A stretch of 64,000 nt of DNA from Kalaharituber pfeilii (lineage: Eukaryota; Ascomycota; Pezizomycetes; Pezizales; Pezizaceae), in NCBI GenBank assembly GCA_015179045.1, contig WHUZ01000010.1, positions 1 to 64,000 on the forward strand. Direction: 5' to 3'. Positions 1-64,000 of the stretch are shown here, piece after piece. The notes under the pieces are model-generated. The model made no database searches and had not been told where the DNA came from. It was given only the letters and a program-made list of their open reading frames with translations. The translations under genes were made by a program, and so were the position numbers. The first letter of the stretch is position 1. Each line of letters opens with the position of its first letter.

Positions 1-470
1 GTAGAATAGGTAATAGGTGGGAAAACGTTCCGCCTGGAACGATATGGAGGTGTAGAATGACTGAATAGGTGGGAAAACATTCCGCCTGGAACAATATAGA
101 GGTGTAGAATAGGTAAATAGGTGGGAAAACGTTCCGCCTGGAACGATATGGAGGTGTAGAATAGGTAAATAGGTGGGAAAACGTTCCGCCTGGAATGATA
201 TGGAGCTGTAGAATGACTGAATAGGTGGGAAAACGTTCTGCCTGAAAATGATATAGAGGTGTAGAATGACTGAATAGGTAGGAAAACATTCCGCCTGGAA
301 CGATATGGAGGTGTAGAATAGGTAAATAGGGGGGAAATGTTCCGCCTGGAACGATAATGGAGGTGTAGAATAGGCAAATAGGTAGGAAAACGTTCCGCCT
401 GGAATGATATGGCGGTGTAGAATAGGCAAATAGGTGGGAAAACGTTCCGTATGGAACGACTTGAAGGCAT
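1..470. repeat. 52-bp minisatellite, about nine units
   Basis: Units of about 52 bp repeat head to tail (GGTGGGAAAACGTTCCGCC marks the start, first at about 16, then 68). Each unit holds a short dyad, CGTTCC-GCCT-GGAACG. Some units have one arm mutated (for example near 235-250). The array runs off the left edge, so its full size is unknown. No coding capacity. Confidence 0.9.
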
Positions 471-905
471 AACAATACCAAGGAATTCGTTCCATGTGGA
501 ACGGCTTGAAGGGATAATAATACCAAGGAATTAAGAATACCAAGAACTCTGTTCCATACGGAACGACTTGGAAGGATAATAATACCAAGGAATTAAGAAT
601 ACTAAGAAATCTGTTCCATGCGGAATGACTTGGAAGGATAATAATACCAAGGAATTAAGAATACCAAGAAATCTGTTCCATGCGGAACGACTTGGAAGGA
701 TAATAATACCAAGGAATTAAGAATACCAAGAAATCTGTTCCATGCGGAACAACTTGGAGGAATAATAATACCAAGAAATCTGTTCCATGCGGAACGACTT
801 GGAAGGATAATAATACCAAGGAATCAAGAATACCAAGAAATCTGTTCCATACGGAACGACTTGGAGGTATAATAATACCAAGAAATCTGTTCCGTATGGA
901 ATGAT
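471..905. repeat. 62-bp minisatellite sharing the GTTCC-N4-GGAAC dyad
   Basis: About seven units of roughly 62 bp (GTTCCATGCGGAACGACTTG followed by AT-rich sequence with AATACCAAG). It follows the 52-bp array directly and shares only the GTTCC-N4-GGAAC core. Open frames on the minus strand here are by-products of the periodicity, not genes. Confidence 0.88.
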
Positions 906-1880
906 TAGGCATTGGTTCAAACCTGTATTGCCCCTAACCCCAAGGCATTGTATTGTAAATAAGTTATAAATTAAAATCGCTAGCACGCATATCACATAAC
1001 TTATTTTTTCTCACATTACGGCCCTTGCTTCCACTCTAAGTATATGGATACTGTAGTACTAGACAGAAAAATAAGTATTTGGACAGGGGACAAATGCATA
1101 TTTATGCGTCATGCAGTATTCAGCAGAAACTAGCATATTTTCGTATGCTTGGCTGGTGATAGCCATAAGATAGTTCAAATTTCGTGATAGGGTATCCAAA
1201 TTCATTATGTAAGAAAGTATTTGTACAGCTGACGTGATGAAATTTATACAGCTGACATAATGAATTTGGACCCACCCAGTAGGCAGCCCGAGCGTGGCCC
1301 AGGTTCTGAGTTCGAACCACGGGGTGACTGGCTACTTCTACTTTTTTGCATTGCATAGTATCAACTTTTGACAAATTTCATGTCGGCAAAATGGCCTGTC
1401 CAAATATGCACAGGAAGCCAATTCAATATATGCAGATTGGTCTATTTTCTGCATACCGAAGGAGCCAATTCTCTAGTCTCGTAACCAGCTAAGCCTCGTC
1501 ATTTTTAACATGTGCAAAATGGTATATTTTATTTATACATATGCAACGAGCCAATTGTGATGTATTTAACATGCACCAAATGGCATATATACGCGACCAG
1601 TATTTTCAATACATTTAGTATGCTTATTTCACACATGGGCAGGAGGCAATTTTCTCATATATTTAACATGCACAAGATAGTCTATTTTCTATATGTACGA
1701 TAAGGGCATTTGCGACGTATTTAGCATTTGCAAAATGGTCTATTTTATAGCCTACTCGGTGGTTGATGCCTTGCATAGTAATTTTTTTTTTTTTTTTTTT
1801 TAACATCATTGTCATCTAAATTATGCTGCTGTGCAAAAGTGCGCTGCCGTTGCTCTAAAGAAATGGATCTGCCGCGTATG
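906..1880. other. Decayed intergenic DNA with MITE and satellite relics
   Basis: No gene recognised. From 1062 there is a partial copy of the mariner-type MITE described at 1928-2127 (starts GACAGAAAAATAAGTATTTG). From about 1500 to 1760 there are degenerate units of the 58-bp satellite (TTTAACATGCACAAAATGG-like). A T-run lies near 1782-1802. Confidence 0.5.
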
Positions 1881-1927
1881 TACTAGACAGAAAAATAAGT
1901 ATTTGGACAGGGGATAGATGCATACTA

Positions 1928-2127
1928 GACAGAAAAATAAGTATTTGTACAAGGGATAATGCATATTATGTGCTATATGGTATTTGGCAGAAACTAGCTT
2001 ATACACCCTATTACGAAATTTGGACTGTCTTATGGCTATCACCAGCCAAGCATACGAAAATATGGCCAAATACTGCATGGGGCATAAATATGCATTTATT
2101 TCCTGTCCAAATACTTATTTTTCTGTC
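1928..2127. mobile_element. Roughly 200-bp MITE with mariner-like terminal inverted repeats
   Basis: The left end starts GACAGAAAAATAAGTATTTG after a TA (1926-1927). The right end is its inverted copy, ending at 2127, with the dyad extending about 26 bp with two mismatches. The TA is preserved only on the left (TG on the right). A third, direct copy of the end starts at 1886. TA flanks and GACAG-type ends suggest a Tc1/mariner/pogo-derived MITE. No coding sequence inside. Confidence 0.6.
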
Positions 2128-2219
2128 TGACCGTTTTGTGCATATTACTCAGAAAATTGCCTCCTCGCCCTCTAAAATAGGCATACTAAATGCGTTGAAA
2201 ATACCCTGAGTGCGCGTAT

Positions 2220-2760
2220 ATGCCATTTGGCATTTGTTAGTTAAATACGTCACATATGGGCATGTAAAAAGTGGGTCATTTTGTGCATGTTAAACACGCC
2301 ACAAATGGGCATAGTGAATATGTCACAAATACCCTCGTCACACATATGGAAAAATAGGTTGCTTTTTGAATGGTAAATACATCAAAAATGCCCCACCCGC
2401 ATGTGTAGAAAATGAATCATTCTCCGCATGTTAAAAACGTCGCAAATAGGCTTCTCACGCATGTAAAAAATATAGTAGACCATTTGTATATGTGAAATGC
2501 ATCAAAAGTCCCCTCATTGGGCATGTGTAGCATATACATGTTAAATACATTGCAAATTGCCTCTTCGTTGCCAATGTCCTCATTGCCAATGCCCTCATCG
2601 CTAATGCCCTCATCGCCAATGCCCTTGTCACTAATGCTTTCGTTACGCATGTGGAAGATAGACCATTTTATGCATAGTAAATGCATGAAAAATGTCCTCG
2701 TCGTACTTGTAAGCGTATATAGAGATTGGGTCATTTTCATTAGATACCTACCTTCCTATA
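2220..2760. repeat. Degenerate 58-bp satellite
   Basis: Repeated motifs (AAATACGTCACAAATGCCC, CATGTGGAAAATAGACCATTTT) recur at about 58-bp spacing, with many transitions. A small CCAATGCCCTCAT tandem (about 2570-2635) is embedded. Same family as the cleaner array at 12860-13560. Confidence 0.65.
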
Positions 2761-2819
2761 CTGGATAGCTGCAAGTGGAATTATGTGAAAAAACGTCGGA
2801 TACTTTACAACATACTAAA

Positions 2820-3160
2820 TGTATCTAACATCTCATGCATGCACTCATTATATACTATACATTCAACATGTTCCATATCTTATGCATACAATCAATATGT
2901 ATAATATACCTAATATCCCATTTACGTAGTCCAATGTATAATTATACACAATATCTTATGTATATAGTAATATATTCTCAATATCTAATCCATGTAGCCA
3001 ATATGTGTAAGACGTTCAATATACTCAATATGCTCAATATCTCATGCACATGGTCAGAGAGTGAATTTCCACTCCGGGTTGGGGAAATTGAGTTCTTTTT
3101 CAGATGCGCATGCTTAATATACTTGATATATACACAATTGGCCAAATATATCTAGTGCCC
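2820..3160. repeat. CTCAATATG-type short-period array
   Basis: Loose tandem of about 10-25 bp motifs (ATACTCAATATGCTCAATAT, ATCTCATGCA). The same array, with the same right flank, recurs at 61360-61860, and a small patch lies at 23190-23300. No gene recognised. Confidence 0.6.
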
Positions 3161-3640
3161 TTACAGCGGATAATTATCTCAATTTGGCAACATCGCAGTA
3201 TGTATATGGTACCCTCTTAGGACATTGCTGAATTGAGATGAAGTTTACATTATTGCAAATCTCGCCATAGCGGCACACAAGTAAGGATAAAACAAAGGGG
3301 CTCCAGTTGGTAGTTGCTTGGGCCACTCCAGCCATCGGATCACGCCAGTAATAATAAAACACAGGGGCTCCAGTTGTTGGTTGCTTGGGCCACTCTAGCC
3401 GTCGGATGTTATAGTATACTGTTCAGCCTCAAAAACTATACTAGGATAATGCAACCAGATTGAGCGTGATGAACTGTTGATCAGTATGCTTCCAGGTTGC
3501 TAGTTAATACTGCCAGAATTACGTTTCATGGTCTCAGGCCTGAGCTGAGACTTTACTAGCAAGACACGCTGAAAATCATATAGTGTTTTTTGATACAAAA
3601 AAGGCAACAAGTGCGGCAGACGTAGATGGCCTCAGAAGTA
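3161..3640. other. Gene-free stretch with a two-copy direct repeat
   Basis: A sequence of about 45 bp beginning GGGGCTCCAGTTGGTAGTTG occurs twice (near 3297 and 3364). The left part (3160-3270) matches the flank of the 61.4-kb array. Nothing else recognised. Confidence 0.4.
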
Positions 3641-4013
3641 CTGCATTCTCCTATCAACAGACTCCTTTTCATGCTGCAAGGTGTGGCAGAGTGAGCTCAA
3701 CTTTACAGGTATGGCAGGCCTCCCTCGGTGGTAGGAGATGTGGCAGAATGAACTGAATTTGACTTATGGCAAATACATTGCAATTGCCCTCATCGCGCAT
3801 GTAGAAAATCTATAGGTTATTTTATTGCCCTCATCGTGCATGTAGAAAATAGGTCATTTTACGGAACGGCAAATACTCAGCAGATTCAGTAGGTGTTTGC
3901 AAACTCAGTAGAGTAAGAGAAAAATGATATATATAAAAAAAAAAAAGAACTCAGTGGAGGCCCACTCAGTAGAGGACCCAGTGGGCGTTCACGAACTCAG
4001 CAGTAGAGGATTT
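3640..4013. repeat. 57-bp satellite relic and CTCAGTAGAGG repeats
   Basis: At 3660-3770 two degenerate 57-bp satellite units lie in minus orientation (GAGCTCAACTTTACAGGTATGG). From 3885 to 4010 the motif ACTCAGTAGAGGACCCAGTG repeats, related to the tandem at 5985-6130. Confidence 0.6.
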
Positions 4014-4110
4014 TTTTTTTTTTTATTTCACGTGACCCCGCTTGCAGCTATTCGCTATGGCAGGGCCCCTGGGTATAAACCCTCGAAGCCCGGAGGCAGG
4101 CTTATCTACC
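4014..4110 (-). mobile_element. LINE family B 3' end (T-run plus hairpin)
   Basis: A T-run is followed by ATTTCACGTGACCCCGCTTG and a downstream GGCAGGGCC, the reverse complement of the family B 3' end (GACCCTGC...GCGGGGTC hairpin, then poly(A)). It continues into the CCCGGAGGCAGGCTT second dyad. A 5'-truncated LINE insertion on the minus strand. No clear target duplication was found. Confidence 0.75.
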
Positions 4111-4224
4111 TAGCTCTTCCACCACCATCCCTACAAACGAAAACCTGACCCCTCCCCGCCCCACCTCTACGAGGCAATAAAAATGGCGACAACTTTCTTC
4201 CACCGCCACCTTCACACAAACGAA

Positions 4225-5700
4225 AAATTCGTTCTCGGTCTGGGGGTAGTAAGCGGTATAGAGTTGGAGTTCTGTAATGTCTTTTCGAAGGGCGGAGGCG
4301 AATTGTGGTCCACGTTCAGAGGAGATATGGCGGGGTAGACCAAATTGCCTGAGGACGTCATTGAAGGCATTGGCGACGTCTCGAGTTGTCCAAGTGTTTT
4401 ATACTGGTGTATAGTGCAGCGCTGCATTTCGGTGAACCAGTTTGTGACAACTGAAATAGCGTTAAAGCCCTTGGTAGTTCTCCAACAAAGTCTATAGCTA
4501 TCTCCTCCCAAAGCTTCCTACTAGTAGGCGTTGGCATAAGTCTAGTTTGCCTCAGATGTCGGTTGGCTTTGGCCTTTAAGCAGGCTGCACAACCGGTGAC
4601 ATAATCGGCTATTTGGTCTTTCCAGCCGTCTCAGTAGAAGTTCCGAGAGAGGAGTCCGATGCACACCCCAGTGTCGAGCCATATTACTATCGTGGCATCA
4701 TCACTATTACTTCCAGTTAATACTGGTCAGGTACCATATTGGACCTGTCATCATTCCTTACCCATTCATCACCGTTGACCCCGGGGATATCAGTTCACAC
4801 GTCTTCTACTTCACCAGTTCGAGGGGGAGCGTCCGTGTTACCGTTAGGCTGACGTAATCGAATTCGGAAAGTTTCTGGCTCCAGTTGGATTGCTGGTTGT
4901 TGAGGCGTTGTTTGGTAGTGAAGTGCATGGTTGTTAGTGAAGACGGTGAACGTAGTTCCCAATAGCTCTATCCTCTATTTGTACAATCAAGGATTGGCAA
5001 GAGTTCGTTATTGTGGATAGAGGTAGTTTCGTTTGGCAGGGGTCAGTAGTTGGGAGTGGTACTCGTAGGGGTGAAGGGTGGTAATGTCATTCTTAAGCTC
5101 AAGACACCAGCGAGTGCCTGGTCTGAGCAGTCGGTTTCATAATCGTCGGCAGGGATCGATCGAACTGTCGCAGTATGGGGGCACTGATGAACTTGTCTTG
5201 GAGTTCCGTAAAAGCAGCTTGCTGCTCTGCCCCCCCTAAATAAGGGGTATGTCTCCGGTCAAGGCTTGTAAGCGGTCGGGTTGTAGTGGAGTAAATTAAG
5301 TCGGCGGTAGTAGTTGAGGACGAATCGGCGGCAGTAGTTTGCAAAGCCTAGGAGGCTTGCACCTTCTTTATCGGCTGTGGCCAGTTGCGAATGGTAGAGA
5401 GTTTGGACGAGTGCATCTTAATCTCGAGGCCATCAATCAAATGACCAAGAAACATGGTTTCGTGCACATGGAACTCGTACCGCGAGCCCATGTTTGCTCA
5501 ATCTTGGCAAGCACCTTTCCACTATCCTTTTATGGTCTCGTTCGGACTTGCCTTCATAGATTAAGAGTCTAGGTACCAAACAACTCTACCGATGCAAGTG
5601 GGGATCTCATCCATCATCCCTTCGAAGGAAGTAGGTGTGTTGATGAGTTCGAGAGGTATGACTGGGTACTTCAAATAAGCCGTTGGATGTGTTTGACAAC
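4225..5700 (-). pseudogene. pol: Ty3/gypsy retrotransposon pol relic (RT, RNase H, integrase)
   Basis: On the minus strand, fragments in several frames follow the Ty3/gypsy order. Near 5700-5590 there is an RT palm-like stretch (YLKYPVIPLELINTPTSF). At 5250-5160 lies the connection/RNase H border (EQQAAFTELQDKFISAPILR). At 4640-4560 is the integrase zinc-finger part (WKDQIADYVTGCAACLKAKA). At 4510-4230 is the integrase core (FVGELPRAFNAISVVTNWF, then RHISSERGPQFAS). Stops and frameshifts break it throughout, so it is dead. LTRs for this copy were not found. Family assignment rests on domain order and motif wording. It abuts a LINE fragment at 5710-5985. Confidence 0.8.
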
Positions 5701-5709
5701 CGCCATTCG

Positions 5710-5985
5710 TCACCTGGTCCATTCCTTGTGGTCAATGTCCTCCCACCCTCCCCATCCTTCCAAGTATTCTACCTCCTCACACCTGAACGCTAGGTGGTCC
5801 GCCGTTTGCTTCTCTCCACATCCAGATACACTCTCCTCTATCGCTTTCCCAATCCTGACTTCCCACTCCTTCCCCATCCCCTTTCCAGTTCTCAATCTCA
5901 TGAACGCCGTTGCGGCCCTCCTTGTCCAATCCATCACTGTGCCCCCCCCATATAGCCCCTTTCTTTTCTCCTCCAGCGCCCGCGT
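5710..5985 (-). pseudogene. LINE ORF2 C-terminal fragment
   Basis: Minus-strand translation ends with VMDWTRRAATAFMRLRTGKG, then a GCGEKQTADHLAFRC segment. It matches the C-terminus of the open LINE ORF2 at 54824-56215 (VMEWNRIAVSNFTALRLERG and CRCGEVQTGEHLAFRC). The truncated fragment has no RT or RNase H, so it is a dead remnant. Confidence 0.7.
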
Positions 5986-6130
5986 ACGTGAACTCACTGG
6001 AGGACCCAGTGCCAGCTGAGTTGGCGTACGCCAACTCACTGGAGGACCCAGCCCAGTGCCAGCTGAGTTGGTATACGCCAACTCACTAGAGGAGTTAGTG
6101 CTAACTGAGTTAGCGTACGCCAACTCAACC
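5985..6130. repeat. Short tandem with perfect-palindrome core
   Basis: Three units of roughly 45-50 bp, each ACTCACTGGAGGACCCAGTG plus a palindrome. The first palindrome (6017-6038, arm TGAGTTGGCGT) is perfect over 22 bp. The second and third carry one or two changes. Confidence 0.8.
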
Positions 6131-6300
6131 TTGAACCCGATGGCAATTGACTGTAAAACTACCTAGTATAGGGTAGAAGGTAGGATAAACTGAAATCTAT
6201 GAGTACAATAATATAACAAAGATCCCCAATCCCATTCTCATTTCCTACATTTTTGCCAGCATTTGGAAGATGTCTGAAACGTTCTCGCTAGTCATTCTGA

Positions 6301-6516
6301 GTGTCGAAGCTATTGGAACCAATGAAAGTTTCTATTACTGATGCCCTAGGAAACCCTGACAATAAGTGCTTCACTCCCTCCACTACTAAGACAAACATCA
6401 CTTCTAGCAGCAGCTCCACGATACAGCCACCTCTACCTCCAAAGAATAAGAAGAATGTTGACTTATTTGAAGAAATGATTCAGAAGAAAAGGAAAATGTT
6501 CTTGTCACGTATGTAG
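6301..6516 (+). CDS. Small open frame of unknown nature
   Basis: A 71-codon frame with a serine/threonine/proline stretch and a lysine-rich end (NKKNVDLFEEMIQKKRKMF). I do not recognise it. It may be a remnant of a DNA-transposon C-terminus or chance. It runs directly into the duplicated repeat block that starts near 6500, which argues against a functional gene. Confidence 0.15.
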   Translation: MSKLLEPMKVSITDALGNPDNKCFTPSTTKTNITSSSSSTIQPPLPPKNKKNVDLFEEMIQKKRKMFLSRM

Positions 6517-7223
6517 AAAATAGGTCATTTTACATATATTAAATGGGCTTCTCGCACATGTATAAAATAAACTATTTTATACATGGTAAATGTAATGGAT
6601 AATAGTAAATGTAGAGAATTACCGTCTACTAGGCCAAAAAGACACTTAACTAGTAATACTCACTAGTTCTCTGTATGGCTTATATAGCACATTTTATAAC
6701 TGTAACACTGGTACTCAGCTGTCGCATATCACCTACGTTGCATATGCATATACTATGCGCATATTTACTGACTGCTTGCCCTACAGTTGCAGTGAATCTG
6801 TAATAGCAAATATATTACAAAAGCTCTTATGGCGCATGTGGAAAATAGGCTATTTTACACATATTAAATAGTCTTGTCACATATGGAAAAAATAAATCAT
6901 TTTCCACATATTAACTACACTACATATAGGCTCTTTGCAGATGTGGAAAATAGATTCTTTTTGGCATGTTAAATTCATTAGAAATGACCACTTTATATAT
7001 AAGAAAATGGGTAATTTTCGGCACATTAATTATGTCAAAAATATGTATTGCTAATTGGGATTATTACTTAACAAGATAGTCAGAGTAGTTGTAGTTGCTG
7101 GAGGTTTGTGATGAGAAGTACAGTAGTGTATAATGTTAGGGTAAAAATTTGTATAAGCTATCAATGAAAAGTCCCCTAAATTGGGATAGGTTGTTGACTA
7201 AAAGTCATGTCTTTTTGGCATAG
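6500..7223. repeat. Segmental duplication, copy A (first part)
   Basis: Collinear with 13510-14220, including a solo LTR at the same place and the AATTGGGATAGGTTGT block. Copy A differs mostly by C-to-T and G-to-A changes relative to the other copy. No gene. Confidence 0.8.
6591..6805. mobile_element. Solo LTR, mutated copy
   Basis: A 215-bp element starting TGTAATGGAT and ending ATCTGTAATA, between GTAAA (6586-6590) and GCAAA (6806-6810). The cleaner paralogue at 13590-13804 has TGTAACGGAT...ATCCGTAACA with GCAAA on both sides. So this is the same insertion carried in the duplication and later altered by C-to-T type changes. Confidence 0.8.
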
Positions 7224-8008
7224 TGTAACAATCCAACCCGAACCCCTCGCCCCAGACCCTCCAGCTCCAGTCCTATACTGGCAACCAACGTACTACTCGC
7301 CAGTACTCGTACACGTGCAGCTGACTCTGACACCCTTGCAATTCACCGCACTCCTTCTAGCACTCCGATATATATCCCTGTACCTGTGAGCACGCTTAAG
7401 CGACATGGCCGCCAGCATCCCGGTCATTGCTTAACAACCCGAACCGAAGAACCTGCCAGAACCTGCTAGAAGAACCCGGATCCTCAGAACCCGGCGGAAA
7501 GCCGCAGAACCCGCCAGAAAGCCATAGAACCTGCCGGAAGCCATAGACCCTGGCAGAAGCCATAGATCCTGCCGGAAAGCCGTAGAATCTGCTGGAAACA
7601 GGTATCGCCGAGCTTATTCCCGGATATTCTTGACGCTTCTTCCTGCTTCCAGTCATCCCTTGGTCACCTATGTACTTCCTGTTGTTTCCTTTGTTTTCCA
7701 TGTACTTCTAGTCGCTTCTCGGTTTTCCATGTACTTCGTTTGTTTGCTTGTTTGCTTGTTTGCCTGTTTGCCTGGATTTTCCACCGAGGGTTTTCTATAA
7801 AGAGGCCCTCCTCCCTCCTCCCTCTTGCTTCTCCACGCAACAACTTGTTTTCTACCCAAGTTGTGTATCTAGCCTTTTAATACATCTACGTCTCGATATC
7901 TCATAGTCCCGACCGCCTCTGCCTCCGCCTCCACCGTGACCTCGCCTCGGCGCCCGCCGCCTACCCCATACCCAGATCCTGTACCCTGACCCGGACCTGT
8001 TCATTATA
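7224..8008. mobile_element. Solo LTR of about 785 bp (TGTAACAATCC family)
   Basis: It starts TGTAACAATCCAACCCG and ends ACCTGTTCATTATA, flanked by CATAG (7219-7223) and TATAG (8009-8013). The paralogous block at 14.22 kb lacks it, so the empty site is visible. A reverse-oriented copy lies at 9586-10422. The body includes CAGAACCCGCCGGAAAGCC-type repeats (7440-7600) and a GTTTGCTTGTTTGCTTG tandem (7738-7775). The canonical end is probably CACA, here mutated to TATA. Confidence 0.75.
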
Positions 8009-8345
8009 TATAGACTATTCTAAAAACTACTGAGTCTATTTTCTATAGAGTTTTTTGGCCGTTGCTACCAAGCTGTAGTATGGCAAGAATATGACAGGAA
8101 TAGCCTACTAGTATGAAAATTTACTCAAAAGTCACTATGTTTAACTATAAATACAGTAAGATTTAGAGTATGAAATGTATTATTTTTTTATATAGAAATA
8201 TAGAGCAGATGTAGAGCTTTCATTCGAGGCCAGTTTGAAGATAATTGGACCAAAATTGCATATTGCAGTGGGGATATGAAGTTGTATATCTTACTAGGCT
8301 GTAAAAAACCCCAACTTTCGCTGCCTGACCTTACCCTTTGGCTAT
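8009..8345. repeat. Segmental duplication, copy A (second part)
   Basis: Collinear with 14224-14560 (ACTACTGAGTCTATTTT through GCTGCCTGACC). Together with 6500-7223 it forms the duplicated block, interrupted only by the LTR. No gene. Confidence 0.8.
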
Positions 8346-8379
8346 ATAGAAAGCATGCAGATGGGGTGCTATGTGAGGA

Positions 8380-8745
8380 GCTGTGGGAGTGGCTCTTCGG
8401 GTGTTGAGTAGCTCTGGAGTGTCTGTGGTACTCTCAAGCAGCTCTGGAGTGTCTCTGGCACTTTCAAGTAGCTCTAGAGTGTCTCTAATGGTCTCAAGCA
8501 GCTCTGGAGTATCTCTGGCATTCTTGAGTGGCTCTAGAGGTATCTCTGGTACTCTTAAGTAGCTCTGGCAGTGTCTTTAGTAGCTCTAGAGTAGCTTTAG
8601 AAGTCTTGAGTAGCTTTGAAGTAACTTTGAAAATCTTGAGTAGCTCTGAGATAACTTTGAACGTCTTAAGTGCCTCTAAAGGAGCTTTAAGGTAGCTCTA
8701 GAAGTCTTGAATAGCTTTAAGGTAGCTCTGGAGTGGCTCTAACAA
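8380..8745. repeat. GAGTAGCTCTGGAGTGTCTC minisatellite
   Basis: About ten degenerate units of roughly 32-38 bp built on AGCTCTGGAGTGTCTCTGG, becoming less regular after 8570 (GTAGCTTTGAAGTAACTTTG). Confidence 0.75.
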
Positions 8746-8869
8746 TGTCTAATAAATGGCCAAATACAGGACCTAATGAGTGCCCAATTAGCGGCCCAAT
8801 GCATAGTTGAATTCAACCCCAACTGCTCTGCTCTGCTGCCGCTCCATGCCGTACAGCTGCCCTTCCGGT

Positions 8870-9370
8870 CCACCATATATACACCTCTGTGTCCATTCCG
8901 CCCTACAGCATACACACCTCCGTAGCCATTCCGGCTCGTAGCACATATACCTCTGTAACTATTCTGGCCTATAGCATCTATACCTCCATAGCCATTCCAG
9001 CCCACAGCATATCATCTTCAAACCCATTCCAGCCCACAACATATCCATCTCCAAACCCATTCCGGCCCACAGCATATACACCTCCGTGGCCATTCCGCCG
9101 GGCAGCATATACACCTCCACAGCCATTCCTGCCCACAGCATAGTTACCTCCGTAGCCATTCCAGCCTGCAGCATATACACCTCTGTGGCCATTCCGGCCC
9201 ACAGTATACACACCGCCGTAGCGACTGAGGCCCGTCATATATACACCGACGTAGTCACTTCGGCCCACCGCAAATACACCTCCGTGGCCATTACTAATTC
9301 CGCCTCGCAGTATATGCACCTCCGTAGCCATTTCGCCCTGCAGCATCTACACCTCGGTAGCCATTTCGGC
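8870..9370. repeat. 33-bp minisatellite, about 15 units
   Basis: The unit is CATTCCGGCCCACAGCATAT plus ACACCTCCGTAGC (33 bp). Because 33 is a multiple of three, frames stay open on both strands and translate as 11-residue repeats (AIPAHSIYTSV). That is expected from periodicity and I do not call a gene. A second, shorter array is at 10560-10880. Confidence 0.85.
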
Positions 9371-9439
9371 CCACCGTATACACTCCTCCATAGCCGTGAC
9401 ATCCAGTACCTTCCCACGCCTACCGGAGCCTAGCCCCTC

Positions 9440-9585
9440 ACGCCCATAACACGCAATGGCTGTACCTCTTCGCAGTGCAATGACAGTGCATCTTCGGAGT
9501 GCAATAGCAGCATAGATTCGCAGTGCACCTTTGCAGCCACACAATGGCAGCAGCGCAATGGCATCGCAGTTTCCCAGCGCAATGG
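9440..9585. repeat. CGCAGTGCAATGGCAG short repeats
   Basis: Loose repeats of CGCAGTGCAATG and CAGCGCAATGGCA separate the 33-bp array from the reverse LTR. Confidence 0.5.
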
Positions 9586-10422
9586 TGTGATGAACGGGTC
9601 CGGGTCAACGTACAAGATCTGGGTACGGGGTGGCCGGCGGGCACTGAGGCCATGTCACAGTGGAGGCGGAGGCAGAGGCGGTCGGAGCTATATGATATCG
9701 AGAGGTAGATGTATTAAAAGCTAAATACACAACTTGGGTAGGATACAAGTTGTTGCATGGAGAAGCAAGAGGGATTTTTTTTTTTTTTTTTTTTTTTCAT
9801 TACTCGCATGCCGCCCTATGGGCTATGGCGAGGAAGCAAGAGGGAGGAGGGAGGAGGGCCTCTCTATAGAAAACCTTCGGTGGAAAATCCAGGCAAACTA
9901 GCAAACACGCAAACAAACGAAGAACATGGAAAACCGAGAAGCAACTAGAAGTACATGGAAAACAAAGGAAACGACAGGAAGTACATGGATGGCCACGGAA
10001 ATGACTGGAACCAGGTAGAAGCGTCAAGAATATCCGGGAATAAGCTCGGCGCTACCTGTTTCCAGCAGCTTCTATGGCTTTCCAAAAGGTTCTATAGCTT
10101 CCGGCAGGTTCTACGGCTTTCCGCCGGGTTCTGCGGCTTTCCGCCGGGTTCTGGGGATCCGGGTTCTTCTAGCAGGTTCTGGCAGGTTCTTCGGCTTCGG
10201 CCTGTTAACCGATGACCGGGATGCTGGCGGTCATGTCGCTTAAGCGTGCTCACAGGTGCAGAGATATATATCGGAGTGCTAGACGGAGTGCGGCGAATTG
10301 CAATGGTGTCAGGGTCAGCTGCACGACGCACGTGTACGAGTACTGGCGAGTCGTATGTTGGTTGCCAGTATAGGACCGGAGCTGGAGGGTCTTGGGCGAG
10401 GGGTCCGGGTTGGATTGTTACA
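9586..10422. mobile_element. LTR, reverse copy of the 7224-8008 element
   Basis: It reads TGTGATGAACGGGTCCGGG at the left and GGTTGGATTGTTACA at the right, the reverse complement of the TGTAACAATCC family. A micro-insertion of LINE family A (9775-9833) interrupts it. Five-base flanks (AATGG, GTAAT) do not match, so insertion by itself is not proven. It lies between two related blocks (8739-9370 and 10427-10880). Confidence 0.75.
9775..9833 (-). mobile_element. LINE family A micro-insertion
   Basis: A T-run then CATTACTCGCATGCCGCCC and CTATGGCGAGG, flanked by AAGCAAGAGGGA on both sides (9763-9774 and 9834-9845). Only the hairpin 3' end and poly(A) were inserted, on the minus strand. Confidence 0.88.
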
Positions 10423-10426
10423 GTAA

Positions 10427-10888
10427 TGCAACGTGTGCTTTAATGAATGGCCGAATACAGGTCCCAAAGTGTAGCCTGATGTGCGGCCCAATGCATAGCT
10501 CAATTCAACAAAAACTGCCTCCCTCTGCTGGTCCTCCACGCCGAACAGCTGCCCTTCCGGTCTACCATATATACATCCCCGTAGCCATTCCGGCTTTTAG
10601 CATATGTACCTCTGTAACTATTCTGGCCTATAGCATCTATACCTCCGTGCCCATTCCGGCCTGCAGATACACCTCCGTAGCCATTCCAGCCCACAGCATA
10701 TCCACCTCCATAGCCATTCCGGCCCACAGCATCTACACCTCCGTTGCCATTCCAGCCTGCAGCATATACACCTCTGTGGCCATTCTAGCCCGCAGTATAC
10801 ATACCGCCGTAGCGACTTCGGCCCGTCGTATATACATCTTCATGGCCATTACTAATTCCGCCTCCCAGTATATGCACCTCCGTAGCAA
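10427..10888. repeat. Second 33-bp minisatellite with its flank
   Basis: The flank (AATGGCCGAATACAGG...) matches 8750-8870 and is followed by about ten 33-bp units as in 8870-9370. It is a direct-repeat partner of that block. Confidence 0.8.
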
Positions 10889-12150
10889 TTTCGCCTCCAC
10901 ATCGACTGGGAGATGAGGTTTAATGACCATTTCAACCGGAGGCTACATGTCAGGGTCTACCCGCGAAGGGGATATCCACCCGCACTGGCCTGTAAAGCTG
11001 CGATTGACAATTCGGTCTGATCAACCGATAGCTACAGTCTGGCAGTGAAACACGGGTAGGGCACGGATGTGTATCACAAGGAACGTCGGCATGGTCAGAG
11101 CGTAGCGACAGCCACCGGACGGACCTCTAGGAGCAAAGCCACCGAATGGACCTCCAGGAGCAGAGCCACTGAACAGACCTCCAGGAGCAGAGCCACCGGA
11201 TGGACCTCTAGATGAGGCGAGGCAGTGGCTGAGGGATGCCTATAGATAGAGCATCGTGATATCATAGCATAGAGAGACAATAGAAGGAAGGCATGCCGGA
11301 TTGACTATAAGAAGGGCCAGCTAGAGCTGCCCTGTCGAAAGGTCAAGCACCAAGCGTTGTCCTAATTTACACCCTCATATTTACTACATTATCGTAGAAA
11401 CCGTAACACTACACCTAGGAAAAGCGGCATGGAGGATAGCAGCCAGACCGAAAGGGCTACCGCCAGCCAGACGGAGACAGTTATATACAGGAATTGCAAG
11501 GAATATTGCGACCTGGGGGTGCTGGGCGTGGGTGGAGTACGCGAAAGGAGCATCTCCAGAAGGTAAAATCAGATCGTTGGAGAGGTGGCAATACGTCATG
11601 GCAAGAGAAATAACGGGGGCCCCGTGGGGGACGAGACGGGACGTGGTAGAAGGACCAACAAACCTGGAGTCCGTCGAGACGTTTGTTTATGGGGAGGCAG
11701 AGAGGGTAGAGGCCCGGACACTGAGGTTCGGTGATGAACCAGTCAGAAGACCACAGCCGGACACGATATACCTAAGAGGGGCCCTTGGACACAGAGACTC
11801 CCTGCCTCTACATGTGCACCCAATACACCCGTCCAATCTTTGTAAGGAGGAGTGGGAGAGACTGATAGCTGGGGAGGAAGAAGAAGGATGGATGAGTGTG
11901 TACACTGATGGGAGCAGAATGGAGGACAAGACAGGCGCCGGAGTGCATCAAGCCGGAAAAGACACATCCATATACCTAGGGGAAAGATGCACAGTCAATG
12001 ACGCCGAACTGTTAGCGGTGGGAGAGGCCATGCGCAGAGAGGGGGAGCTGCTAATCGTAACGGACTCCAGGACCACGGTGACAAGGATGAAGGGGATAGC
12101 CAGGGGAGACCTGACCCCAGGAGGAGCAGAGGAGTGGGTACGGAGACAAC
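10888..12150 (+). pseudogene. LINE ORF2 relic: RT C-terminal part and RNase H
   Basis: Reading resumes around an inserted solo LTR. Before it: IDWEMRFNDHFNRRL (10888-10945). After it: KAAWRIAARPKGLPPARRRQ, IARNIATWGCWAW and ERWQYVMAREITGAP. The RNase H part starts with SVYTDGSRMEDKTGAGVH (about 11890-11950) and continues through VNDAELLAVGEA and VTDSRTTVTRM, which hold the D-E-D pattern. It stops in a 70-bp minisatellite near 12150, so the RNase H end, zinc-knuckle and 3' tail are missing. The frame 11532-12323 is open, but the element is truncated at both ends. It belongs to the same family as 36985-39485. Confidence 0.8.
10948..11408. mobile_element. Solo LTR inserted in LINE coding sequence
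   Basis: A 461-bp element, TGTCAGGGTCTACCCG...AACCGTAACA, with perfect 5-bp duplication CTACA (10943-10947 and 11409-11413). The related LINE at 38.37 kb shows the uninterrupted site (GGAGGCTATACCTAGG). It contains a 27-bp minisatellite (about 11109-11215, AGAGCCACCGGATGGACCTC). The same LTR family lies at 45829-46235. Confidence 0.88.
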
Positions 12151-12400
12151 ACCAGTGGCAGGATTACTTGCATTATGGACAAATGGAGTACATTTTGAGC
12201 ACGTTAAGTACGTTGCGGCGCCAGCAGCAGGATTACTTGCGTTGTGGGTGCAATGGGGACATTTTGAGCGCGTTGAGCACGTCGCGACGCGGGCAGCAGG
12301 ATTACTTGCCTTGTGGGCGCTGAGGGCGTAAGCTACCTTTTGTGATACGATAGGCGTGCCAAGCCAGAGAGTCAGGAAGCCAGAAATGCATCGTGTGTCG
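12150..12400. repeat. 70-bp minisatellite, three units
   Basis: CAGGATTACTTGC...TTTTGAGCACG units repeat three times (12155-12325). In reverse orientation the same unit plus flank is at 61270-61370 (AAGTGATCCTGCTGCCGCCG), so this is one end of a shared satellite island. Confidence 0.65.
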
Positions 12401-12465
12401 TGACGCTTGCTGCCTCGTTGTGACGCTGCTGATGCAACCTCTTTTTTGCTGATGAAGTAGCACCT

Positions 12466-12512
12466 ATGCCAAGAAACCATGGAGCGACTATAGCTCCATG
12501 GTTTCTTGGCAT
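12466..12512. repeat. Perfect 20-bp inverted repeat, 7-nt loop
   Basis: Left arm ATGCCAAGAAACCATGGAGC (12466-12485), loop GACTATA, and an exact reverse complement at 12493-12512. No T-run follows and no neighbouring gene explains it. Confidence 0.9.
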
Positions 12513-12515
12513 GAT

Positions 12516-12859
12516 GAGATGCATGTTTAGTATGGGAAGTACCGCAATGGCAGCACACTTTCGCAGTGTAATAGCAGTGCCCCAGCGCCCCAGCGCCCTC
12601 GCGCTCATGGCACTGAGGGTGCAAACTCCCCTTTTTCCTGATGTTTCTACATTCATGAGGAGCCAATTTTCGACATATTGAATACATACAAAGTGGTCTA
12701 TTCCATACATGTGCTACGAAGGCATTTTTGATACCCTTACCCATGATACAAGGGCCGCAATGTGATTTCCACCTAGCTAAAGAACTGGCTTACCGCACCT
12801 GTATGATGTCAGGTAAGAAGCCAGCCCCAGTTTGCCAAGGGTAGGTAAAATAGCATGCG
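12516..12859. other. Gene-free stretch of satellite-like debris
   Basis: CGCAGTGTAATAGCAGTGCC at 12562-12581 resembles the repeats at 9440-9585. The rest is unrecognised sequence leading into the 58-bp array. Confidence 0.4.
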
Positions 12860-13560
12860 TGGCAAATACGTCGCACGGTCGCAAATGCCCTCGTCGCGCA
12901 TGTTGAAAATAGAGATGGTAAATACGTCACAAATGCCCTCATCATAGACCATTTTGGAAAATAAACCATTTTGTGCATAGTAAATACGTTGGAAATGCCC
13001 TCACCGTGCATGTGGAAAGTAGACCGTTTTGCACATAGTAAGTACGTCTGAAATGCCCTCGCCACGTATGTGGAAAACAGACCATTTTGCATATAGTAAA
13101 TACATTAGAAATGCCTTCGCCGCACTTGTGGAAAGGAGACCGTTTTGCATATAGTAAATACGTCGGAAATGCCCTCGCCGTGCATGTGGAAAGTAGACCG
13201 TTTTGCACATAGTAAATACGTTGGAAATGCCCTCACCGTGCATGTGGAAAACAGACCGTTTTGCACATAGTTGGAAATGCCCTCGCCGCGCTTGTGGAAA
13301 ATAGTCCGTTTTGTACATAGTAAATACGTTGGAAATGCCCTCGCCGCGCACGTGGAAAACAGACTGTTGGAAATGCTTTCGCCGCACATGTGGAAAACAG
13401 ACCGTTTTGCACATAGTAAATATGTTGGAAATGCCCTCGCCGCGCATGTGGAAAAGAGACCATCTTGCGCATAGTAAATATGTCGAAAATGTCCTCGTCG
13501 CATATGTAGAAAATACCGGTAGGTCATTTTGCACACATTAAATGGGCTCCTCGCACATGT
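12860..13560. repeat. 58-bp satellite array, about eleven units
   Basis: The unit is GCACATAGTAAATACGTTGG plus AAATGCCCTCGCCGCGCATG plus TGGAAAACAGACCGTTTT (58 bp). Because 58 is not a multiple of three, a unit is read in all three frames in turn. The minus strand stays open for up to 177 codons. Some units are shortened (near 13270 and 13370). Degenerate copies lie at 1500-2760, 3780-3860, 6500-7040 and 13810-14050. Confidence 0.85.
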
Positions 13561-14560
13561 ATAAAATAAACCATTTTGCACATGGCAAATGTAACGGATG
13601 ATAGTAAACGCAGAGAGTTACCGTCCGCCAGGCCAAAAAGACACTTAACCACTGATACTCGCTAGTCCTCTGCGTGGCTCATATAGCACATGTTATAACT
13701 GCGATGCCGGCGCCCGGCTGTCGCATATCGCCTACGTCGTATATGCGTATACTATGCGCACATCCACCGACCGCCCGCCCTACAGTTGCAGTGAATCCGT
13801 AACAGCAAATACATTACAAAAGCTCTCATGGCGCATGTGGAAAATAGACCATTTTATGCATGTTAAATAGTCTCATCGCACATGGAGAAAATGGGTCATT
13901 TTCCAGATATTAACTACGCTACACATAGGCTCTTTACAGATGTGGAAAATAGGTTCTTTTTAGCATGTTGAATTCGTTGGAAATGACCACTTCACATATG
14001 AGAAAATGGGTCATTTTCGGCACGTTAAATGTGTTGAAAATGTGTATTGCTAATTGGGATTATTACTTAACAAGGTAGTTAGAGTAGTTGTAGTTGCCGG
14101 AGGTTTGTGATGAGAAGTACAGTGGTGTGTAACGTTAGGGTAAAAATTTGTATGGGCTGTCGATGAAAAGTCATCTGAATTGGGATAGGTTGTCGACGAA
14201 AAGTCAGGTCTTTTTGGCATAGATCATTCTGAAAACTACTGAGTCTATTTTTTATGGAGTTTTTTGGCCGTTGCTGCCAAGCTATTGCATGGCAAGGATA
14301 TGACAGGGATAGCCTACTAGTGCGAAAATTTACTCAAAACTCGCTATCTTTCACTATAAACACAGCAAGATTTAGAGTATAAAATGTATTATTGTTTTAT
14401 ATAGAAATATAGAGGAGATATAGGGCTTTCATTTAAGGCCGGTTTGAAGATAATCGGAGCAAAATTGCGTGTTGCGGCGGGGATACGAAGTTGTATGTCT
14501 TACCGGGCCGTGAAAAAGCCCAACTTTCGCTGCCTAACCCTACCCTTTGGCTATGTAATA
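13560..14560. repeat. Segmental duplication, copy B
   Basis: Collinear with 6550-8345 but without the 785-bp LTR (empty site at about 14220). It is the GC-richer copy. No gene. Confidence 0.8.
13590..13804. mobile_element. Solo LTR (TGTAACGGAT family)
   Basis: 215 bp, TGTAACGGAT...ATCCGTAACA, with 5-bp duplication GCAAA (13585-13589 and 13805-13809). The same family in reverse orientation is at 22074-22275. Confidence 0.85.
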
Positions 14561-15240
14561 GCAGGCCCCACCTACCGCCATGAGATGAGCTCAATTTGAC
14601 AGGCATGGAAGGCCCAACCTAACAACGGCGTGGGAAAGTTGACAGGTATGGCCGGCCCACGATATCAGGCAGAATAAGCTAAATTTGGCACGTATAGCCG
14701 GCCTGACATAACAGCGCGAGATTAGGTACCATGAGCTGAATTTGACAGGTATGGCGAGCCTAACCTGCCGGCACGAGATGCTGCAGAATGAGCTAAACTC
14801 GACACAGGTTTGGCAAGCCCTATTCGACGACGTGAGATGAGTCAGAATGACCAGAATTTCACACGAATTGCAGGCCCTATTCAACGGCGTGAGGTGAGCC
14901 AGAACGAGCTGAATTTTACATGAATTGCAGGCCCGGGCTGTCGGCACGAGATAATGCAGAATGAGCTGAATTTGACACATATAGCTGGCCCGACATGACG
15001 GTGCAAGATGTGGTAGAATGAGCTGAATTTGACAGGTATAGCCGGCCCGAGCCTAGAATGCAAATGAGATAAGTTTGAGACGTATGGCATGCCCAAGGTA
15101 CGAGATGGGATGAGGTAGAGTGAGCTGAATTTCAGATGTATGGCATGCCTGAACCGAGACACGAGAGGATACGGAATGAGCTGAATTTGATAGATGTGGC
15201 AGAACGAGCTGAGCTAGAATCACCTGAATTTGACAGGCAT
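14560..15240 (-). repeat. 57-bp satellite island, minus orientation
   Basis: About eleven degenerate units of GAGCTGAATTTGACAGGTAT plus GGCCGGCCC-type sequence at about 57 bp (19 codons, hence the long open frames). It meets the plus-oriented array through a 12-bp minisatellite, giving a head-to-head layout. Confidence 0.82.
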
Positions 15241-15249
15241 GATAGGGCC

Positions 15250-15570
15250 CACTCGTTGCAGTGTTCCCAACCGGCCAGGCTGCCCAAACGGCTGCCAACA
15301 CGGCTACCGAAAGGGCTACTGAAAAGGCTGCTGAAATGGCTACTAAAATAGATCATGAAATGGCTACCGAAATGGCAGCCGAAATGGCAGCCGAAATGGC
15401 AGCCGGAATGGCCGCTGAAATGGCACCTGAAACGGCTACCGAAATGGCACCTGCAATGGCCGCTGAAACGGCTACTTCAATGGCTACTGAAATGGCTGCT
15501 GAAACTGCTGCTGAAATGGCTGCTAAAATGGCTATCGAAATGGCTACTGCAATGGCTAGGGCCGGACATG
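15250..15570. repeat. 12-bp minisatellite (GCTGAAATGGCT)
   Basis: About 25 units of GCTACCGAAATG / GCTGCTGAAATG. Translates as MATEMAAEMA in one frame. The same minisatellite occurs at 28190-28340 and 56690-56890, each time near the foldback element described at 15883. Confidence 0.88.
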
Positions 15571-15882
15571 CCTGTCAAATTCAGCTCATTCCTTCTCACC
15601 TTGCACCATAGCCCATTGGGCGGCATGCGAGTAATGAAATTAAAAACAAAAAAAATAACCATCGGGTCGGGCCAGCTATACATGTCAAATTCAGCTCAGG
15701 CCGTCAAGTCGTGCACGCAATTCGTGTAAAATTGAGCTCATTCTACCTCACCTCATGCCGTCGGCTCGGATCTGCCATACCTGTCCAATTGAACTCATTT
15801 TACCTCATCTCACGCTGTCCGGCCGCACCTGCTACACCTGTCAAATTTAGCTCATTCTACGCCATCACGTTGGGCGTGCAAT

Positions 15883-16179
15883 CAATGAATCCAACAGGCC
15901 GTGATCTGCATGGGACTGAAACCGCCTGGACCGGTCCAGGCCGGTATGCTCAGTGGCCTGGACTGGCCTGATTGGCCTGGATCAGCCTGAATGGTCTGGA
16001 CCGGCCTGAATAGTCTGCACCAGCCTGGTTGGCCTGGGCCGGGCTGAATGGCCTGGCCTGAACAATCAGGCCAAGCCAGGCCCAGACTTTCACGGTCCAG
16101 GCCAGGCCCAGGATTTCACGGTCCAGGCCAGTCCAGGCCTCTGGTTGGCCTGGCCTGGCCTGCCCTGTTGAATTCATTG
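15883..16179. mobile_element. GGCCTGG-rich foldback MITE with 8-bp duplication
   Basis: Ends are CAATGAATCCAACAGGCC and the inverted GGCCTGCCCTGTTGAATTCA-TTG. Flanks CGTGCAAT (15875-15882) and GCTGCAAT (16180-16187) fit an 8-bp duplication with two changes. The interior is repeats of GGCCTGGACC and its complement. Other copies: 57086-57601 and 28405-28865. An 8-bp duplication fits the hAT superfamily. Confidence 0.75.
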
Positions 16180-16198
16180 GCTGCAATACCTGTCAAAT

Positions 16199-16242
16199 AG
16201 GGCGGCATGCGAGTAATGATATTAAAAAAAAAAAAAAAAAAA
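16199..16242 (+). mobile_element. 44-bp LINE family A micro-insertion
   Basis: AGGGCGGCATGCGAGTAATG then ATATT and poly(A), flanked by exact ATACCTGTCAAAT (16186-16198 and 16243-16255). The 5' truncation lies inside the hairpin. Confidence 0.92.
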
Positions 16243-17150
16243 ATACCTGTCAAATTCAGCTTATTCTTCCTCATCTCACGCCATCGAGTGGGCCCTACCA
16301 TATATGTCAAATTCAGCTGATTCTACCTCAGCTCGTTCTGCCACATCTATCAAATTCAGCTCATTCTACCTCATCCCATGTCGTCAGGTCGGGGCTGCCA
16401 TACGTCTCATACTCATCTCATATTTGTATTGTAGGCTTGGGCCGGCCATACCTGTCAAATTCAACTCATTCTACCGCATCTTGCACCGTTGGGACGGGCC
16501 GGATATGTGTGTCAAATTCTGCTCATTCTGCATTATCTCGTGCCGACAGCCCGGGCCTGCAATTCGTGTAAAATTCAGCTCGTTCTGGCTCACCTCACGC
16601 CGTTGAATAGGGCCTGCAATGCAATTCGTGTGAAATTCAGCTCATTCTGACTCATCTCACGCCGTCGAATAGGGCCTGCCAAACCTGTTAAGTTCAGCTC
16701 ATTCTGACTCATGTCACGTCGTCGAATAGGGCCGGCCAAACCTGTCAAGTTCAGCTCATTCTGCCGCAACTCATGCCGGCAGGTTGGGCCCGTCATACCT
16801 GTCAAATTCAGCTCATTGTGCCTGATCTCGCACTGTCAGGTCAGGCCGGCTATACGTGCCAAATTCAGCTTATTCTGTCTCATCTCGTGGGCCGGTCATA
16901 CCTGTCAACTTCCTCACGCCGTCGGGTTGGGCCTTCCATGCCTGTCAAATTCAGCTCACTCTACCTCATCTCACGGCGGTAGGTGAGGCCTGCTATACCT
17001 GTAAAATTGAGCTCATTCTTCCTCACCTGAGCCCGTGGGGCCGGACCTGCCATATCTATGAAATTCAACTCATTCTGCTACATCTCATGCCGTCGGGCTG
17101 GACCTGTCATAGCTATCAAATTCAATGCTGGCGAGAGAGACCTGTTATAC

Positions 17151-17290
17151 TTCTTAACTTAAGCTCAGGTTGCAGGACTACTTGGCCCTTCAGCCCTTTA
17201 GCTTAGGTGCAAATCATGTCAAATGCGACTGGGTTCAATCCCGCGCGAGGCGTAACCAGCAGTACTTACGACGAGTGGCCGCGATTCCTG
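17151..17290. other. Conserved end of the satellite island with Pol III-like boxes
   Basis: The block TAGCTTAGGTGC...GGGTTCAATCCCGC...GACGAGTGGCCGCGATTCC is shared with 58905-59020. TAGCTTAGGTG resembles an A box and GGTTCAATCCC a B box about 30 nt apart. No tRNA cloverleaf can be folded convincingly, so I do not call a tRNA. Confidence 0.35.
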
Positions 17291-17796
17291 TATAATATTA
17301 GTTTCTTTCAGATCTTGAAGAAATATACAATCACATACGTAGTTATGCCCGCTATCAAGATTTATACTATATCTCTATTACTAGCACTAGATTCAGATAA
17401 CTGCAGAACTTTCATGTATAGATTAAGCATGCTCATAATGTACTAGATTGTAGACGCCTGATGCATATGTACCAACTGTCCAGCTAAGAGCCGCTAATAA
17501 ATCTGACAACATTCACAGGTAGACATGCACTCGGTACCCCTGAATCTACAAAACTAAAAAGCCACTACTGAACTAACAAAGTGAAAACAAAGACATCCTC
17601 AGAGGCAACAAAAGATTTCCTTGCTCATAACAATCATTTCCTGCAATAACGTCACCACTCTCTGAGTATCTATGAATATCACAGCTATGATAAGGACTAG
17701 CCACGAGTGAGCTGCATAGGATGTTAGTACAAGTCAATGGTCGGCCGACGAACTACTCTATCGCATAGGCAGTGAAGGGACAAGCTCTTACAGATA
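17291..17796. other. Gene-free stretch downstream of the aegerolysin gene
   Basis: Moderately AT-rich and without recognisable repeats. It probably contains the 3' region of the minus-strand gene that ends at 17797. Confidence 0.4.
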
Positions 17797-18252
17797 CTAT
17801 GCAGACTTGTATACCGTGACATAAACATCCCCCAGAGCACCGCTATCTAGGTTTCCACCTGTCGCCGTTGTAGGGTAGTCATCACCACCTTCGCTAACCC
17901 TGTATGAATTCGTTTTGCTCCCCCACGGACAGTCCCAGTCAAAGCTGCAGATTTTCGTTTTACTATTGTTGACGTATAAACGGAAATACCCTTCTGTTCC
18001 ACTTGCAGCATCCTTTCGGCCACAAGTATAGATCCAATACTCCTTTCCTGGATCGACCACTGTGTTTTCAATACTCCCCGCCTTGATCTCGGCATCCTTA
18101 TTGCCCGGCTCGTGGAATTTCCCCCAGCGAAGGGTAACATCTTTGATGACGATACTATCTCTCTTACATTTGTTGATAACATGAATAACAGCCCATTGTG
18201 CATAAGCGTTTGGTACGATTTCCCGCTGGTCGTTAGCTGAAGGGAGACTCAT
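17797..18252 (-). CDS. Aegerolysin-family protein
   Basis: A predicted 151-residue protein of the aegerolysin family, small cytosolic or secreted beta-sandwich proteins that bind particular membrane lipids. In some fungi they act with a separate MACPF partner. No partner gene is visible here. The family pattern is clear: an AYAQW segment after a short N-terminus, an RWGKFH segment, a CGR motif in the middle, DWDCPWGS in the second half and LDSGALG near the end. I chose the ATG at 18252 because it gives the family's usual length. An in-frame ATG at 18414 would add 54 residues unlike the family. No intron is needed. A retro-insertion (18447-18610) sits about 190 bp upstream in the presumed promoter. 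Expression and membrane activity are not shown by the sequence. Confidence 0.88.
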   Translation of the reverse strand: MSLPSANDQREIVPNAYAQWAVIHVINKCKRDSIVIKDVTLRWGKFHEPGNKDAEIKAGSIENTVVDPGKEYWIYTCGRKDAASGTEGYFRLYVNNSKTKICSFDWDCPWGSKTNSYRVSEGGDDYPTTATGGNLDSGALGDVYVTVYKSA

Positions 18253-18446
18253 AGCGATGGTTGTTAAAGCAAACAACAACGAAGATCTTGGGAAGAATTG
18301 AAATGGTCGGCTATTCACAGGAAAGTCGATGTCAGTGGGGACTTGAGGAGAGACCACGCGCTTTGAAAACCAATTTTGCACGGGGCACACTCTGTCTATA
18401 TAGCACACTGCCAAGTACTACCAAGGTCGACAAAATTACATACAAT

Positions 18447-18610
18447 TTTTTTTTTTTTTTATTTCATTACTCGCGTGCCGCCCTGTGGGCTATGGCGAGG
18501 TATATAAGAGCTAACTACCTAACTAAATGAATGTCTGAGTCACAAAAAAAAAAACTCAAATGCATGGTGTCGAGCCTGCCTAATTCCTTTTCCTGTTGGG
18601 CTCGTACACC
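18447..18610 (-). mobile_element. Half-LINE 3' end (ORF1 tip plus family A tail)
   Basis: Flanked by AATTACATACAAT (18434-18446 and 18611-18623). On the minus strand it starts with the last codons of an ORF1 (YEPNRKRN, stop), then a 3' UTR with an internal T-run, then the CTCGCC...GCGAG hairpin and poly(A). The insertion lies upstream of the aegerolysin gene. Confidence 0.85.
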
Positions 18611-18759
18611 AATTACATACAATGAACTACCACTCCACGCTGTGCCTACTTCCCCGATTAGGCAACCAGATTAGGCAACCAGATTGGGGTATTACATCGT
18701 AGATCCTGCCGAGGTGGAAAATCCTACCGCCACCGATACCAAGCAGTGATCGACCCCGT

Positions 18760-19020
18760 CTGTCATGCGTCCTCTGAAGAAGAGGCGCTACTCGTGGCCA
18801 GCCTCAGGAGGTGAAGGTGGAGCCCGGCCACATGTATCGCATGATATACATGGATATCAACTCGATTAAATAGATGGCTGAGACGCAAGCAGACGCTGAT
18901 AGATGAGCCTAGCTCAGCCGTGGTATACATGGAGGAAGACACTGCAATTCAGAAAGTGCGATTGGGAGGGAAATGGCTGAGGGTATCTCAGTACGAGTCA
19001 GACAGGAGCAGGAGATAGGA
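18760..19020 (+). pseudogene. LINE ORF1 relic
   Basis: Plus-strand fragments RWLRRKQTLIDEPSSAVVYM and VRLGGKWLRVSQYESDRSR match the C-terminal part of the ORF1 at 31188-31586. Stops break the upstream part. No 3' tail follows. Confidence 0.65.
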
Positions 19021-21028
19021 CTCGTTGAGCCGTTGCTTTTGGACTGTTACCCGCATCATCCTCATGTACCGCGGGCCCTGTCCCTGACTGGGAAGGTTAT
19101 GTGGCAAGCTGAAATTTGGTCTAAGCCACGACGGCCATCGTGGGGCACACAATTTCCTAACTGTGAGTCAATATTGCGACGTGAAGATAACGCAAGATGT
19201 ATCCATATAGTGACACATTAAAAGTCCTAGGAATTGGGCAATATTGGGGTAGGTGCTTCACCCAAAATGCAACTGGAGTCTGCAATTATTAGGTAAAAGA
19301 AATCTCTGTGCCAAATGTGAGCCTACGATAAATGCAGACTCGATTTGTGTATTACCGAACACACTTAAGCAATACTGCTTAATCCCCAGGATACAAACTG
19401 ATCTCATAATATAAGACTGCGATAATGAATAATAGTATAAACGTAACACAAACGAGTCCGACGGCGCACTAACGTGGTTCAAGTTAGAGTCGTGGAAGAA
19501 GGCAGACTGTTCATTTTGTCCCCATGACAATGTAGGGATAGGAGGGAATTAGGTAGGGAGGTTAATTGGGTACTCAGGTAACAGTAAGGCGCGTGCAAAG
19601 GCTGCTCGAGGTAGTGGGGTACGAGGGCACGAGGGAACGTGGGGTATGAAAGGTGTGCATGTTATGCGATAGGCACTCGGGTCGTCCTCACTGTGGGTCA
19701 GACGCGCCCTGTATGATTCCGCAGGCAGGAAAGACACTGTGTAGTAAGCACTTACCTATGAGAACATTGGGTTCCCGAGCAATCAGCACTGTATTGTCCG
19801 GATACGGGGCCTGCTACGCCAGATATCGCAATCTCAAGGGGCAAATATTAGATGTGTTACCCAATAGATTGCAGGGAATGTATGTTCTCAATATTATGTA
19901 AGTGTCCCTATACGAACTCATCCGCTATCAGGTTTCTCCTCCCTGCGCAACACATAGACACGATTTGTTGAATCGACGAGATGAACTGCACACTTTACCA
20001 ACTGACCCCCACTGCTTCTCAGAGAATCAATACTAGAATTCATCAGTGTCTCCACTGGTGGGCTAGATATGAAAGCACTCATGTGGGGAAGCGTGGCCAA
20101 ACGAGCGAGAGAGAGCTCCGCCATGCTCTGACAGTGGAGGACGAGGACAATATTTCTTGTGAAAAGGAAACCTCTGGACTGCTGTTATGGCTTAGTTATG
20201 TTTGACGACGAGACCTCCACTATGCGTCTAGTACATCATGCACTTCGATAGTATTTTAAGTCTTACCTCGAATAACACTTTACACTGGCCACATCTCGCT
20301 CGCTAGGACGTGATCAACATACCTGAAATTCAGTGCTTTAACCTGCTCATGCAATTCTGAGCCTGAGTTGGATGTCCTTAAATCAGATTTTCCATTGCTG
20401 AACTGTTCGGCTGTGAGTGGGGTCACCATACGCGGAAGTTGTATGATGAGTCTGGACAGGCCCTATCTAGCAACCAAGCTGCTACATGATCATCCTGTAG
20501 CTGCGCAGCCATTGGACTGGTGTCTGAAACAATTGTCAGTGGGCCGTTCCTATGATTATTGATATCCTCAAGGCGTCTACATCTAATGGATACCTTTTTA
20601 GGCCGTCCTGTGAGCATTAGCACAAACTTCAAAACTCGATTTGAATGCCCAATGCGACTACGGTTACTCACCATTGTCATATGCTGCTATGTACGGTAAT
20701 GATGTTTTTTTTGTTTTTTTTTAATATCATTTATCGCATGCCGCCCTGTACGGTCAGTGCACGCGCTCCTTGCGCGAGGTGTTGCCGACATAAACCTCTG
20801 GAATACCATGCGTTGGGAGACTCCTCTTGTACAGGCCCGCCGAGAGAGGCCATGAGCCGTGGGTACACTGCTTCAGGGAGCTAATATTGATGTGAGCGCG
20901 GTAGTTCGCGTGCTTGTGGAGTGAGGTGATGTCGAGATAAACACACGGAATGCCATTCGTGGGCAGACTCCACTTTCACACGCCATTGAGCGAGGTCATG
21001 AGAGTGTGGTACGATTGTTGCTTGAGCG
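19021..21028. other. Gene-free stretch
   Basis: About 2 kb with only short frames and no family I recognise. A family A tail lies at about 20704-20748. Otherwise it holds unique-looking sequence, possibly dead genes. Confidence 0.4.
20704..20748 (-). mobile_element. LINE family A tail fragment
   Basis: An interrupted T-run, then AATATCATTTATCGCATGCC and GCCCTGTACGG. It is a variant with TTATCGC in place of TTACTCGC, shared with 21029 and 51697. Only a loose match (TGTACGGT) is seen between the flanks. Confidence 0.65.
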
Positions 21029-21083
21029 TTTTTTTGTTTTTTTTATATCATTTATCGCATGCCACCCTATGGGCTAGGGCGAT
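21029..21083 (-). mobile_element. LINE family A tail fragment
   Basis: T-run, ATATCATTTATCGCATGCC, then ACCCTATGGGCTAGGGCGA. Same variant as 20704. It lies at the start of a degenerate repeat block. Confidence 0.7.
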
Positions 21084-21219
21084 TTAGGTACATGAGAAGA
21101 AAGAAAAGAAAAAGTAAAATGAGTTACAGTGGGGCCCGTGTCACAACCATTCAATACGTCACGTATCAATTTTTCACTATTTCGTATAGCGTCACCAAGG
21201 TGTTTTTGCCGATTGGTGT

Positions 21220-21850
21220 CCTGGCCCGTCGTGCAGCTACCTCCACCCTTGTCCACCTGGCTTACGAGGATGGAGGCTACCCCGCAGTGCCTTATCCACT
21301 TGGCTAACCGGGATACAGAGCTGCTGCCGTGCCACATTGCTCCAGGCGTCATTTGGAACGCTGGACTCATAACTTACATATACTTAATACCCCGCTGAAT
21401 TATTGGAGGGTGACCAACACAAGACTAAATGAACGTCAAGACAGAGCTACTACAGCAGAGAGGATATCCGGAGGAGATTTTGAATCTTGTAGAAAGTATA
21501 CGTGAGTGAGTTCGAGCTGTAATTGCTGCCAACGGTGGCCACACAAAATGCTGATTTAGAGTCGGCCTGGCTACTGCGACGTATGCAGTTTGCTTGCAGC
21601 GCGGGATAATTCAGGAGGGTATTGAGTATATGACATTTGCTGACCCGGCCCGCTACCCCGCTCTTTCTTGTTGTGCCTTAGCTACTTGACCTTAACGGGA
21701 TACATAGTACCCGCTCTTTCTGGCGGTGCCTTGTTCACTTAACTTGTCAGGATACAGGCTACCCTGCTTCTGATGGTGGTGCCTTGGCCACTTAGATTGG
21801 CAGGATCAGCACTGCTGTCCTGCAACGAGAAAAAGTTTTCGATGCTAGCG
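21220..21850. repeat. Degenerate tandem of about 65 bp
   Basis: Motifs TGCCTTATCCACTTGGCTAA, GGGATACAG and CTACCCCGCTCTTTC recur at 21290, 21670, 21735 and 21790 at about 60-70 bp spacing. Confidence 0.5.
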
Positions 21851-22073
21851 AAAGCGCACAGAGTGCTGTGAAATAGTATGGTTGAGGACACCTGTAATCA
21901 GCACATTTCGGTCCTATATTTCAATACTGAGCACTAGCACAACAAAAATCATAAAAATTTAATGCGGCTCATGAATGTGAAGAGAATTAAGTAAAGAATC
22001 AATCTATGTTGTATTTCTAATTATATGAAGTTTTGTAAACAAGTTAAGTAGAGGTAAAATTTAAAAAGAGAAC

Positions 22074-22275
22074 TGTTACGGATTCACCGCAATCGTAGGG
22101 CAGGTAGTCGGTGGATGCGCGCATATGCGACGTAGGCGATATGCGACAGCCGGGCGCGCGTCGCAGTCGTGAAATGTGCTGTATGAGCTATGCAGAGGAC
22201 TAGCGAGTATCACTGGTCAAGTGTCTTTTTAGCCTGGCGGACGGTAACTCTCTGCGTTTGCCACCATCCGTTACA
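22074..22275. mobile_element. Solo LTR with perfect 5-bp duplication
   Basis: 202 bp, TGTTACGGATTCACCG...CCATCCGTTACA, flanked by AGAAC on both sides (22069-22073 and 22276-22280). It is the reverse orientation of the family at 13590-13804 and the least altered of the three copies. Confidence 0.9.
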
Positions 22276-22280
22276 AGAAC

Positions 22281-23404
22281 TTTCAATAAAGTTATATACC
22301 CTGAAGTAAACTACAGATTACGAGCTAAAGTGCGGTGGGATACAGTTGATTAATTCTAACAAAATAACCCCAAATATGCGTCCAAAACGGCCCTATTTAT
22401 GCAGCAAAATTCAGGAAGTACCTTCGTACCCAACTAAACAATCATTGGTGCGGAATGAGGTTGCGCCTAGCAGTGGATTCAGACGGTAAAGAGAATATAA
22501 TCGGCATAGAAAATGGAATCATGAAACGTCAGTCTGCATCATGGCCAAAGCTTAGGTTGCATATGTTCAGCACACCCAAACACTATGCACGATGTTTCAC
22601 TTCAGTACTGCATATTCTTCAATACTCGTACTCAACTGAAATGTTCATACAATCAATGCTTCAGAAAATTCACAATCAGTGAGAGACAGATGCTTTCAAA
22701 AACAGACAGGTAGGATATGTAAACAGTAGTACAACAGTTAAAGACTCATATAATTCAGAGGCATAAAATCAAAAATATAATTCTTATAGCTTTATTAAAA
22801 CTCTTGATACCTTTATATCTACTACTACAGAAAAATCTAGTGGAAAAAAACCTGTGTAAGAGAATGAGTACTACTCGTAGATAATATTAGAAAATTAGAC
22901 CAATGAAAGCTAAGATTAAAATATAATAATTCAGTAAATTCAGTATTATCATATAATAATTAAAAATCAAAAAGGTAAATCAACAAACGGGATGTCTCCG
23001 GACTGTCCTTTTGGACTGTCCTGACTGTCCTGACTGTCCCGAAGGTTGCATAACTGACTGTCCCATCTTGCATATAGTGCGGCTGAGCTCACTGTCTTGG
23101 TGTAGCAGACTGTCTTACTTGGCATGAATTTTACTGCATATTACCCTACTATATTACTTTGACCTGCTTGAGATTCGGGAAGCCAAGAGATCTAGAGTCC
23201 AATATGCCCTACATCTCATATGAGCTGCTCAACTTGCTCAATGTGGCCAATATGTCCTACATCTCATGTGCGCGCTCAACATGCTCATACTCTTAACAGA
23301 CGTATTGCAGGCGAACAGCCTCTATTGCTAGCAGTGTGGGTGTAATTACAGTTAACCTCAACATCTCAGGCCTCCGCGCGCCGACCATATGCGTCCTCAA
23401 CCTA
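22281..23404. other. AT-rich gene-free stretch
   Basis: No gene recognised. It includes a GGACTGTCCTGACTGTCC short tandem (about 23000-23045) and a small patch of the CTCAACATG array (23190-23300). The DDE transposon begins at its right end. Confidence 0.45.
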
Positions 23405-26200
23405 TGATGGTGTTCATCAAGAAGGGACCAGGTGTAACACTGGCTTGCTTGCTGACTAATACACTAAAAATACCTGGCCCCTGCGTTCTGACCCCTCTTT
23501 TGCAATTTCTCTTTCACAATTCAGCACCGCCGCACACAGAGAATCTCTACAGCAAAACTGCTTTTTGACATCGGATAACTTGAGTTAGGCTCCTGAGAGT
23601 AAGTATACGCTGATCTATAGCACCGTTTAGCTTTAAAAAAAATACAAATACTAATGTAGTGATAGGTAAAATGGGCCGTCTGAGCAGGAAAAGAAAAGCT
23701 TGCTTGCTTGCTTCTCAAGCTGCTGCCAGCAAGGCGAAAAGAAGAGCAGTTATGTATGGAGTGGAAGTAAATACTGTCGAGCCGGTTACAGCAGAGATGC
23801 ATGTGGATATCTCCGGACCGCTTGTATATAGCGAGAGTGAAGACTCTTTAGTGGATGAGTCTGAGTGGGAATTAGAGGAGGAGCAGGAGGAACAACATGA
23901 GCAGGATATTCAGGACTTGAGTATGGCGGTGGATGTTTATAATGAGCTGATGAAGAATACAATGAATGTAGACTTCTCCACTATTAAGTTCAAATATCAG
24001 TGTGGAGTTCAGGTGTCTCGCCAGACAGTATGGCGGCATAAAAAAGCTCAACAAGATTTACGAAACTCAGCTACCGGATGTCGACCGTTGACAGCTTACT
24101 TCACTCCTACTCCATTAAATTCCGAGTCAGAGGCAGCACCAAGTCTAACAGCTAATGATCCTCTACTCAAGCCGAAGTCTGAGGAGGAAATGAGAGTGGA
24201 GGCAATTTTAGCAGGAATTAAGGTACTACAAAAGAAGTTGAAAAGTAAAAAAGAGATGGTTACTGGGCAAAATTATCAGCGTCACCTAGCAGTTCTACAT
24301 TTTCTACAACTTCAGTTACACCGGCCTCATGAAACTCGTTCTTCGCTGTCACTACTGACAGCTAATTCTTTTAACCGGGGGATAAAAATGGCGAAGCATC
24401 TCAGACAATGGGAGCGCAGTTGGCTTACTAGCCAGTCTATTCCTGAGGGTTTCCAAGGTTTGCGGAGTTCTCGATTTTCATGGTTAAATGATGAAGGAGT
24501 TCAACTTGCTGTTCGAGAATACATTGCTGGTGTTGGTGAGGGTCTTACTGCCTATGGACTAGCAAAAGCAGTTACGGAATATCTGAAGCTTATTGGTGAA
24601 GAGGAGGATGATGGAATAGAGTTTGAGGATATCCTTTCAGGTGTAGCTGCAAAATCTCGGTCTATTAAAATATCTACTGCACGGCGATGGTTGCGCAAAT
24701 TAGGGTTCCGGTGGAGAGATGTGAAAAAGGGTGTTTATATTGATGGACATGAGCGAGAAGATGTTGTTCGATATCGTCAAGAGTACTTCCTGCCCCGCTT
24801 TTTCGAGCTATTACCTACTTGCATTAAATTCACCATTAAATCAGAAGAGGACAAAGAGCTGGAAGCAGAACATGAGCTGGAAGTAGAGAAGGAACCGGAA
24901 GCAGAGGATTCAGAAAAGAAAGAGAAGCTGGAAATTATTCCACAGGAACCTATACTACCATTAGGAGAAAAACTAAAGGTTCTTGTTACCCATGATGAGT
25001 CTACTTTTAATGCAAATGATGGACGACGGCAATTATGGATTCATGGGGAAAAACAGCCTTTACGACAAAAGTCTCGTGGGAAAGGAATTATGGTCTCCGA
25101 ATTTTTAACACCAGCAGGTCGACTCCAATATAATGGTACTTTTACGACTGAGTACTTAGAGTATGGAAAAGATAATTGCTGGTCAGGAGATAAAATGGTC
25201 GAACATGTTATTAAGGCGATTCCCATATTTGAAGCAGCATATCCAGGTAAACAAGCAATATTTCTTTTTGATAATGCTTCAAATCATGCTGCTTTTGCCG
25301 AAGATGCATTAGTAGTCTCACGGATGAATTTAAATCCCGGAGGTAAACAACCACGAATGCGGGATGGATTTATGCACAGCAAACAACGGCCTCAGCCTAT
25401 GGTTTTTCCTCATGATCATCCAAATCCAGAGTGGCGAAATCAACCAAAAGGAATTCGTGAAGTTCTAAAAGAACGTGGACTTTGGCGACAGGGTATGCGT
25501 CTAAATTGTCCAGATAAATGCCCTCCAAAAAGTCAAAACTGTTGTGCACGTCGCTGTTTAGGAATGGAGCGTGACTCTTTAGAACAAAAAGGAAGGTTAC
25601 AAGAAGAGATAGAAGCTCGTGGTCATTTAGTGTTATTTTATCCTCGTTTTCATTGTGAGTTAAATTTCATTGAATTTTTTTGGTCAGCAGCAAAAAAATA
25701 TACTCGCAATAATTGTGAGTATAATTTTGATGCTTTACGACGAACATTTCCTCAAGCTCTTAACTCTATTTGTGATCTTACTATTAATCGTTTTTTTTAT
25801 AAATGTTTACGTACAATGGAAGTTATCGAGATGGTTGTGTATATGGTACAAAGGAATTTACACAACGTGTATATAAGAGTCATAGAAGAGTTAAGTAGGT
25901 AGATCATTTCTATATATAGTAATTTTCATTCTGCACTAGTACTAATTCAGTAATTTTGGCTGTCTTGGGATGTAACTCGGTAGGGGCTTCCCATACAAAG
26001 TATTAAATTTTTGATCTTATATTTCTCAATACTACATTTTTATTTTTTAATTTGGACTCCGAAGGGTTGTAGAGCAGACGAAATAGTACATATCTACGGG
26101 TTTTAAATTTTAATCAGATGTGGTCAGGTAATGAAATATAATTTCTCGTTGAAGTCAATAATTTTGGTCGACAGGGGTCCCTTCTTGATGAACACCACCA
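23405..26200 (+). mobile_element. DDE transposon with 25-bp inverted ends and TA duplication
   Basis: The left end (23405-23429) starts TGATGGTGTTCATC and the right end (26176-26200) is its reverse complement with one mismatch over 25 bp. TA lies on both sides (23403-23404, 26201-26202), the Tc1/mariner-type duplication. The single long frame 23659-25902 encodes the transposase. The element is about 2.8 kb and looks complete. Confidence 0.9.
23659..25902 (+). CDS. DDE-superfamily transposase
   Basis: An intronless 747-residue protein. The N-terminus is basic (MGRLSRKRKACL; the second Met at codon 5 is an equally good start), followed by an acidic Glu-rich stretch (residues about 57-92). A helix-turn-helix-like region at about 290-370 (YGLAKAVTEYLKL, ISTARRWLRKLGFRW) probably binds the ends. 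The catalytic triad appears as D446 (VTHDEST), D538 (FLFDNASNH) and E672 (ELNFIEFFW), the last resembling the Tc1-type N-x-I-E-x-x-W motif. A Glu/Lys-rich insert sits before D446 and a Cys-rich insert (CPDKCPPKSQNCCARRC) between the second D and the E. I recall similar transposases from many fungal genomes. With inverted ends and TA flanks, this copy may still be active or recently was. Confidence 0.9.
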   Translation: MIGKMGRLSRKRKACLLASQAAASKAKRRAVMYGVEVNTVEPVTAEMHVDISGPLVYSESEDSLVDESEWELEEEQEEQHEQDIQDLSMAVDVYNELMKNTMNVDFSTIKFKYQCGVQVSRQTVWRHKKAQQDLRNSATGCRPLTAYFTPTPLNSESEAAPSLTANDPLLKPKSEEEMRVEAILAGIKVLQKKLKSKKEMVTGQNYQRHLAVLHFLQLQLHRPHETRSSLSLLTANSFNRGIKMAKHLRQWERSWLTSQSIPEGFQGLRSSRFSWLNDEGVQLAVREYIAGVGEGLTAYGLAKAVTEYLKLIGEEEDDGIEFEDILSGVAAKSRSIKISTARRWLRKLGFRWRDVKKGVYIDGHEREDVVRYRQEYFLPRFFELLPTCIKFTIKSEEDKELEAEHELEVEKEPEAEDSEKKEKLEIIPQEPILPLGEKLKVLVTHDESTFNANDGRRQLWIHGEKQPLRQKSRGKGIMVSEFLTPAGRLQYNGTFTTEYLEYGKDNCWSGDKMVEHVIKAIPIFEAAYPGKQAIFLFDNASNHAAFAEDALVVSRMNLNPGGKQPRMRDGFMHSKQRPQPMVFPHDHPNPEWRNQPKGIREVLKERGLWRQGMRLNCPDKCPPKSQNCCARRCLGMERDSLEQKGRLQEEIEARGHLVLFYPRFHCELNFIEFFWSAAKKYTRNNCEYNFDALRRTFPQALNSICDLTINRFFYKCLRTMEVIEMVVYMVQRNLHNVYIRVIEELSR

Positions 26201-26381
26201 TAGCTTGAACTAGGTGCTCCGCCCATGATGGGTTGAATTGTAACCATTGCCCTGTAGTACAATACAGCATCACATACTAGTCTCTGACCATATCCCCATC
26301 AGAGAAGTGATGCTTGTAGATTGCTGGACACACCATTGATTTACTATACAGTGCCATTTCACCTATTATTTCATTTATCTA

Positions 26382-27650
26382 TTATTCCAAACTCGTAGTA
26401 TAATACCTGTATTTCGGCAGAGAATTTGATTTGAAATGAGGTTTCTGGCTCTGGCTGTAATTTGTAGTCACCATAGTGCCTGGCCCACCCAATCTTTGAA
26501 ACTGAGCGCTGTCTGTTCCTTCTGTTGAACCAAGCCAGGTATTGTCATGGATAGCTTGCATTTCTTTTTCCATAGCTATCTTTTTGGCTTCCAGTATTGC
26601 CTGTCTTTGTTGAGCTGGGCTTTGGAGTGTACAACTTTCTGGTATTCTTCCTTCCAGTGTACTTATTCTTTCAATTATTCCTTGCATTGCTATCTCAATG
26701 CTTTTCTTCACAATATCCGTGAGCTCTTCTAGTGTCATTGTTTACAGTATATCGATTGGCTTTTGCGGTTGGTCAAGAGGTTGGTCAAGTGTCGTTTGTC
26801 CTAAGATTTCCGGAGCTTTTCATAGTTGTAAGGCCTCTGATATAATGTTTTCGAAACCCAATGGCCAGTTCTACGGCAGCAGATTTGTCAGGCCAAGTCC
26901 CTTTTGCTGCCTGTTGGCCGAGTCTTGAGGTTGCATAGGGGTTAAGGATCTTACCATCAGGTCCTGTATTGTATCAGTTTCACTTCCCTAAGTCAATTAT
27001 AAAGGGACTGGTGCCTCAGGGAATGCAAGCCTTTATGGAATCTAGGGAGCAACAGTCATGTCTAGAAATGATACAAACTCTGGGGAGGACAGCGATGATG
27101 TAGATGATCTTCTAGACTGGTCCAGAACCTGGTAGGCAGTACTTGTTTCTGGAGATGGTATATCCTTTGGGGAGGTTTGTGGTGATAAGGAGGTTTGTGG
27201 TAACTGGAACATAGGTTCGTCCTGGTTAGTATAAGCCTGTCTCCAGGCTTCGAGGGCTTGCCCAGGGACCCTGCCATGGCTTGGCGCTATAAGCGGGGTT
27301 ATGTGATTTTTTTAAAAAAAAAAAAAAAAAAAAAAGTGCTGGTTAGTATCTATCCAAGTAAGTAGTCGCTGTCGAAACTCTGTCTTTGCTTAAGAGACTA
27401 CAGCTTTGTTCGGGATATTCCTGAGTTCTCTCTGGGAGAGTATTTCCCTTCGAGTCCTTACAGGAGTCGACTCCAGTGCAAGCTGGGCTTGATATATGTC
27501 TTCCTCGTCGTCACTAGTTAACGCCCCCCTTTCCTGTAGGTTGATAATAAAGGCTGCGGCCAGCAGCAGTTTCCTTAGGATAGTGTCTGACTTCTTTTCA
27601 GTGGCTGACTCCAGTATACAGTTAGTTCACTGCGAGTTTGAATCCTGTTC
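26382..27650 (-). pseudogene. Probable retrotransposon gag-like relic
   Basis: The minus strand carries an open 118-codon segment (26382-26738: MTLEELTDIVKKSIEIAMQG, helical and Gln-rich). Upstream of it lie in-frame pieces (LAAAFIINLQERGALTSDDE near 27550-27490, LESTPVRTRREILSQRELRN). The charged, repeat-free composition resembles a gag or capsid-like protein but I see no zinc knuckle. Stops occur between the pieces, and a family B tail is inserted at 27233-27338. Identification is tentative. Confidence 0.35.
27233..27338 (+). mobile_element. LINE family B micro-insertion (106 bp)
   Basis: Starts AAGCCTGTCTCCAGGCTT (a small hairpin), then GGGACCCTGCCATGG...AAGCGGGGTTATGTGATT and poly(A). 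Flanked by exact CTGGTTAGTAT (27222-27232 and 27339-27349). Confidence 0.9.
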
Positions 27651-27659
27651 TGTTTGACG

Positions 27660-28185
27660 CCACTTGTGAGGGGACTGACTTAAGGGCGTGCACGAGACGA
27701 ATGGCACGAGGCGAAGCTGCATGAGGCAAATGCATGAGGTGAGTTTGTACGAGGCAAAGAGCACGAGACAAGTTTGCACGAGGCAAATGGTATGAGGCCA
27801 CGTGAGATATGTGTATGTCTTAAAGTCTAATCTGAGAAAGAAAGATCTGGGAGTTTTCCACTCCTTAAATGCCCTTCATCCCATCTCCCTCCTGGTAGGA
27901 ATCCACTTCCCACAGAGGTAACCTCACCTACACCTACTTCCCAAAGGGGTAACCCAAAGGGGCAACCTCATATGGCCCCACCTGCCATACACATAACATG
28001 CTATCTGGCCCTTCTGGAACCTGCATTCTCACACCAGATGCGCCCACTTTCCGCACTCGATACAACTCGTCCCCTGGCTTCCCTGGCTGCCCAACTGCAT
28101 CCCTATTACCTGCACTTGCTGACCTGTACCCAATAGTCCGAAACCCATTTCCGGAGGATGAGTACACATTATACCCCACCCCTCC
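27660..28185. other. Gene-free stretch with a short GCACGAGGC tandem
   Basis: At 27680-27800 about nine units of 12-16 bp (GCACGAGACAAATG-like) repeat. The rest is C-rich sequence without a recognisable gene. Confidence 0.5.
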
Positions 28186-28189
28186 CTTC

Positions 28190-28340
28190 CATGTCTATGG
28201 CTTCCAAAATGGCTGGTGAAATAGCTAGTAAAATGGCTACTGAAATGCCTACTGAAATGCCTACTGAAATGCCTACTGAAACGGCTACTGAAATAGATGA
28301 TGAAATGGCTACCGAAATGGCTACCGAAGTGGCCACCTGT
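28190..28340. repeat. 12-bp minisatellite (GCTACTGAAATG)
   Basis: About twelve units of GCTACTGAAATGCCT / GCTACCGAAATG. Same unit as 15250-15570 and 56690-56890. The foldback element begins 65 bp downstream. Confidence 0.85.
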
Positions 28341-28404
28341 AAGGGTGACGCTGAGGAAGTCAGTAGAACGGAGGTAACGATCGCGGATGCTACGAGGCAG
28401 CAGG

Positions 28405-28865
28405 CAATGAATCCAACAGGCCAGGCCGGTCCAGGCCAATCACTCTAGTCCTGGCCAATCAGGCATTCAGGCCGGTTCAGGCCAATTAAACAAATCACTC
28501 AATAGCTATCCAGGTGCATTAAGGCCAGCATTTACCAGATTGTTTGAGTATTTAAATGAGTAGAATCTTCCATATATCTTCAATTTTAAATAGCAGCGGT
28601 CTACCACTTTCGTTAAGTATGTAACACACTTCGTATTCAAGTATATATATTAAGAAATATTTTAGAAATGAAGGACCTTCCAGATAATACAACAGACTGG
28701 ACTCAATTCTTCAATGATGATATCTAATGCGCAACTGTTAATTACTGATAGTGGAAATATCCAGGACTATTAAAATCTAATTCACCTAGGTTAAATTCTA
28801 AAATCACTTGAATTTACGTAAATGGCCTAGTTGGCCTGGCCTGGCCTGGCCTGTTATATTCATTG
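28405..28865. mobile_element. Foldback MITE copy, partly decayed
   Basis: CAATGAATCCAACAGGCC at the left and GGCCTGGCCTGTTATATTCATTG at the right. It contains the middle segment CAGCATTTACCAGATTGTTT shared with 57300-57380. The 8-bp flanks do not match, so the right end may have been rearranged. Confidence 0.65.
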
Positions 28866-29285
28866 ATATTAAACGGGATGCAGGGGCCACTACATTCTCA
28901 GTATACTAAGGTTTTCGCTATAGCAGGGTTCGTTATAGAAAGATAAGAATCATAAGATTGCATGTGCATTTTTCTCTATCCATAAATCGTCAATTGAATT
29001 GAAGCCGGTGTAGCTGTAATGTAACAATAATCTACCCTCTCCACTTCTGCTATACAGTACGGACTTCCTCTCTGTGATAACAACTTCCCATTGCACCTAA
29101 ACATAGTAGAAAACCCTTGCCGATTAAGACCTCTTGTCTTTCGTAAGTCGTATGTCAATCCTCTCCCCTTGGCCGCCTTCCTTCCCCTAAGACCAGATCA
29201 AGAAAACGTGTTGCTAAACGCGTAACTTATAGAAGTTAGAAAGACAATATAGTTGAAAAAGATAAATCACTATTACCACAACTTT
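28866..29285. other. Gene-free stretch
   Basis: No repeats or coding signals recognised. It may hold the 3' UTR of the minus-strand frame ending at 29286. Confidence 0.35.
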
Positions 29286-29651
29286 TTATACAGCTTTCAG
29301 AACCAATGTGAGATTATGCTGCGTCTTCAACGGCTCATGAGCAATGAACCAGCCATAGGGTTCGAGCTGGTCACCATTCATCGGTTCCTTCAAATCAATC
29401 ATGATGTTGCCATGGCTCAGTTCTTGGCTCTCGCATGAAACTTGGTATCGCTGTGATCCGTAATAGGCGCGAGTATCATAGTCAGCGAAAGTAACGTATT
29501 TTAACTGACCCGTGTAATTCGACTTGTTGCTCTTTGGCTCAATTCTGAAGGTCCGACCCATTCCGTCGTCCACAGTTATCTGTCTTGTGGACTCGTTAAC
29601 GATCATGACATTGACAACCTTTATGCCTTCGTGAGCCATTGGTATATGCAC
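29286..29651 (-). CDS. Small hypothetical protein, 117-121 residues
   Basis: A compact open frame without introns. The first Met gives 121 residues; the fifth codon (MAHEGIKV, ATG at 29639) is a plausible start too. The predicted pattern is beta-rich (VVNVMIVNESTRQITVDDG, RYQVSCES, NLTLVLKAV), with a single Cys and no signal peptide or membrane segment. The size and alternating strands resemble small fungal lectin or aegerolysin-like folds, but I find no diagnostic motif and assign no function. It stands alone between decayed regions, and the sense of a real gene comes only from its amino-acid composition. Confidence 0.45.
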   Translation of the reverse strand: MHIPMAHEGIKVVNVMIVNESTRQITVDDGMGRTFRIEPKSNKSNYTGQLKYVTFADYDTRAYYGSQRYQVSCESQELSHGNIMIDLKEPMNGDQLEPYGWFIAHEPLKTQHNLTLVLKAV

Positions 29652-31027
29652 GCCTGTGGAATACTACTTGATGACGAGATGATTCTGTTTAACATGTCAA
29701 CAATACTGCTTGAGAGATGGGGCAGTACAGTATATACTTGAAGAGATATATGTATGCAAAGTACCAATTGCAGTCGAAACCCGATATGCGCAATGATGAT
29801 TTTTGCAAAGTGGAAGGGAAGGTTGGGAAGCTCTTTATATTAGTGACGGAGTAAACTTCTACATCAACATTGAGCTACACGCCAGCTTCGCACTTGACCA
29901 TCTGAGGACCACAAGTCCCGTCTCATTTTTTCCAGTGAAAATATTGGCTATGTTCGTTTGCACTGAGGATGACATCATGTATCAGCATCCGGCAATGTAC
30001 TCGCTGAAACATAGCATCCACCTATAACCTGTATTATAAAAACTAAAGGGGACATACGCAATGATTTGTACAATTCAGATTCATGATCAGCTAAGGCTAC
30101 AGGAGGCCTCGTATTTCGAACGATTGAGCTATACTTTAATAGGTTTACTGGATACCGAATCAAGTACTGCAGTACCCTGCCAAGTTTGTGTTCGTGATTT
30201 ATTTTTTATTTTTATTTTTTATTTTTTTTTTTGAAAGAATAACGGTCTACGCCATTTTGACCCAAACATTGTCGCATGGCACTAAAAACCCGTGAAAGCA
30301 AGCTGGCACTTTGCGTCAGCATTACCTCGAGCAAAAGCCGATTCAGGGGTTCTTGCGTACCTGCAGCCACTGTACTTTCTTTTCTGCTTTTTGTATATTT
30401 CCTGTCACAAACCGGGCGCGAGCCTATCATTTCTTAAATAACTGAGGTCCCTTGTCGGTACCACAGTAACTACGAAGCGTATAAGGTGCTTGCTACGCAG
30501 AAATCTCACATGATATTCAGCTGGTTGCCATGTATCACATTGCTTGCTTACGCGGAAGGGCCAATCATAAAGGTTACCTCCTATTGTACTAATTCGGCAG
30601 GTCGGCCTTTCAATGCCAGGATTATACAGGTCATGGGCTGCCCTGCCATAGCGAACAGCTGCACGCGGGGTCACGTGACCAAAAAAAAAAAAAAAAAAAA
30701 TACACGTCATGAGACTTGTTTCCACTAAATCTACTCAGGAGGAATGCTCTTTACATAGAAGCGAAGCACATATATGTATCGCTAGCATTCTAGTAACATA
30801 AATCGTAGTGACTCCTATTGTCACCGTCCGGAGCTCGTTGACTTAGAGAGGGCATGTTAGATGTAAAGTTTATATGCGTATGCAATATTGTATAGGGACA
30901 TAATCGTGGTACTTCAGATTACTTACCAATAACTTTCGCAAGAGTAAAAGGGGTTCCTCACGACACCTACCTAGTTTGACTGCCGTATTTTTTCTACTAC
31001 TTTCTGGTAGTCATTCCCAGTTGTTCT
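29652..31027. other. Gene-free stretch with a family B tail
   Basis: Mostly unique sequence with short frames. A T-rich low-complexity run lies at 30197-30234, and a family B tail at about 30635-30698 (CTGCCCTGCCATAGCGAACA...GCGGGGTCACGTGACC plus poly(A)) with imperfect flanks (ACAGGTCATGGG / ACACGTCATGAG). Confidence 0.5.
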
Positions 31028-31040
31028 GTGACAACCGCTA

Positions 31041-32081
31041 TTTTTTTTTTTTTTTTTCAGTACTCGCATGCTGCCCTATGCGCTATGGCGAGGGTTTATT
31101 TAAAAGGAAAACTTAACAGCTGCGTCACTAACTACATGTAATGCCCGCGAAACTCATTCATGGTGCGGGTGGAAGGCCCGGTATGTCCTATTTCCGTCCC
31201 CTGTCTGATTCATACCGCTCCGGCCTTAGCCAACGTCCTCCGAGCCTCACCCTCCCAACCTCGGTCTCCTTCTCCAGGTACACTACCGCCGAGCTGGTTT
31301 TCATTCCTTCTTCAACCAGCGTGAGCTTCTTCCTCAGCCAGCGAATTCCGGTGATCTTTCCCAATTCTTTATTCACTGCCTCCAACCATTGTCTGACCTT
31401 CCCTAGGTCTTTTCGTAAGGTGATCCCGTGTACTACGATGCCGGCTTTTGGTCTGGTGGTGGCATCGGGGTTGGTGGTGGGGAGGCGGAGGTGCTCTTGG
31501 GGCGGGGAGGGGGATTTCTGTGTGAGGTGGCTTCCGCCAAGTGGCGCTTGAAGGCTGCGCTTTGACTGGGCAACTTTCCTTTGCACTTCCTGGCGGTGGA
31601 GGGAGGTGGAGTCGTGCTCGAGGGCTCCTCAGGGCGGGAGGGAATGGTATTGTCAGGCGCAGGGCCTGCTGTGTCGCCAACCGGAGGTGCGGACGCAATC
31701 TTTTTTGCCTCCTTGTCGTCAGGTTGGCGTTTGATCGCGTATGGGTCCTGAGGAGACTGGGTCTTGCCTTTGCGCTTCTTGTTTCACGCATTTTCTGGTC
31801 TCGTGTCAGGTTTCTGAGTGGGGGTGGGGGCGTTCTTTGCTGGGGGAGGGGGTGCCGTCGTTTCCGGAAGGGGGGACGGTTCCTCCGCGAGCGCCGTGTA
31901 GATTGGGCTGAAGCCTAGGGCTTTGGGTGTGGGCTCCGCCGGCTCCGTGTGTATGGTGGTGATGGGGCTGAAACCCATCGTCGTCGACGTCGTGGTGGGG
32001 GGGGCCGCGGTCGCGTGTTGTTCGTCTGGACCCCCGTATCGACAATCGGGGTTGTCTAGGTTGTCTCTGAATGTGAAACAG
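31041..32081 (-). mobile_element. Half-LINE: ORF1 followed directly by the family A 3' end
   Basis: A 1041-bp insertion with exact duplication GTGACAACCGCTA (31028-31040 and 32082-32094). On the minus strand it reads: Pro/Ser/His-rich ORF1 N-terminal part with frame breaks, an open ORF1 C-terminal part (31188-31586), a 3' UTR (ACATGTAGTTAGTGACGCAG), the CTCGCC...GCGAG hairpin and poly(A). There is no RT or RNase H between ORF1 and the tail, so it must depend on another LINE for movement. Confidence 0.88.
31188..31586 (-). CDS. LINE ORF1-like (gag-like) protein, C-terminal part
   Basis: 132 open codons. The N-terminal third is Pro/Ser/Thr-rich. The C-terminal part reads GIVVHGITLRKDLGKVRQWL, WLRKKLTLVEEGMKTSSAVV and RLGGRWLRPERYESDRGRK, stop, a compact alpha/beta module compatible with the RRM-like fold of LINE ORF1 proteins. 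Related tips are at 18447, 18760 and 58264 and, in a divergent form (RLSGKWHHSCLYDWDRT), at 60187-60471. Upstream in-element sequence to 32081 continues ORF1 in shifted frames, so this copy is probably defective. No zinc knuckle is visible. Role by analogy: RNA binding within the LINE particle. Confidence 0.65.
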   Translation of the reverse strand: MQRKVAQSKRSLQAPLGGSHLTQKSPSPPQEHLRLPTTNPDATTRPKAGIVVHGITLRKDLGKVRQWLEAVNKELGKITGIRWLRKKLTLVEEGMKTSSAVVYLEKETEVGRVRLGGRWLRPERYESDRGRK

Positions 32082-32439
32082 GTGACAACCGCTAGTTAAT
32101 AGTACCAGCATCAACAGCAGATATTACTAGTGCCTACAGTATTACTTCTCGTCTTTCTGTTCTCGTTGTTCTATATCTGAGCTACATTTCTCATGTTTCT
32201 GCAATGACTATCGGTATCGCTTTGACCATATACCAATGGGTATGCTTCTTCAATGGGCCAGCCTGTCCACCAGTTCTGCATTGATCCCATTGGTGTACGT
32301 ATCGGTCAGAACGGATAGATTAGCAACATCTGTAAAAGTGGCATCAGGGTTCATTACTTTGACGCCGGCAGTGAGTTGTTTTCCTTGAGGGAGTGGGGAT
32401 ACTGACATGACATTACCTTGCGTTCAATGGTCATGCAGC

Positions 32440-32478
32440 CCCTCGCCATAGCCTACAAGGCGGCACGCGAGTAATGAA

Positions 32479-32510
<32 letters not shown>
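32440..32510 (+). mobile_element. LINE family A micro-insertion (71 bp)
   Basis: CCTCGCCATAGCC...GGCACGCGAGTAATG then a 30-nt A-run. Exact flanks GGTCATGCAGC (32429-32439 and 32511-32521). Confidence 0.92.
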
Positions 32511-32512
<2 letters not shown>

Positions 32513-32521
32513 TCATGCAGC

Positions 32522-33535
32522 TCAGCGGCTTCTCCATCTTTCGCTAATAACGTAATTTTTTTTTCTTTTTTTCTTTTATTTCATTAACATTCCTGCATTA
32601 TCACGTGCATGGTAGCATTCGCCCCTTCCTCTTTTCACTTGTTGACTTGGGCACGTCACTTATTGCATTGCAAAAGATAAAAGAACACCAAGTAACATTT
32701 ACAGACAACTTTTTGTGAAAACGAGAGATCCTCAGTTGGAACAAAAACCTTGAAAAAAACGATAAGACAACCTGCTCTTCATAACATGACGACAGACTAT
32801 CCTTATGCTTCAATGCATATGTCAGCAGACTGTCATGGTGAAGCAAATAAGGGTAGATCTCAACTACAATGATGAAACGATGCTCTGCATATCAAAGCTG
32901 TACAACGACAATCCCCAAGACTTCGTATAGCATAGTGCTATCTTGGCATATGCAACTGGGTTCGATAAAAATTCGATAGCGTAGTTCTATCAGTCACGAG
33001 CGGCCCAGCAATTGTTAGCATAGTTGTGTCTAAATGCCCCTTCTTCCAAAGAGCATGAGAATAGGTTAGCAGCATAGAAGAAATCGCACAATTACTGTCA
33101 CTAATCTTTTGTTAAAACGTAGCAGCAGTATGGTGTTTTCTTTTTTTTTTCATCACATAACCGCGCTTGCAGGGGTTCGCCATCGCAGGGCGACATATTA
33201 GCATGAGAAGTATGTATTCATATGAAAGTATAGCAAGGGTGGTGGCGGTACAGTAGCATGATAAATATGTACCGCATTTGTGAGTATTTGAGAGGATTAG
33301 GCTGCGGGGGAGCTGGAAAGCAGCGAAACCGGGGTAGGTATGGAAGTAGCAGCGTGGTGGTAATTTTCTAAATTTAGTCACATACATTAGTGTGGTATGC
33401 GGCTCTGCGGGTACCAAGGTGGGGTAATAATCTTGCTTCACTAGTGCGTACAAAGTTAAAATCGACCTGCTGATATACGATCCATCCTGGATCCTGGCTG
33501 CAGTAGCTCACCGCCTTGCCGTACCACATTGCGTT
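32522..33535. other. Gene-free stretch before the dehydrogenase gene
   Basis: Only short frames. A family B tail in minus orientation is at about 33140-33200 (T-run, ATCACATAACCGCGCTTGCA). The last 400 bp probably hold the promoter of the gene starting at 33721. Confidence 0.45.
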
Positions 33536-33720
33536 GTGCGGGGTATCACTTTCAGTTCTATTCCTACTCGTATATTCTCAGGACTTGATAATCTGAATAC
33601 ATACAGAAGCACTGCACACTGCATCCCTGTTCGGCTAACAGCCTCAAACAACCTCCCACCATCACAAACACACCGCCCCGTCCACCAAACCAGCCCTCTC
33701 AATCCGCCAACCCTTCCACC

Positions 33721-36007
33721 ATGCCTCCAGCAGACCGCGACCCCAAACCCAACACCCCCCCCGACACCAACCCGCTGTTCTCGACCCTCCCCTCTCCCAG
33801 TCCCTTCCCTCCATCCCCTCCGGTCTCCCTCGCCGCTCACTGGCACCACTTGTCTCGGACACTGCCCCCATCCACTCTCGCGTCCCAACTCCTCGCTGAC
33901 AAGACCCACGTCCAATCCCAGCACCCCCCGACCGCCATCTCCCTCCTCCACCGCTTCCTCCCCCCTTACCCACCTCCACATCCCTCGACTCCGCTCGCCA
34001 GACCCCCGACGGCCTCCTCGCGAATCTCGTCGCCCGCGAGCTCTGCGCCAGCCCCAATGCCGCCGAGAACAACAGCGCCAACTATGCACTCCCGCTCGAG
34101 ATCGGGCGCATGGTCTACCAGGACACGATCGCGCTCATCGCCGACTACGTCTCCAGCTACCGGCAGTCCGAGCTCTCTGCGGAATCCCCCGACGAGTGGA
34201 CACTGTACCACACCCAAGCCTATCTAGACTCCATTTCTGGCGACGAGGATGCTGGCAACGGAGCAGCATCTGCCGATGCAACCGCAGCCAAGGAATCCAA
34301 TCCCACAGGCCGCGTCACAGCCCACTTGATACCCACTACAGCGGACTACCTGTCTGCGCTCAAGGTCCTCCACTACCTCTCGCTCCCGCATCCCCCTCTG
34401 TTCGTTCCCCGGGAGGCTGTGACGGCGATGGGCTCAGGACCGGGAGAGGGAATAAACCTCCGCTAACCCGGAACTCCACCTTTGACGACATAATGCGCCT
34501 TCTGGCCTACTGCTCACACCTTTCCTCCCTCGCAGATTCCACCGGCGTTCCAGCGGCGGCGGCCCTCCCCGCCCGCCAAACAAATCCCCGACCCAAAGGG
34601 TCCCCGCACGTCCCATACGCACCCCCTTCCGGCTCGCAGCCGATCGGCAACTCAACCCGCTCGCACGCCTCTAGCGCCAGCACCCAGGGCATCTGCTACA
34701 TCTGCCACTACCGCATCCCCGTAGGCACCGCGCACCCATTCTACCAGAGCATGTGCTTTCCCTGCGGCAGCTTCCATCTCTCCTCGAACGCTGAGTCGCT
34801 CCCCGAGAATCTGTCCCTCAACGGACGCACTGCGGTCGTAACGGGCGGCAGGGTTAACTTGGGCCACCGGACAGCATTGCGGCTACTACGGTGCGGCGCG
34901 AGCGTGCTTGTCACGAGCCGGTATCCCGCTGACGCGGTGATGAGATACATGAAGGAGCCGGATGTCGAAGTGTGGGGAGGGAGGCTGCGAATTGTTGGCG
35001 CTGACTTCAGGCGGGTCCGGGATGCCTTCGGCGTCGCGGAGGCGGTGACAGGGTGGCTGCTGGAGACGGACAAAGGCTGCGGCAAGCTCGACATACTTAT
35101 CAACAATGCTGCACAGACAATCACGGACAAAGCGGAGTCTGAGTCCGCGATGGTCCTGCGTGAGGAGCGCTTGCTGTGCGGTGAGGGCCTTATCGAAACC
35201 GAAACTGCCCAGTTGCACCGTTGGATGGAGGCCTGGGTCCTTGATGGCGGCCACTCCTCCTTGTCTTCGTCCTACAGGTACGTCCCTGCCGTCCTCGGGG
35301 GGGTCACAGACCCGGATCTCGAGCGCCCATCTCACAATGCCGCGGACACCAATGCCCCGCCGACTCCAACCTCCATGGCCTCCACGCCAACAACCCCTCC
35401 AGAGCCAAAACCACACATCTCCTCCTGGGCCCAGACGTACACCGAAATTCCCTACCGTGACTTGATCACCGCACACTCCATCAACCTCTTCACCCCGTTC
35501 CTCCTCACCCGGGAGCTTCTCCCGAATCTGTCCCTGCCACGCCGAGACCTGCCGCCGCACCCAGCCCCCACCGCCTACGTCCTCAACCTCACCGCTCGTG
35601 AGTCTATTCTGTCCCCGCTCCCCGGCAGCCGCAACAAAAACGGCACACACACACACACCAACATGTACAAGGCCGCCCTACACATGCTGACGCACTGCGA
35701 AAGCGCGCCGCTGTGGCGGTCGCATGGCATCGCCATGAATAGCGTGGATCCGGGCTATCTGAGTTTTGACGAGGAGTGGATGAGGGGGCGGAAGCTGCAG
35801 CGGCGAGAGGCGGAGGCGAAGGTGCAGAAGGAGACAGGAGAGGGGCTGGACACAGAGTTGGACGTTGTCCCGGCTCCGCTTGGGTGGGAAGACGGCGTTG
35901 GGAGGACGCTATGGGCGGTTGCTAGGGGCGAGGCCGGCGAGGTGTGGTGGGGAAGGTTCTTCAAGCATTACACGCCCGTCAGGGTCGTCGGAGTGCCCGG
36001 GCATTAA
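33721..36007 (+). CDS. Short-chain dehydrogenase/reductase with long N-terminal extension (two apparent frameshifts)
   Basis: Read continuously, this gives about 760 residues: a Pro-rich start (MPPADRDPKPNTP), an uncharacterised N-terminal region, a CICHYRIP...FPCGSFH segment with paired cysteines, then an SDR domain. SDR signs are TAVVTGGRVNLG (cofactor loop), LDILINNAAQT and an NMYKAALHML segment where the usual catalytic Tyr of YxxxK is not in register. The protein lies in three frames in turn. The switches are near 33950 (a C6 run) and near 34455 (AACCTCC), and each behaves like one missing C. No GT-AG intron fits the first switch; a GTGACG...CTCGCAG intron (34417-34540) is a weaker alternative for the second. 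Either the assembly lost bases in C-runs or this is a young pseudogene. Substrate unknown. Confidence 0.7.
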
Positions 36008-36972
36008 GTAGCTTTTCTTCTTCCCTGTTTTCTAGCTTGAGGGAAAAAACAACAAGTAAAAAGAAGGAAGTCGATATCTTATGGTTTGATTTGAATTTTG
36101 CCTTATTATAGTATGGGCTTGAAACCATCTCAGTGTCACATAGTTAGTTCTTGAACAATCGGCCTTGTCCAAGTCACATTGCCCAACTCACATTATCCCG
36201 CTCACCTAATCGCTCATGCAACCCCACTCATACCCTTCAGTTCCACTTTTCCAGCTCACCGACTGCTGTTTACCCACTCCTGCTTGCCCACTCTATCCAT
36301 GACCACTTCTATACCGAACATTGCTCTAGCAGTAGCACTGCTCATGTTCACCTAGGTACCCTAACCAAAGGACCAATCTTTAAGGTAGGCTAGAGCAAAA
36401 AGGAAAAAGAGGAACAATCAGGTGAAGGTGGTCGATAAATTGATGTAGATAGGATTGTATGAGCACACAAGCAAGCAGGGACAGCCATGGATATGCAGAC
36501 ATAGATACTATGTAGACGGACCAGAAATTGCAAACATGACTACAGGCTACATATGATATCCTTCTGCCACCAGTGTCACTTCCCATTATCACGCACGCTT
36601 CACCATACTGTTAAATCCAACTTAGTCACACGTGAGATTTGTAACCCAAATTCCGGAGGACTCCATTTCAGCATCATATTGACTTCAGGGAATCGTCGAT
36701 GCAAGATCAAAACTTGAACTGCACTATGGTGAGTGAAGAAAGATTACTGAAGGAATCATCATCTCCAGTACCTGTGGTTGGAATATGTGCCTGCATGCAG
36801 CACTAGTAAAAGAAATTAGTGGCGGCACGCGAGTAATAATATAGAAAAAGAAAAAAAAAAGAAATTAGTGTACAGTTAAGCCATACTAAAAAAAATTACT
36901 TACCTGAATACTGTTAGATTTTGCAGGAATACGGTTAATTATAAGTAGGCAGGCGCGTTCATGAGAGGAGGG
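36008..36972. other. Gene-free stretch
   Basis: 3' flank of the dehydrogenase gene. A loose C-rich segment (36170-36300) with CCCACTC repeats follows. Nothing coding recognised apart from the micro-insertion at 36822. Confidence 0.4.
36822..36857 (+). mobile_element. 36-bp LINE family A micro-insertion
   Basis: GCGGCACGCGAGTAATAAT plus an A-rich tail, flanked by exact AAAGAAATTAGTG (36809-36821 and 36858-36870). Truncated inside the hairpin. Confidence 0.9.
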
Positions 36973-37660
36973 AGGGATGAGCTTCACACATTATGGACCG
37001 ATCGAAGCGGTGGTTCGATAAGGAGGTGAAGGAGGCAAGAAAGATGGTGAGGTATATACTGCGGAAAGGAGGTAGGGAAGAGAAGACGAGAGCAAGGAGG
37101 CTGTTGAGAGACATTATCAGAGAAAAGAAGAAGGTATTTTGGGAGGGGTATATGGAAGAGGACTGAGTAACATTACCGTGGGATATCTTTCGGCTTGCAA
37201 GGGACGCATTCAGACAAAGGGATCTCATGGACATCCCAGGTACAGACCAGGAGGTTATGGCGGCGCTTATCAGGCACAACTTCATTACAACCGAGACAAC
37301 CGAGATGAGACAATGTCTGAAGCCTACTGGAGTACTCATGGACAGAGAAGAAGCGAGACAAGCCATAGACAAGGCTTTAGCAAAGACGAAATCCAGATCT
37401 GCACTAGGCCCAGATGGGATACAGTATGGGATCCTGAAGTTATTGCAGGGGACAACACTAGGAGTGGCAGTTAGGAAGAAGATCGTGAACTATATAAATG
37501 GGAATTATGACTTCACTCGAGGCTTCAGTGTTATGATGATACACAAGAAAGGAAACCCGAGGGATAATCTAGCAGGATGGACACCAATTACATTATTGAA
37601 TACTATAACCAAGTTAGGGCAGAAGGTAGTGGCAGACCTCATTCAGCGAAGAGACCGTCT

Positions 37661-37690
37661 TTTTTTTTTTTTTATTTCATTACTCGCATG
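37661..37690 (-). mobile_element. 30-bp LINE family A micro-insertion
   Basis: The shortest clear case: a T-run plus ATTTCATTACTCGCATG only, flanked by exact AAGAGACCGTCT (37649-37660 and 37691-37702). It breaks the RT frame of the host LINE. Confidence 0.93.
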
Positions 37691-38312
37691 AAGAGACCGT
37701 CTGTTTAGCAAGACCCAGTTGGGGGGCAGATCCAAACGAGGGATGGAGGACTTACAGAGACAAGTACTAAAAGAGGTGGACAAACGCCTGAACAATGGAG
37801 AGTAGACAGCAATAGTGGGGGATGATATCAAGTCGGCTTTCAATCACCTGTGAAGGGAGAAGGTTGTACGGAAAATCAAGGCTGAAGATAAGAATTTAGC
37901 AGCATTCATTGACGAGTTCCTGCAACCAATAAACTTTCAGATCGCATGGGATGAAAAAACCAGAGGAGAGAGCACAATGACAGATGGAACACCTCAGGGG
38001 TTACCATTATCCCCAATCATCTTCCTGGTAGGGATAGCACCGGTGGCAGAGAAGGCTGAACGCAGAGGCTTCGACAGGTCCTATGTGGATGACTTTCATA
38101 GTATACTCTCAAGCAAGTCAATGTGAGACTTGAGAAGATGCATAAAAGTACACCGTACAAAGTTAACCCAGGAGGCACTGGAGGAAGGCTTTGAACTGGA
38201 CTCACGGAAGTTCAAAACTATCATTATAGGGTCTCAGAGAGAGAGTTACAGACTAGGAGGACTGTACATTGACTGGAAAATGAAGTTTGATGACCATTTC
38301 AACTGGGGGCTA

Positions 38313-38370
38313 GGCCCTGCCATGGCGAACAGCTACAAGCGGGGTCACGTGAAATAAAAAAAAAAAAAAA
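38313..38370 (+). mobile_element. 58-bp LINE family B micro-insertion
   Basis: GGCCCTGCCATGGCGAACAG...GCGGGGTCACGTGAAAT plus poly(A), flanked by AACTGGGGGCTA and AACTGGAGGCTA (38301-38312 and 38371-38382). A family B tail inside a family A LINE. Confidence 0.92.
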
Positions 38371-39497
38371 AACTGGAGGCTATACCTAGGAAAAGTGGCG
38401 TGGAGGATAGCAGCCAGCCTGAATGGGCTACTGCCAGCCAGACGGAGACAGTTATACACAGGAATTGAAAAGAATATTGCGGCCTGGGGGTGCTGACCCA
38501 TCCGATCTTTGTAAAGAGAAGTGAGAGAGACTAATAGCTGGGGAGGAAGAAGAAGGATGGACGAGTGTGTATACTGATGGGAGCAGAATGGAGAACAAGA
38601 CAGGTGCCAGAGTGCACTAAGCCGGAAAAGACATATCCATATGCCTAGGGGAAAGATGCACGGTCAATGACTCCGAACAGTTAGCGGTGGGAGAGGCCAT
38701 GCACAGAGAGGGGGGGCTGCTAATCGTATAGGACTCCAGGACCATAGTGACAAGGATGAAAGGGATAGCCAGGGGGGATCCAACCCCAGGAGGAGCAGAG
38801 GAGTGGGTAAGGAGAAGGTAGGATGAAAGGATGTCGAGGGGGGATTGAGACCTGGCGATTCTGTGGGTAAAAGCATACAGAGATATAGCCGGTAACACCG
38901 AGGCAGATACGGCGGCTAAAATAGCCACGGCGCTACAATACCAGGACGAGACGGTGACGGAAGCAGGCATCCGACAAGAGGCGAAGGCCAGTAGAGGGGA
39001 GGAGAGAAGGAGACTACAGCTGACGTACAGACCACTCGAATACCTGGGGACCAGAAGGAGGGTGGCCACACTCGCAGGCATCATGGGGGACAAAGGATTG
39101 AGACAATGGAGACACCAGATAGGGAAGGAGGATTCACCGGAGTGCAGGTGGTGTGGAAAGGTCCTCGCGAATTACAGACATGTATCGAGAGAGTGCGAGG
39201 CATGGAAGAAGAGACTACCGGGAGGAGAGACGGGGCTGAAGATGCCAATGGGAGTGGGGAAAGGGAAGGGGAAGGAAGAGGGGGAGAAGAAGGGGATGAA
39301 AGAGGGGAAGAAGAAGGGGATGACACTGGCCGAGGTGCTGGACTGGGCAGCGAGTTAGCGACTATTATTTTTCCTTTACACTCTTTTCTTATCTATCATC
39401 TGCGATTTACACATTCTGTACTTAACACCTCGCCGTAGCCTGATAGGCGGTATGCGAGTAATGAAATAAAAAAAAAAAAAAAAATAGGGATGAGCTT

Positions 39498-40807
39498 TAG
39501 TTATATATCTCTTTATACAAATATTCAACTTACCGATTCAAAGCAGAGTTTCGTTCTGGGCCCAGGAATGCGGCTGCGCTGGCAATGGCAACAACAGGTT
39601 CGGAACTGACCCCGGGTGGAAGGTCCACGGGACAATATGGGGCCCCCGTGCCGAGGCGCCGACCAGGGGCAACTTCGTCCTCAGTGGAGCCGTTGAGTAA
39701 GGGCTACATAGTACATATGAGCATCATCACACGTCACTTTGTGAGCGAAAAAAAAGGGGTTAAATAAATAAGGCAAAAGAACAAGTGCACATACTCACCT
39801 CCTTAGCCCTCCCGCACCGAGCGTCACTTGTCAGGCTGCCCCACGCAGAGTAGTCGTTGGTCTGCGCCGTCGCTTTAAGCATGGGTTGCGCTGCACTTAA
39901 TTCCACCACTCTACGTACTGGGTCCCCTTTTTTTTTTAATATATATTTCACTTGGGGTCGCATAATATGTTTCAGACTGCTGAGACGGGCCGCTGTCACT
40001 GTTAAAAACCGAGATAGTAATAAAGCATTGAGGACTGATGAATTAATTGATGCTAAACATGAGAGAGAAAAACAATGATTTATATACACGAGAGTCATTA
40101 AAATATATGACGTAGTCATCAGACATATTAATGCTTATGACGTTGCCACGAGCCAAAGTAGCTGAGCCAAGACATGAGGCTGTGTTGCTGCAATATGATG
40201 AGAGCTGAACATGACGACGGTGTCTTGCATCAGCTTAACTCGTTACATGCCTCAGCTCATATCTTTCAACAAGCACAATATAGTGTAAGATAAACAGATA
40301 GTATGCACTACTGCGACCGGAGTGGTGAGAACTGGCGAAACGAACGCATGACCAAAAATGAGTGCGAGTTGCGAGTGCGAAAGCGTGGGTGCCAAGAGAA
40401 GAGCGGCGATTGTTGACGAGCTACAGTAGAGAAAGTCTATATGTAGGATAGCATGCCTCCCTTGCTGACCATATCTTTCACGTGCTTTCCGGTGCCAAGC
40501 TTGCCTTTACCCATTCCGTCGTCGTCCCCACAATGGCGTATGATGTATCACATCCGTGAGGAATAATTTCTTGCACGAGGTTGGCAAGCCCACAACTTTT
40601 TTTTTTTGGAGTTGAAATATACCTTCTTCTTCTGTACATGCAATGGTATCGGAGATGTCATTACCAGAGATAGAACGCATGAAGTGGGACTTCCACGAAT
40701 GGATTTTTTGCTGCTTCATACTTACTGCGGGCTTTTTTTTTTTGAGGCGGAAGAGGCGGTCGACATCAAGCCATATGGTGTTCTCAATCTTTTCTTCCCA
40801 TCATGTA
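39498..40807. other. Gene-free stretch
   Basis: Short frames only. 39580-39700 has a GC-rich patch that may be a dead coding fragment (MATTGSELTPGGRSTGQ). T-runs at 40596 and 40733 may be remnants of tail insertions. A region of palindrome-poor unique sequence lies at 39960-40520. Confidence 0.35.
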
Positions 40808-40867
40808 TCGCCATAGACCACAGGATGGCAAGCGATTAATGATAAAAAAAAAGAAAAAAAAAAAAAA
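40808..40867 (+). mobile_element. LINE family A micro-insertion next to a family B tail
   Basis: TCGCCATAGACCACAGGATG...AAGCGATTAATGAT plus poly(A), flanked by TTCCCATCATGTA and TTCCCATCATATA (40795-40807, 40868-40880). The right flank continues as a minus-strand family B tail (CCCCGCTTGCAGCTGTTTCG), so one tail landed at the end of another. Confidence 0.85.
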
Positions 40868-41018
40868 TTCCCATCATATATCCCCGCTTGCAGCTGTTTC
40901 GCCAAGGCACGGTGAACAATTGCTTAAGTTGCATTGTCAGAAGTGAAAAGCTGAACCCTAATGCACAATTACTCAGCCGTTCCAATTCGCTGATGCAAAA
41001 AGAATTCGGACACTGCAT

Positions 41019-41086
41019 TTTTTTTTTTTTTTTTTTTTTTTTTTATATCATTAATCTTGCCGCCCTATGGGCTATGGCGATGTCCT
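41019..41086 (-). mobile_element. LINE family A micro-insertion (68 bp)
   Basis: T-run, ATATCATTAATCTTGCCGCC, CTATGGGCTATGGCGATG, flanked by exact CGGACACTGCAT (41007-41018 and 41087-41098). Confidence 0.92.
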
Positions 41087-41112
41087 CGGACACTGCATAA
41101 TGGACAAGCACT

Positions 41113-41165
41113 CGCCATAGCCCCCAGGGCGGCACGCGAGTAATGATATAAAAAAAAAAAAAAAA
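41113..41165 (+). mobile_element. LINE family A micro-insertion (53 bp)
   Basis: CGCCATAGCCCCCAGGGCGG...CGCGAGTAATGATAT plus poly(A), flanked by exact ATGGACAAGCACT (41100-41112 and 41166-41178). Opposite orientation to its neighbour, whose right duplication lies 14 bp before this insertion. Confidence 0.92.
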
Positions 41166-41178
41166 ATGGACAAGCACT

Positions 41179-42127
41179 ATGCGTTTTTGGGGATGGCGCA
41201 GTGTAAGATGCGAAATGAGGAATTGAGTTCAGGTTAATGGCCAAGAAAATAAGGGAGATACAAAGACTGTAATAGACGGCAGCAGGACCTTCAGCTGGCC
41301 ATTAGCAATTTTTTTTAGGCGTTTCGATGTATATTACATGCTCAAATGCTCATGCTATTCCCAGAAACGCATAGCTTGTATGCAATATGCAGTGTGCGAA
41401 TGCTTTTTGAACCAGCGAATATGCATGTCAACAGTTGATTTTGATTGATACTTAGTCAAGAAATGGGGCGTTGTTGCGTAATACACAACCCCTATTCATT
41501 GGTCACTTGAGTTGCACCGCCATCCCGCTTGGCCATGTACAAAGTCCGGATATTCCCTGCCACAGGCTTGTAGCTTGTATGTCAACCAAAAAGAAAAAAA
41601 AACAAAAGGTCGGTATGATGATTCTGTAGGTCGACCGGAGGGTTAGAATACTTTTATCGAGTACGCTTATATCGTCTCTCTGGCCGCAACCGCACTGTGC
41701 TGAGACAGTGACTGAGGGTTGCACATCGTAGTACGAGCATAGATATAAATAACTGCCTCTGTCACCCCGCCCAATTGATCCAAAGCTGCAAGGATGTAAG
41801 ACAGGGGCGTGGCATGCAGCAGTGCGGGGCGGTTCCGCGACCTAGACACATGAAATGTAAGTGAAATGTTACCCGCAGTTCTCAATGAAGAATGAATCAC
41901 ATCTGATAGATTTATATAATTACCCCTCTAATCCATTGCTGGCAGCGTCCTTGTCCCAACTCTGCTTTCGTTATCTTCGGTAAATTCCGGTCTCACTTTG
42001 AACTGCATATTATTGTGTACACATGAGGTACTTACAGATTCTAACTATTCCTGCCATTAATCCTGTAATCGACACTCACGCTTGAACAATTAATCGTAAT
42101 AGAGAGCAAACCTGAGCCACTGCCGCC
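41179..42127. other. Gene-free upstream region of the HET gene
   Basis: No recognisable gene or repeat. The last 200 bp are the likely promoter and 5' UTR of the gene at 42128. Confidence 0.4.
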
Positions 42128-44164
42128 ATGTATTCCGGTTTCCAATACGGGTATGCCACGCCGGGTTATACCCCTCCTTATCACCAACATCCGATACAAA
42201 CCTCTTCGACATCCAGTCCAATGGCTCCGCCCCCGACGAGGGAATCATGGCTCGTGAGCCAGGACAGACCTCCGCCCGGCTACCTTCCTCCTCTCGGCCA
42301 TCTTTCCCCTGCCGTTTTGTTTTCCGCAACACGTCAGACGTCCACACGCACGGAGATCACCCAGCGAACGTTCACACGCGAGGAGGTACTTACGCCAGCA
42401 GAAGCAGATTGGCCGTGCAGAGAGATGGGCCAAATATTCCTCTTCACATCTCTAGTACAATTGCTTGGCCTCTCGAGCAATTCTGCCACTTATTATGCCG
42501 CATGGATTATGGCTGACGTTCGGTGGTTCATTGAGCACAACTTCGATTTTGGCTTTGCTTACGCGTCCATCCGCAAGGCTTGGAGGCCCCTCCAACTCTC
42601 CTATCCGATCGACCTGGCTGAGTACCGCTCCAGGTGCTGTGCCGAATACGATAGGATGATGGTCTGGCGTAGGGATGTCCTACAGCGCGAGGGGATAACC
42701 GGCCATGAGGTCATTCTGGAACCCTACGGGATCAAGCCACACCGCATTTGGGACCTCAAGAGCAACCGGGTAGTAGACTACATAATGTTGTTTGCTCACT
42801 GCAGCACATATGGGATAACTGCAGGCACACACATGTTGCATCCGGCGGAGATTCATCCTACTGCGGACGGCGGTCCAGTGCCGGACATCTATCCACCATT
42901 CTGGGCGGTGACGCATAGCTGGACGAGCGACTCGGATGCGGTGATCTATGAAACCTCAGCAAATGGCTACCAGTGGCCTGTGCGACTGCCCGCCGGGGTA
43001 ACCATCGAGCAGGTGCGCAGAGAGTTGCTCAGCTTCCACGGCGACGGCGGTGATTACGTGTGGCTGGACGTGATGTGCTTGCGGCAGGAAGCTGGGCCCC
43101 AGTACGCGCAAATCAAGGCACAAGAGTGGAAGCTAGACGTGCCGACCATTGGTAATATCTACCGCCTTGCGACCTACATCGTGCGCTATCTGAACGGATT
43201 GGGCCGCACCTTCAGTACAGAGGGTTGGGACAACGAGCGTCACTGGCTGCGCCGGGCATGGACGCTGCAGGAGATCCGGCCGGCGGAAGAAACGCACACA
43301 GGAGGGGTGCCCCCTGAAATCGTCAATCCCATGAATGCTATCGGCAACATTAATGGCCGTGAAATCTCCTTGCGGAAGGCTCTTGCGCCAGTGCTGGAGC
43401 TGGCACAGAATGCGGCCAGCCCCAGCGGGTGTACAGTGTACGACCTTACACGCGAGATGGGCCGCCGCCTAGCTACAAACGAAACCGACAAGGTTGCCGG
43501 CCTCTGTTACCTTCTGCGCACGAGCCGCCTCCCGGCGTATTCGGCCACCGTCACTGCCAACGAGGCCTGGGTGCGATGCTTCCACGAGCTACAGTTCCTG
43601 CCGCGCCTTGAGGTCCTATTTGATTTTCCCTATAGAGGGAACACGGGTACGCGGTGGTTCCCAGAATGGTCAGAGCTCATGCAGTGGCCAGATCGCAGAC
43701 CCGACCTCACGCACACCCCGCCACGGTGGAGTGGTCCTTACCCATTTTACCTGCCACCTTCTGCGGACGCCGATCCCTCACGGCTCTACGTCTCGCATGT
43801 CACACTGGTATGCAACGTTTGGCTGGAGGCTGCTGGAAATGCCGGTGAGTATTGCGCCAAATTCGGTGGGCAATCCCGTGCCCTTGGTTTCATCACACCC
43901 TATGTCAATCAACGGCCAATTCCCAAAGGCACATACACGCTTGCGACACTCAACGTAAAAGCTGAGTGCAACTGGGTCGTGTGTCAACCGCAGGGACAAA
44001 TTATGCTGAAAACGTTTTGGCCGCCAGTTCACCCAGGTGCTGCCCCCACTATTGCCCCGACGATGGCGTTGATGCTTGCAAAAGTGGGCGTACTCAGGAC
44101 GGATGCAGTGAGCGACCTAAGGTCGCAGAGTCTGATGGTGGGGTCACCTTGCTTATTCGTCTAA
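42128..44164 (+). CDS. HET-domain (heterokaryon-incompatibility-like) protein
   Basis: A 678-residue intronless protein. The N-terminus (1-60) is Tyr/Pro/Ser-rich and low-complexity. The HET-like core runs at about 255-400: YVWLDVMCLRQ (about 311-320) corresponds to the conserved W-x-D-x-x-C-x-x-Q block, then WKLDVPTIGNIYRLATYIV, and HWLRRAWTLQEIR (about 373-385) to the R-x-W-x-x-Q-E block. After it come a region with MGRRLATNETDKVAGLCYLL and a C-terminal beta-rich part. HET proteins take part in allorecognition and regulated cell death in fungi. This subtype wording is one I associate with Agaricomycetes. The frame is intact and codon-normal with no nested insertion. No obvious partner gene adjoins it. 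Confidence 0.82.
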   Translation: MYSGFQYGYATPGYTPPYHQHPIQTSSTSSPMAPPPTRESWLVSQDRPPPGYLPPLGHLSPAVLFSATRQTSTRTEITQRTFTREEVLTPAEADWPCREMGQIFLFTSLVQLLGLSSNSATYYAAWIMADVRWFIEHNFDFGFAYASIRKAWRPLQLSYPIDLAEYRSRCCAEYDRMMVWRRDVLQREGITGHEVILEPYGIKPHRIWDLKSNRVVDYIMLFAHCSTYGITAGTHMLHPAEIHPTADGGPVPDIYPPFWAVTHSWTSDSDAVIYETSANGYQWPVRLPAGVTIEQVRRELLSFHGDGGDYVWLDVMCLRQEAGPQYAQIKAQEWKLDVPTIGNIYRLATYIVRYLNGLGRTFSTEGWDNERHWLRRAWTLQEIRPAEETHTGGVPPEIVNPMNAIGNINGREISLRKALAPVLELAQNAASPSGCTVYDLTREMGRRLATNETDKVAGLCYLLRTSRLPAYSATVTANEAWVRCFHELQFLPRLEVLFDFPYRGNTGTRWFPEWSELMQWPDRRPDLTHTPPRWSGPYPFYLPPSADADPSRLYVSHVTLVCNVWLEAAGNAGEYCAKFGGQSRALGFITPYVNQRPIPKGTYTLATLNVKAECNWVVCQPQGQIMLKTFWPPVHPGAAPTIAPTMALMLAKVGVLRTDAVSDLRSQSLMVGSPCLFV

Positions 44165-44521
44165 GCGTCGCCACTGCTGAAGCAGTGAAGTAAACTGTCA
44201 ATGGGGAGGGTGCTCTCATGTACAAGCACCTGCGGTCTGTCCATGGAATAGTGTTTGCATCTAGTTTATGATTTTTGCTCTTGTTAATTTCGTCCTACTT
44301 TGCGAGTCTTCATTTGAGACAGAATGAAATGAAAACAAATTGTTAAGGTAGCCGCCGCTAGAGTATTGAAAGTGATACCCCGCAGTTGATCTTTAAAGAA
44401 TTTTTGAACTCCACCGAGCGAGTGGCCCGAGCCAGTCTTTAACTGACCTGCCGTGTATTCAGCAGCCCTACCCTATCGTTCGCCCGGAAACTAGTGAAAA
44501 GCCGGCCCATTGGATAACTGA

Positions 44522-44552
<31 letters not shown>

Positions 44553-45314
44553 TCATTACTCGCTTGCCGCCCTAAGGGCTATGGCGAGGTTAAGTTAGAT
44601 ACACGATGAGATATTCTGTCCATTGGATAACTGATCGATGCCCATGGGTTTTACCAGCAGGTGTATGTTATTTCCCTATTAGACTACTTACGTGTTGATT
44701 TTGTTTTATTTATTTATTTTTTTTTTTGGAGTCACAAAATCGCATATACAGGCTACCAGCCTATAGCAGGGACTTGCGTTCTGTACCTAACGCACAGTCA
44801 GTGCTCCCAACGGGCCAGGCAGGCCAGGCCACGGGTACGGCCTGGGCCAGCCTGGACCGTAAAAATCTAGGCCCGGGCCTGGCCTGATCTTTCAGGCCGG
44901 TGATGAAGTCGGCCTGGACCGATCTAGGCAGCCTGAATGTTTCAGGCCAGGCGACGCCATTCAGGCCAGTCCAGAACAAAGAGCGAAATAATATAGCTAT
45001 GCACATGAGAGAATAATAGGTGGTGACATAAATATATGCAGTATGTGAAACAACAATAGGCAGCGAAAAAATACATCAGAACAGAATGAGAGGTGGTGCA
45101 ATAAATAGCATTCACGCAATGTGTGAACTCAATCTGAAAGAATCATAGATCGAGAAATAAACACACGCAGAAAGAATGATAGGTGGGCGAAATATAGACA
45201 CGCAGCAAGAATTATAGGTGGTGAAGTGAATAGACGGACATGTGACTGCAGTCCATGCACTATATTTGTCGGGGTTTGTTTACTAAAAAATTATACCTAC
45301 ATGGTCTGGACCGC
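44165..45314. other. Repeat debris downstream of the HET gene
   Basis: Includes the micro-insertion at 44522; a family B tail in minus orientation at about 44718-44775 (GGAGTCACAAAATCGCATAT); GGCCAGGCCTGGGCC-type repeats at 44805-44965 like those of the foldback MITE; and a degenerate tandem of about 45 bp (AATGATAGGTGGTGAAATAA) at 45000-45240. Confidence 0.55.
44522..44619 (-). mobile_element. LINE family A insertion (98 bp)
   Basis: T-run, ATATATCATTACTCGCTTGC, GGGCTATGGCGAGGTTAAG, then 30 bp of 3' UTR. Flanked by exact CCATTGGATAACTGA (44507-44521 and 44620-44634). Confidence 0.92.
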
Positions 45315-45767
45315 CTTCTTTGTTTTTTCACTTGCCGCCCCTATGGGCTATGGCAAGGTTAGGTACACAGGAGATGATTGGAAAAGTAAATAAATTAGGA
45401 GAATGACATTCTCCTGACTGCGTTCCTCGGTAGAAGAATAAAAGAAAAAGTCACGTCCTTGCCCAAGTCAACATGTCCATAAGTGGGTCCTCGCCTTCCT
45501 TCTGTGTCGGTGTTCTTGTGCCTGCCTTCCCCCCCCGGCCATTCCCGTCTCCAAACCCTGCACCTCTCCCAGATACTATGAGTCGCTGTCTCTTCTTCGC
45601 CGCACCATCGACACTCCGGGCTCTCCGCCTAAGCATCTGGGGAGGCTAATACTGCCAGCGGGATTGGATCCCCCATTCCAGTGGGCCCAGTAAGTATTCC
45701 GTTTCTTCTTCTTCCTGGTGTATCGCTTCTCCTTGGAATCTTAAACCCCTGGCTTCTACCCGTTGTG

Positions 45768-46238
45768 CTTTTTTTTTTTTTTTTAATTTCACGTGACCCG
45801 CGCGCAGCTGTTCGCCATTGCAGGGCACTGTCACGGGCCTACCCAGAGAGGCTGGGGATGTCGACCTGAGTTGACCCATAAGGCTGCTAGTGACCATTCG
45901 GCCTGGTCAACCGACAGCTACAGCAGGGCAATACAATTAACAGGGAGGGTCACGGAAGCGTATCACAAGCGGAGCGCATGGTTGAGTGAGTTGCGCCACT
46001 GAGTGGCAAGAGTACGCGTAGTCTTGTTGTGCACAGCCTCAGACATTGTTATTGATTGTTAAGCATTGATATCGATTGTTAAGCATAGATAGCATAAGCA
46101 ATAGAACATACAGTGGGCATGCGCGGGGAGCTGGCTATATAAGGAGGGCCTTCTGCCTTCGAGAGATGGTCAAGCTTCAAGCGTTGTCCTAAGTTACACC
46201 CTCATTTTAGCTACATCATCGTAGACTCCGTAACAGGC
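45768..46238 (-). mobile_element. LINE family B micro-insertion, itself split by a solo LTR
   Basis: T-run, AATTTCACGTGACCCGCGCG, TTCGCCATTGCAGGGCAC, then the LTR. The flanks ACCCGTTGTG (45758-45767 and 46239-46248) are its target duplication. Without the LTR it would be about 65 bp. Confidence 0.88.
45829..46235. mobile_element. Solo LTR inside a family B tail
   Basis: 407 bp, TGTCACGGGCCTACCC...ACTCCGTAACA, with perfect duplication GGCAC (45824-45828 and 46236-46240). Same family as 10948-11408, sharing CAAGCGTTGTCCTAA and TTACACCCTCAT near the right end. A GGCTATATAAGGAGG stretch may be its TATA region if read in the plus direction. Confidence 0.9.
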
Positions 46239-46349
46239 ACCCGTTGTGATTCGCCTCACACGAATGTGTGTATTGATTCCAAGTTTGCCAGTCCCTGGAC
46301 GATGTCTCTCTTGTACCCCAGGGGGACTTGGTAATGCTCTGGGCTACCC

Positions 46350-46402
46350 CCTCGCCATAGCTCCTAGGGCAGCATGCGAGCGATGAAACAAAAAAAAAAA
46401 AA
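46350..46402 (+). mobile_element. LINE family A micro-insertion (53 bp)
   Basis: CCTCGCCATAGCTCCTAGGG...ATGCGAGCGATGAAAC plus poly(A), flanked by exact TCTGGGCTACCC (46338-46349 and 46403-46414). It interrupts the RT relic. Confidence 0.92.
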
Positions 46403-46590
46403 TCTGGGCTACCCGGTATTGCCATTTCTCCAGCTTCGCTAGCTTGTGCTCCGGAGGTGCGGATCTTGCGTGATCCATACAGGCCCAGCACCCCCACGTG
46501 ACGATCAGCCTGGCAATGCTTGTATATAATTGCCGCCGTTTTGCCGGGTCCAGGTGTCCCAACCTTGCTGCCGTCGCCCACGCTGCGTGG

Positions 46591-47267
46591 CCTCTTGTTA
46601 AAGTGTGTTGTGAATTTATGGTAGGATGTGGGAGTTAGATTCGGTAGGCGCCTACCGCTACGCAGATGATCAGAACGAGAACACAGAATACACCAACAGA
46701 GAACATAGGCTCAAACTGGTTCTGCTCTTGGTATTGGTGCGAACTGGTCTGCCTGAACTGTCCTGAATAGCCTAAATGGCCTGAATCGGCCTGCATGTTT
46801 CGGGCAGGTCCAGGCCCTCAACAGCCCCGCTGGTATCAGCCGGTTTCAGGCCTGGCCGATTGGGAACACTGGGAGCAGGGAGAAAGAGCCAGAATCTTCT
46901 CGCATGATCAACAATTGGAACTGTCGGCGAAGGTTGCAAGTTCGAACTTTGTGACGGGCGAGTTACTCTTTTGCCCATTCCTGTTGCTGACTCTACGTAG
47001 AATTCGCAGCCTTCAACTAAGTTCAAGCAAGTTAGTAATAAAGTCACGCTAGGTTATTCTACTATAAAATATACTCAACTCAACTATGCCTACTTTCTTT
47101 CTACTAATCAATTCAAGAATATAACACATAAGTACGCAAGAAATATGTCCTGTACTCAAACTTCCAATTCGGTCCCCAATCCTGTTTGTAAAGACAAGCA
47201 AGACAGTTCCAATCTGCTACTTGAACGTACGAAATTCTTTAGATACATGTGAGCTACAAATATTTCG
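46591..47267. other. Gene-free stretch with GGCCTGAAT repeats
   Basis: 46740-46870 holds GCCTGAATCGGCCTGCATG-type repeats like the foldback MITE interior. The rest leads to the 3' end of the minus-strand kinase-like gene. Confidence 0.45.
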
Positions 47268-48626
47268 TCACGGCACTATTCCCCTACCCTCCCACTCCTC
47301 TATAGCTTTCTCAGCCTTGGTCATCACCCACCTCCAATTGCCCCACACGCCCCAGCCACCCATGAACCTGGCCCAATCCACCAGGGCCCACTTTAGCTGT
47401 TCCTCAAAAACCTCCCTCGTCCATCCGTTATCTTGCTTCCCAATCCGCCTCAATATGTCGTTCACAGCCTCGAAGTAGAACTGCTTCAGCTCTTCTTCGT
47501 GCTGCGCCATCAATCTCGCAGAGATGGTAGTCCCCAGAAAGTATGCCAGATCTATGACTCCTAGTCCGTGCCCAACGTACTGAAAGTCATATATGGCAGC
47601 GGTCACAAGCTCGCCTGCAGGACCCGGCTTCCCAGGAGCGTGCGAGAATAAAATGTTTGCTCCCTTCGTGTCGCCATGAACGATAGTCCTCCCGATCCAG
47701 GACGTGGCCCATGTGGGATCTCCTGTCGTTCCAGCAGCTGGCCAGAGTTTTTTATCTACCCATGACCCCCAGCGCCCAAGTGAGGGATGCTCTCCGCTGC
47801 TTATCAAATCCTGCATTTCAGCCCCGCGAGTCGCAAGATACCAGTATCCACCGTGCTGCCATACTCCATGCTCGGTACCTGCTGCACAAGTCGGAGGCGG
47901 AACACTGGCTACATTCTCACCCCAGAACGTCGCATGCATACCTGCCAGCCACTTCAACACTGCAGTTGCGTGTTTCATTCCCGAAATGCTCCCTCCGCAG
48001 GGATACTGAAACCCCGCAGCATTCAGGTCCTCAATCGCTAGCACCGTAGGCACCATGGCACTGGAATCGTCGTTCTTTGGTTCGAGCACAAACTCGTTGT
48101 ATACCCTCGCGACCTTCGACTTGCCCTCCAACCTAGAGGCCAAATGGATATAGAACCACTGCTCAACATGATACGAGATCACCTTCCTGACGTGACCCTC
48201 ATCTTCTTCATCACTGGATGGAGGGGAGATAATTTTCAGGACGATGGACAGAGGCTCAGAATCATCATGTTTCTTAATAACAAGACGGTAGATGGAACCA
48301 TAACCAGCCCACAGCGTAGTGAGATGGTATTGCGAGAGGACCTTGACGTCTGAGAGAAGATTGGTGACAGGAATGCTGCCAAAAGGTACACGACGCATGT
48401 AGAGCAGGCACAGGCGAAGCGCGTAGGAAATGGTTGGACTCAATAAGTGGTCAGAGGCTGTTGTGCACTCGGGGTCAAACTTTCGATACCTTGTTATTCG
48501 ACGAAGCTGCAAGTGCTGTTGAAACCTGGAGGTTTGGGTGGGGTGACTTGGCAGACCGCTAGTCCTGTAGGTATTTAGCTTTTCCTTGGCTCTGTCCTGC
48601 TCCAGCACGTGAGGGAAGGTACGCAA
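47268..48626 (-). CDS. APH/ecdysteroid-kinase-like phosphotransferase
   Basis: A 452-residue frame. The core (from about residue 105) has the fold signs of the aminoglycoside-phosphotransferase/EcKinase group: a glycine-containing start (LWAGYGSIYRLVI), VLKIISPP as the ATP-binding Lys strand, VEQWFYIHLA, a hinge-like LAIEDLNAAGF, a catalytic loop HGDTKGANILF (H317, D319, N324) and a metal-binding DFQ (D347 in YDFQYVGHGLGVIDLAYFLG). All key residues are present, so it is likely active; the small-molecule substrate is unknown. The first 75 residues look unlike the family, so the true start may be MRRVPFGS (ATG at 48398) or lie after an unseen intron. It stands alone, on the opposite strand from the HET gene. 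Confidence 0.85.
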   Translation of the reverse strand: MRTFPHVLEQDRAKEKLNTYRTSGLPSHPTQTSRFQQHLQLRRITRYRKFDPECTTASDHLLSPTISYALRLCLLYMRRVPFGSIPVTNLLSDVKVLSQYHLTTLWAGYGSIYRLVIKKHDDSEPLSIVLKIISPPSSDEEDEGHVRKVISYHVEQWFYIHLASRLEGKSKVARVYNEFVLEPKNDDSSAMVPTVLAIEDLNAAGFQYPCGGSISGMKHATAVLKWLAGMHATFWGENVASVPPPTCAAGTEHGVWQHGGYWYLATRGAEMQDLISSGEHPSLGRWGSWVDKKLWPAAGTTGDPTWATSWIGRTIVHGDTKGANILFSHAPGKPGPAGELVTAAIYDFQYVGHGLGVIDLAYFLGTTISARLMAQHEEELKQFYFEAVNDILRRIGKQDNGWTREVFEEQLKWALVDWARFMGGWGVWGNWRWVMTKAEKAIEEWEGRGIVP

Positions 48627-49663
48627 TGGAATCTACCGCCCAGAAAAACCCCGTCCAGATTCAAATCTGGCAGACCCCCCCTCTGCCGGATTCCATATGC
48701 ACAGAAATTTTTCACAGATGAACAAAAGGGGTTAGGTAACGTAGAATTAAAACTGCATACCTTGTAATTTGCATATCTAAACCTCAATACAAGGCCGAAA
48801 ATAGTCTGGGCATGAGAACACAAAATCAAATATGTCCCCCCCCTTTTTGGGTCTTCAAATTATGCGACAACGATGAAAGCAATTTTATTTCTGAAGCAGT
48901 GCTAAAAAGTGGTAGTTGGGTGAGCGATAGGTGTAGATAATTTTGCACGCAATAATTTCTGCATAAAGTACTTGCCTTTGTAATAGCGCTGGCGCGTGAT
49001 GTGCTGACAAATTTGAGAATCTGGGAATCTGGGATTTTGATTTTACAGAATCTGGTCTAGGAAGCTGGGTCTGTGAATCTGCGCCTCCGGGAAGTCATCC
49101 ACTAGCGCATAATTAGTCAGTGGTTCCAATAATTACTAAACGAGCAAGTACATGTAGGTACATCGTTTTCTTTTTATTTTTCAAAAAAAATAACATTGAC
49201 GATAGAAATTTAGTCCAGGATTTTTCCTACAACACCTTCAGTTTCTGTAAGATATAATACAGACTAAGTGAGGTAAGCAGCCTAATACTACATAATGGTA
49301 TTGGTATTTTAGGAGCTAAAGTCTTTATCTGGAAACCAACTATTACTAAGAAACTGATGAAATCTCGATCTACATTTATACGGTACTAGGTTTGAACTGA
49401 TTTTCGGGAAGCTGCTTGAAGCACAAACCAAATTCAGCGGCGCTTCATCCATTGCCGTCATATGCAGATCTTTCCCGATCGAATGACAGATCAACAGGTC
49501 AGTTGCATTGCAAGATGGCGCCGTGCATGCCCCAAGCTTAACTACACTTATAAAAGGGCGTGTGTTGGGCCCTGCGCTACATTTCTTTCTGCTTCACAAA
49601 AGTGAATCCCGTAGCTACCGACAGTTTACCTTTGGCTTTTTCACTCCTCTGCTATTGTGCAAC
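48627..49663. other. Gene-free stretch, shared upstream region
   Basis: Lies between two divergent genes. Small GAATCTGGGAATCTGGG repeats at 49015-49085. Nothing else recognised. 49540-49663 is the likely promoter of the secreted-protein gene, with a CTTATAAAAGGG TATA-like box at 49550. Confidence 0.45.
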
Positions 49664-50185
49664 ATGCTTGTTCAAACAGGATTCTTTGTAGGTGTTGTAG
49701 CCTTGGTGCTCGCTGCGTGAGTTCAATTCCTGTTCATTATCTCCTTTCTCCGCGGTGGGCTAATACCTCCGACAGTGGTGTCTCGGCCATTCCAGAGCTA
49801 CACAAAGGTCGAGCAGTGCCTCAAGCTACTCCCTGTCCACCTCCTAAGGGCTGCGTGACAGTTAAGTGCCATACGCCAACTGTGACTGTTGATCCTACAG
49901 AGGCTTGTTCATTCGATACCGCTACGTGCCCGATCGCTTTGTATGTTTACCCACAACTGCGGATGGAACATGCGTTGACAATCTCACCACAGGTGCCTAT
50001 CCCAACCCACTGTCACATCTACCTATACCAGGTACTGCCATGACCAGTGTCCGGGCACACAGCCCCAAAACTGTAAGGGTGTCCCAACATACACTCTAGT
50101 GCCACCGTGCCCTACGCAGTGCCCAGAACTCTGCCCGGTTCCAATCCACACTGTTGCGATTGCATGCCCGGTGACTATTTTCTGA
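49664..50185 (+). CDS. Small cysteine-rich secreted protein (one intron, two apparent frameshifts)
   Basis: Exon 1 (49664-49716) encodes a signal peptide, MLVQTGFFVGVVALVLA. A 59-nt intron (49717-49775) has GTGAGT, the branch-like CTAAT and ACAG. Exon 2 continues GVSAIPELHKGRAVPQATPC and on through VTVKCHTPTV. The Cys-rich body then shifts frame twice, near 49930 (TGCCCGAT) and near 50010 (AACCCACTG), each as if one C were missing. It goes on with YCHDQCPGTQPQNC and VPPCPTQCPELCP to a stop at 50185. The mature protein would be about 115 residues with about 16 Cys, no known domain, and a possible KGR processing site. A TATA-like box lies upstream. Function unknown; such proteins are often apoplastic or effector candidates. 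Either the assembly has indels or the gene is freshly broken. Confidence 0.6.
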
Positions 50186-50613
50186 TAAAGTCATTTCTGC
50201 ACTCGTTGTCCCTACTGTTGATTCTATGGATTGGCATGGCAAGGGGAGACGGAGAATAATGTTTGGGCGTGCACATGTTATGTAGGATTAATGGCTTTAG
50301 CATAATACATTGATATACAATTTCGCCTTCCAAACCCCTTGATGCTCCTGTCGTCCTAAAGAGCCACCATGGACACCATTATATCCCTCATCAACCCATC
50401 AGAAATATTTACTTTCGCGTCGGCGGCGGTGCGTGTACTCCAGTACAAAATCCATGTAATAAGTCCCTCCCGCAATTGCAAGTGGTGTCACCATTCCTAT
50501 TGACAAAATGCAACATTGGTTGGTATTGCCACCGTGATCACAAGCTCTCTGGCATGTTACATAGAGGTTGGTGACGTGGTTAGTCCCATTGAGGGAAAGT
50601 AACTAACCCTCGT

Positions 50614-50665
50614 CCTCGCCATACCTCATAGGGCGGCATGCGAGTACTGATGTAAAAAAAAAAAA
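50614..50665 (+). mobile_element. LINE family A micro-insertion (52 bp)
   Basis: CCTCGCCATACCTCATAGGG...ATGCGAGTACTGATGT plus poly(A), flanked by exact AACTAACCCTCGT (50601-50613 and 50666-50678). Confidence 0.93.
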
Positions 50666-51066
50666 AACTAACCCTCGTTGGGCGGCTGATGACGCACCCA
50701 AGGTCACACAGACCGCACAAAACCTGGAAGTTAATGGCCATCCAACCATGTCTATTTGCGTCGCACAAATGCAAGGTTTTGGCAGTAATCAGGCTTCTGG
50801 ATTCCAGACAAGCCAGAGGGACAAGAAATTGCATGAAGAGACATGCATAAGCAGAATGATGCGAGAAACTTGTTGATGAGAATGCAAATATGTACGGAAC
50901 ATTATGTGCCAGGCACATGGGCAATGACAGCATATGCTGCGCTGGACAGTTTACGATGGCTGCATAGGATGTGATCTCAAGGCTCTGCAACAACTACAAA
51001 GTTCAGAATGCTCCCTTCACGACCAGCGATGCGGAAAAGCGCAATATCCACGCCCATCAATAGCTT

Positions 51067-51131
51067 TTTTTTTTTTTATTTTTTTTTTTTATATCAATAC
51101 TCGCATGCCGCCCTACGGGCTATGGCGACAG
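51067..51131 (-). mobile_element. LINE family A micro-insertion (65 bp)
   Basis: T-rich tail, ATATCAATACTCGCATGCCG, ACGGGCTATGGCGACAG, flanked by CAATAGCTT (51058-51066 and 51132-51140). Confidence 0.85.
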
Positions 51132-51494
51132 CAATAGCTTCACTCAGCATTTTATGACAGAAAATCCTTCACCTGCTGGCAATGCAGCCTAGCCTGAGCT
51201 GTCCTCTAGCTCTGCTTAGTTGAGTGGGGATGGATCTCTCTACGATAGACCAGTAGCCTGTATGTGGTGTTCGTAACCGAATAAAAGAAAAATGATAGAG
51301 GCTTTGATATACATATTATCGACGCCGCCATGCATGTCATTCATTCTTGCGACAGTTGCTTGCATAGCTCGTCGTAAGGGCGGCATTTGGATAATAAGCA
51401 CGAACGAAGAACAGGTTCACCAGAATGAAGGGTATGGAACTAGCCGACCGTTACATATGTGCTTACAATGAACTCCTCTATGTCTCGTCGGTCG

Positions 51495-51546
51495 TTTTTT
51501 TTTTTTTTATTATTACCCGTAGGCCGCTCTATGGGCTATGGCGAGA
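51495..51546 (-). mobile_element. LINE family A tail
   Basis: T-run, ATTATTACCCGTAGGCCGC, TATGGGCTATGGCGAGAC. Diverged. Flanks share only CGTCG. Confidence 0.7.
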
Positions 51547-51653
51547 CGTCGTCCCTTCCAGCTGTTTGACCTGCCAATCTCGCATTTCTCCCACTACCAC
51601 TTGGGTTGGTGTTTCAATCGCTTTCTTGGCCTTATTTTTGGGTGGTGCCCTCG

Positions 51654-51750
51654 TTGTTTTTTTTTTTTATATCTGTACTCGCATGCCATGCCCTCGGTTT
51701 TTTCTTTTTTTTAATATCATTTATCGCATGCCGGCCTAAGGGCTATGGCG
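51654..51750 (-). mobile_element. Two family A micro-insertions at the same site
   Basis: The outer tail (51654-51688, T-run plus TACTCGCATGCCA) and the inner one (51697-51750, T-run, TTATCGCATGCCGGCC, TATGGCG) are separated and flanked by three copies of TGCCCTCG (51646, 51689, 51752). So a second insertion used the duplication of the first. Confidence 0.85.
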
Positions 51751-51766
51751 ATGCCCTCGTGTGACC

Positions 51767-52000
51767 TAGTGTTTGCAGCGGTCCAAGTCGGTTTTTTGGT
51801 CCAAGTTTTCACCCTAGACTAACACCAACTTGCTCTAATAAGTCGGATTTTTTTTCTTGGTAAACTTGTCGGTCCAAGTTTTCCAATATAAAAACACTAA
51901 CATGTTGGCCAAGTCGGTTATTTTTTTTGGGCAAAACCCGACTTGTACCGAGATACCGACAAGTTAAACTGACAAGTACTTGTAACCAATGCAAACACTA
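51767..52000. mobile_element. 234-bp hAT-like MITE
   Basis: Perfect 11-bp inverted ends TAGTGTTTGCA...TGCAAACACTA. The interior repeats CCAAGTCGGTTTTTTGG and GGTCCAAGTTTTC motifs. The 8-bp flanks (GTGTGACC / CTCGTGTC) do not match exactly, so the duplication is unproven. End sequence and size fit non-autonomous hAT elements. Confidence 0.6.
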
Positions 52001-52104
52001 CTCGTGTCGGAATTCCGTTCTAGATATCCTTATACCAAATACCATTACATGCAGCACACATGGTGGCTCTGACGAAGAAGTTAGGAAATGTTTGGGGTTG
52101 GTTA

Positions 52105-52166
52105 TTTTTTTTATTTTTTTTTATTTCATTACTCGCGTACCGCCTTATAGACTATGGCGAGGTTTA
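52105..52166 (-). mobile_element. LINE family A micro-insertion (62 bp)
   Basis: Interrupted T-run, ATTTCATTACTCGCGTACCG, TAGACTATGGCGAGGTTTA, flanked by GGGTTGGTTA and GGGTTAGTTA (52095-52104 and 52167-52176). Confidence 0.88.
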
Positions 52167-52194
52167 GGGTTAGTTAGCCTACGAATAAACAAAT

Positions 52195-52350
52195 AGGAAT
52201 GATTGTGGGAATCCGTTGGCTAAAGAAAAAGGAAATTTTACTAAGGGACGGAAAGAAAACTAGCTTAATATTTACATACACAGAGAACAAGGCGGACAGT
52301 CGAGCATCAGTGAGGGTGCGATTGGGTGGAAGGTGGCACAGTTCATGTTT
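52195..52350 (+). pseudogene. LINE ORF1 relic (family B type)
   Basis: Plus-strand IVGIRWLKKKEILLRDGKKT and VRVRLGGRWHSSCL, stop. The WHSSCL ending matches the ORF1 at 60187-60471 (WHHSCLYDW) better than the family A type (WLRPERYES). No tail follows. Confidence 0.65.
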
Positions 52351-53150
52351 GTAGGAGTGCCATAGGCTCTCGAGGTCTCAGTGTTCATTCCGGTGGTTGT
52401 ATTGGAGCCTGTAGCGTGAGAGAACTATGGGCATAGCTTTCGTCTTCTGTTTGTGTTTGTTTGGTTTGTTTGTGTTCGTCTCCACCTGAATTACTACTGA
52501 CAGCTGTGGGTCGCTGGTCGTGTTTTGGTGTCTTTACTTATTGCCTTCTCCTTTGTACCTAATCTCCTCTTTCCTACACATTGCATGTCTGAAGAGATTG
52601 TGGTTTCAGTGCAGGACGCTCTGGTGTTCACTGGTAACGAACATCATGTTTGTGAAAAAAAAGCCAAATGTGCTTACCAGTTAAACGTCAACCCATGGTT
52701 GCGCCTCTTATTACTACTTCCTCACGCTTTGAGTTCTAGTCCTTTCCTGGTTGCCATTGCAGATATTCTCCTCTTCTCAGCTGAACCAATCCTGGTTGCC
52801 AAGTATTGTCGAAAATTCCTATTGGGTCGATCCCTATTCCCTGTGCCCTCCTGAATTGCGATGCCTTTCCTGTCCTCTCATCCCTTATCCAGCCTGACGT
52901 CCGATCGCGCTTTCTCGTTGGCCCCTTTGTCGCTTCCTGAAGGACAAAGTTTTGCTAAACGTGAGTCGAAAATGATGGCGCTGTCTCCGGTGGGTGGTAC
53001 TAATATTCCATGCATATCTTCCAGAGAGGGCATACCATGACGAATAGCTGTAAGCGATGTTATGGGTGATATTCAAGAAAACAAAAGAAGAAAACAATTC
53101 TGAGAGGCGCTAGCTGCGTTGAGTAGCTCTCTGAAGCCTTAAAAATGTCT
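52351..53150. other. Gene-free stretch
   Basis: Short frames with no recognisable family. A degenerate family B tail may lie at 53025-53085 (GGGCATACCATGACGAATAG...AGCGATGTTATGGG). Confidence 0.4.
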
Positions 53151-53745
53151 ATTTTCATGTAATTATTTTCTTTTAAGAGTTGATATTAAGTTTTATTATT
53201 ATATACAAGTAGTACTTATAAGATTTAAGTATTTTAAGTTTTATAAGAGAATATTTTATACTTTATACAAGAATTAATATTTATATATAGTTAAATTAGT
53301 AAATATAAATAACTTTTATTATTATATATACTTATATACTTAATATATTAAATTATATATTTTATTATATATAAATAATAATATATTATTTTATATACTT
53401 TTAAATATAATATAGAATTTCAAAATTAAAAATAAATTTATAGTATATATTTTAATTATAATATATTTTTTACTTATATTTAAACTTATTATATTTAGTC
53501 TATTTACTTTTTTTACTATAAAATTATTACTATTATTAAATATTTTTATTTAGTAGTTTTACTTTAATTTTTATATTTATTTTAAATCTTTTATATCTAG
53601 TAATATATATATAATATTATATAATTAATGATATTAATACTTTATTTAATTTATATTTAATTTTATAAGTATTATATTCTTATAATCAAATAAATCTAAT
53701 TTAGAATATAAGATATATTTTAATATAAAAATGCTTTTCTCCAAA
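53151..53745. other. Roughly 600-bp island of nearly pure A+T
   Basis: By eye well over 85% A+T, with almost no CpG and no repeat unit or open frame of note. The edges are abrupt: ordinary composition before 53150 and after 53750. Could be a heavily deaminated transposon relic, a mitochondrial-derived segment or a centromere/origin-like element. I cannot tell from sequence alone. Confidence 0.75.
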
Positions 53746-53772
53746 TTGCTCTCATAATCGGCAACCATCACT

Positions 53773-54021
53773 TTGACGACCAAAAATCTTCCTGAATTGT
53801 TCTTTGAGTCCCACCTGTACAACCTCAATGCCTTCATAAATGTATGGCAATCAGGAAATATACACTATGATTACATTCGTTATGTAACCGCCCCGTTGAA
53901 TTTTGCTGGGTGCAGCCATCTCACAAAGTTCTTCCTCTGCAAGAGCAGGACCATTCTGGACGAAATGGCCAAGCGCGATGCCGTGCACAAGAAACCCAAG
54001 GGCTGCTGGGTCATCGCCTGA
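53773..54021 (+). CDS. Short open frame of unknown nature
   Basis: 82 codons starting MTTKNLPELFFESHLYNLNA and ending HKKPKGCWVIA. The composition looks protein-like, but I recognise no family. It sits right next to the A+T island and may be the end of a decayed gene whose upstream part became A+T sequence. Confidence 0.2.
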   Translation: MTTKNLPELFFESHLYNLNAFINVWQSGNIHYDYIRYVTAPLNFAGCSHLTKFFLCKSRTILDEMAKRDAVHKKPKGCWVIA

Positions 54022-54479
54022 ATGAGAAATTCTTTTCATTCAGTCCTGGTAGCAAAACCTACAAGTATCTATCTGCTGGAATCTGGATGCTCCAACAGCA
54101 CGTGCCTTATTACAACTGACACCTGCTACGTTACGGTAGAAAACCCACCCATCCAGGCACGCTAAATTTTCCATATTTATTTGCTCGTCGAACAGGCAAC
54201 TCTCCCATCTTCTGCGGAAACTAGGCTCAGCCAATTAGTCTCCGAAATTCAAGCTCAAGAGCAAAGTTGCCCACCCTTATAGAGTAGACTCAGTAGAGTT
54301 ATCTTCAAAGGATCGCAGTTCTGTAGTCACGAGTGTCGTAAACGTTTTTATACCACCAACTACCTCCCGAACTGGAATTGACTCCAGCATTGGCCCATTA
54401 ACATTTGGGATCTTGACTCTCTTGCAAGCCTATAAGGACAGGGTATTCTCCCAGTGAGTCGCTCGAATAATGCCCATGG

Positions 54480-54572
54480 TTCCTCACACAATGGCATCGG
54501 GAAAGGGGATAAAGGGGAATGAAGAAGCAGACAGGGCAGCGAGGATAGGAACAGCCCTTCAGTATGGGCGGA
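54480..54572 (+). pseudogene. RNase H fragment of a family A-type LINE
   Basis: Translation GIKGNEEADRAARIGTALQYG matches the RNase H end GNTEADTAAKIATALQYQ of the 36985-39485 element. It is fused without a spacer to the RT of a different LINE that starts near 54575. Confidence 0.65.
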
Positions 54573-54574
54573 GG

Positions 54575-56341
54575 TAGAAGTGCCATCGTATGTTGACGAC
54601 CTGGCAGCAACGATCCTAGACTGGCACGGGTACTGGGATATGGGGCGGCTCAAGGAGAAGGTGAAGGTGGCGATGGCGGAGGTGGCGGAGGAAGACCAGA
54701 TCCCGCTGGAGGAGTCGAAGTGGGAGATGATAACCTTCGGGGTGGGAAGGAGGTGGAAGAAAGAGGGGAGATGCTAAAGTGGTTAGGGGTCATCTTCGAT
54801 GAGAACTTGACCTTTGGCGCACATTGGCGAAACAGGCTGAGCCGAGCGCGGAGGCTGGCGGGGGCTCTCTCGGGACTGGGCAACCGGAACTGGGGATGTC
54901 TCCACGCAGCTGGAGGCAAGCCTACACGGGGATGGTGAGGGCGGTTGCAATGTGGGGAAGCGAGATCGGGTGGAGGGGACAGAAGGAATGGAGGAAGGAG
55001 ATGGAGAGAGTCCAGCTGCAGGTGTTGAAGAAGGCGGCTGGAGGAGGGAGAGGAGCGGGGGTAGGAGGGGTGAGTGCGGTGTGTGGAGTGGAGGACGTGG
55101 AGACGGTCCTGGATGGCGCGCAAGCGAGGGCGATCGTCCGGGAGGTGGAGGCGCCGTCAGAGCTGGCGGAGCTTTGCACGGGCGACTTCGGAGGGAGTGA
55201 GGAGAGAGAGGAGGAGGCGAGAAACTGGAGAGACTGGGGGGTGCAGTGGGCGGTGGCCGAGAATGAGGGGTATGAAGCAGTGCTGGACCGCTGGCAAGGT
55301 CAGTGGGCGAGGTTCTCGGAGGAGGGGGAGGAGATCTCGTGGGGAGGGGGGTGTAAGAAGGTGGAGGTGGAAGTGGTGGAGAGGCGGAAAGGAGAAGTGG
55401 AGACGAGGGGGGAGTGGGAAGCCGCGATCGGGGAAGCCGGAAGAAAAAGGGCAGTCCTTTTCTCCGACGGCAGCAAGATCGAGGACAGCAAGGTGGGAGC
55501 AGGGGTGTGGGGGAGGTCGGCAGCCGTGGCGGAGGTGGTGGGGAGAACGGCGACGGTGTTCGATGGGGAGGTGAGGGGAGTGAGAAAGGCGCTGGAGAGT
55601 GTGGAGGAGGAGGTCCCTGTACTGATCTGTTTAGATTCTGAGGCTGCCGTCATGGCGATCCAGAAGGCAGGCAGGGAGGGAAAGGGGAAAACCGAGGATG
55701 TGAGGAGAGTGGTGGATGCCGTAGCGAGGAGGAAGAAGAAGGGAGGGGATGCGAAGCTGATGTGGGTCAAGGCTCACATCGGAATCGCAGGAAATGAGAA
55801 GGCGGATGAGTGGGCGAAGAAGGGGACGGTGATGCAGGGGAAGGAGGTGGCCACCGGAAGTGGGGTGCGCCAGAGGGTGAAGGCGTGGAGGAAGGAGAAG
55901 AGAGAAGTGGACGGCTTTGGAGGAGGAAAGGTCATGGAGTGGAATAGGATAGCAGTATCCAATTTCACTGCCTTGCGCCTGGAGAGAGGGAGGTGTGCGG
56001 TGTGGTTGAAGAGGATAGGGGCAGCTGAGTCGGATAAGTGCAGGTGCGGGGAGGTGCAAACCGGGGAGCACCTCGCTTTCCGATGCAGAAACCAGAAGAA
56101 CCGTCCAGAAGGCTTTGAGAGGTGGGGCGACATGGAAAAGAACTGGAAGAGAAAGGCGGAGAATGGGGAGGAGTATGACGTTTTGGAGAATTTCTTCGCT
56201 GGGGTCAAGTTCTAGAAGCTAGGAGAGCGGGGGCGACGGCGCGTGGGGGCCATGTACGTAGAGAGTTAGTTTAGCCTGTCTCCGGGCTATGAGGGCTTGC
56301 CCAGGGACCCTGCCATGGCCAAGTGCTACAAGCGGGGTTAT

Positions 56342-56373
<32 letters not shown>
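54575..56373 (+). mobile_element. LINE of family B, 5'-truncated
   Basis: Starts within RT, just before SYVDDLAATILDWHGYWDMG (the YVDD catalytic motif at about 54586-54597). It continues through ORF2 to 56215 with one frameshift near 54770. The 3' end is GCCTGTCTCCGGGCTATG, then GGACCCTGCCATGG...AAGCGGGGTTATGTG and poly(A) to 56373. It shows that the family B hairpin is this LINE's 3' end. A matching upstream duplication was not found. Confidence 0.85.
54824..56215 (+). CDS. LINE ORF2 C-terminal half: RT thumb, RNase H, Cys/His motif
   Basis: 463 open codons. Residues 1-45 are out-of-frame read-in; the LINE sequence in the preceding frame reads WLGVIFDENLTFGAHWRNRL. RT thumb-like region WRQAYTGMVRAVAMWGSEIG. 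RNase H at about 205-340: VLFSDGSKIEDSKVGAGVWG, DGEVRGVRKALE, LICLDSEAAVMAIQKAG and WVKAHIGIAGNEKADEWAKK, which carry the D, E, D and final D positions. The C-terminal CRCGEVQTGEHLAFRC is a Cys/His motif, ending near VLENFFAGVKF. The whole piece is high in G and A. It is open and may be young, but without the RT N-terminus and ORF1 it cannot act alone. A relative fragment lies at 5710-5985. Confidence 0.75.
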   Translation: MAKQAEPSAEAGGGSLGTGQPELGMSPRSWRQAYTGMVRAVAMWGSEIGWRGQKEWRKEMERVQLQVLKKAAGGGRGAGVGGVSAVCGVEDVETVLDGAQARAIVREVEAPSELAELCTGDFGGSEEREEEARNWRDWGVQWAVAENEGYEAVLDRWQGQWARFSEEGEEISWGGGCKKVEVEVVERRKGEVETRGEWEAAIGEAGRKRAVLFSDGSKIEDSKVGAGVWGRSAAVAEVVGRTATVFDGEVRGVRKALESVEEEVPVLICLDSEAAVMAIQKAGREGKGKTEDVRRVVDAVARRKKKGGDAKLMWVKAHIGIAGNEKADEWAKKGTVMQGKEVATGSGVRQRVKAWRKEKREVDGFGGGKVMEWNRIAVSNFTALRLERGRCAVWLKRIGAAESDKCRCGEVQTGEHLAFRCRNQKNRPEGFERWGDMEKNWKRKAENGEEYDVLENFFAGVKF

Positions 56374-56377
<4 letters not shown>

Positions 56378-57085
56378 GTAGGGCCTACCAAACCTCTCAA
56401 ATTCAGCTCATTCTGCATGATCTCCTACCGTCCGGTCGTGCCTGCCATACAGTCAAATTCGGCTCATTGTGCCTGATCTCGCGCCGTCAGGTCAGGCCGG
56501 CTATACATGTCAAATTCAGCTCATCCTGCATCACCCCGTGCTGTCGGATCGCGCCAGCCATATGTGTCAAATTCACCTCATCTCTCGCCGTCAGGCCGTA
56601 CCTCCTCATCCTGTCAAATTTAGCTCATTGCACCTCATCCCGTGCCCTTGGGTCGGAACTGCCACTACGTATCACATGCCCAAATGGCTACCGAAATGGC
56701 TACCGAAATGGCTGCCGAAATGGCTGCTGAAATAGCCGCTGGAAGGGCTGCTGAAACGGCTACCGAAATGGCTGATGAAATGGCACCTGAAATTGCCGCT
56801 GAAATGGCTGCTGAAATGGCTACTTCAATGGCTGCTGAAATGGCTGCTGAAATGGCTACCGATATGGCTGCCTTAATGGCTAGGGCCGGCCATGCCTGTC
56901 AAATTCAGCTCATTCCACCTCATCTTGCACCATCGAGTCGGGTCAGCTAGACGTGTCAAATTCAGCTCATGCCGTCAAGTCGGGCATGCAATTGAGCTCA
57001 ATCTACCTCACCTCACGCCCTCGACTCGGACCTGCCATACCTGTCAAATTCAGCTCATTATACGCCATCACGTTGGGCCTGCAAT
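56374..57085 (+). repeat. 57-bp satellite with 12-bp minisatellite (second island)
   Basis: 57-bp units (GTCAAATTCAGCTCATTCTG) at 56395-56670 and 56895-57085 surround about 17 units of GCTGAAATGGCT (56690-56885). Same order as 15250-15882. Confidence 0.85.
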
Positions 57086-57601
57086 CAATGAATCCAACAG
57101 GCCGTGACCTGCATTGGACTGAAACCGCCTGGACCGGTCAAGGCCGGTATTCTCAGTGGTCTAGACCGGCCGGATCCATATGAATCAGGCCAACCAGGCC
57201 AGTCCAGGCCATTCAGGCCGGTCCAGACCATTCAGGCCGGTCCAGACCATTCACGCCAGCCCAGGCCAACCAGGCCGGTCCAGGCCATTCAGGCAGGTTC
57301 AAGTCATTAAACGAATCACTCCACAGCTATCCAGGTGAATTGAGGCCAGAATTTACCAGATTGTTTGAGTATTTAAATGGTCTGGACCGGCCTGATTGGC
57401 CTGGACCGGCTTGAATCGTCTGGACCGGCCTGGTTAGCCTGAATGATCTGGACCGGCCTGAATGGCTCGGACCGGCCTGGTTGGCCTGATTGTTTCAGGC
57501 CTGGCCTGAACAATCAGGGCAGGCCAGGCCTAGAATTTCATGGTGCAGGCCCCTCCAGGCCTCCGGTTGGCCTGGCCTGGCTTGGCCTGTTGGATTCATT
57601 G
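57086..57601. mobile_element. Foldback MITE, longest copy (516 bp)
   Basis: Ends CAATGAATCCAACAGGCC and GGCCTGTTGGATTCATTG form an inverted pair that is perfect over 18 bp. 8-bp duplication CCTGCAAT / CCTACAAT (57078-57085, 57602-57609). The interior is GGCCGGTCCAGGCCATTCAG repeats on the left and their complement on the right around a unique core of about 90 bp (57300-57380). Confidence 0.85.
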
Positions 57602-57687
57602 CCTACAATACCTGTCAAATTCAGCTTATTCTTCCTCACCTCACGCCATCGAGTGGGCCCTACCACACCTGTCAAATTCAGCTCATT

Positions 57688-57860
57688 AGGAAGTAGACAG
57701 GTTTTTTCGGGGTTCCCGGCTACCCGCACCACGAAGGACAAGCGGGAAATACATGTATTTAGTGTTTAGTTAGTCCTTTTCTTTCTTTAAATATACACCT
57801 CGCCATAGCCCACAGGGCGGCATGCGAGTAATGAAATTAAAAAAAAAAAAATAAAAATAA
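57688..57860 (+). mobile_element. LINE family A insertion (173 bp)
   Basis: Starts AGGAAGTAGACAGG, then a 3' UTR and the CCTCGCCATAGCCCACAGGG hairpin, ending in poly(A) with interspersed T. Flanked by exact AAATTCAGCTCATT (57674-57687 and 57861-57874). Confidence 0.9.
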
Positions 57861-58263
57861 AAATTCAGCTCATTCCGTATCTTTTCATGCCTCGGCTCAG
57901 GCATGCCATACATCTCAAATTCAGCTCACTCTACCGCATCTCATGCCGTCAGGTCAGGGCTGCCATACGTCTCAAACCCATCTCATATTTGCACCGTAGC
58001 CTCGGGCTGGCCATACCTGTCAAATTCAGCTCATTCTACCGCATCTCGCACCGTCAGCTCTGGTGGGCCATATGTGTCAGATTCAGCTCATTCTGCATCA
58101 CCTCGTGCCGACAGCCCGGGCCTGCAATTCGTGTGAAATTTAGCTCATTCTGACTCATCTAACGCCGTCGAATAGGGCCTGCCAAACCTGTCAAGTTCAG
58201 CTCATTCTGCCGCATCTCGTGCCGGCAGGTTGGGCCCGCCATACCTGTCAAAGTCAGCTCATT

Positions 58264-58521
58264 TTTTTTTTTTTTTTTTTTTATTTCATTACTCGCATGC
58301 CGCCCTGTGGGCTATGGCGAGGTATATATTAAAGGAAAAGAAAAGAGTAACACACTAACTACATTAACTACATGTGATTCCCGAGGTATTCAAAGTGATT
58401 CGGGTGGGGTGAGGAGATGCATCGAGCCTACTTCTTCCCTCTGTCCTGCTCGTACGTCTCCGAACGCAACCATCTTCCTCCAAGCCTGACCTTCCCAGCC
58501 TCCCTCTGTGTCTTTAGGAAC
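58264..58521 (-). mobile_element. Half-LINE 3' end (ORF1 tip plus family A tail)
   Basis: Minus strand: ORF1 end VRLGGRWLRSETYEQDRGKK and stop, then a 3' UTR (ACATGTAGTTAATGTAGTTA), hairpin and poly(A). Flanks TCAGCTCATT (58254-58263 and 58522-58531). Confidence 0.88.
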
Positions 58522-58870
58522 TCAGCTCATTGTGCCTGATCTCCCACTGTCAGGTCAGGCCGGCTATACGTGCCAATCTCAGCTTATTCTGCCTCATCTT
58601 GTAGGCCGCCCATACCTGTCAACTTTCTCACGCCATTGGGTTGGGCCTTCCATGCCTGTCAAATTCAGCTCACTCTACCTTATCTCACGGCGCTAGGTGG
58701 GGCCTGCTCTGCCTGTAAAATTGAGCTCATTCTTCCTCACTCGAGGCCGTGGGGCCGGACCTACCATATCTATTAAATTCAAATCATTCTGCCATATCTC
58801 ATGCCATCTGGCCGGACCTGTCATATATATCAACTTCAATGCTGGCGAGAGAGACCTGTCATACTTGTTA

Positions 58871-59495
58871 AGTTAAGCTCAGGTTGCAGGACTACTTGGC
58901 ACTTCAGCCCATTAGCTTAGGCGCAAGCTGTGTCAATTTAGTATCAAATGCGACTGGGTTCAATCCGGCGCGAGGCGTAACCAGCAGTACTTACGACGAG
59001 TGGCCGCGATTCCTGTATATTTATTAAATCCATTATAATAGTACCTAAATAGAAAAAGTGTATAATAGTATTTACTTCTATAGTATTATACAATTATTGT
59101 ATACCTGTAAGTAGTAATACTAAGATTGTGCTAAGTGCGTGCTAACATAATCTATAGCACCTGAAGCCCTGCGAAGACTGAACTAGTGTACGTTTGTGTT
59201 TTGCCTCTTAAGTGAGTTAATACGGTATTTAGATTTGGAAAAAAAATTTACTCTCCTGCCTGCCAAGCATTTCATTCTATACCGGAACCTCGCTATATTG
59301 AATGAAAAGTGCCCGATTTCAGCGATCCGGCACAGCAAGGGTAGACTGTATAACAAAAAATTTTCATGCGTTAGTCAGCCGTTCCATACATATACTCTGT
59401 GATGATCTTACACGTGTCCTTGGGCTGCCACTAGCAACTCCCGTCCCCGCTCCAGGACACTACCATCGTTGCTATTTGATATAGCTGTCAAAACG
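58871..59495. other. Island end and AT-rich gene-free stretch
   Basis: 58905-59020 repeats the conserved block of 17185-17285 with A- and B-box-like motifs (TTAGCTTAGGCGC, GGTTCAATCCGG). 59030-59200 is AT-rich. The rest leads into the NLR relic. Confidence 0.45.
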
Positions 59496-59609
59496 ATGAA
59501 ACGACAGACTTTTTACCTTGGGCGACAGGACTATTTGCAAAAGCTGGAAAGCTTGATCGCGGGTGATAATAGCAACGATTACCAAGGGCTGTTTGTAATC
59601 TATAAACTT

Positions 59610-59661
59610 TTCTTTTTTTTTTGTTCGCACGTAACTCCGCATACAGGCTACCAGCCTATGG
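59610..59661 (-). mobile_element. LINE family B micro-insertion in the NLR P-loop region
   Basis: T-rich run, GTTCGCACGTAACTCCGCAT, CAGCCTATGG. Flanks AATCTATAAACTT and AATCTATGTACTT (59597-59609, 59662-59674). A diverged, older insertion. Confidence 0.8.
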
Positions 59662-59943
59662 AATCTATGTACTTGGGGGGGTCAGTAAGACTCAACTTGG
59701 TTCTGGAGTACGCTTACGCCCATAGGCAGGAGTTCTCGTCGAACTTTTGTGATGACGTATAGCGATTTTACTGGGTGGGGTTTAGAAAAATCGTGACGGA
59801 GCTAGTGCGTTCCCACACATGCCCATTCGTTGCTCCAAATTATGCCATTTCCTAGGAATACCGGCCATTCTAAGTCCCGAGGGGCGACTTTTTTGTGTCA
59901 CACAAACCAGATTGTGGATGCGGTTCAGCGTTGGGTCTGCGCT

Positions 59944-60474
59944 TTTTTTTTTTTTTTTCTGTTTTATTTCACGTAACCCCGCTTGCAGCTGTTCGCCATG
60001 GCAGGGTCCCTGGACTGAAGTCCTTGTGGCCCGGAGACAGGCACCTGTGCAACTACCTTCACATTCCACCCCTTGTAAAAAGACACAAAGATACCACTAC
60101 TTCGGTGATGCGGAAAGCGAGAGCCTAATGTTTCATGAGAACAATCAAGCATGAATACCCAAATATCCCCCCAGACAATCAAGCAGTCATGTCCATCTCC
60201 TCCACATCCCTCTCCTTCCCCTTTCCATCCACCTTTTTGTAGTTCTGTCCCAGTCATACAGGCACGAGTGGTGCCATTTGCCTGATAACCGTATCTTCGC
60301 TGGTGTTTGACTATCTGATACTACCTCCCCCTCTAGGTAGATAACAACCGAGCTAGTCTTCTTTCCGTCCCTCCTTTCTTTATTCACCAACCATCTTGCC
60401 ACGACAATCCTCCACATCCACGGGTTTGCCTTTTCCATCCAATCTCTTATTTTCCCAAGTTTCTTCATCACCGC
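59944..60474 (-). mobile_element. Half-LINE of family B (ORF1 plus tail)
   Basis: 531 bp between exact TTGGGTCTGCGCT copies (59931-59943 and 60475-60487). Minus strand: an ORF1 C-terminal frame (60187-60471; SSVVIYLEGEVVSDSQTPAK, IRLSGKWHHSCLYDWDRT), 3' UTR with the CAGGTGCCTGTCTCCGGGCC dyad, GGACCCTGCCATGG...AAGCGGGGTTACG hairpin and poly(A). No RT. The family B counterpart of 31041-32081. Confidence 0.9.
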
Positions 60475-60669
60475 TTGGGTCTGCGCTGCTGTAACATAAG
60501 ATGGCTACTTGATTTTGAGAACGCTGATGACTTGAAGAATTTCAGCATTGAGAACTACTTTCCATGCTGCACGCATGGCACAATAGTGATCACGAGCCGG
60601 AGGACCGACTGTGCCGGAGGCATCGAAGTTCAAGAGATGTCCGTATGTGAAGCTGTGCAGCTGCTGTGA

Positions 60670-61139
60670 ACTAACGTAAAGGGCTGTACTGGCAAACCGA
60701 ACGAAGAAAGTAAGACCAATATTTTCGATGCTACATTCAAACTGATAAAATATTGAACTATGCAAACGTTGAAGTTATAGCACATCAGTTGCGATTTTTC
60801 CCATTTGCGCTCGAGCGAGGCAGCGCTTACAACTTCAACATGAAGCAAGTATTACTCCAAAGCTCATCGGCAAAAAAAAAAATCGCCCTGAAGCGCCCAG
60901 GGTCCTGAAAACCCCACAAGCGCCTCGTGCGCCCTGGATGCATTTCACCGTTTCGCAGCGCCATGTCGCGCTAAAAGTGAAGCTGCCATCCATGGCGTCA
61001 TTTTGTACCACTGGTGACCAATTGTGTTTGAGCGGCAACATGATGCTATCAGCACGCCAAGATACCAAAATACATTTGAATCAAGTCGATTATTTCATAA
61101 TCATTGAATTGCCGAGTAGAAAATGCTATGAAACTGTAC
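60670..61139. other. Gene-free stretch
   Basis: No family recognised. Contains an A-run (60871-60881) and GCGCCCAGGGTCC-type GC-rich sequence. Confidence 0.35.
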
Positions 61140-61860
61140 TACAAAAGTGCGTGGCCATTGCGCTACTACCATTGCACTACGATGTCCGCACCCTACACAT
61201 TTCTGGCCTTACGACTTTGGCACCTCGCCTTATGCCTTTACCACATTCGCGCCCCATAAAATCAGTTTTCTGCCTTGGTGCGCCCATGGCATTACAAAAG
61301 GTAGTTTACGCTCTCAGCACTCATAATGCAACTTAAGTGATCCTGCTGCCGCCGTCGCAACGTGCTCAATGTGCTCAACATGCTCAATGTGCCCAATGTG
61401 TCCTACATCTCATGTGCGCACACTCAACATGCTCAATGTGCCCAATGTGCCGAATGTGCCCTACATCTCATATGCGCACACAACATACTCAACATGCTTA
61501 ATATGCTTAACATGCTCAATATGCTCAGCTCACTATACTCGCGTGCACTCAATATGTTCAATATCTCATACACGCACTGAGCCTGTTTGATGTACTGGAT
61601 ATGTACTTGTACAATATGCTCAATATTTCATATACGTGCTCAAGTGCCCAACATACTCAATGTGTTCTACAATTCCATATCTCATGTGTGCGCCCAGTAT
61701 GCCCAATAGCGTAAAGATGGTTTATCAACTCAATTGGGCAATATCGCAGCATGCCTGAACTGCCCTTGTTAGTACATTACGAAATTGAAATCAAGTTTAT
61801 GCTGTTGCAAAAGGGGTGGGGTGAGCTATATCCTAGCTCTTTTTTTTTTTTAATCTATCC
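61140..61860. repeat. Satellite island: 70-bp relic plus CTCAACATG array
   Basis: 61140-61370 is the reverse-oriented counterpart of 12155-12400. 61360-61690 is a short-period array (ATGCTCAATGTGCCCAATGT). 61700-61860 matches the flank at 3120-3300. So it joins three repeat types that also occur on the left side of the window. Confidence 0.65.
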
Positions 61861-61977
61861 CTTGAGCGGGCAAAACTTATATGATATGCTAAATTCGATA
61901 CACTAGTTTCACTACTTTTGGTCCTTGTCATGCCGATCAATCATATCAAATTTGCAATGACACATTTACTTGTGGGA
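61861..61977. other. Unrecognised spacer
   Basis: Short unique-looking sequence with a T-run at its left edge. Its right end provides the target site TTGCACTCGCCTA. Confidence 0.35.
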
Positions 61978-61990
61978 TTGCACTCGCCTA

Positions 61991-62435
61991 TTTTTTTATT
62001 TTTTTTTTTTATATATCATTACTCGCGTGCCGCCCTGGGGGCTATGGCGAGATTAGTTACATGAGATTAGATACATATGAAGGTAGAAGAAAAGGAATAA
62101 GAAAAGATCCTGTGTGTCTCCTATGCCCCTGCCCACTCCAAGATGTCTCTTAGTGGGTCTGTGTCCTTGCTCTTCGGAGGAGTGACCAAGTCTTGCATGC
62201 CTCCTGGCCACTTTCGTTTCCATGTCCTGCACCTAGTGAGCACATGTTCAGTAGTCTCCTCCTCCTCCCCACACCATCGACATTCTGGGCTGTCTGCTTT
62301 CCCGATTTCGTACTGCTATTTCCGTAGTAACTTGCCGCCCAGTATTCCTGCTAGTGTGGCTATGTGTCGACTTCCAAGTCTTGTCAAGGGACGGTAGCTG
62401 AGCCCTAGCCGGTTTCTCTCTGTGGCGCGCTGATG
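61991..62435 (-). mobile_element. LINE family A insertion with ORF2 C-terminus (445 bp)
   Basis: Exact flanks TTGCACTCGCCTA (61978-61990 and 62436-62448). Minus strand: LGSRHIATLAGILGG, GKADSPECRWCGEEEETTEH (zinc-knuckle-like Cys/His), TWKRKWPGGMQDLVTPPKSK, DILEWAGA stop (near 62123), then 3' UTR, CTCGCCATAGCCCCC hairpin and poly(A). Same end as the 36985-39485 LINE. Confidence 0.92.
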
Positions 62436-62448
62436 TTGCACTCGCCTA

Positions 62449-62927
62449 CTACGAGGCTGATGAGACTGTATAAGCTTATATTATATTGACTGCTAGGACT
62501 AACTACATGATCTAATAGTTATGCTGTTGTCATTCTGTGGAAATAGTAAAAACAATACTGGTTCCGACAAAGCAGTACACGACATATTGCACAAATTCAT
62601 TATAGTATTTAATATCTCACTACAAGCACATTGACCTTCCTTTCAAGTACTGTAATAAATAACTTCAAGAACGTTCTAGGACATTGAATAGATGCGCGCT
62701 GTTCCTGTGCCTGGGATGTATGCACTGGCCATTGCTTGAGGTCAGAAATTTGATACTAGTAGTAGAGTACACAGACCCTCTTGGCTGAACGCCACACAGT
62801 GAAACTAGTGCATCGAATTTAGCGAAGTTTTGCCCGCCCGAGAGATAGGTTGCCAAATTCAGTGCTGATAAGGTCGCTCAGGCCACTTCAGCTGTCCGCT
62901 GTGATCCCACGGGTCGGCTAGGATAGC
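62449..62927. other. Gene-free stretch
   Basis: AT-rich. Part of it (about 62820-62930) resembles the satellite flank GGTTGCCAAATTCAGTGCTG. No gene. Confidence 0.35.
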
Positions 62928-62939
62928 CTACAATAGCAA

Positions 62940-63075
62940 TTTTTTAATTTTTTTTTTTTTTATTTCATTACTCGCATGCCGCCCTACGGGCTATGGCGAG
63001 GGTCTTTATTAATGAAAGTAAAAGAAGTCAAAACGATCGCACCCACTAGCTACATGTGTTGCCCGCGGTAGTCCT
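62940..63075 (-). mobile_element. Half-LINE 3' UTR copy (family A, 136 bp)
   Basis: T-run, ATTTCATTACTCGCATGCCG, TACGGGCTATGGCGAGGGTC, then a 3' UTR ending ACTAGCTACATGTGTTGCCC as in 31041. Exact flanks CTACAATAGCAA (62928-62939 and 63076-63087). Confidence 0.92.
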
Positions 63076-63289
63076 CTACAATAGCAACCAGACTACTATA
63101 GTAGCATGATACCACCAGCTTAGGTATAGGACGAGTTACTGATTAATCTGGCTTTAGGCCTGCATGTTGACGCTGTGAGAATTGCCTCTAATTGCACGTT
63201 GAATTCAGGAGTCAATTTTCATTGAAGGTCCTTTTTTGAGGCGAGGCCTACACATCACATAACCTACTCACACATCGCATAACTTACTC

Positions 63290-64000
63290 ACATATATTAA
63301 CAGGTCTCGCTCGATGGCACGAAATGCTATAGAATGAGCTCTATTAATAGGTATGGCAGGCCTTCTTCTACAGCGCATGAGATATGGTAATATGAGATTA
63401 ACTTAATAGCATTGCAGCGCCCTTTCGAGTAGCAGAATGAGTTCAATTTGCCAGTGCTGCAGGTCTCCTTCGACAGTACGAGATGTAGCAGAATGAACTA
63501 AGTGCAACAGGTATGGCAGGCCCCTTTCGACATCGCAAGATATGCGAACATGGGATTAACTTGATAGGTACTGCAGGGCCCTTTCGATGGTACGAGATGT
63601 GGCAATGTGAGCTCAATTCACAGGTATGGCGAGTCTCTTTCAAAGTCGCGAGATGTATAAACATGAGCTCAATCTGATACTTATTGCAGGGCCCAGTAAA
63701 CAGCACGAGAATAGCAGAATGAGGTCCATTTAAGAGGCCCTTTCAATACTGTGAGATGTGTGAACATGAGCTCAATCTCATAGTGAGCGGCACGAGCTAG
63801 CTCGAGCCGAGCTGGAGGGTGAGCTCGAGCCAGCTCGTGAGTAGGTGAGCTCGGCTCGAGCTGGCTCGAGCTGGCTCGGCTCGTGCCGCTCACTACAATC
63901 TCACAGTTACCGCAGGGTCCTTTTGATGATACGAGAATGGCAGAATGAAGTCAATTTAAGGGGCCATTTCGACGACACGAGATGTGGCAACGTGAGCTCA
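63290..64000 (-). repeat. Diverged 57-62-bp satellite, minus orientation
   Basis: About twelve units (GAGATGTGGCAATGTGAGCT, CAATTCACAGGTATGGCGAG) related to the 57-bp satellite but with CCCTTTCGA in the spacer. Runs off the right edge. A MITE sits at 63781-63895. Confidence 0.78.
63781..63895. mobile_element. 115-bp hAT-like MITE with perfect 8-bp duplication
   Basis: Ends TAGTGAGCGGCACGAGC and GCTCGTGCCGCTCACTA are perfect 17-bp inverted repeats. 8-bp duplication CAATCTCA (63773-63780 and 63896-63903) within a satellite unit. The interior is nearly all GAGCTCGAGCC/GGCTCGAGCTGG, so the whole element folds back. Confidence 0.95.

What the first reader, a model, noticed from the sequence alone, without database searches (positions are those of the whole stretch)
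9775..63075. Swarm of 30-170 bp retro-insertions made only of a LINE hairpin tail plus poly(A)
More than twenty copies of a sequence of about 40 nt (CTCGCCATAGCCC-x-AGGGCGGCATGCGAG, then TAATGAAATA and poly(A)) are scattered in both orientations. Many have target duplications of 9-15 bp: 9763/9834, 16186/16243, 32429/32511, 36809/36858, 37649/37691, 40795/40868, 41007/41087, 41100/41166, 44507/44620, 46338/46403, 50601/50666 and 52095/52167. Most inserts stop within or just before the hairpin, and the shortest has about 17 nt of element. Such consistently extreme 5' truncation is unusual for LINEs. It suggests either very poor processivity, cleavage of the template at the hairpin, or a tiny stand-alone RNA.
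Basis: partly seen in the sequence, partly recalled or inferred. Interest (0 to 1): 0.9.

Follow-up and report, generated by a model that had tools for sequence, protein, structure and literature searches.

The report
Forty-base hairpin-only retroinsertions from LINEs
This fungal genome is sprinkled with tiny inserted DNA copies, about 40 bases plus a run of A's, that consist of nothing but the folded tail end of much longer jumping genes; most of them begin right at the base of that fold, as if the folded tail alone were enough to be copied and inserted.

Summary
The host is a Pezizaceae-like fungus (78 Mb). Two LINE families (RT + RNase H, about 32% identical) each end in their own small hairpin plus poly(A): tail 1 is the reported motif, tail 2 a different sequence found here by a motif-free scan. 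Inserts flanked by target duplications have a sharp length mode at the 5' base of the hairpin. Tail 1: 35 of 87 are 36-41 nt, none 42-58 nt (smooth null 3.7 and 9.6). Tail 2: 39 of 46 are 39-46 nt, none 47-76 nt, five 77-80 nt, at the base of another hairpin. The tail-2 unit has about 1,000 genomic copies; some 10-15% carry the LINE flank. Tail-1 stems covary. Simple poor processivity is rejected. Best reading: the hairpin is the reverse transcriptase's recognition module, and short inserts copy an RNA whose 5' end lies at the hairpin base (trimmed or cut LINE RNA). RT release after the hairpin, or a discrete tiny RNA, remain open; there are no RNA data. It is a new variant of stringent-tail LINE retroposition; my searches found no report of it.

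The parts
9775..9832 (-). hairpin-only insert, tail 1, 38 nt + poly(A); TSD 9762-9774 / 9833-9845
16199..16241 (+). tail-1 insert cut inside the hairpin, 23 nt + poly(A); TSD 16185-16198 / 16242-16255
32440..32510 (+). hairpin-only insert, tail 1, 40 nt; TSD 32429-32439 / 32511-32521
36822..36858 (+). tail-1 insert cut at the inner stem, 20 nt; TSD 36810-36821 / 36859-36870
37665..37689 (-). shortest insert, 15 nt + A-run; TSD 37648-37664 / 37690-37706 (one mismatch; 13 bp exact)
40810..40867 (+). hairpin-only insert, tail 1, 35 nt; TSD with one mismatch
41019..41085 (-). hairpin-only insert, tail 1, 40 nt; TSD 41006-41018 / 41086-41098 (also found without the motif)
41113..41164 (+). hairpin-only insert, tail 1, 36 nt; TSD 41099-41112 / 41165-41178
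46350..46402 (+). hairpin-only insert, tail 1, 39 nt, lying inside an old LINE ORF2 fragment (46238-46610)
50614..50665 (+). hairpin-only insert, tail 1, 39 nt; TSD 50601-50613 / 50666-50678
51067..51131 (-). hairpin-only insert, tail 1, 40 nt; 9-bp TSD
51661..51750 (-). two adjoining tail-1 inserts (19 and 36 nt) sharing a weak TSD sequence
52105..52161 (-). hairpin-only insert, tail 1, 38 nt; TSD with two mismatches
44522..44619 (-). tail-1 insert with 69 nt of element; 15-bp TSD
57688..57860 (+). tail-1 insert with 149 nt (3' UTR piece); 14-bp TSD
18447..18610 (-). tail-1 insert with 149 nt; 13-bp TSD
58264..58521 (-). tail-1 insert with 238 nt; 10-bp TSD
62940..63075 (-). tail-1 insert with 113 nt; 12-bp TSD
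36984..39466 (+). degraded LINE ORF2 of the L023 type (55.6-60.3% identical in three pieces) followed by a tail 1 ending at 39466; interrupted at 38313-38370 by a tail-2 hairpin insert
38313..38370 (+). hairpin-only insert, tail 2, 43 nt; TSD with one mismatch; insert (58) + one TSD (12) + two codons (6) equals the 76-nt gap between the flanking LINE matches
30636..30699 (+). tail-2 hairpin-only insert, 46 nt by TSD; TSD with one mismatch
27233..27338 (+). tail-2 insert of 77 nt starting at an upstream hairpin of the LINE-2 3' end; 11-bp TSD
54803..56348 (+). LINE-2 fragment: RNase H ORF (to 56215), 3' UTR and tail 2 ending at 56348

Best explanation
Two fungal LINE families each end in a short hairpin followed by poly(A), which their reverse transcriptase (RT) recognises as the start signal for target-primed reverse transcription (TPRT). 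Many insertions copy only hairpin + poly(A). The most likely cause is that the template RNA already begins at the 5' base of the hairpin: LINE RNA is trimmed or cut up to the folded (perhaps RT-bound) hairpin, and this protected ~40-nt stub with poly(A) is still a complete substrate. The RT runs off its 5' end and the cDNA is joined to the target with a duplication of mostly 10-15 bp. Shown: TPRT hallmarks, hairpin-edge boundary in two families, covariation of tail 1, parent LINEs, shared target preference. Inferred: RT recognition of the hairpin, the RNA stub, run-off.
For: (1) Boundaries: tail 1, 35 of 87 inserts at 36-41 nt against 3.7 expected, 0 at 42-58 nt. Tail 2, 39 of 46 at 39-46 nt, 0 at 47-76 nt, 5 at 77-80 nt, at the base of another predicted hairpin. 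(2) These three main boundaries are the 5' side of a hairpin, where an agent coming from the RNA 5' end would stop; an RT obstructed by a fold should stop at the 3' side. (3) Tail 2: base -1 is G in 38 of 39 short inserts, so the end is precise to about one nt; base -2 is T in 22 of 39, and T 6, G 2, C 1 in the nine whose -2 base the target does not supply, although the LINE flank has G there. That fits run-off plus an untemplated dA, or microhomology (22 of 39 against 12 of 41 for the base before the longer tail-1 inserts, an imperfect comparison, p = 0.023). (4) Of 21 tail-1 inserts with extra bases before the hairpin, 19 match LINE flank ends (c, cc, ac, acc, cac; the others are t and ccc), and none has more than 3. 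(5) Same TSD length and target preference in short and long inserts, so the same machinery. (6) Poly(A) alone seems insufficient: in a motif-free scan, 73 of 85 TSD-flanked poly(A) inserts bore a detected tail 1; of the 12 others one is a missed tail-1 copy, five are tail 2, one a 6-nt stub resembling tail 2 and five look like other repeats. (7) For R2, Palm et al. suggest that template degradation from the 5' end may limit insertion and that a stable 5' fold would be a barrier to 5'-3' exonucleases (PMC11331408; abstract and passages).
Against: No RNA data. An RT that lets go once it has copied the hairpin it was holding gives the same length distribution. The T excess is not significant for tail 1 (16 of 36 against 12 of 41, p = 0.24), and only nine tail-2 inserts carry bases beyond -1 that the target does not supply. 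Tail-1 ends are spread over 0-3 nt, less precise than a single cleavage. Ten of 87 tail-1 inserts stop inside the hairpin (six at 19-20 nt, entering the inner stem), so RT drop-off does occur. No product was seen at the middle predicted hairpin of LINE-2 (0 of 46). 96 of 186 tail-1 and 30 of 76 tail-2 hits have no duplication of score 10 in range and are not explained here.
Confidence: 0.5

Rival explanations
1. RT release: the RT binds the hairpin to start, loses that contact as it copies it, and often falls off right after finishing it, like abortive initiation. The template is full-length LINE RNA.
For: RT drop-off inside the hairpin is seen (10 of 87). One boundary rule holds for many tail-1 variants with different flanks.
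Against: Needs a stop within 0-3 nt of the exit and then none for 17-30 nt. Does not easily explain the second boundary at an upstream LINE-2 hairpin (5 of 46) or the T at -2 of tail 2.
Confidence: 0.25
2. A discrete tiny retroelement: a ~42-nt RNA gene (or precisely processed small RNA) carrying the LINE hairpin is the dedicated source, a SINE with no body.
For: Tail 2: 1,007 genomic matches of the 40-mer and 146 of the 50-mer with LINE flank; near-single-nt 5' end; -2 base often differs from the LINE flank.
Against: Tail-1 short inserts carry several LINE tail variants, including both stem types, so they have no single source. I would not expect a promoter to fit in 42 nt. Among 39 hits at the 40 fetched tail-2 anchors no longer source copy with a TG flank was seen (L127 gave no hit), although some of the 30 tail-2 hits without a duplication do have TG there. 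Rfam finds nothing relevant.
Confidence: 0.13
3. Ordinary random 5' truncation of LINEs, the window being rich in short ones.
For: Longer pieces of 59-442 nt are spread without a comparable spike.
Against: Spike against an exponential null, binomial P about 4e-25, and empty 42-58 class; repeated with a different tail.
Confidence: 0.04
4. Snap-back of the finished cDNA hairpin ends synthesis at the hairpin's 5' edge, helped by the LINE's RNase H removing the RNA.
For: The cDNA strand also folds (one typed tail-1 string) and the LINEs carry RNase H.
Against: Self-primed inverted 5' ends, a likely by-product, were not noticed among the junctions listed; no systematic search was made.
Confidence: 0.08

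Closest known systems
Stringent-type LINEs and their tail-sharing SINEs (eel UnaL2, silkworm SART1, monocot L1/SINE pairs; review PMC3747384, passages read)
   Same: A conserved 3' stem-loop shared by several elements, with compensatory changes, often followed by a repeat or poly(A) tail; non-autonomous partners carry the same tail.
   Different: Here the tail alone, without any SINE body, is inserted in large numbers and with a fixed 5' edge.
R2 TPRT and the effect of template 5' structure (PMC11331408, abstract and passages read)
   Same: Template degradation from the 5' end, with a stable fold as a barrier, is thought to govern what is inserted; some junctions have untemplated bases.
   Different: R2 is site-specific and its protective fold is a 5' ribozyme; here the 3' recognition hairpin itself would mark the 5' end.
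SINEs
   Same: Short, non-autonomous, TSD-flanked, LINE-mobilised.
   Different: About 40 nt against the ~100 nt or more that I recall for SINEs; no tRNA, 5S or 7SL head was found.
HAL1-type ORF1-only elements (recalled)
   Same: Some longer tail-1 elements seem to code only for an ORF1-like protein.
   Different: These are the longer relatives, not the short inserts.

Membership tests
Insertion by LINE TPRT | variable-length target duplications and 3' poly(A) | tested here: met
   90 of 186 tail-1 and 46 of 76 tail-2 hits have TSD score >= 10; controls 3 of 552 and 1 of 376. An A-rich 3' neighbour was a condition of the search.
Insertion by LINE TPRT | an autonomous LINE with the same 3' end in the genome | tested here: met
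   L023 and L145 (RT, RNase H; endonuclease seen in L023) end in tail 1; L144 (RT, RNase H; 5' part not fetched) ends in tail 2. Activity not tested.
Stringent-type LINE | conserved 3' hairpin supported by covariation | tested here: met
   tail 1: 752 of 783 cells paired in 87 unique rows, pair 1-30 with 19 and pair 13-17 with 11 double changes, 0 of 500 shuffles each. Rows were kept only if at least 6 of the first 9 bases matched the hairpin's 5' strand.
Stringent-type LINE | covariation in tail 2 | tested here: inconclusive
   426 of 440 cells paired in 40 unique rows but only 1 double change
Stringent-type LINE | retroposition needs the 3' hairpin | not testable with these tools
   needs a retrotransposition assay; scarcity of poly(A)-only inserts is consistent
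SINE | RNA polymerase III head (tRNA, 5S or 7SL) | tested here: not met
   no tRNA and no Rfam hit at the gathering threshold in the window; the 40-nt unit is only the hairpin tail. Pol III boxes were not scanned for separately.
Processed pseudogene | copy of a cellular mRNA | tested here: not met
   the body of the short inserts is the LINE tail only
Ordinary 5'-truncated LINE copies | smooth distribution of 5' ends | tested here: not met
   35 of 87 at 36-41 nt, 0 of 87 at 42-58 nt
Self-cleaving ribozyme at the hairpin | match to a known ribozyme family | tested here: not met
   no ribozyme among the 7 matches up to E = 5 in L105, L113, L028, L023; unknown ribozymes are not excluded

The most novel reading that the evidence does not exclude
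A ~42-nt hairpin RNA with a defined 5' end and poly(A) exists as a discrete species and acts as the smallest known retroposon: a SINE reduced to the RT recognition module alone, active in two LINE families of one fungus.
Probability: 0.3. Interest if true: 0.85.

Novelty: new variant of a known kind. Interest (0 to 1): 0.72.

Why it matters
It isolates in nature what looks like the minimal RNA that a LINE machinery can insert: about 30 nt of hairpin, an ~8-nt linker and poly(A). It also turns the cause of 5' truncation (RT release or template decay) into a testable question, because the two make different predictions at one defined nucleotide. The minimal module may also interest those building RNA-templated insertion tools. 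For annotation, insertions of about 40 bp, likely of the order of a thousand here, may be missed by standard repeat finders (inference).

Tried and rejected
Poor processivity or random truncation alone: rejected by the empty 42-58 class. Chance TSDs: rejected by permuted-flank controls. Locus duplication as a source of the spike: a flank comparison dropped 3 of 90 inserts, none in the short class. Known ribozyme or Rfam RNA: none relevant. Insertions of poly(A) with 16 nt or less of other sequence: 2 of 241 A-runs, one being the known 15-nt tail-1 insert. Homology of the ORF1-like proteins to the ORF1 of the L023 LINE: blastp hits only at E 0.04 or worse. Host naming: only a family-level guess from protein hits. 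LINE clade: not settled; relatives are distant (best-scoring hit 29% identical). Paper searches (listings and abstract starts, except the two papers read in part) gave no report of hairpin-only inserts; the library lacks most subscription journals. The exponential null is crude, inserts with less than about 15 nt of tail cannot be detected by the motif, and 49 of the 87 carry the one exact 22-mer used for anchoring. The 38 others show the same mode (10 at 31 nt or less, 18 at 35-41, 0 at 42-58, 10 longer). The 40 tail-2 anchors all came from the exact-24-mer list and so from few subfamilies.
Full report
WHAT WAS CHECKED. The window belongs to a 78-Mb, 360-contig eukaryotic genome. The HET-like protein at 42116-44164 is closest to Kalaharituber pfeilii (58%), with Tirmania and Terfezia also among the hits; Kalaharituber is in Pezizaceae. 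So the host is a Pezizaceae-like fungus, not named further. The reported motif is real: 25 copies in the window at up to 5 edits, and 410 exact 22-mers genome-wide against 0 for the reversed control. In the window 19 of 25 have a target duplication by mismatch-tolerant scoring, 14 of them with 41 nt or less (permuted flanks 12 of 241, none of 41 nt or less).

SAMPLE. I read the window, 20 loci of 9.9 kb and 75 loci of 672 bp, all placed on the first 100 listed of the 410 exact matches: 312 kb, 186 tails with an A-rich 3' neighbour. The sample is biased toward one exact motif (98 of 186), so copies with and without it were also counted apart.

LENGTHS, TAIL 1. A target duplication of score 10 or more within 450 bp was found for 90 of 186 (permuted-flank control 3 of 552). 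Three duplicate loci were dropped, leaving 87. Element length to the end of the motif (hairpin edge = 38): 10 of 87 are 15-31 nt, 36 of 87 are 35-41 nt, 0 of 87 are 42-58 nt and 41 of 87 are 59-442 nt. Among the 38 without the exact motif: 10, 18, 0 and 10. The other 96 of 186 have no duplication in range (longer copies, older copies or chance). Six of the ten very short ones end at 19-20 nt, where an RT would enter the inner stem; this class looks like RT drop-off.

MOTIF-FREE CONTROL. Scanning 305 A-rich runs in the same 312 kb for flanking duplications of 11 bp or more, whatever lies between, gave 85 (control 4). The histogram peaks at 35-45 nt again, and 73 of 85 carry a detected tail 1. 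Of the other 12, one is a tail-1 copy with a deletion, five carry a different hairpin tail, one has only CACGTG before the A-run (possibly a stub of that second tail), and five look like repeats of other kinds. Inserts with 16 nt or less between duplication and A-run are 2 of 241 pure A-runs, one being the 15-nt tail-1 insert.

TAIL 2. The second tail, CCCTGCCATGGC-GAACA-GCTACAAGCGGGG-TCACGTGAAA, has 2,185 genomic matches at up to 3 mismatches of a 24-mer and 1,007 at up to 2 mismatches of the 40-mer (controls 0). Only 146 match a 50-mer that adds the flank of one LINE-2 subfamily at up to 3 mismatches; comparing the two lists, 10 of the first 100 exact 40-mers carry that flank exactly. I fetched 40 exact-24-mer loci; 39 gave an anchored hit and L127 did not. 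Of those 39, 32 are short inserts with a duplication, 6 have the LINE-type flank and one (L111) is unresolved. With loci already held there were 76 hits, of which 46 have a duplication (control 1 of 376). Lengths: 39 of 46 at 39-46 nt (24 at exactly 42), 5 at 77-80, one at 102 (in a locally repeated target, where the boundary may be mis-set) and one at 243. The base at -1 is G in 38 of 39 short inserts and at -2 T in 22 of 39, whereas the LINE flank ends in GGGG. The five inserts of 77-80 nt begin at (T/A)AAGCC, AAGCC or AGCC, the 5' base of a predicted hairpin AAGCC...GGCTT.

PARENTS. L023 encodes a 1,095-aa endonuclease-RT-RNase H protein, and its tail 1 ends 94 nt after the ORF; an overlapping upstream ORF of at least 853 aa looks like ORF1. 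L145, 68% identical to it, also ends in tail 1. L144 (RT and RNase H; 81% identical to the window ORF at 54803-56215) ends in tail 2, and is about 32% identical to the L023 protein. So two distinct LINE families have two distinct tails and the same behaviour. Other long tail-1 copies show a proline-rich ORF with a conserved C-terminal domain that I would call RRM-like by eye; Pfam finds no family at E 0.001 in the three that were scanned.

INSERTION IN A KNOWN FRAME. In the window a LINE ORF2 copy matches query residues 261-686 up to 38300 and 689-727 from 38377, a 76-nt gap; the tail-2 insert (58 nt) plus one 12-nt duplication and two codons make 76. A tail-1 insert likewise sits inside an ORF2 fragment at 46238-46610, where the flanking matches overlap by 3 residues as a duplication would give.

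STRUCTURE. Tail 1 folds as a 5-bp outer stem, conserved internal loops (CATA / GGCAT), a 4-bp inner stem and a 3-nt hypervariable loop. In 87 unique rows, kept if at least 6 of the first 9 bases fitted the 5' strand (one search had 92 unique rows), 752 of 783 cells pair; pair 1-30 switches C-G to A-T in 19 and pair 13-17 C-G to T-A in 11, with 0 of 500 shuffles reaching either; slid versions pair at most 328 of 783. Tail 2 folds similarly but its 40 unique rows vary too little (1 double change).

MECHANISM. Short and long inserts share duplication length (median 13) and target preference (C then A/T, A, T), so one machinery probably makes both. Three hairpins in two families give discrete boundaries at the 5' base. 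An RT obstructed by a fold should stop at the 3' base; an agent trimming or cutting the RNA from the 5' side would stop where these inserts begin. Extra bases in tail-1 inserts match LINE flanks in 19 of 21 cases and are at most 3 nt. The near-single-base tail-2 boundary with frequent T beyond it fits run-off with an untemplated dA or microhomology; the T excess is significant for tail 2 (p = 0.023, against longer tail-1 inserts) but not for tail 1 (p = 0.24). Hence my preference for a template that ends at the hairpin, at 0.5, with RT release next. Exonuclease stalling, RNase P-like cutting, RT protection and the dA preference of run-off are from recall only.

COMPARISON. The 3' stem-loop shared among elements, sometimes with poly(A), is what stringent-type LINEs and their SINEs show (PMC3747384, passages). 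Palm et al. find for R2 that a stable 5' fold helps insertion, suggest that template degradation from the 5' end may be limiting, and note untemplated junction bases (PMC11331408, abstract and passages). Hairpin-only inserts with a fixed edge did not appear in the searches.

Noticed in passing
L017:4133-5128 (-), L025:2395-3507 (-), L028:5555-6544 (+); window 31191-31978 (-): Elements whose ORF before tail 1 is a proline-rich ORF1-like protein ending ...RGRK or ...RGRR, with the tail ending about 155 nt after it: possible HAL1-like ORF1-only partners of the LINE. Their 5' ends were not mapped.
   Followed up: partly
window 51646-51759: Two tail-1 inserts of different tail variants lie next to each other, apparently at nearly the same target site.
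   Followed up: no
window, just 5' of the hairpins ending at 62963 and 31055 (-): AATAAA lies immediately upstream of the hairpin in several tail-1 3' UTRs, so a poly(A) signal could be brought near the cleavage site by the fold.
   Followed up: no
L105 and window 56270-56348: LINE-2 3' end is predicted to fold as a row of three hairpins; inserts begin at the first and third but none was seen at the middle one.
   Followed up: partly
window 3230-3400: Two degenerate tail-like copies with repeated flank (GGGGCTCCAGTTG...GCTTGGGCCACTC) in tandem.
   Followed up: no
window 61460-61660: Degenerate repeat of GAGCATATTGAGCATG type.
   Followed up: no
window 23614-25902 (+): 762-aa ORF with a DDE_3 transposase domain.
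   Followed up: no
window 42116-44164 (+) and 47268-48632 (-): HET-domain-like protein (just under Pfam's cut-off) and an EcKL kinase-like protein.
   Followed up: partly
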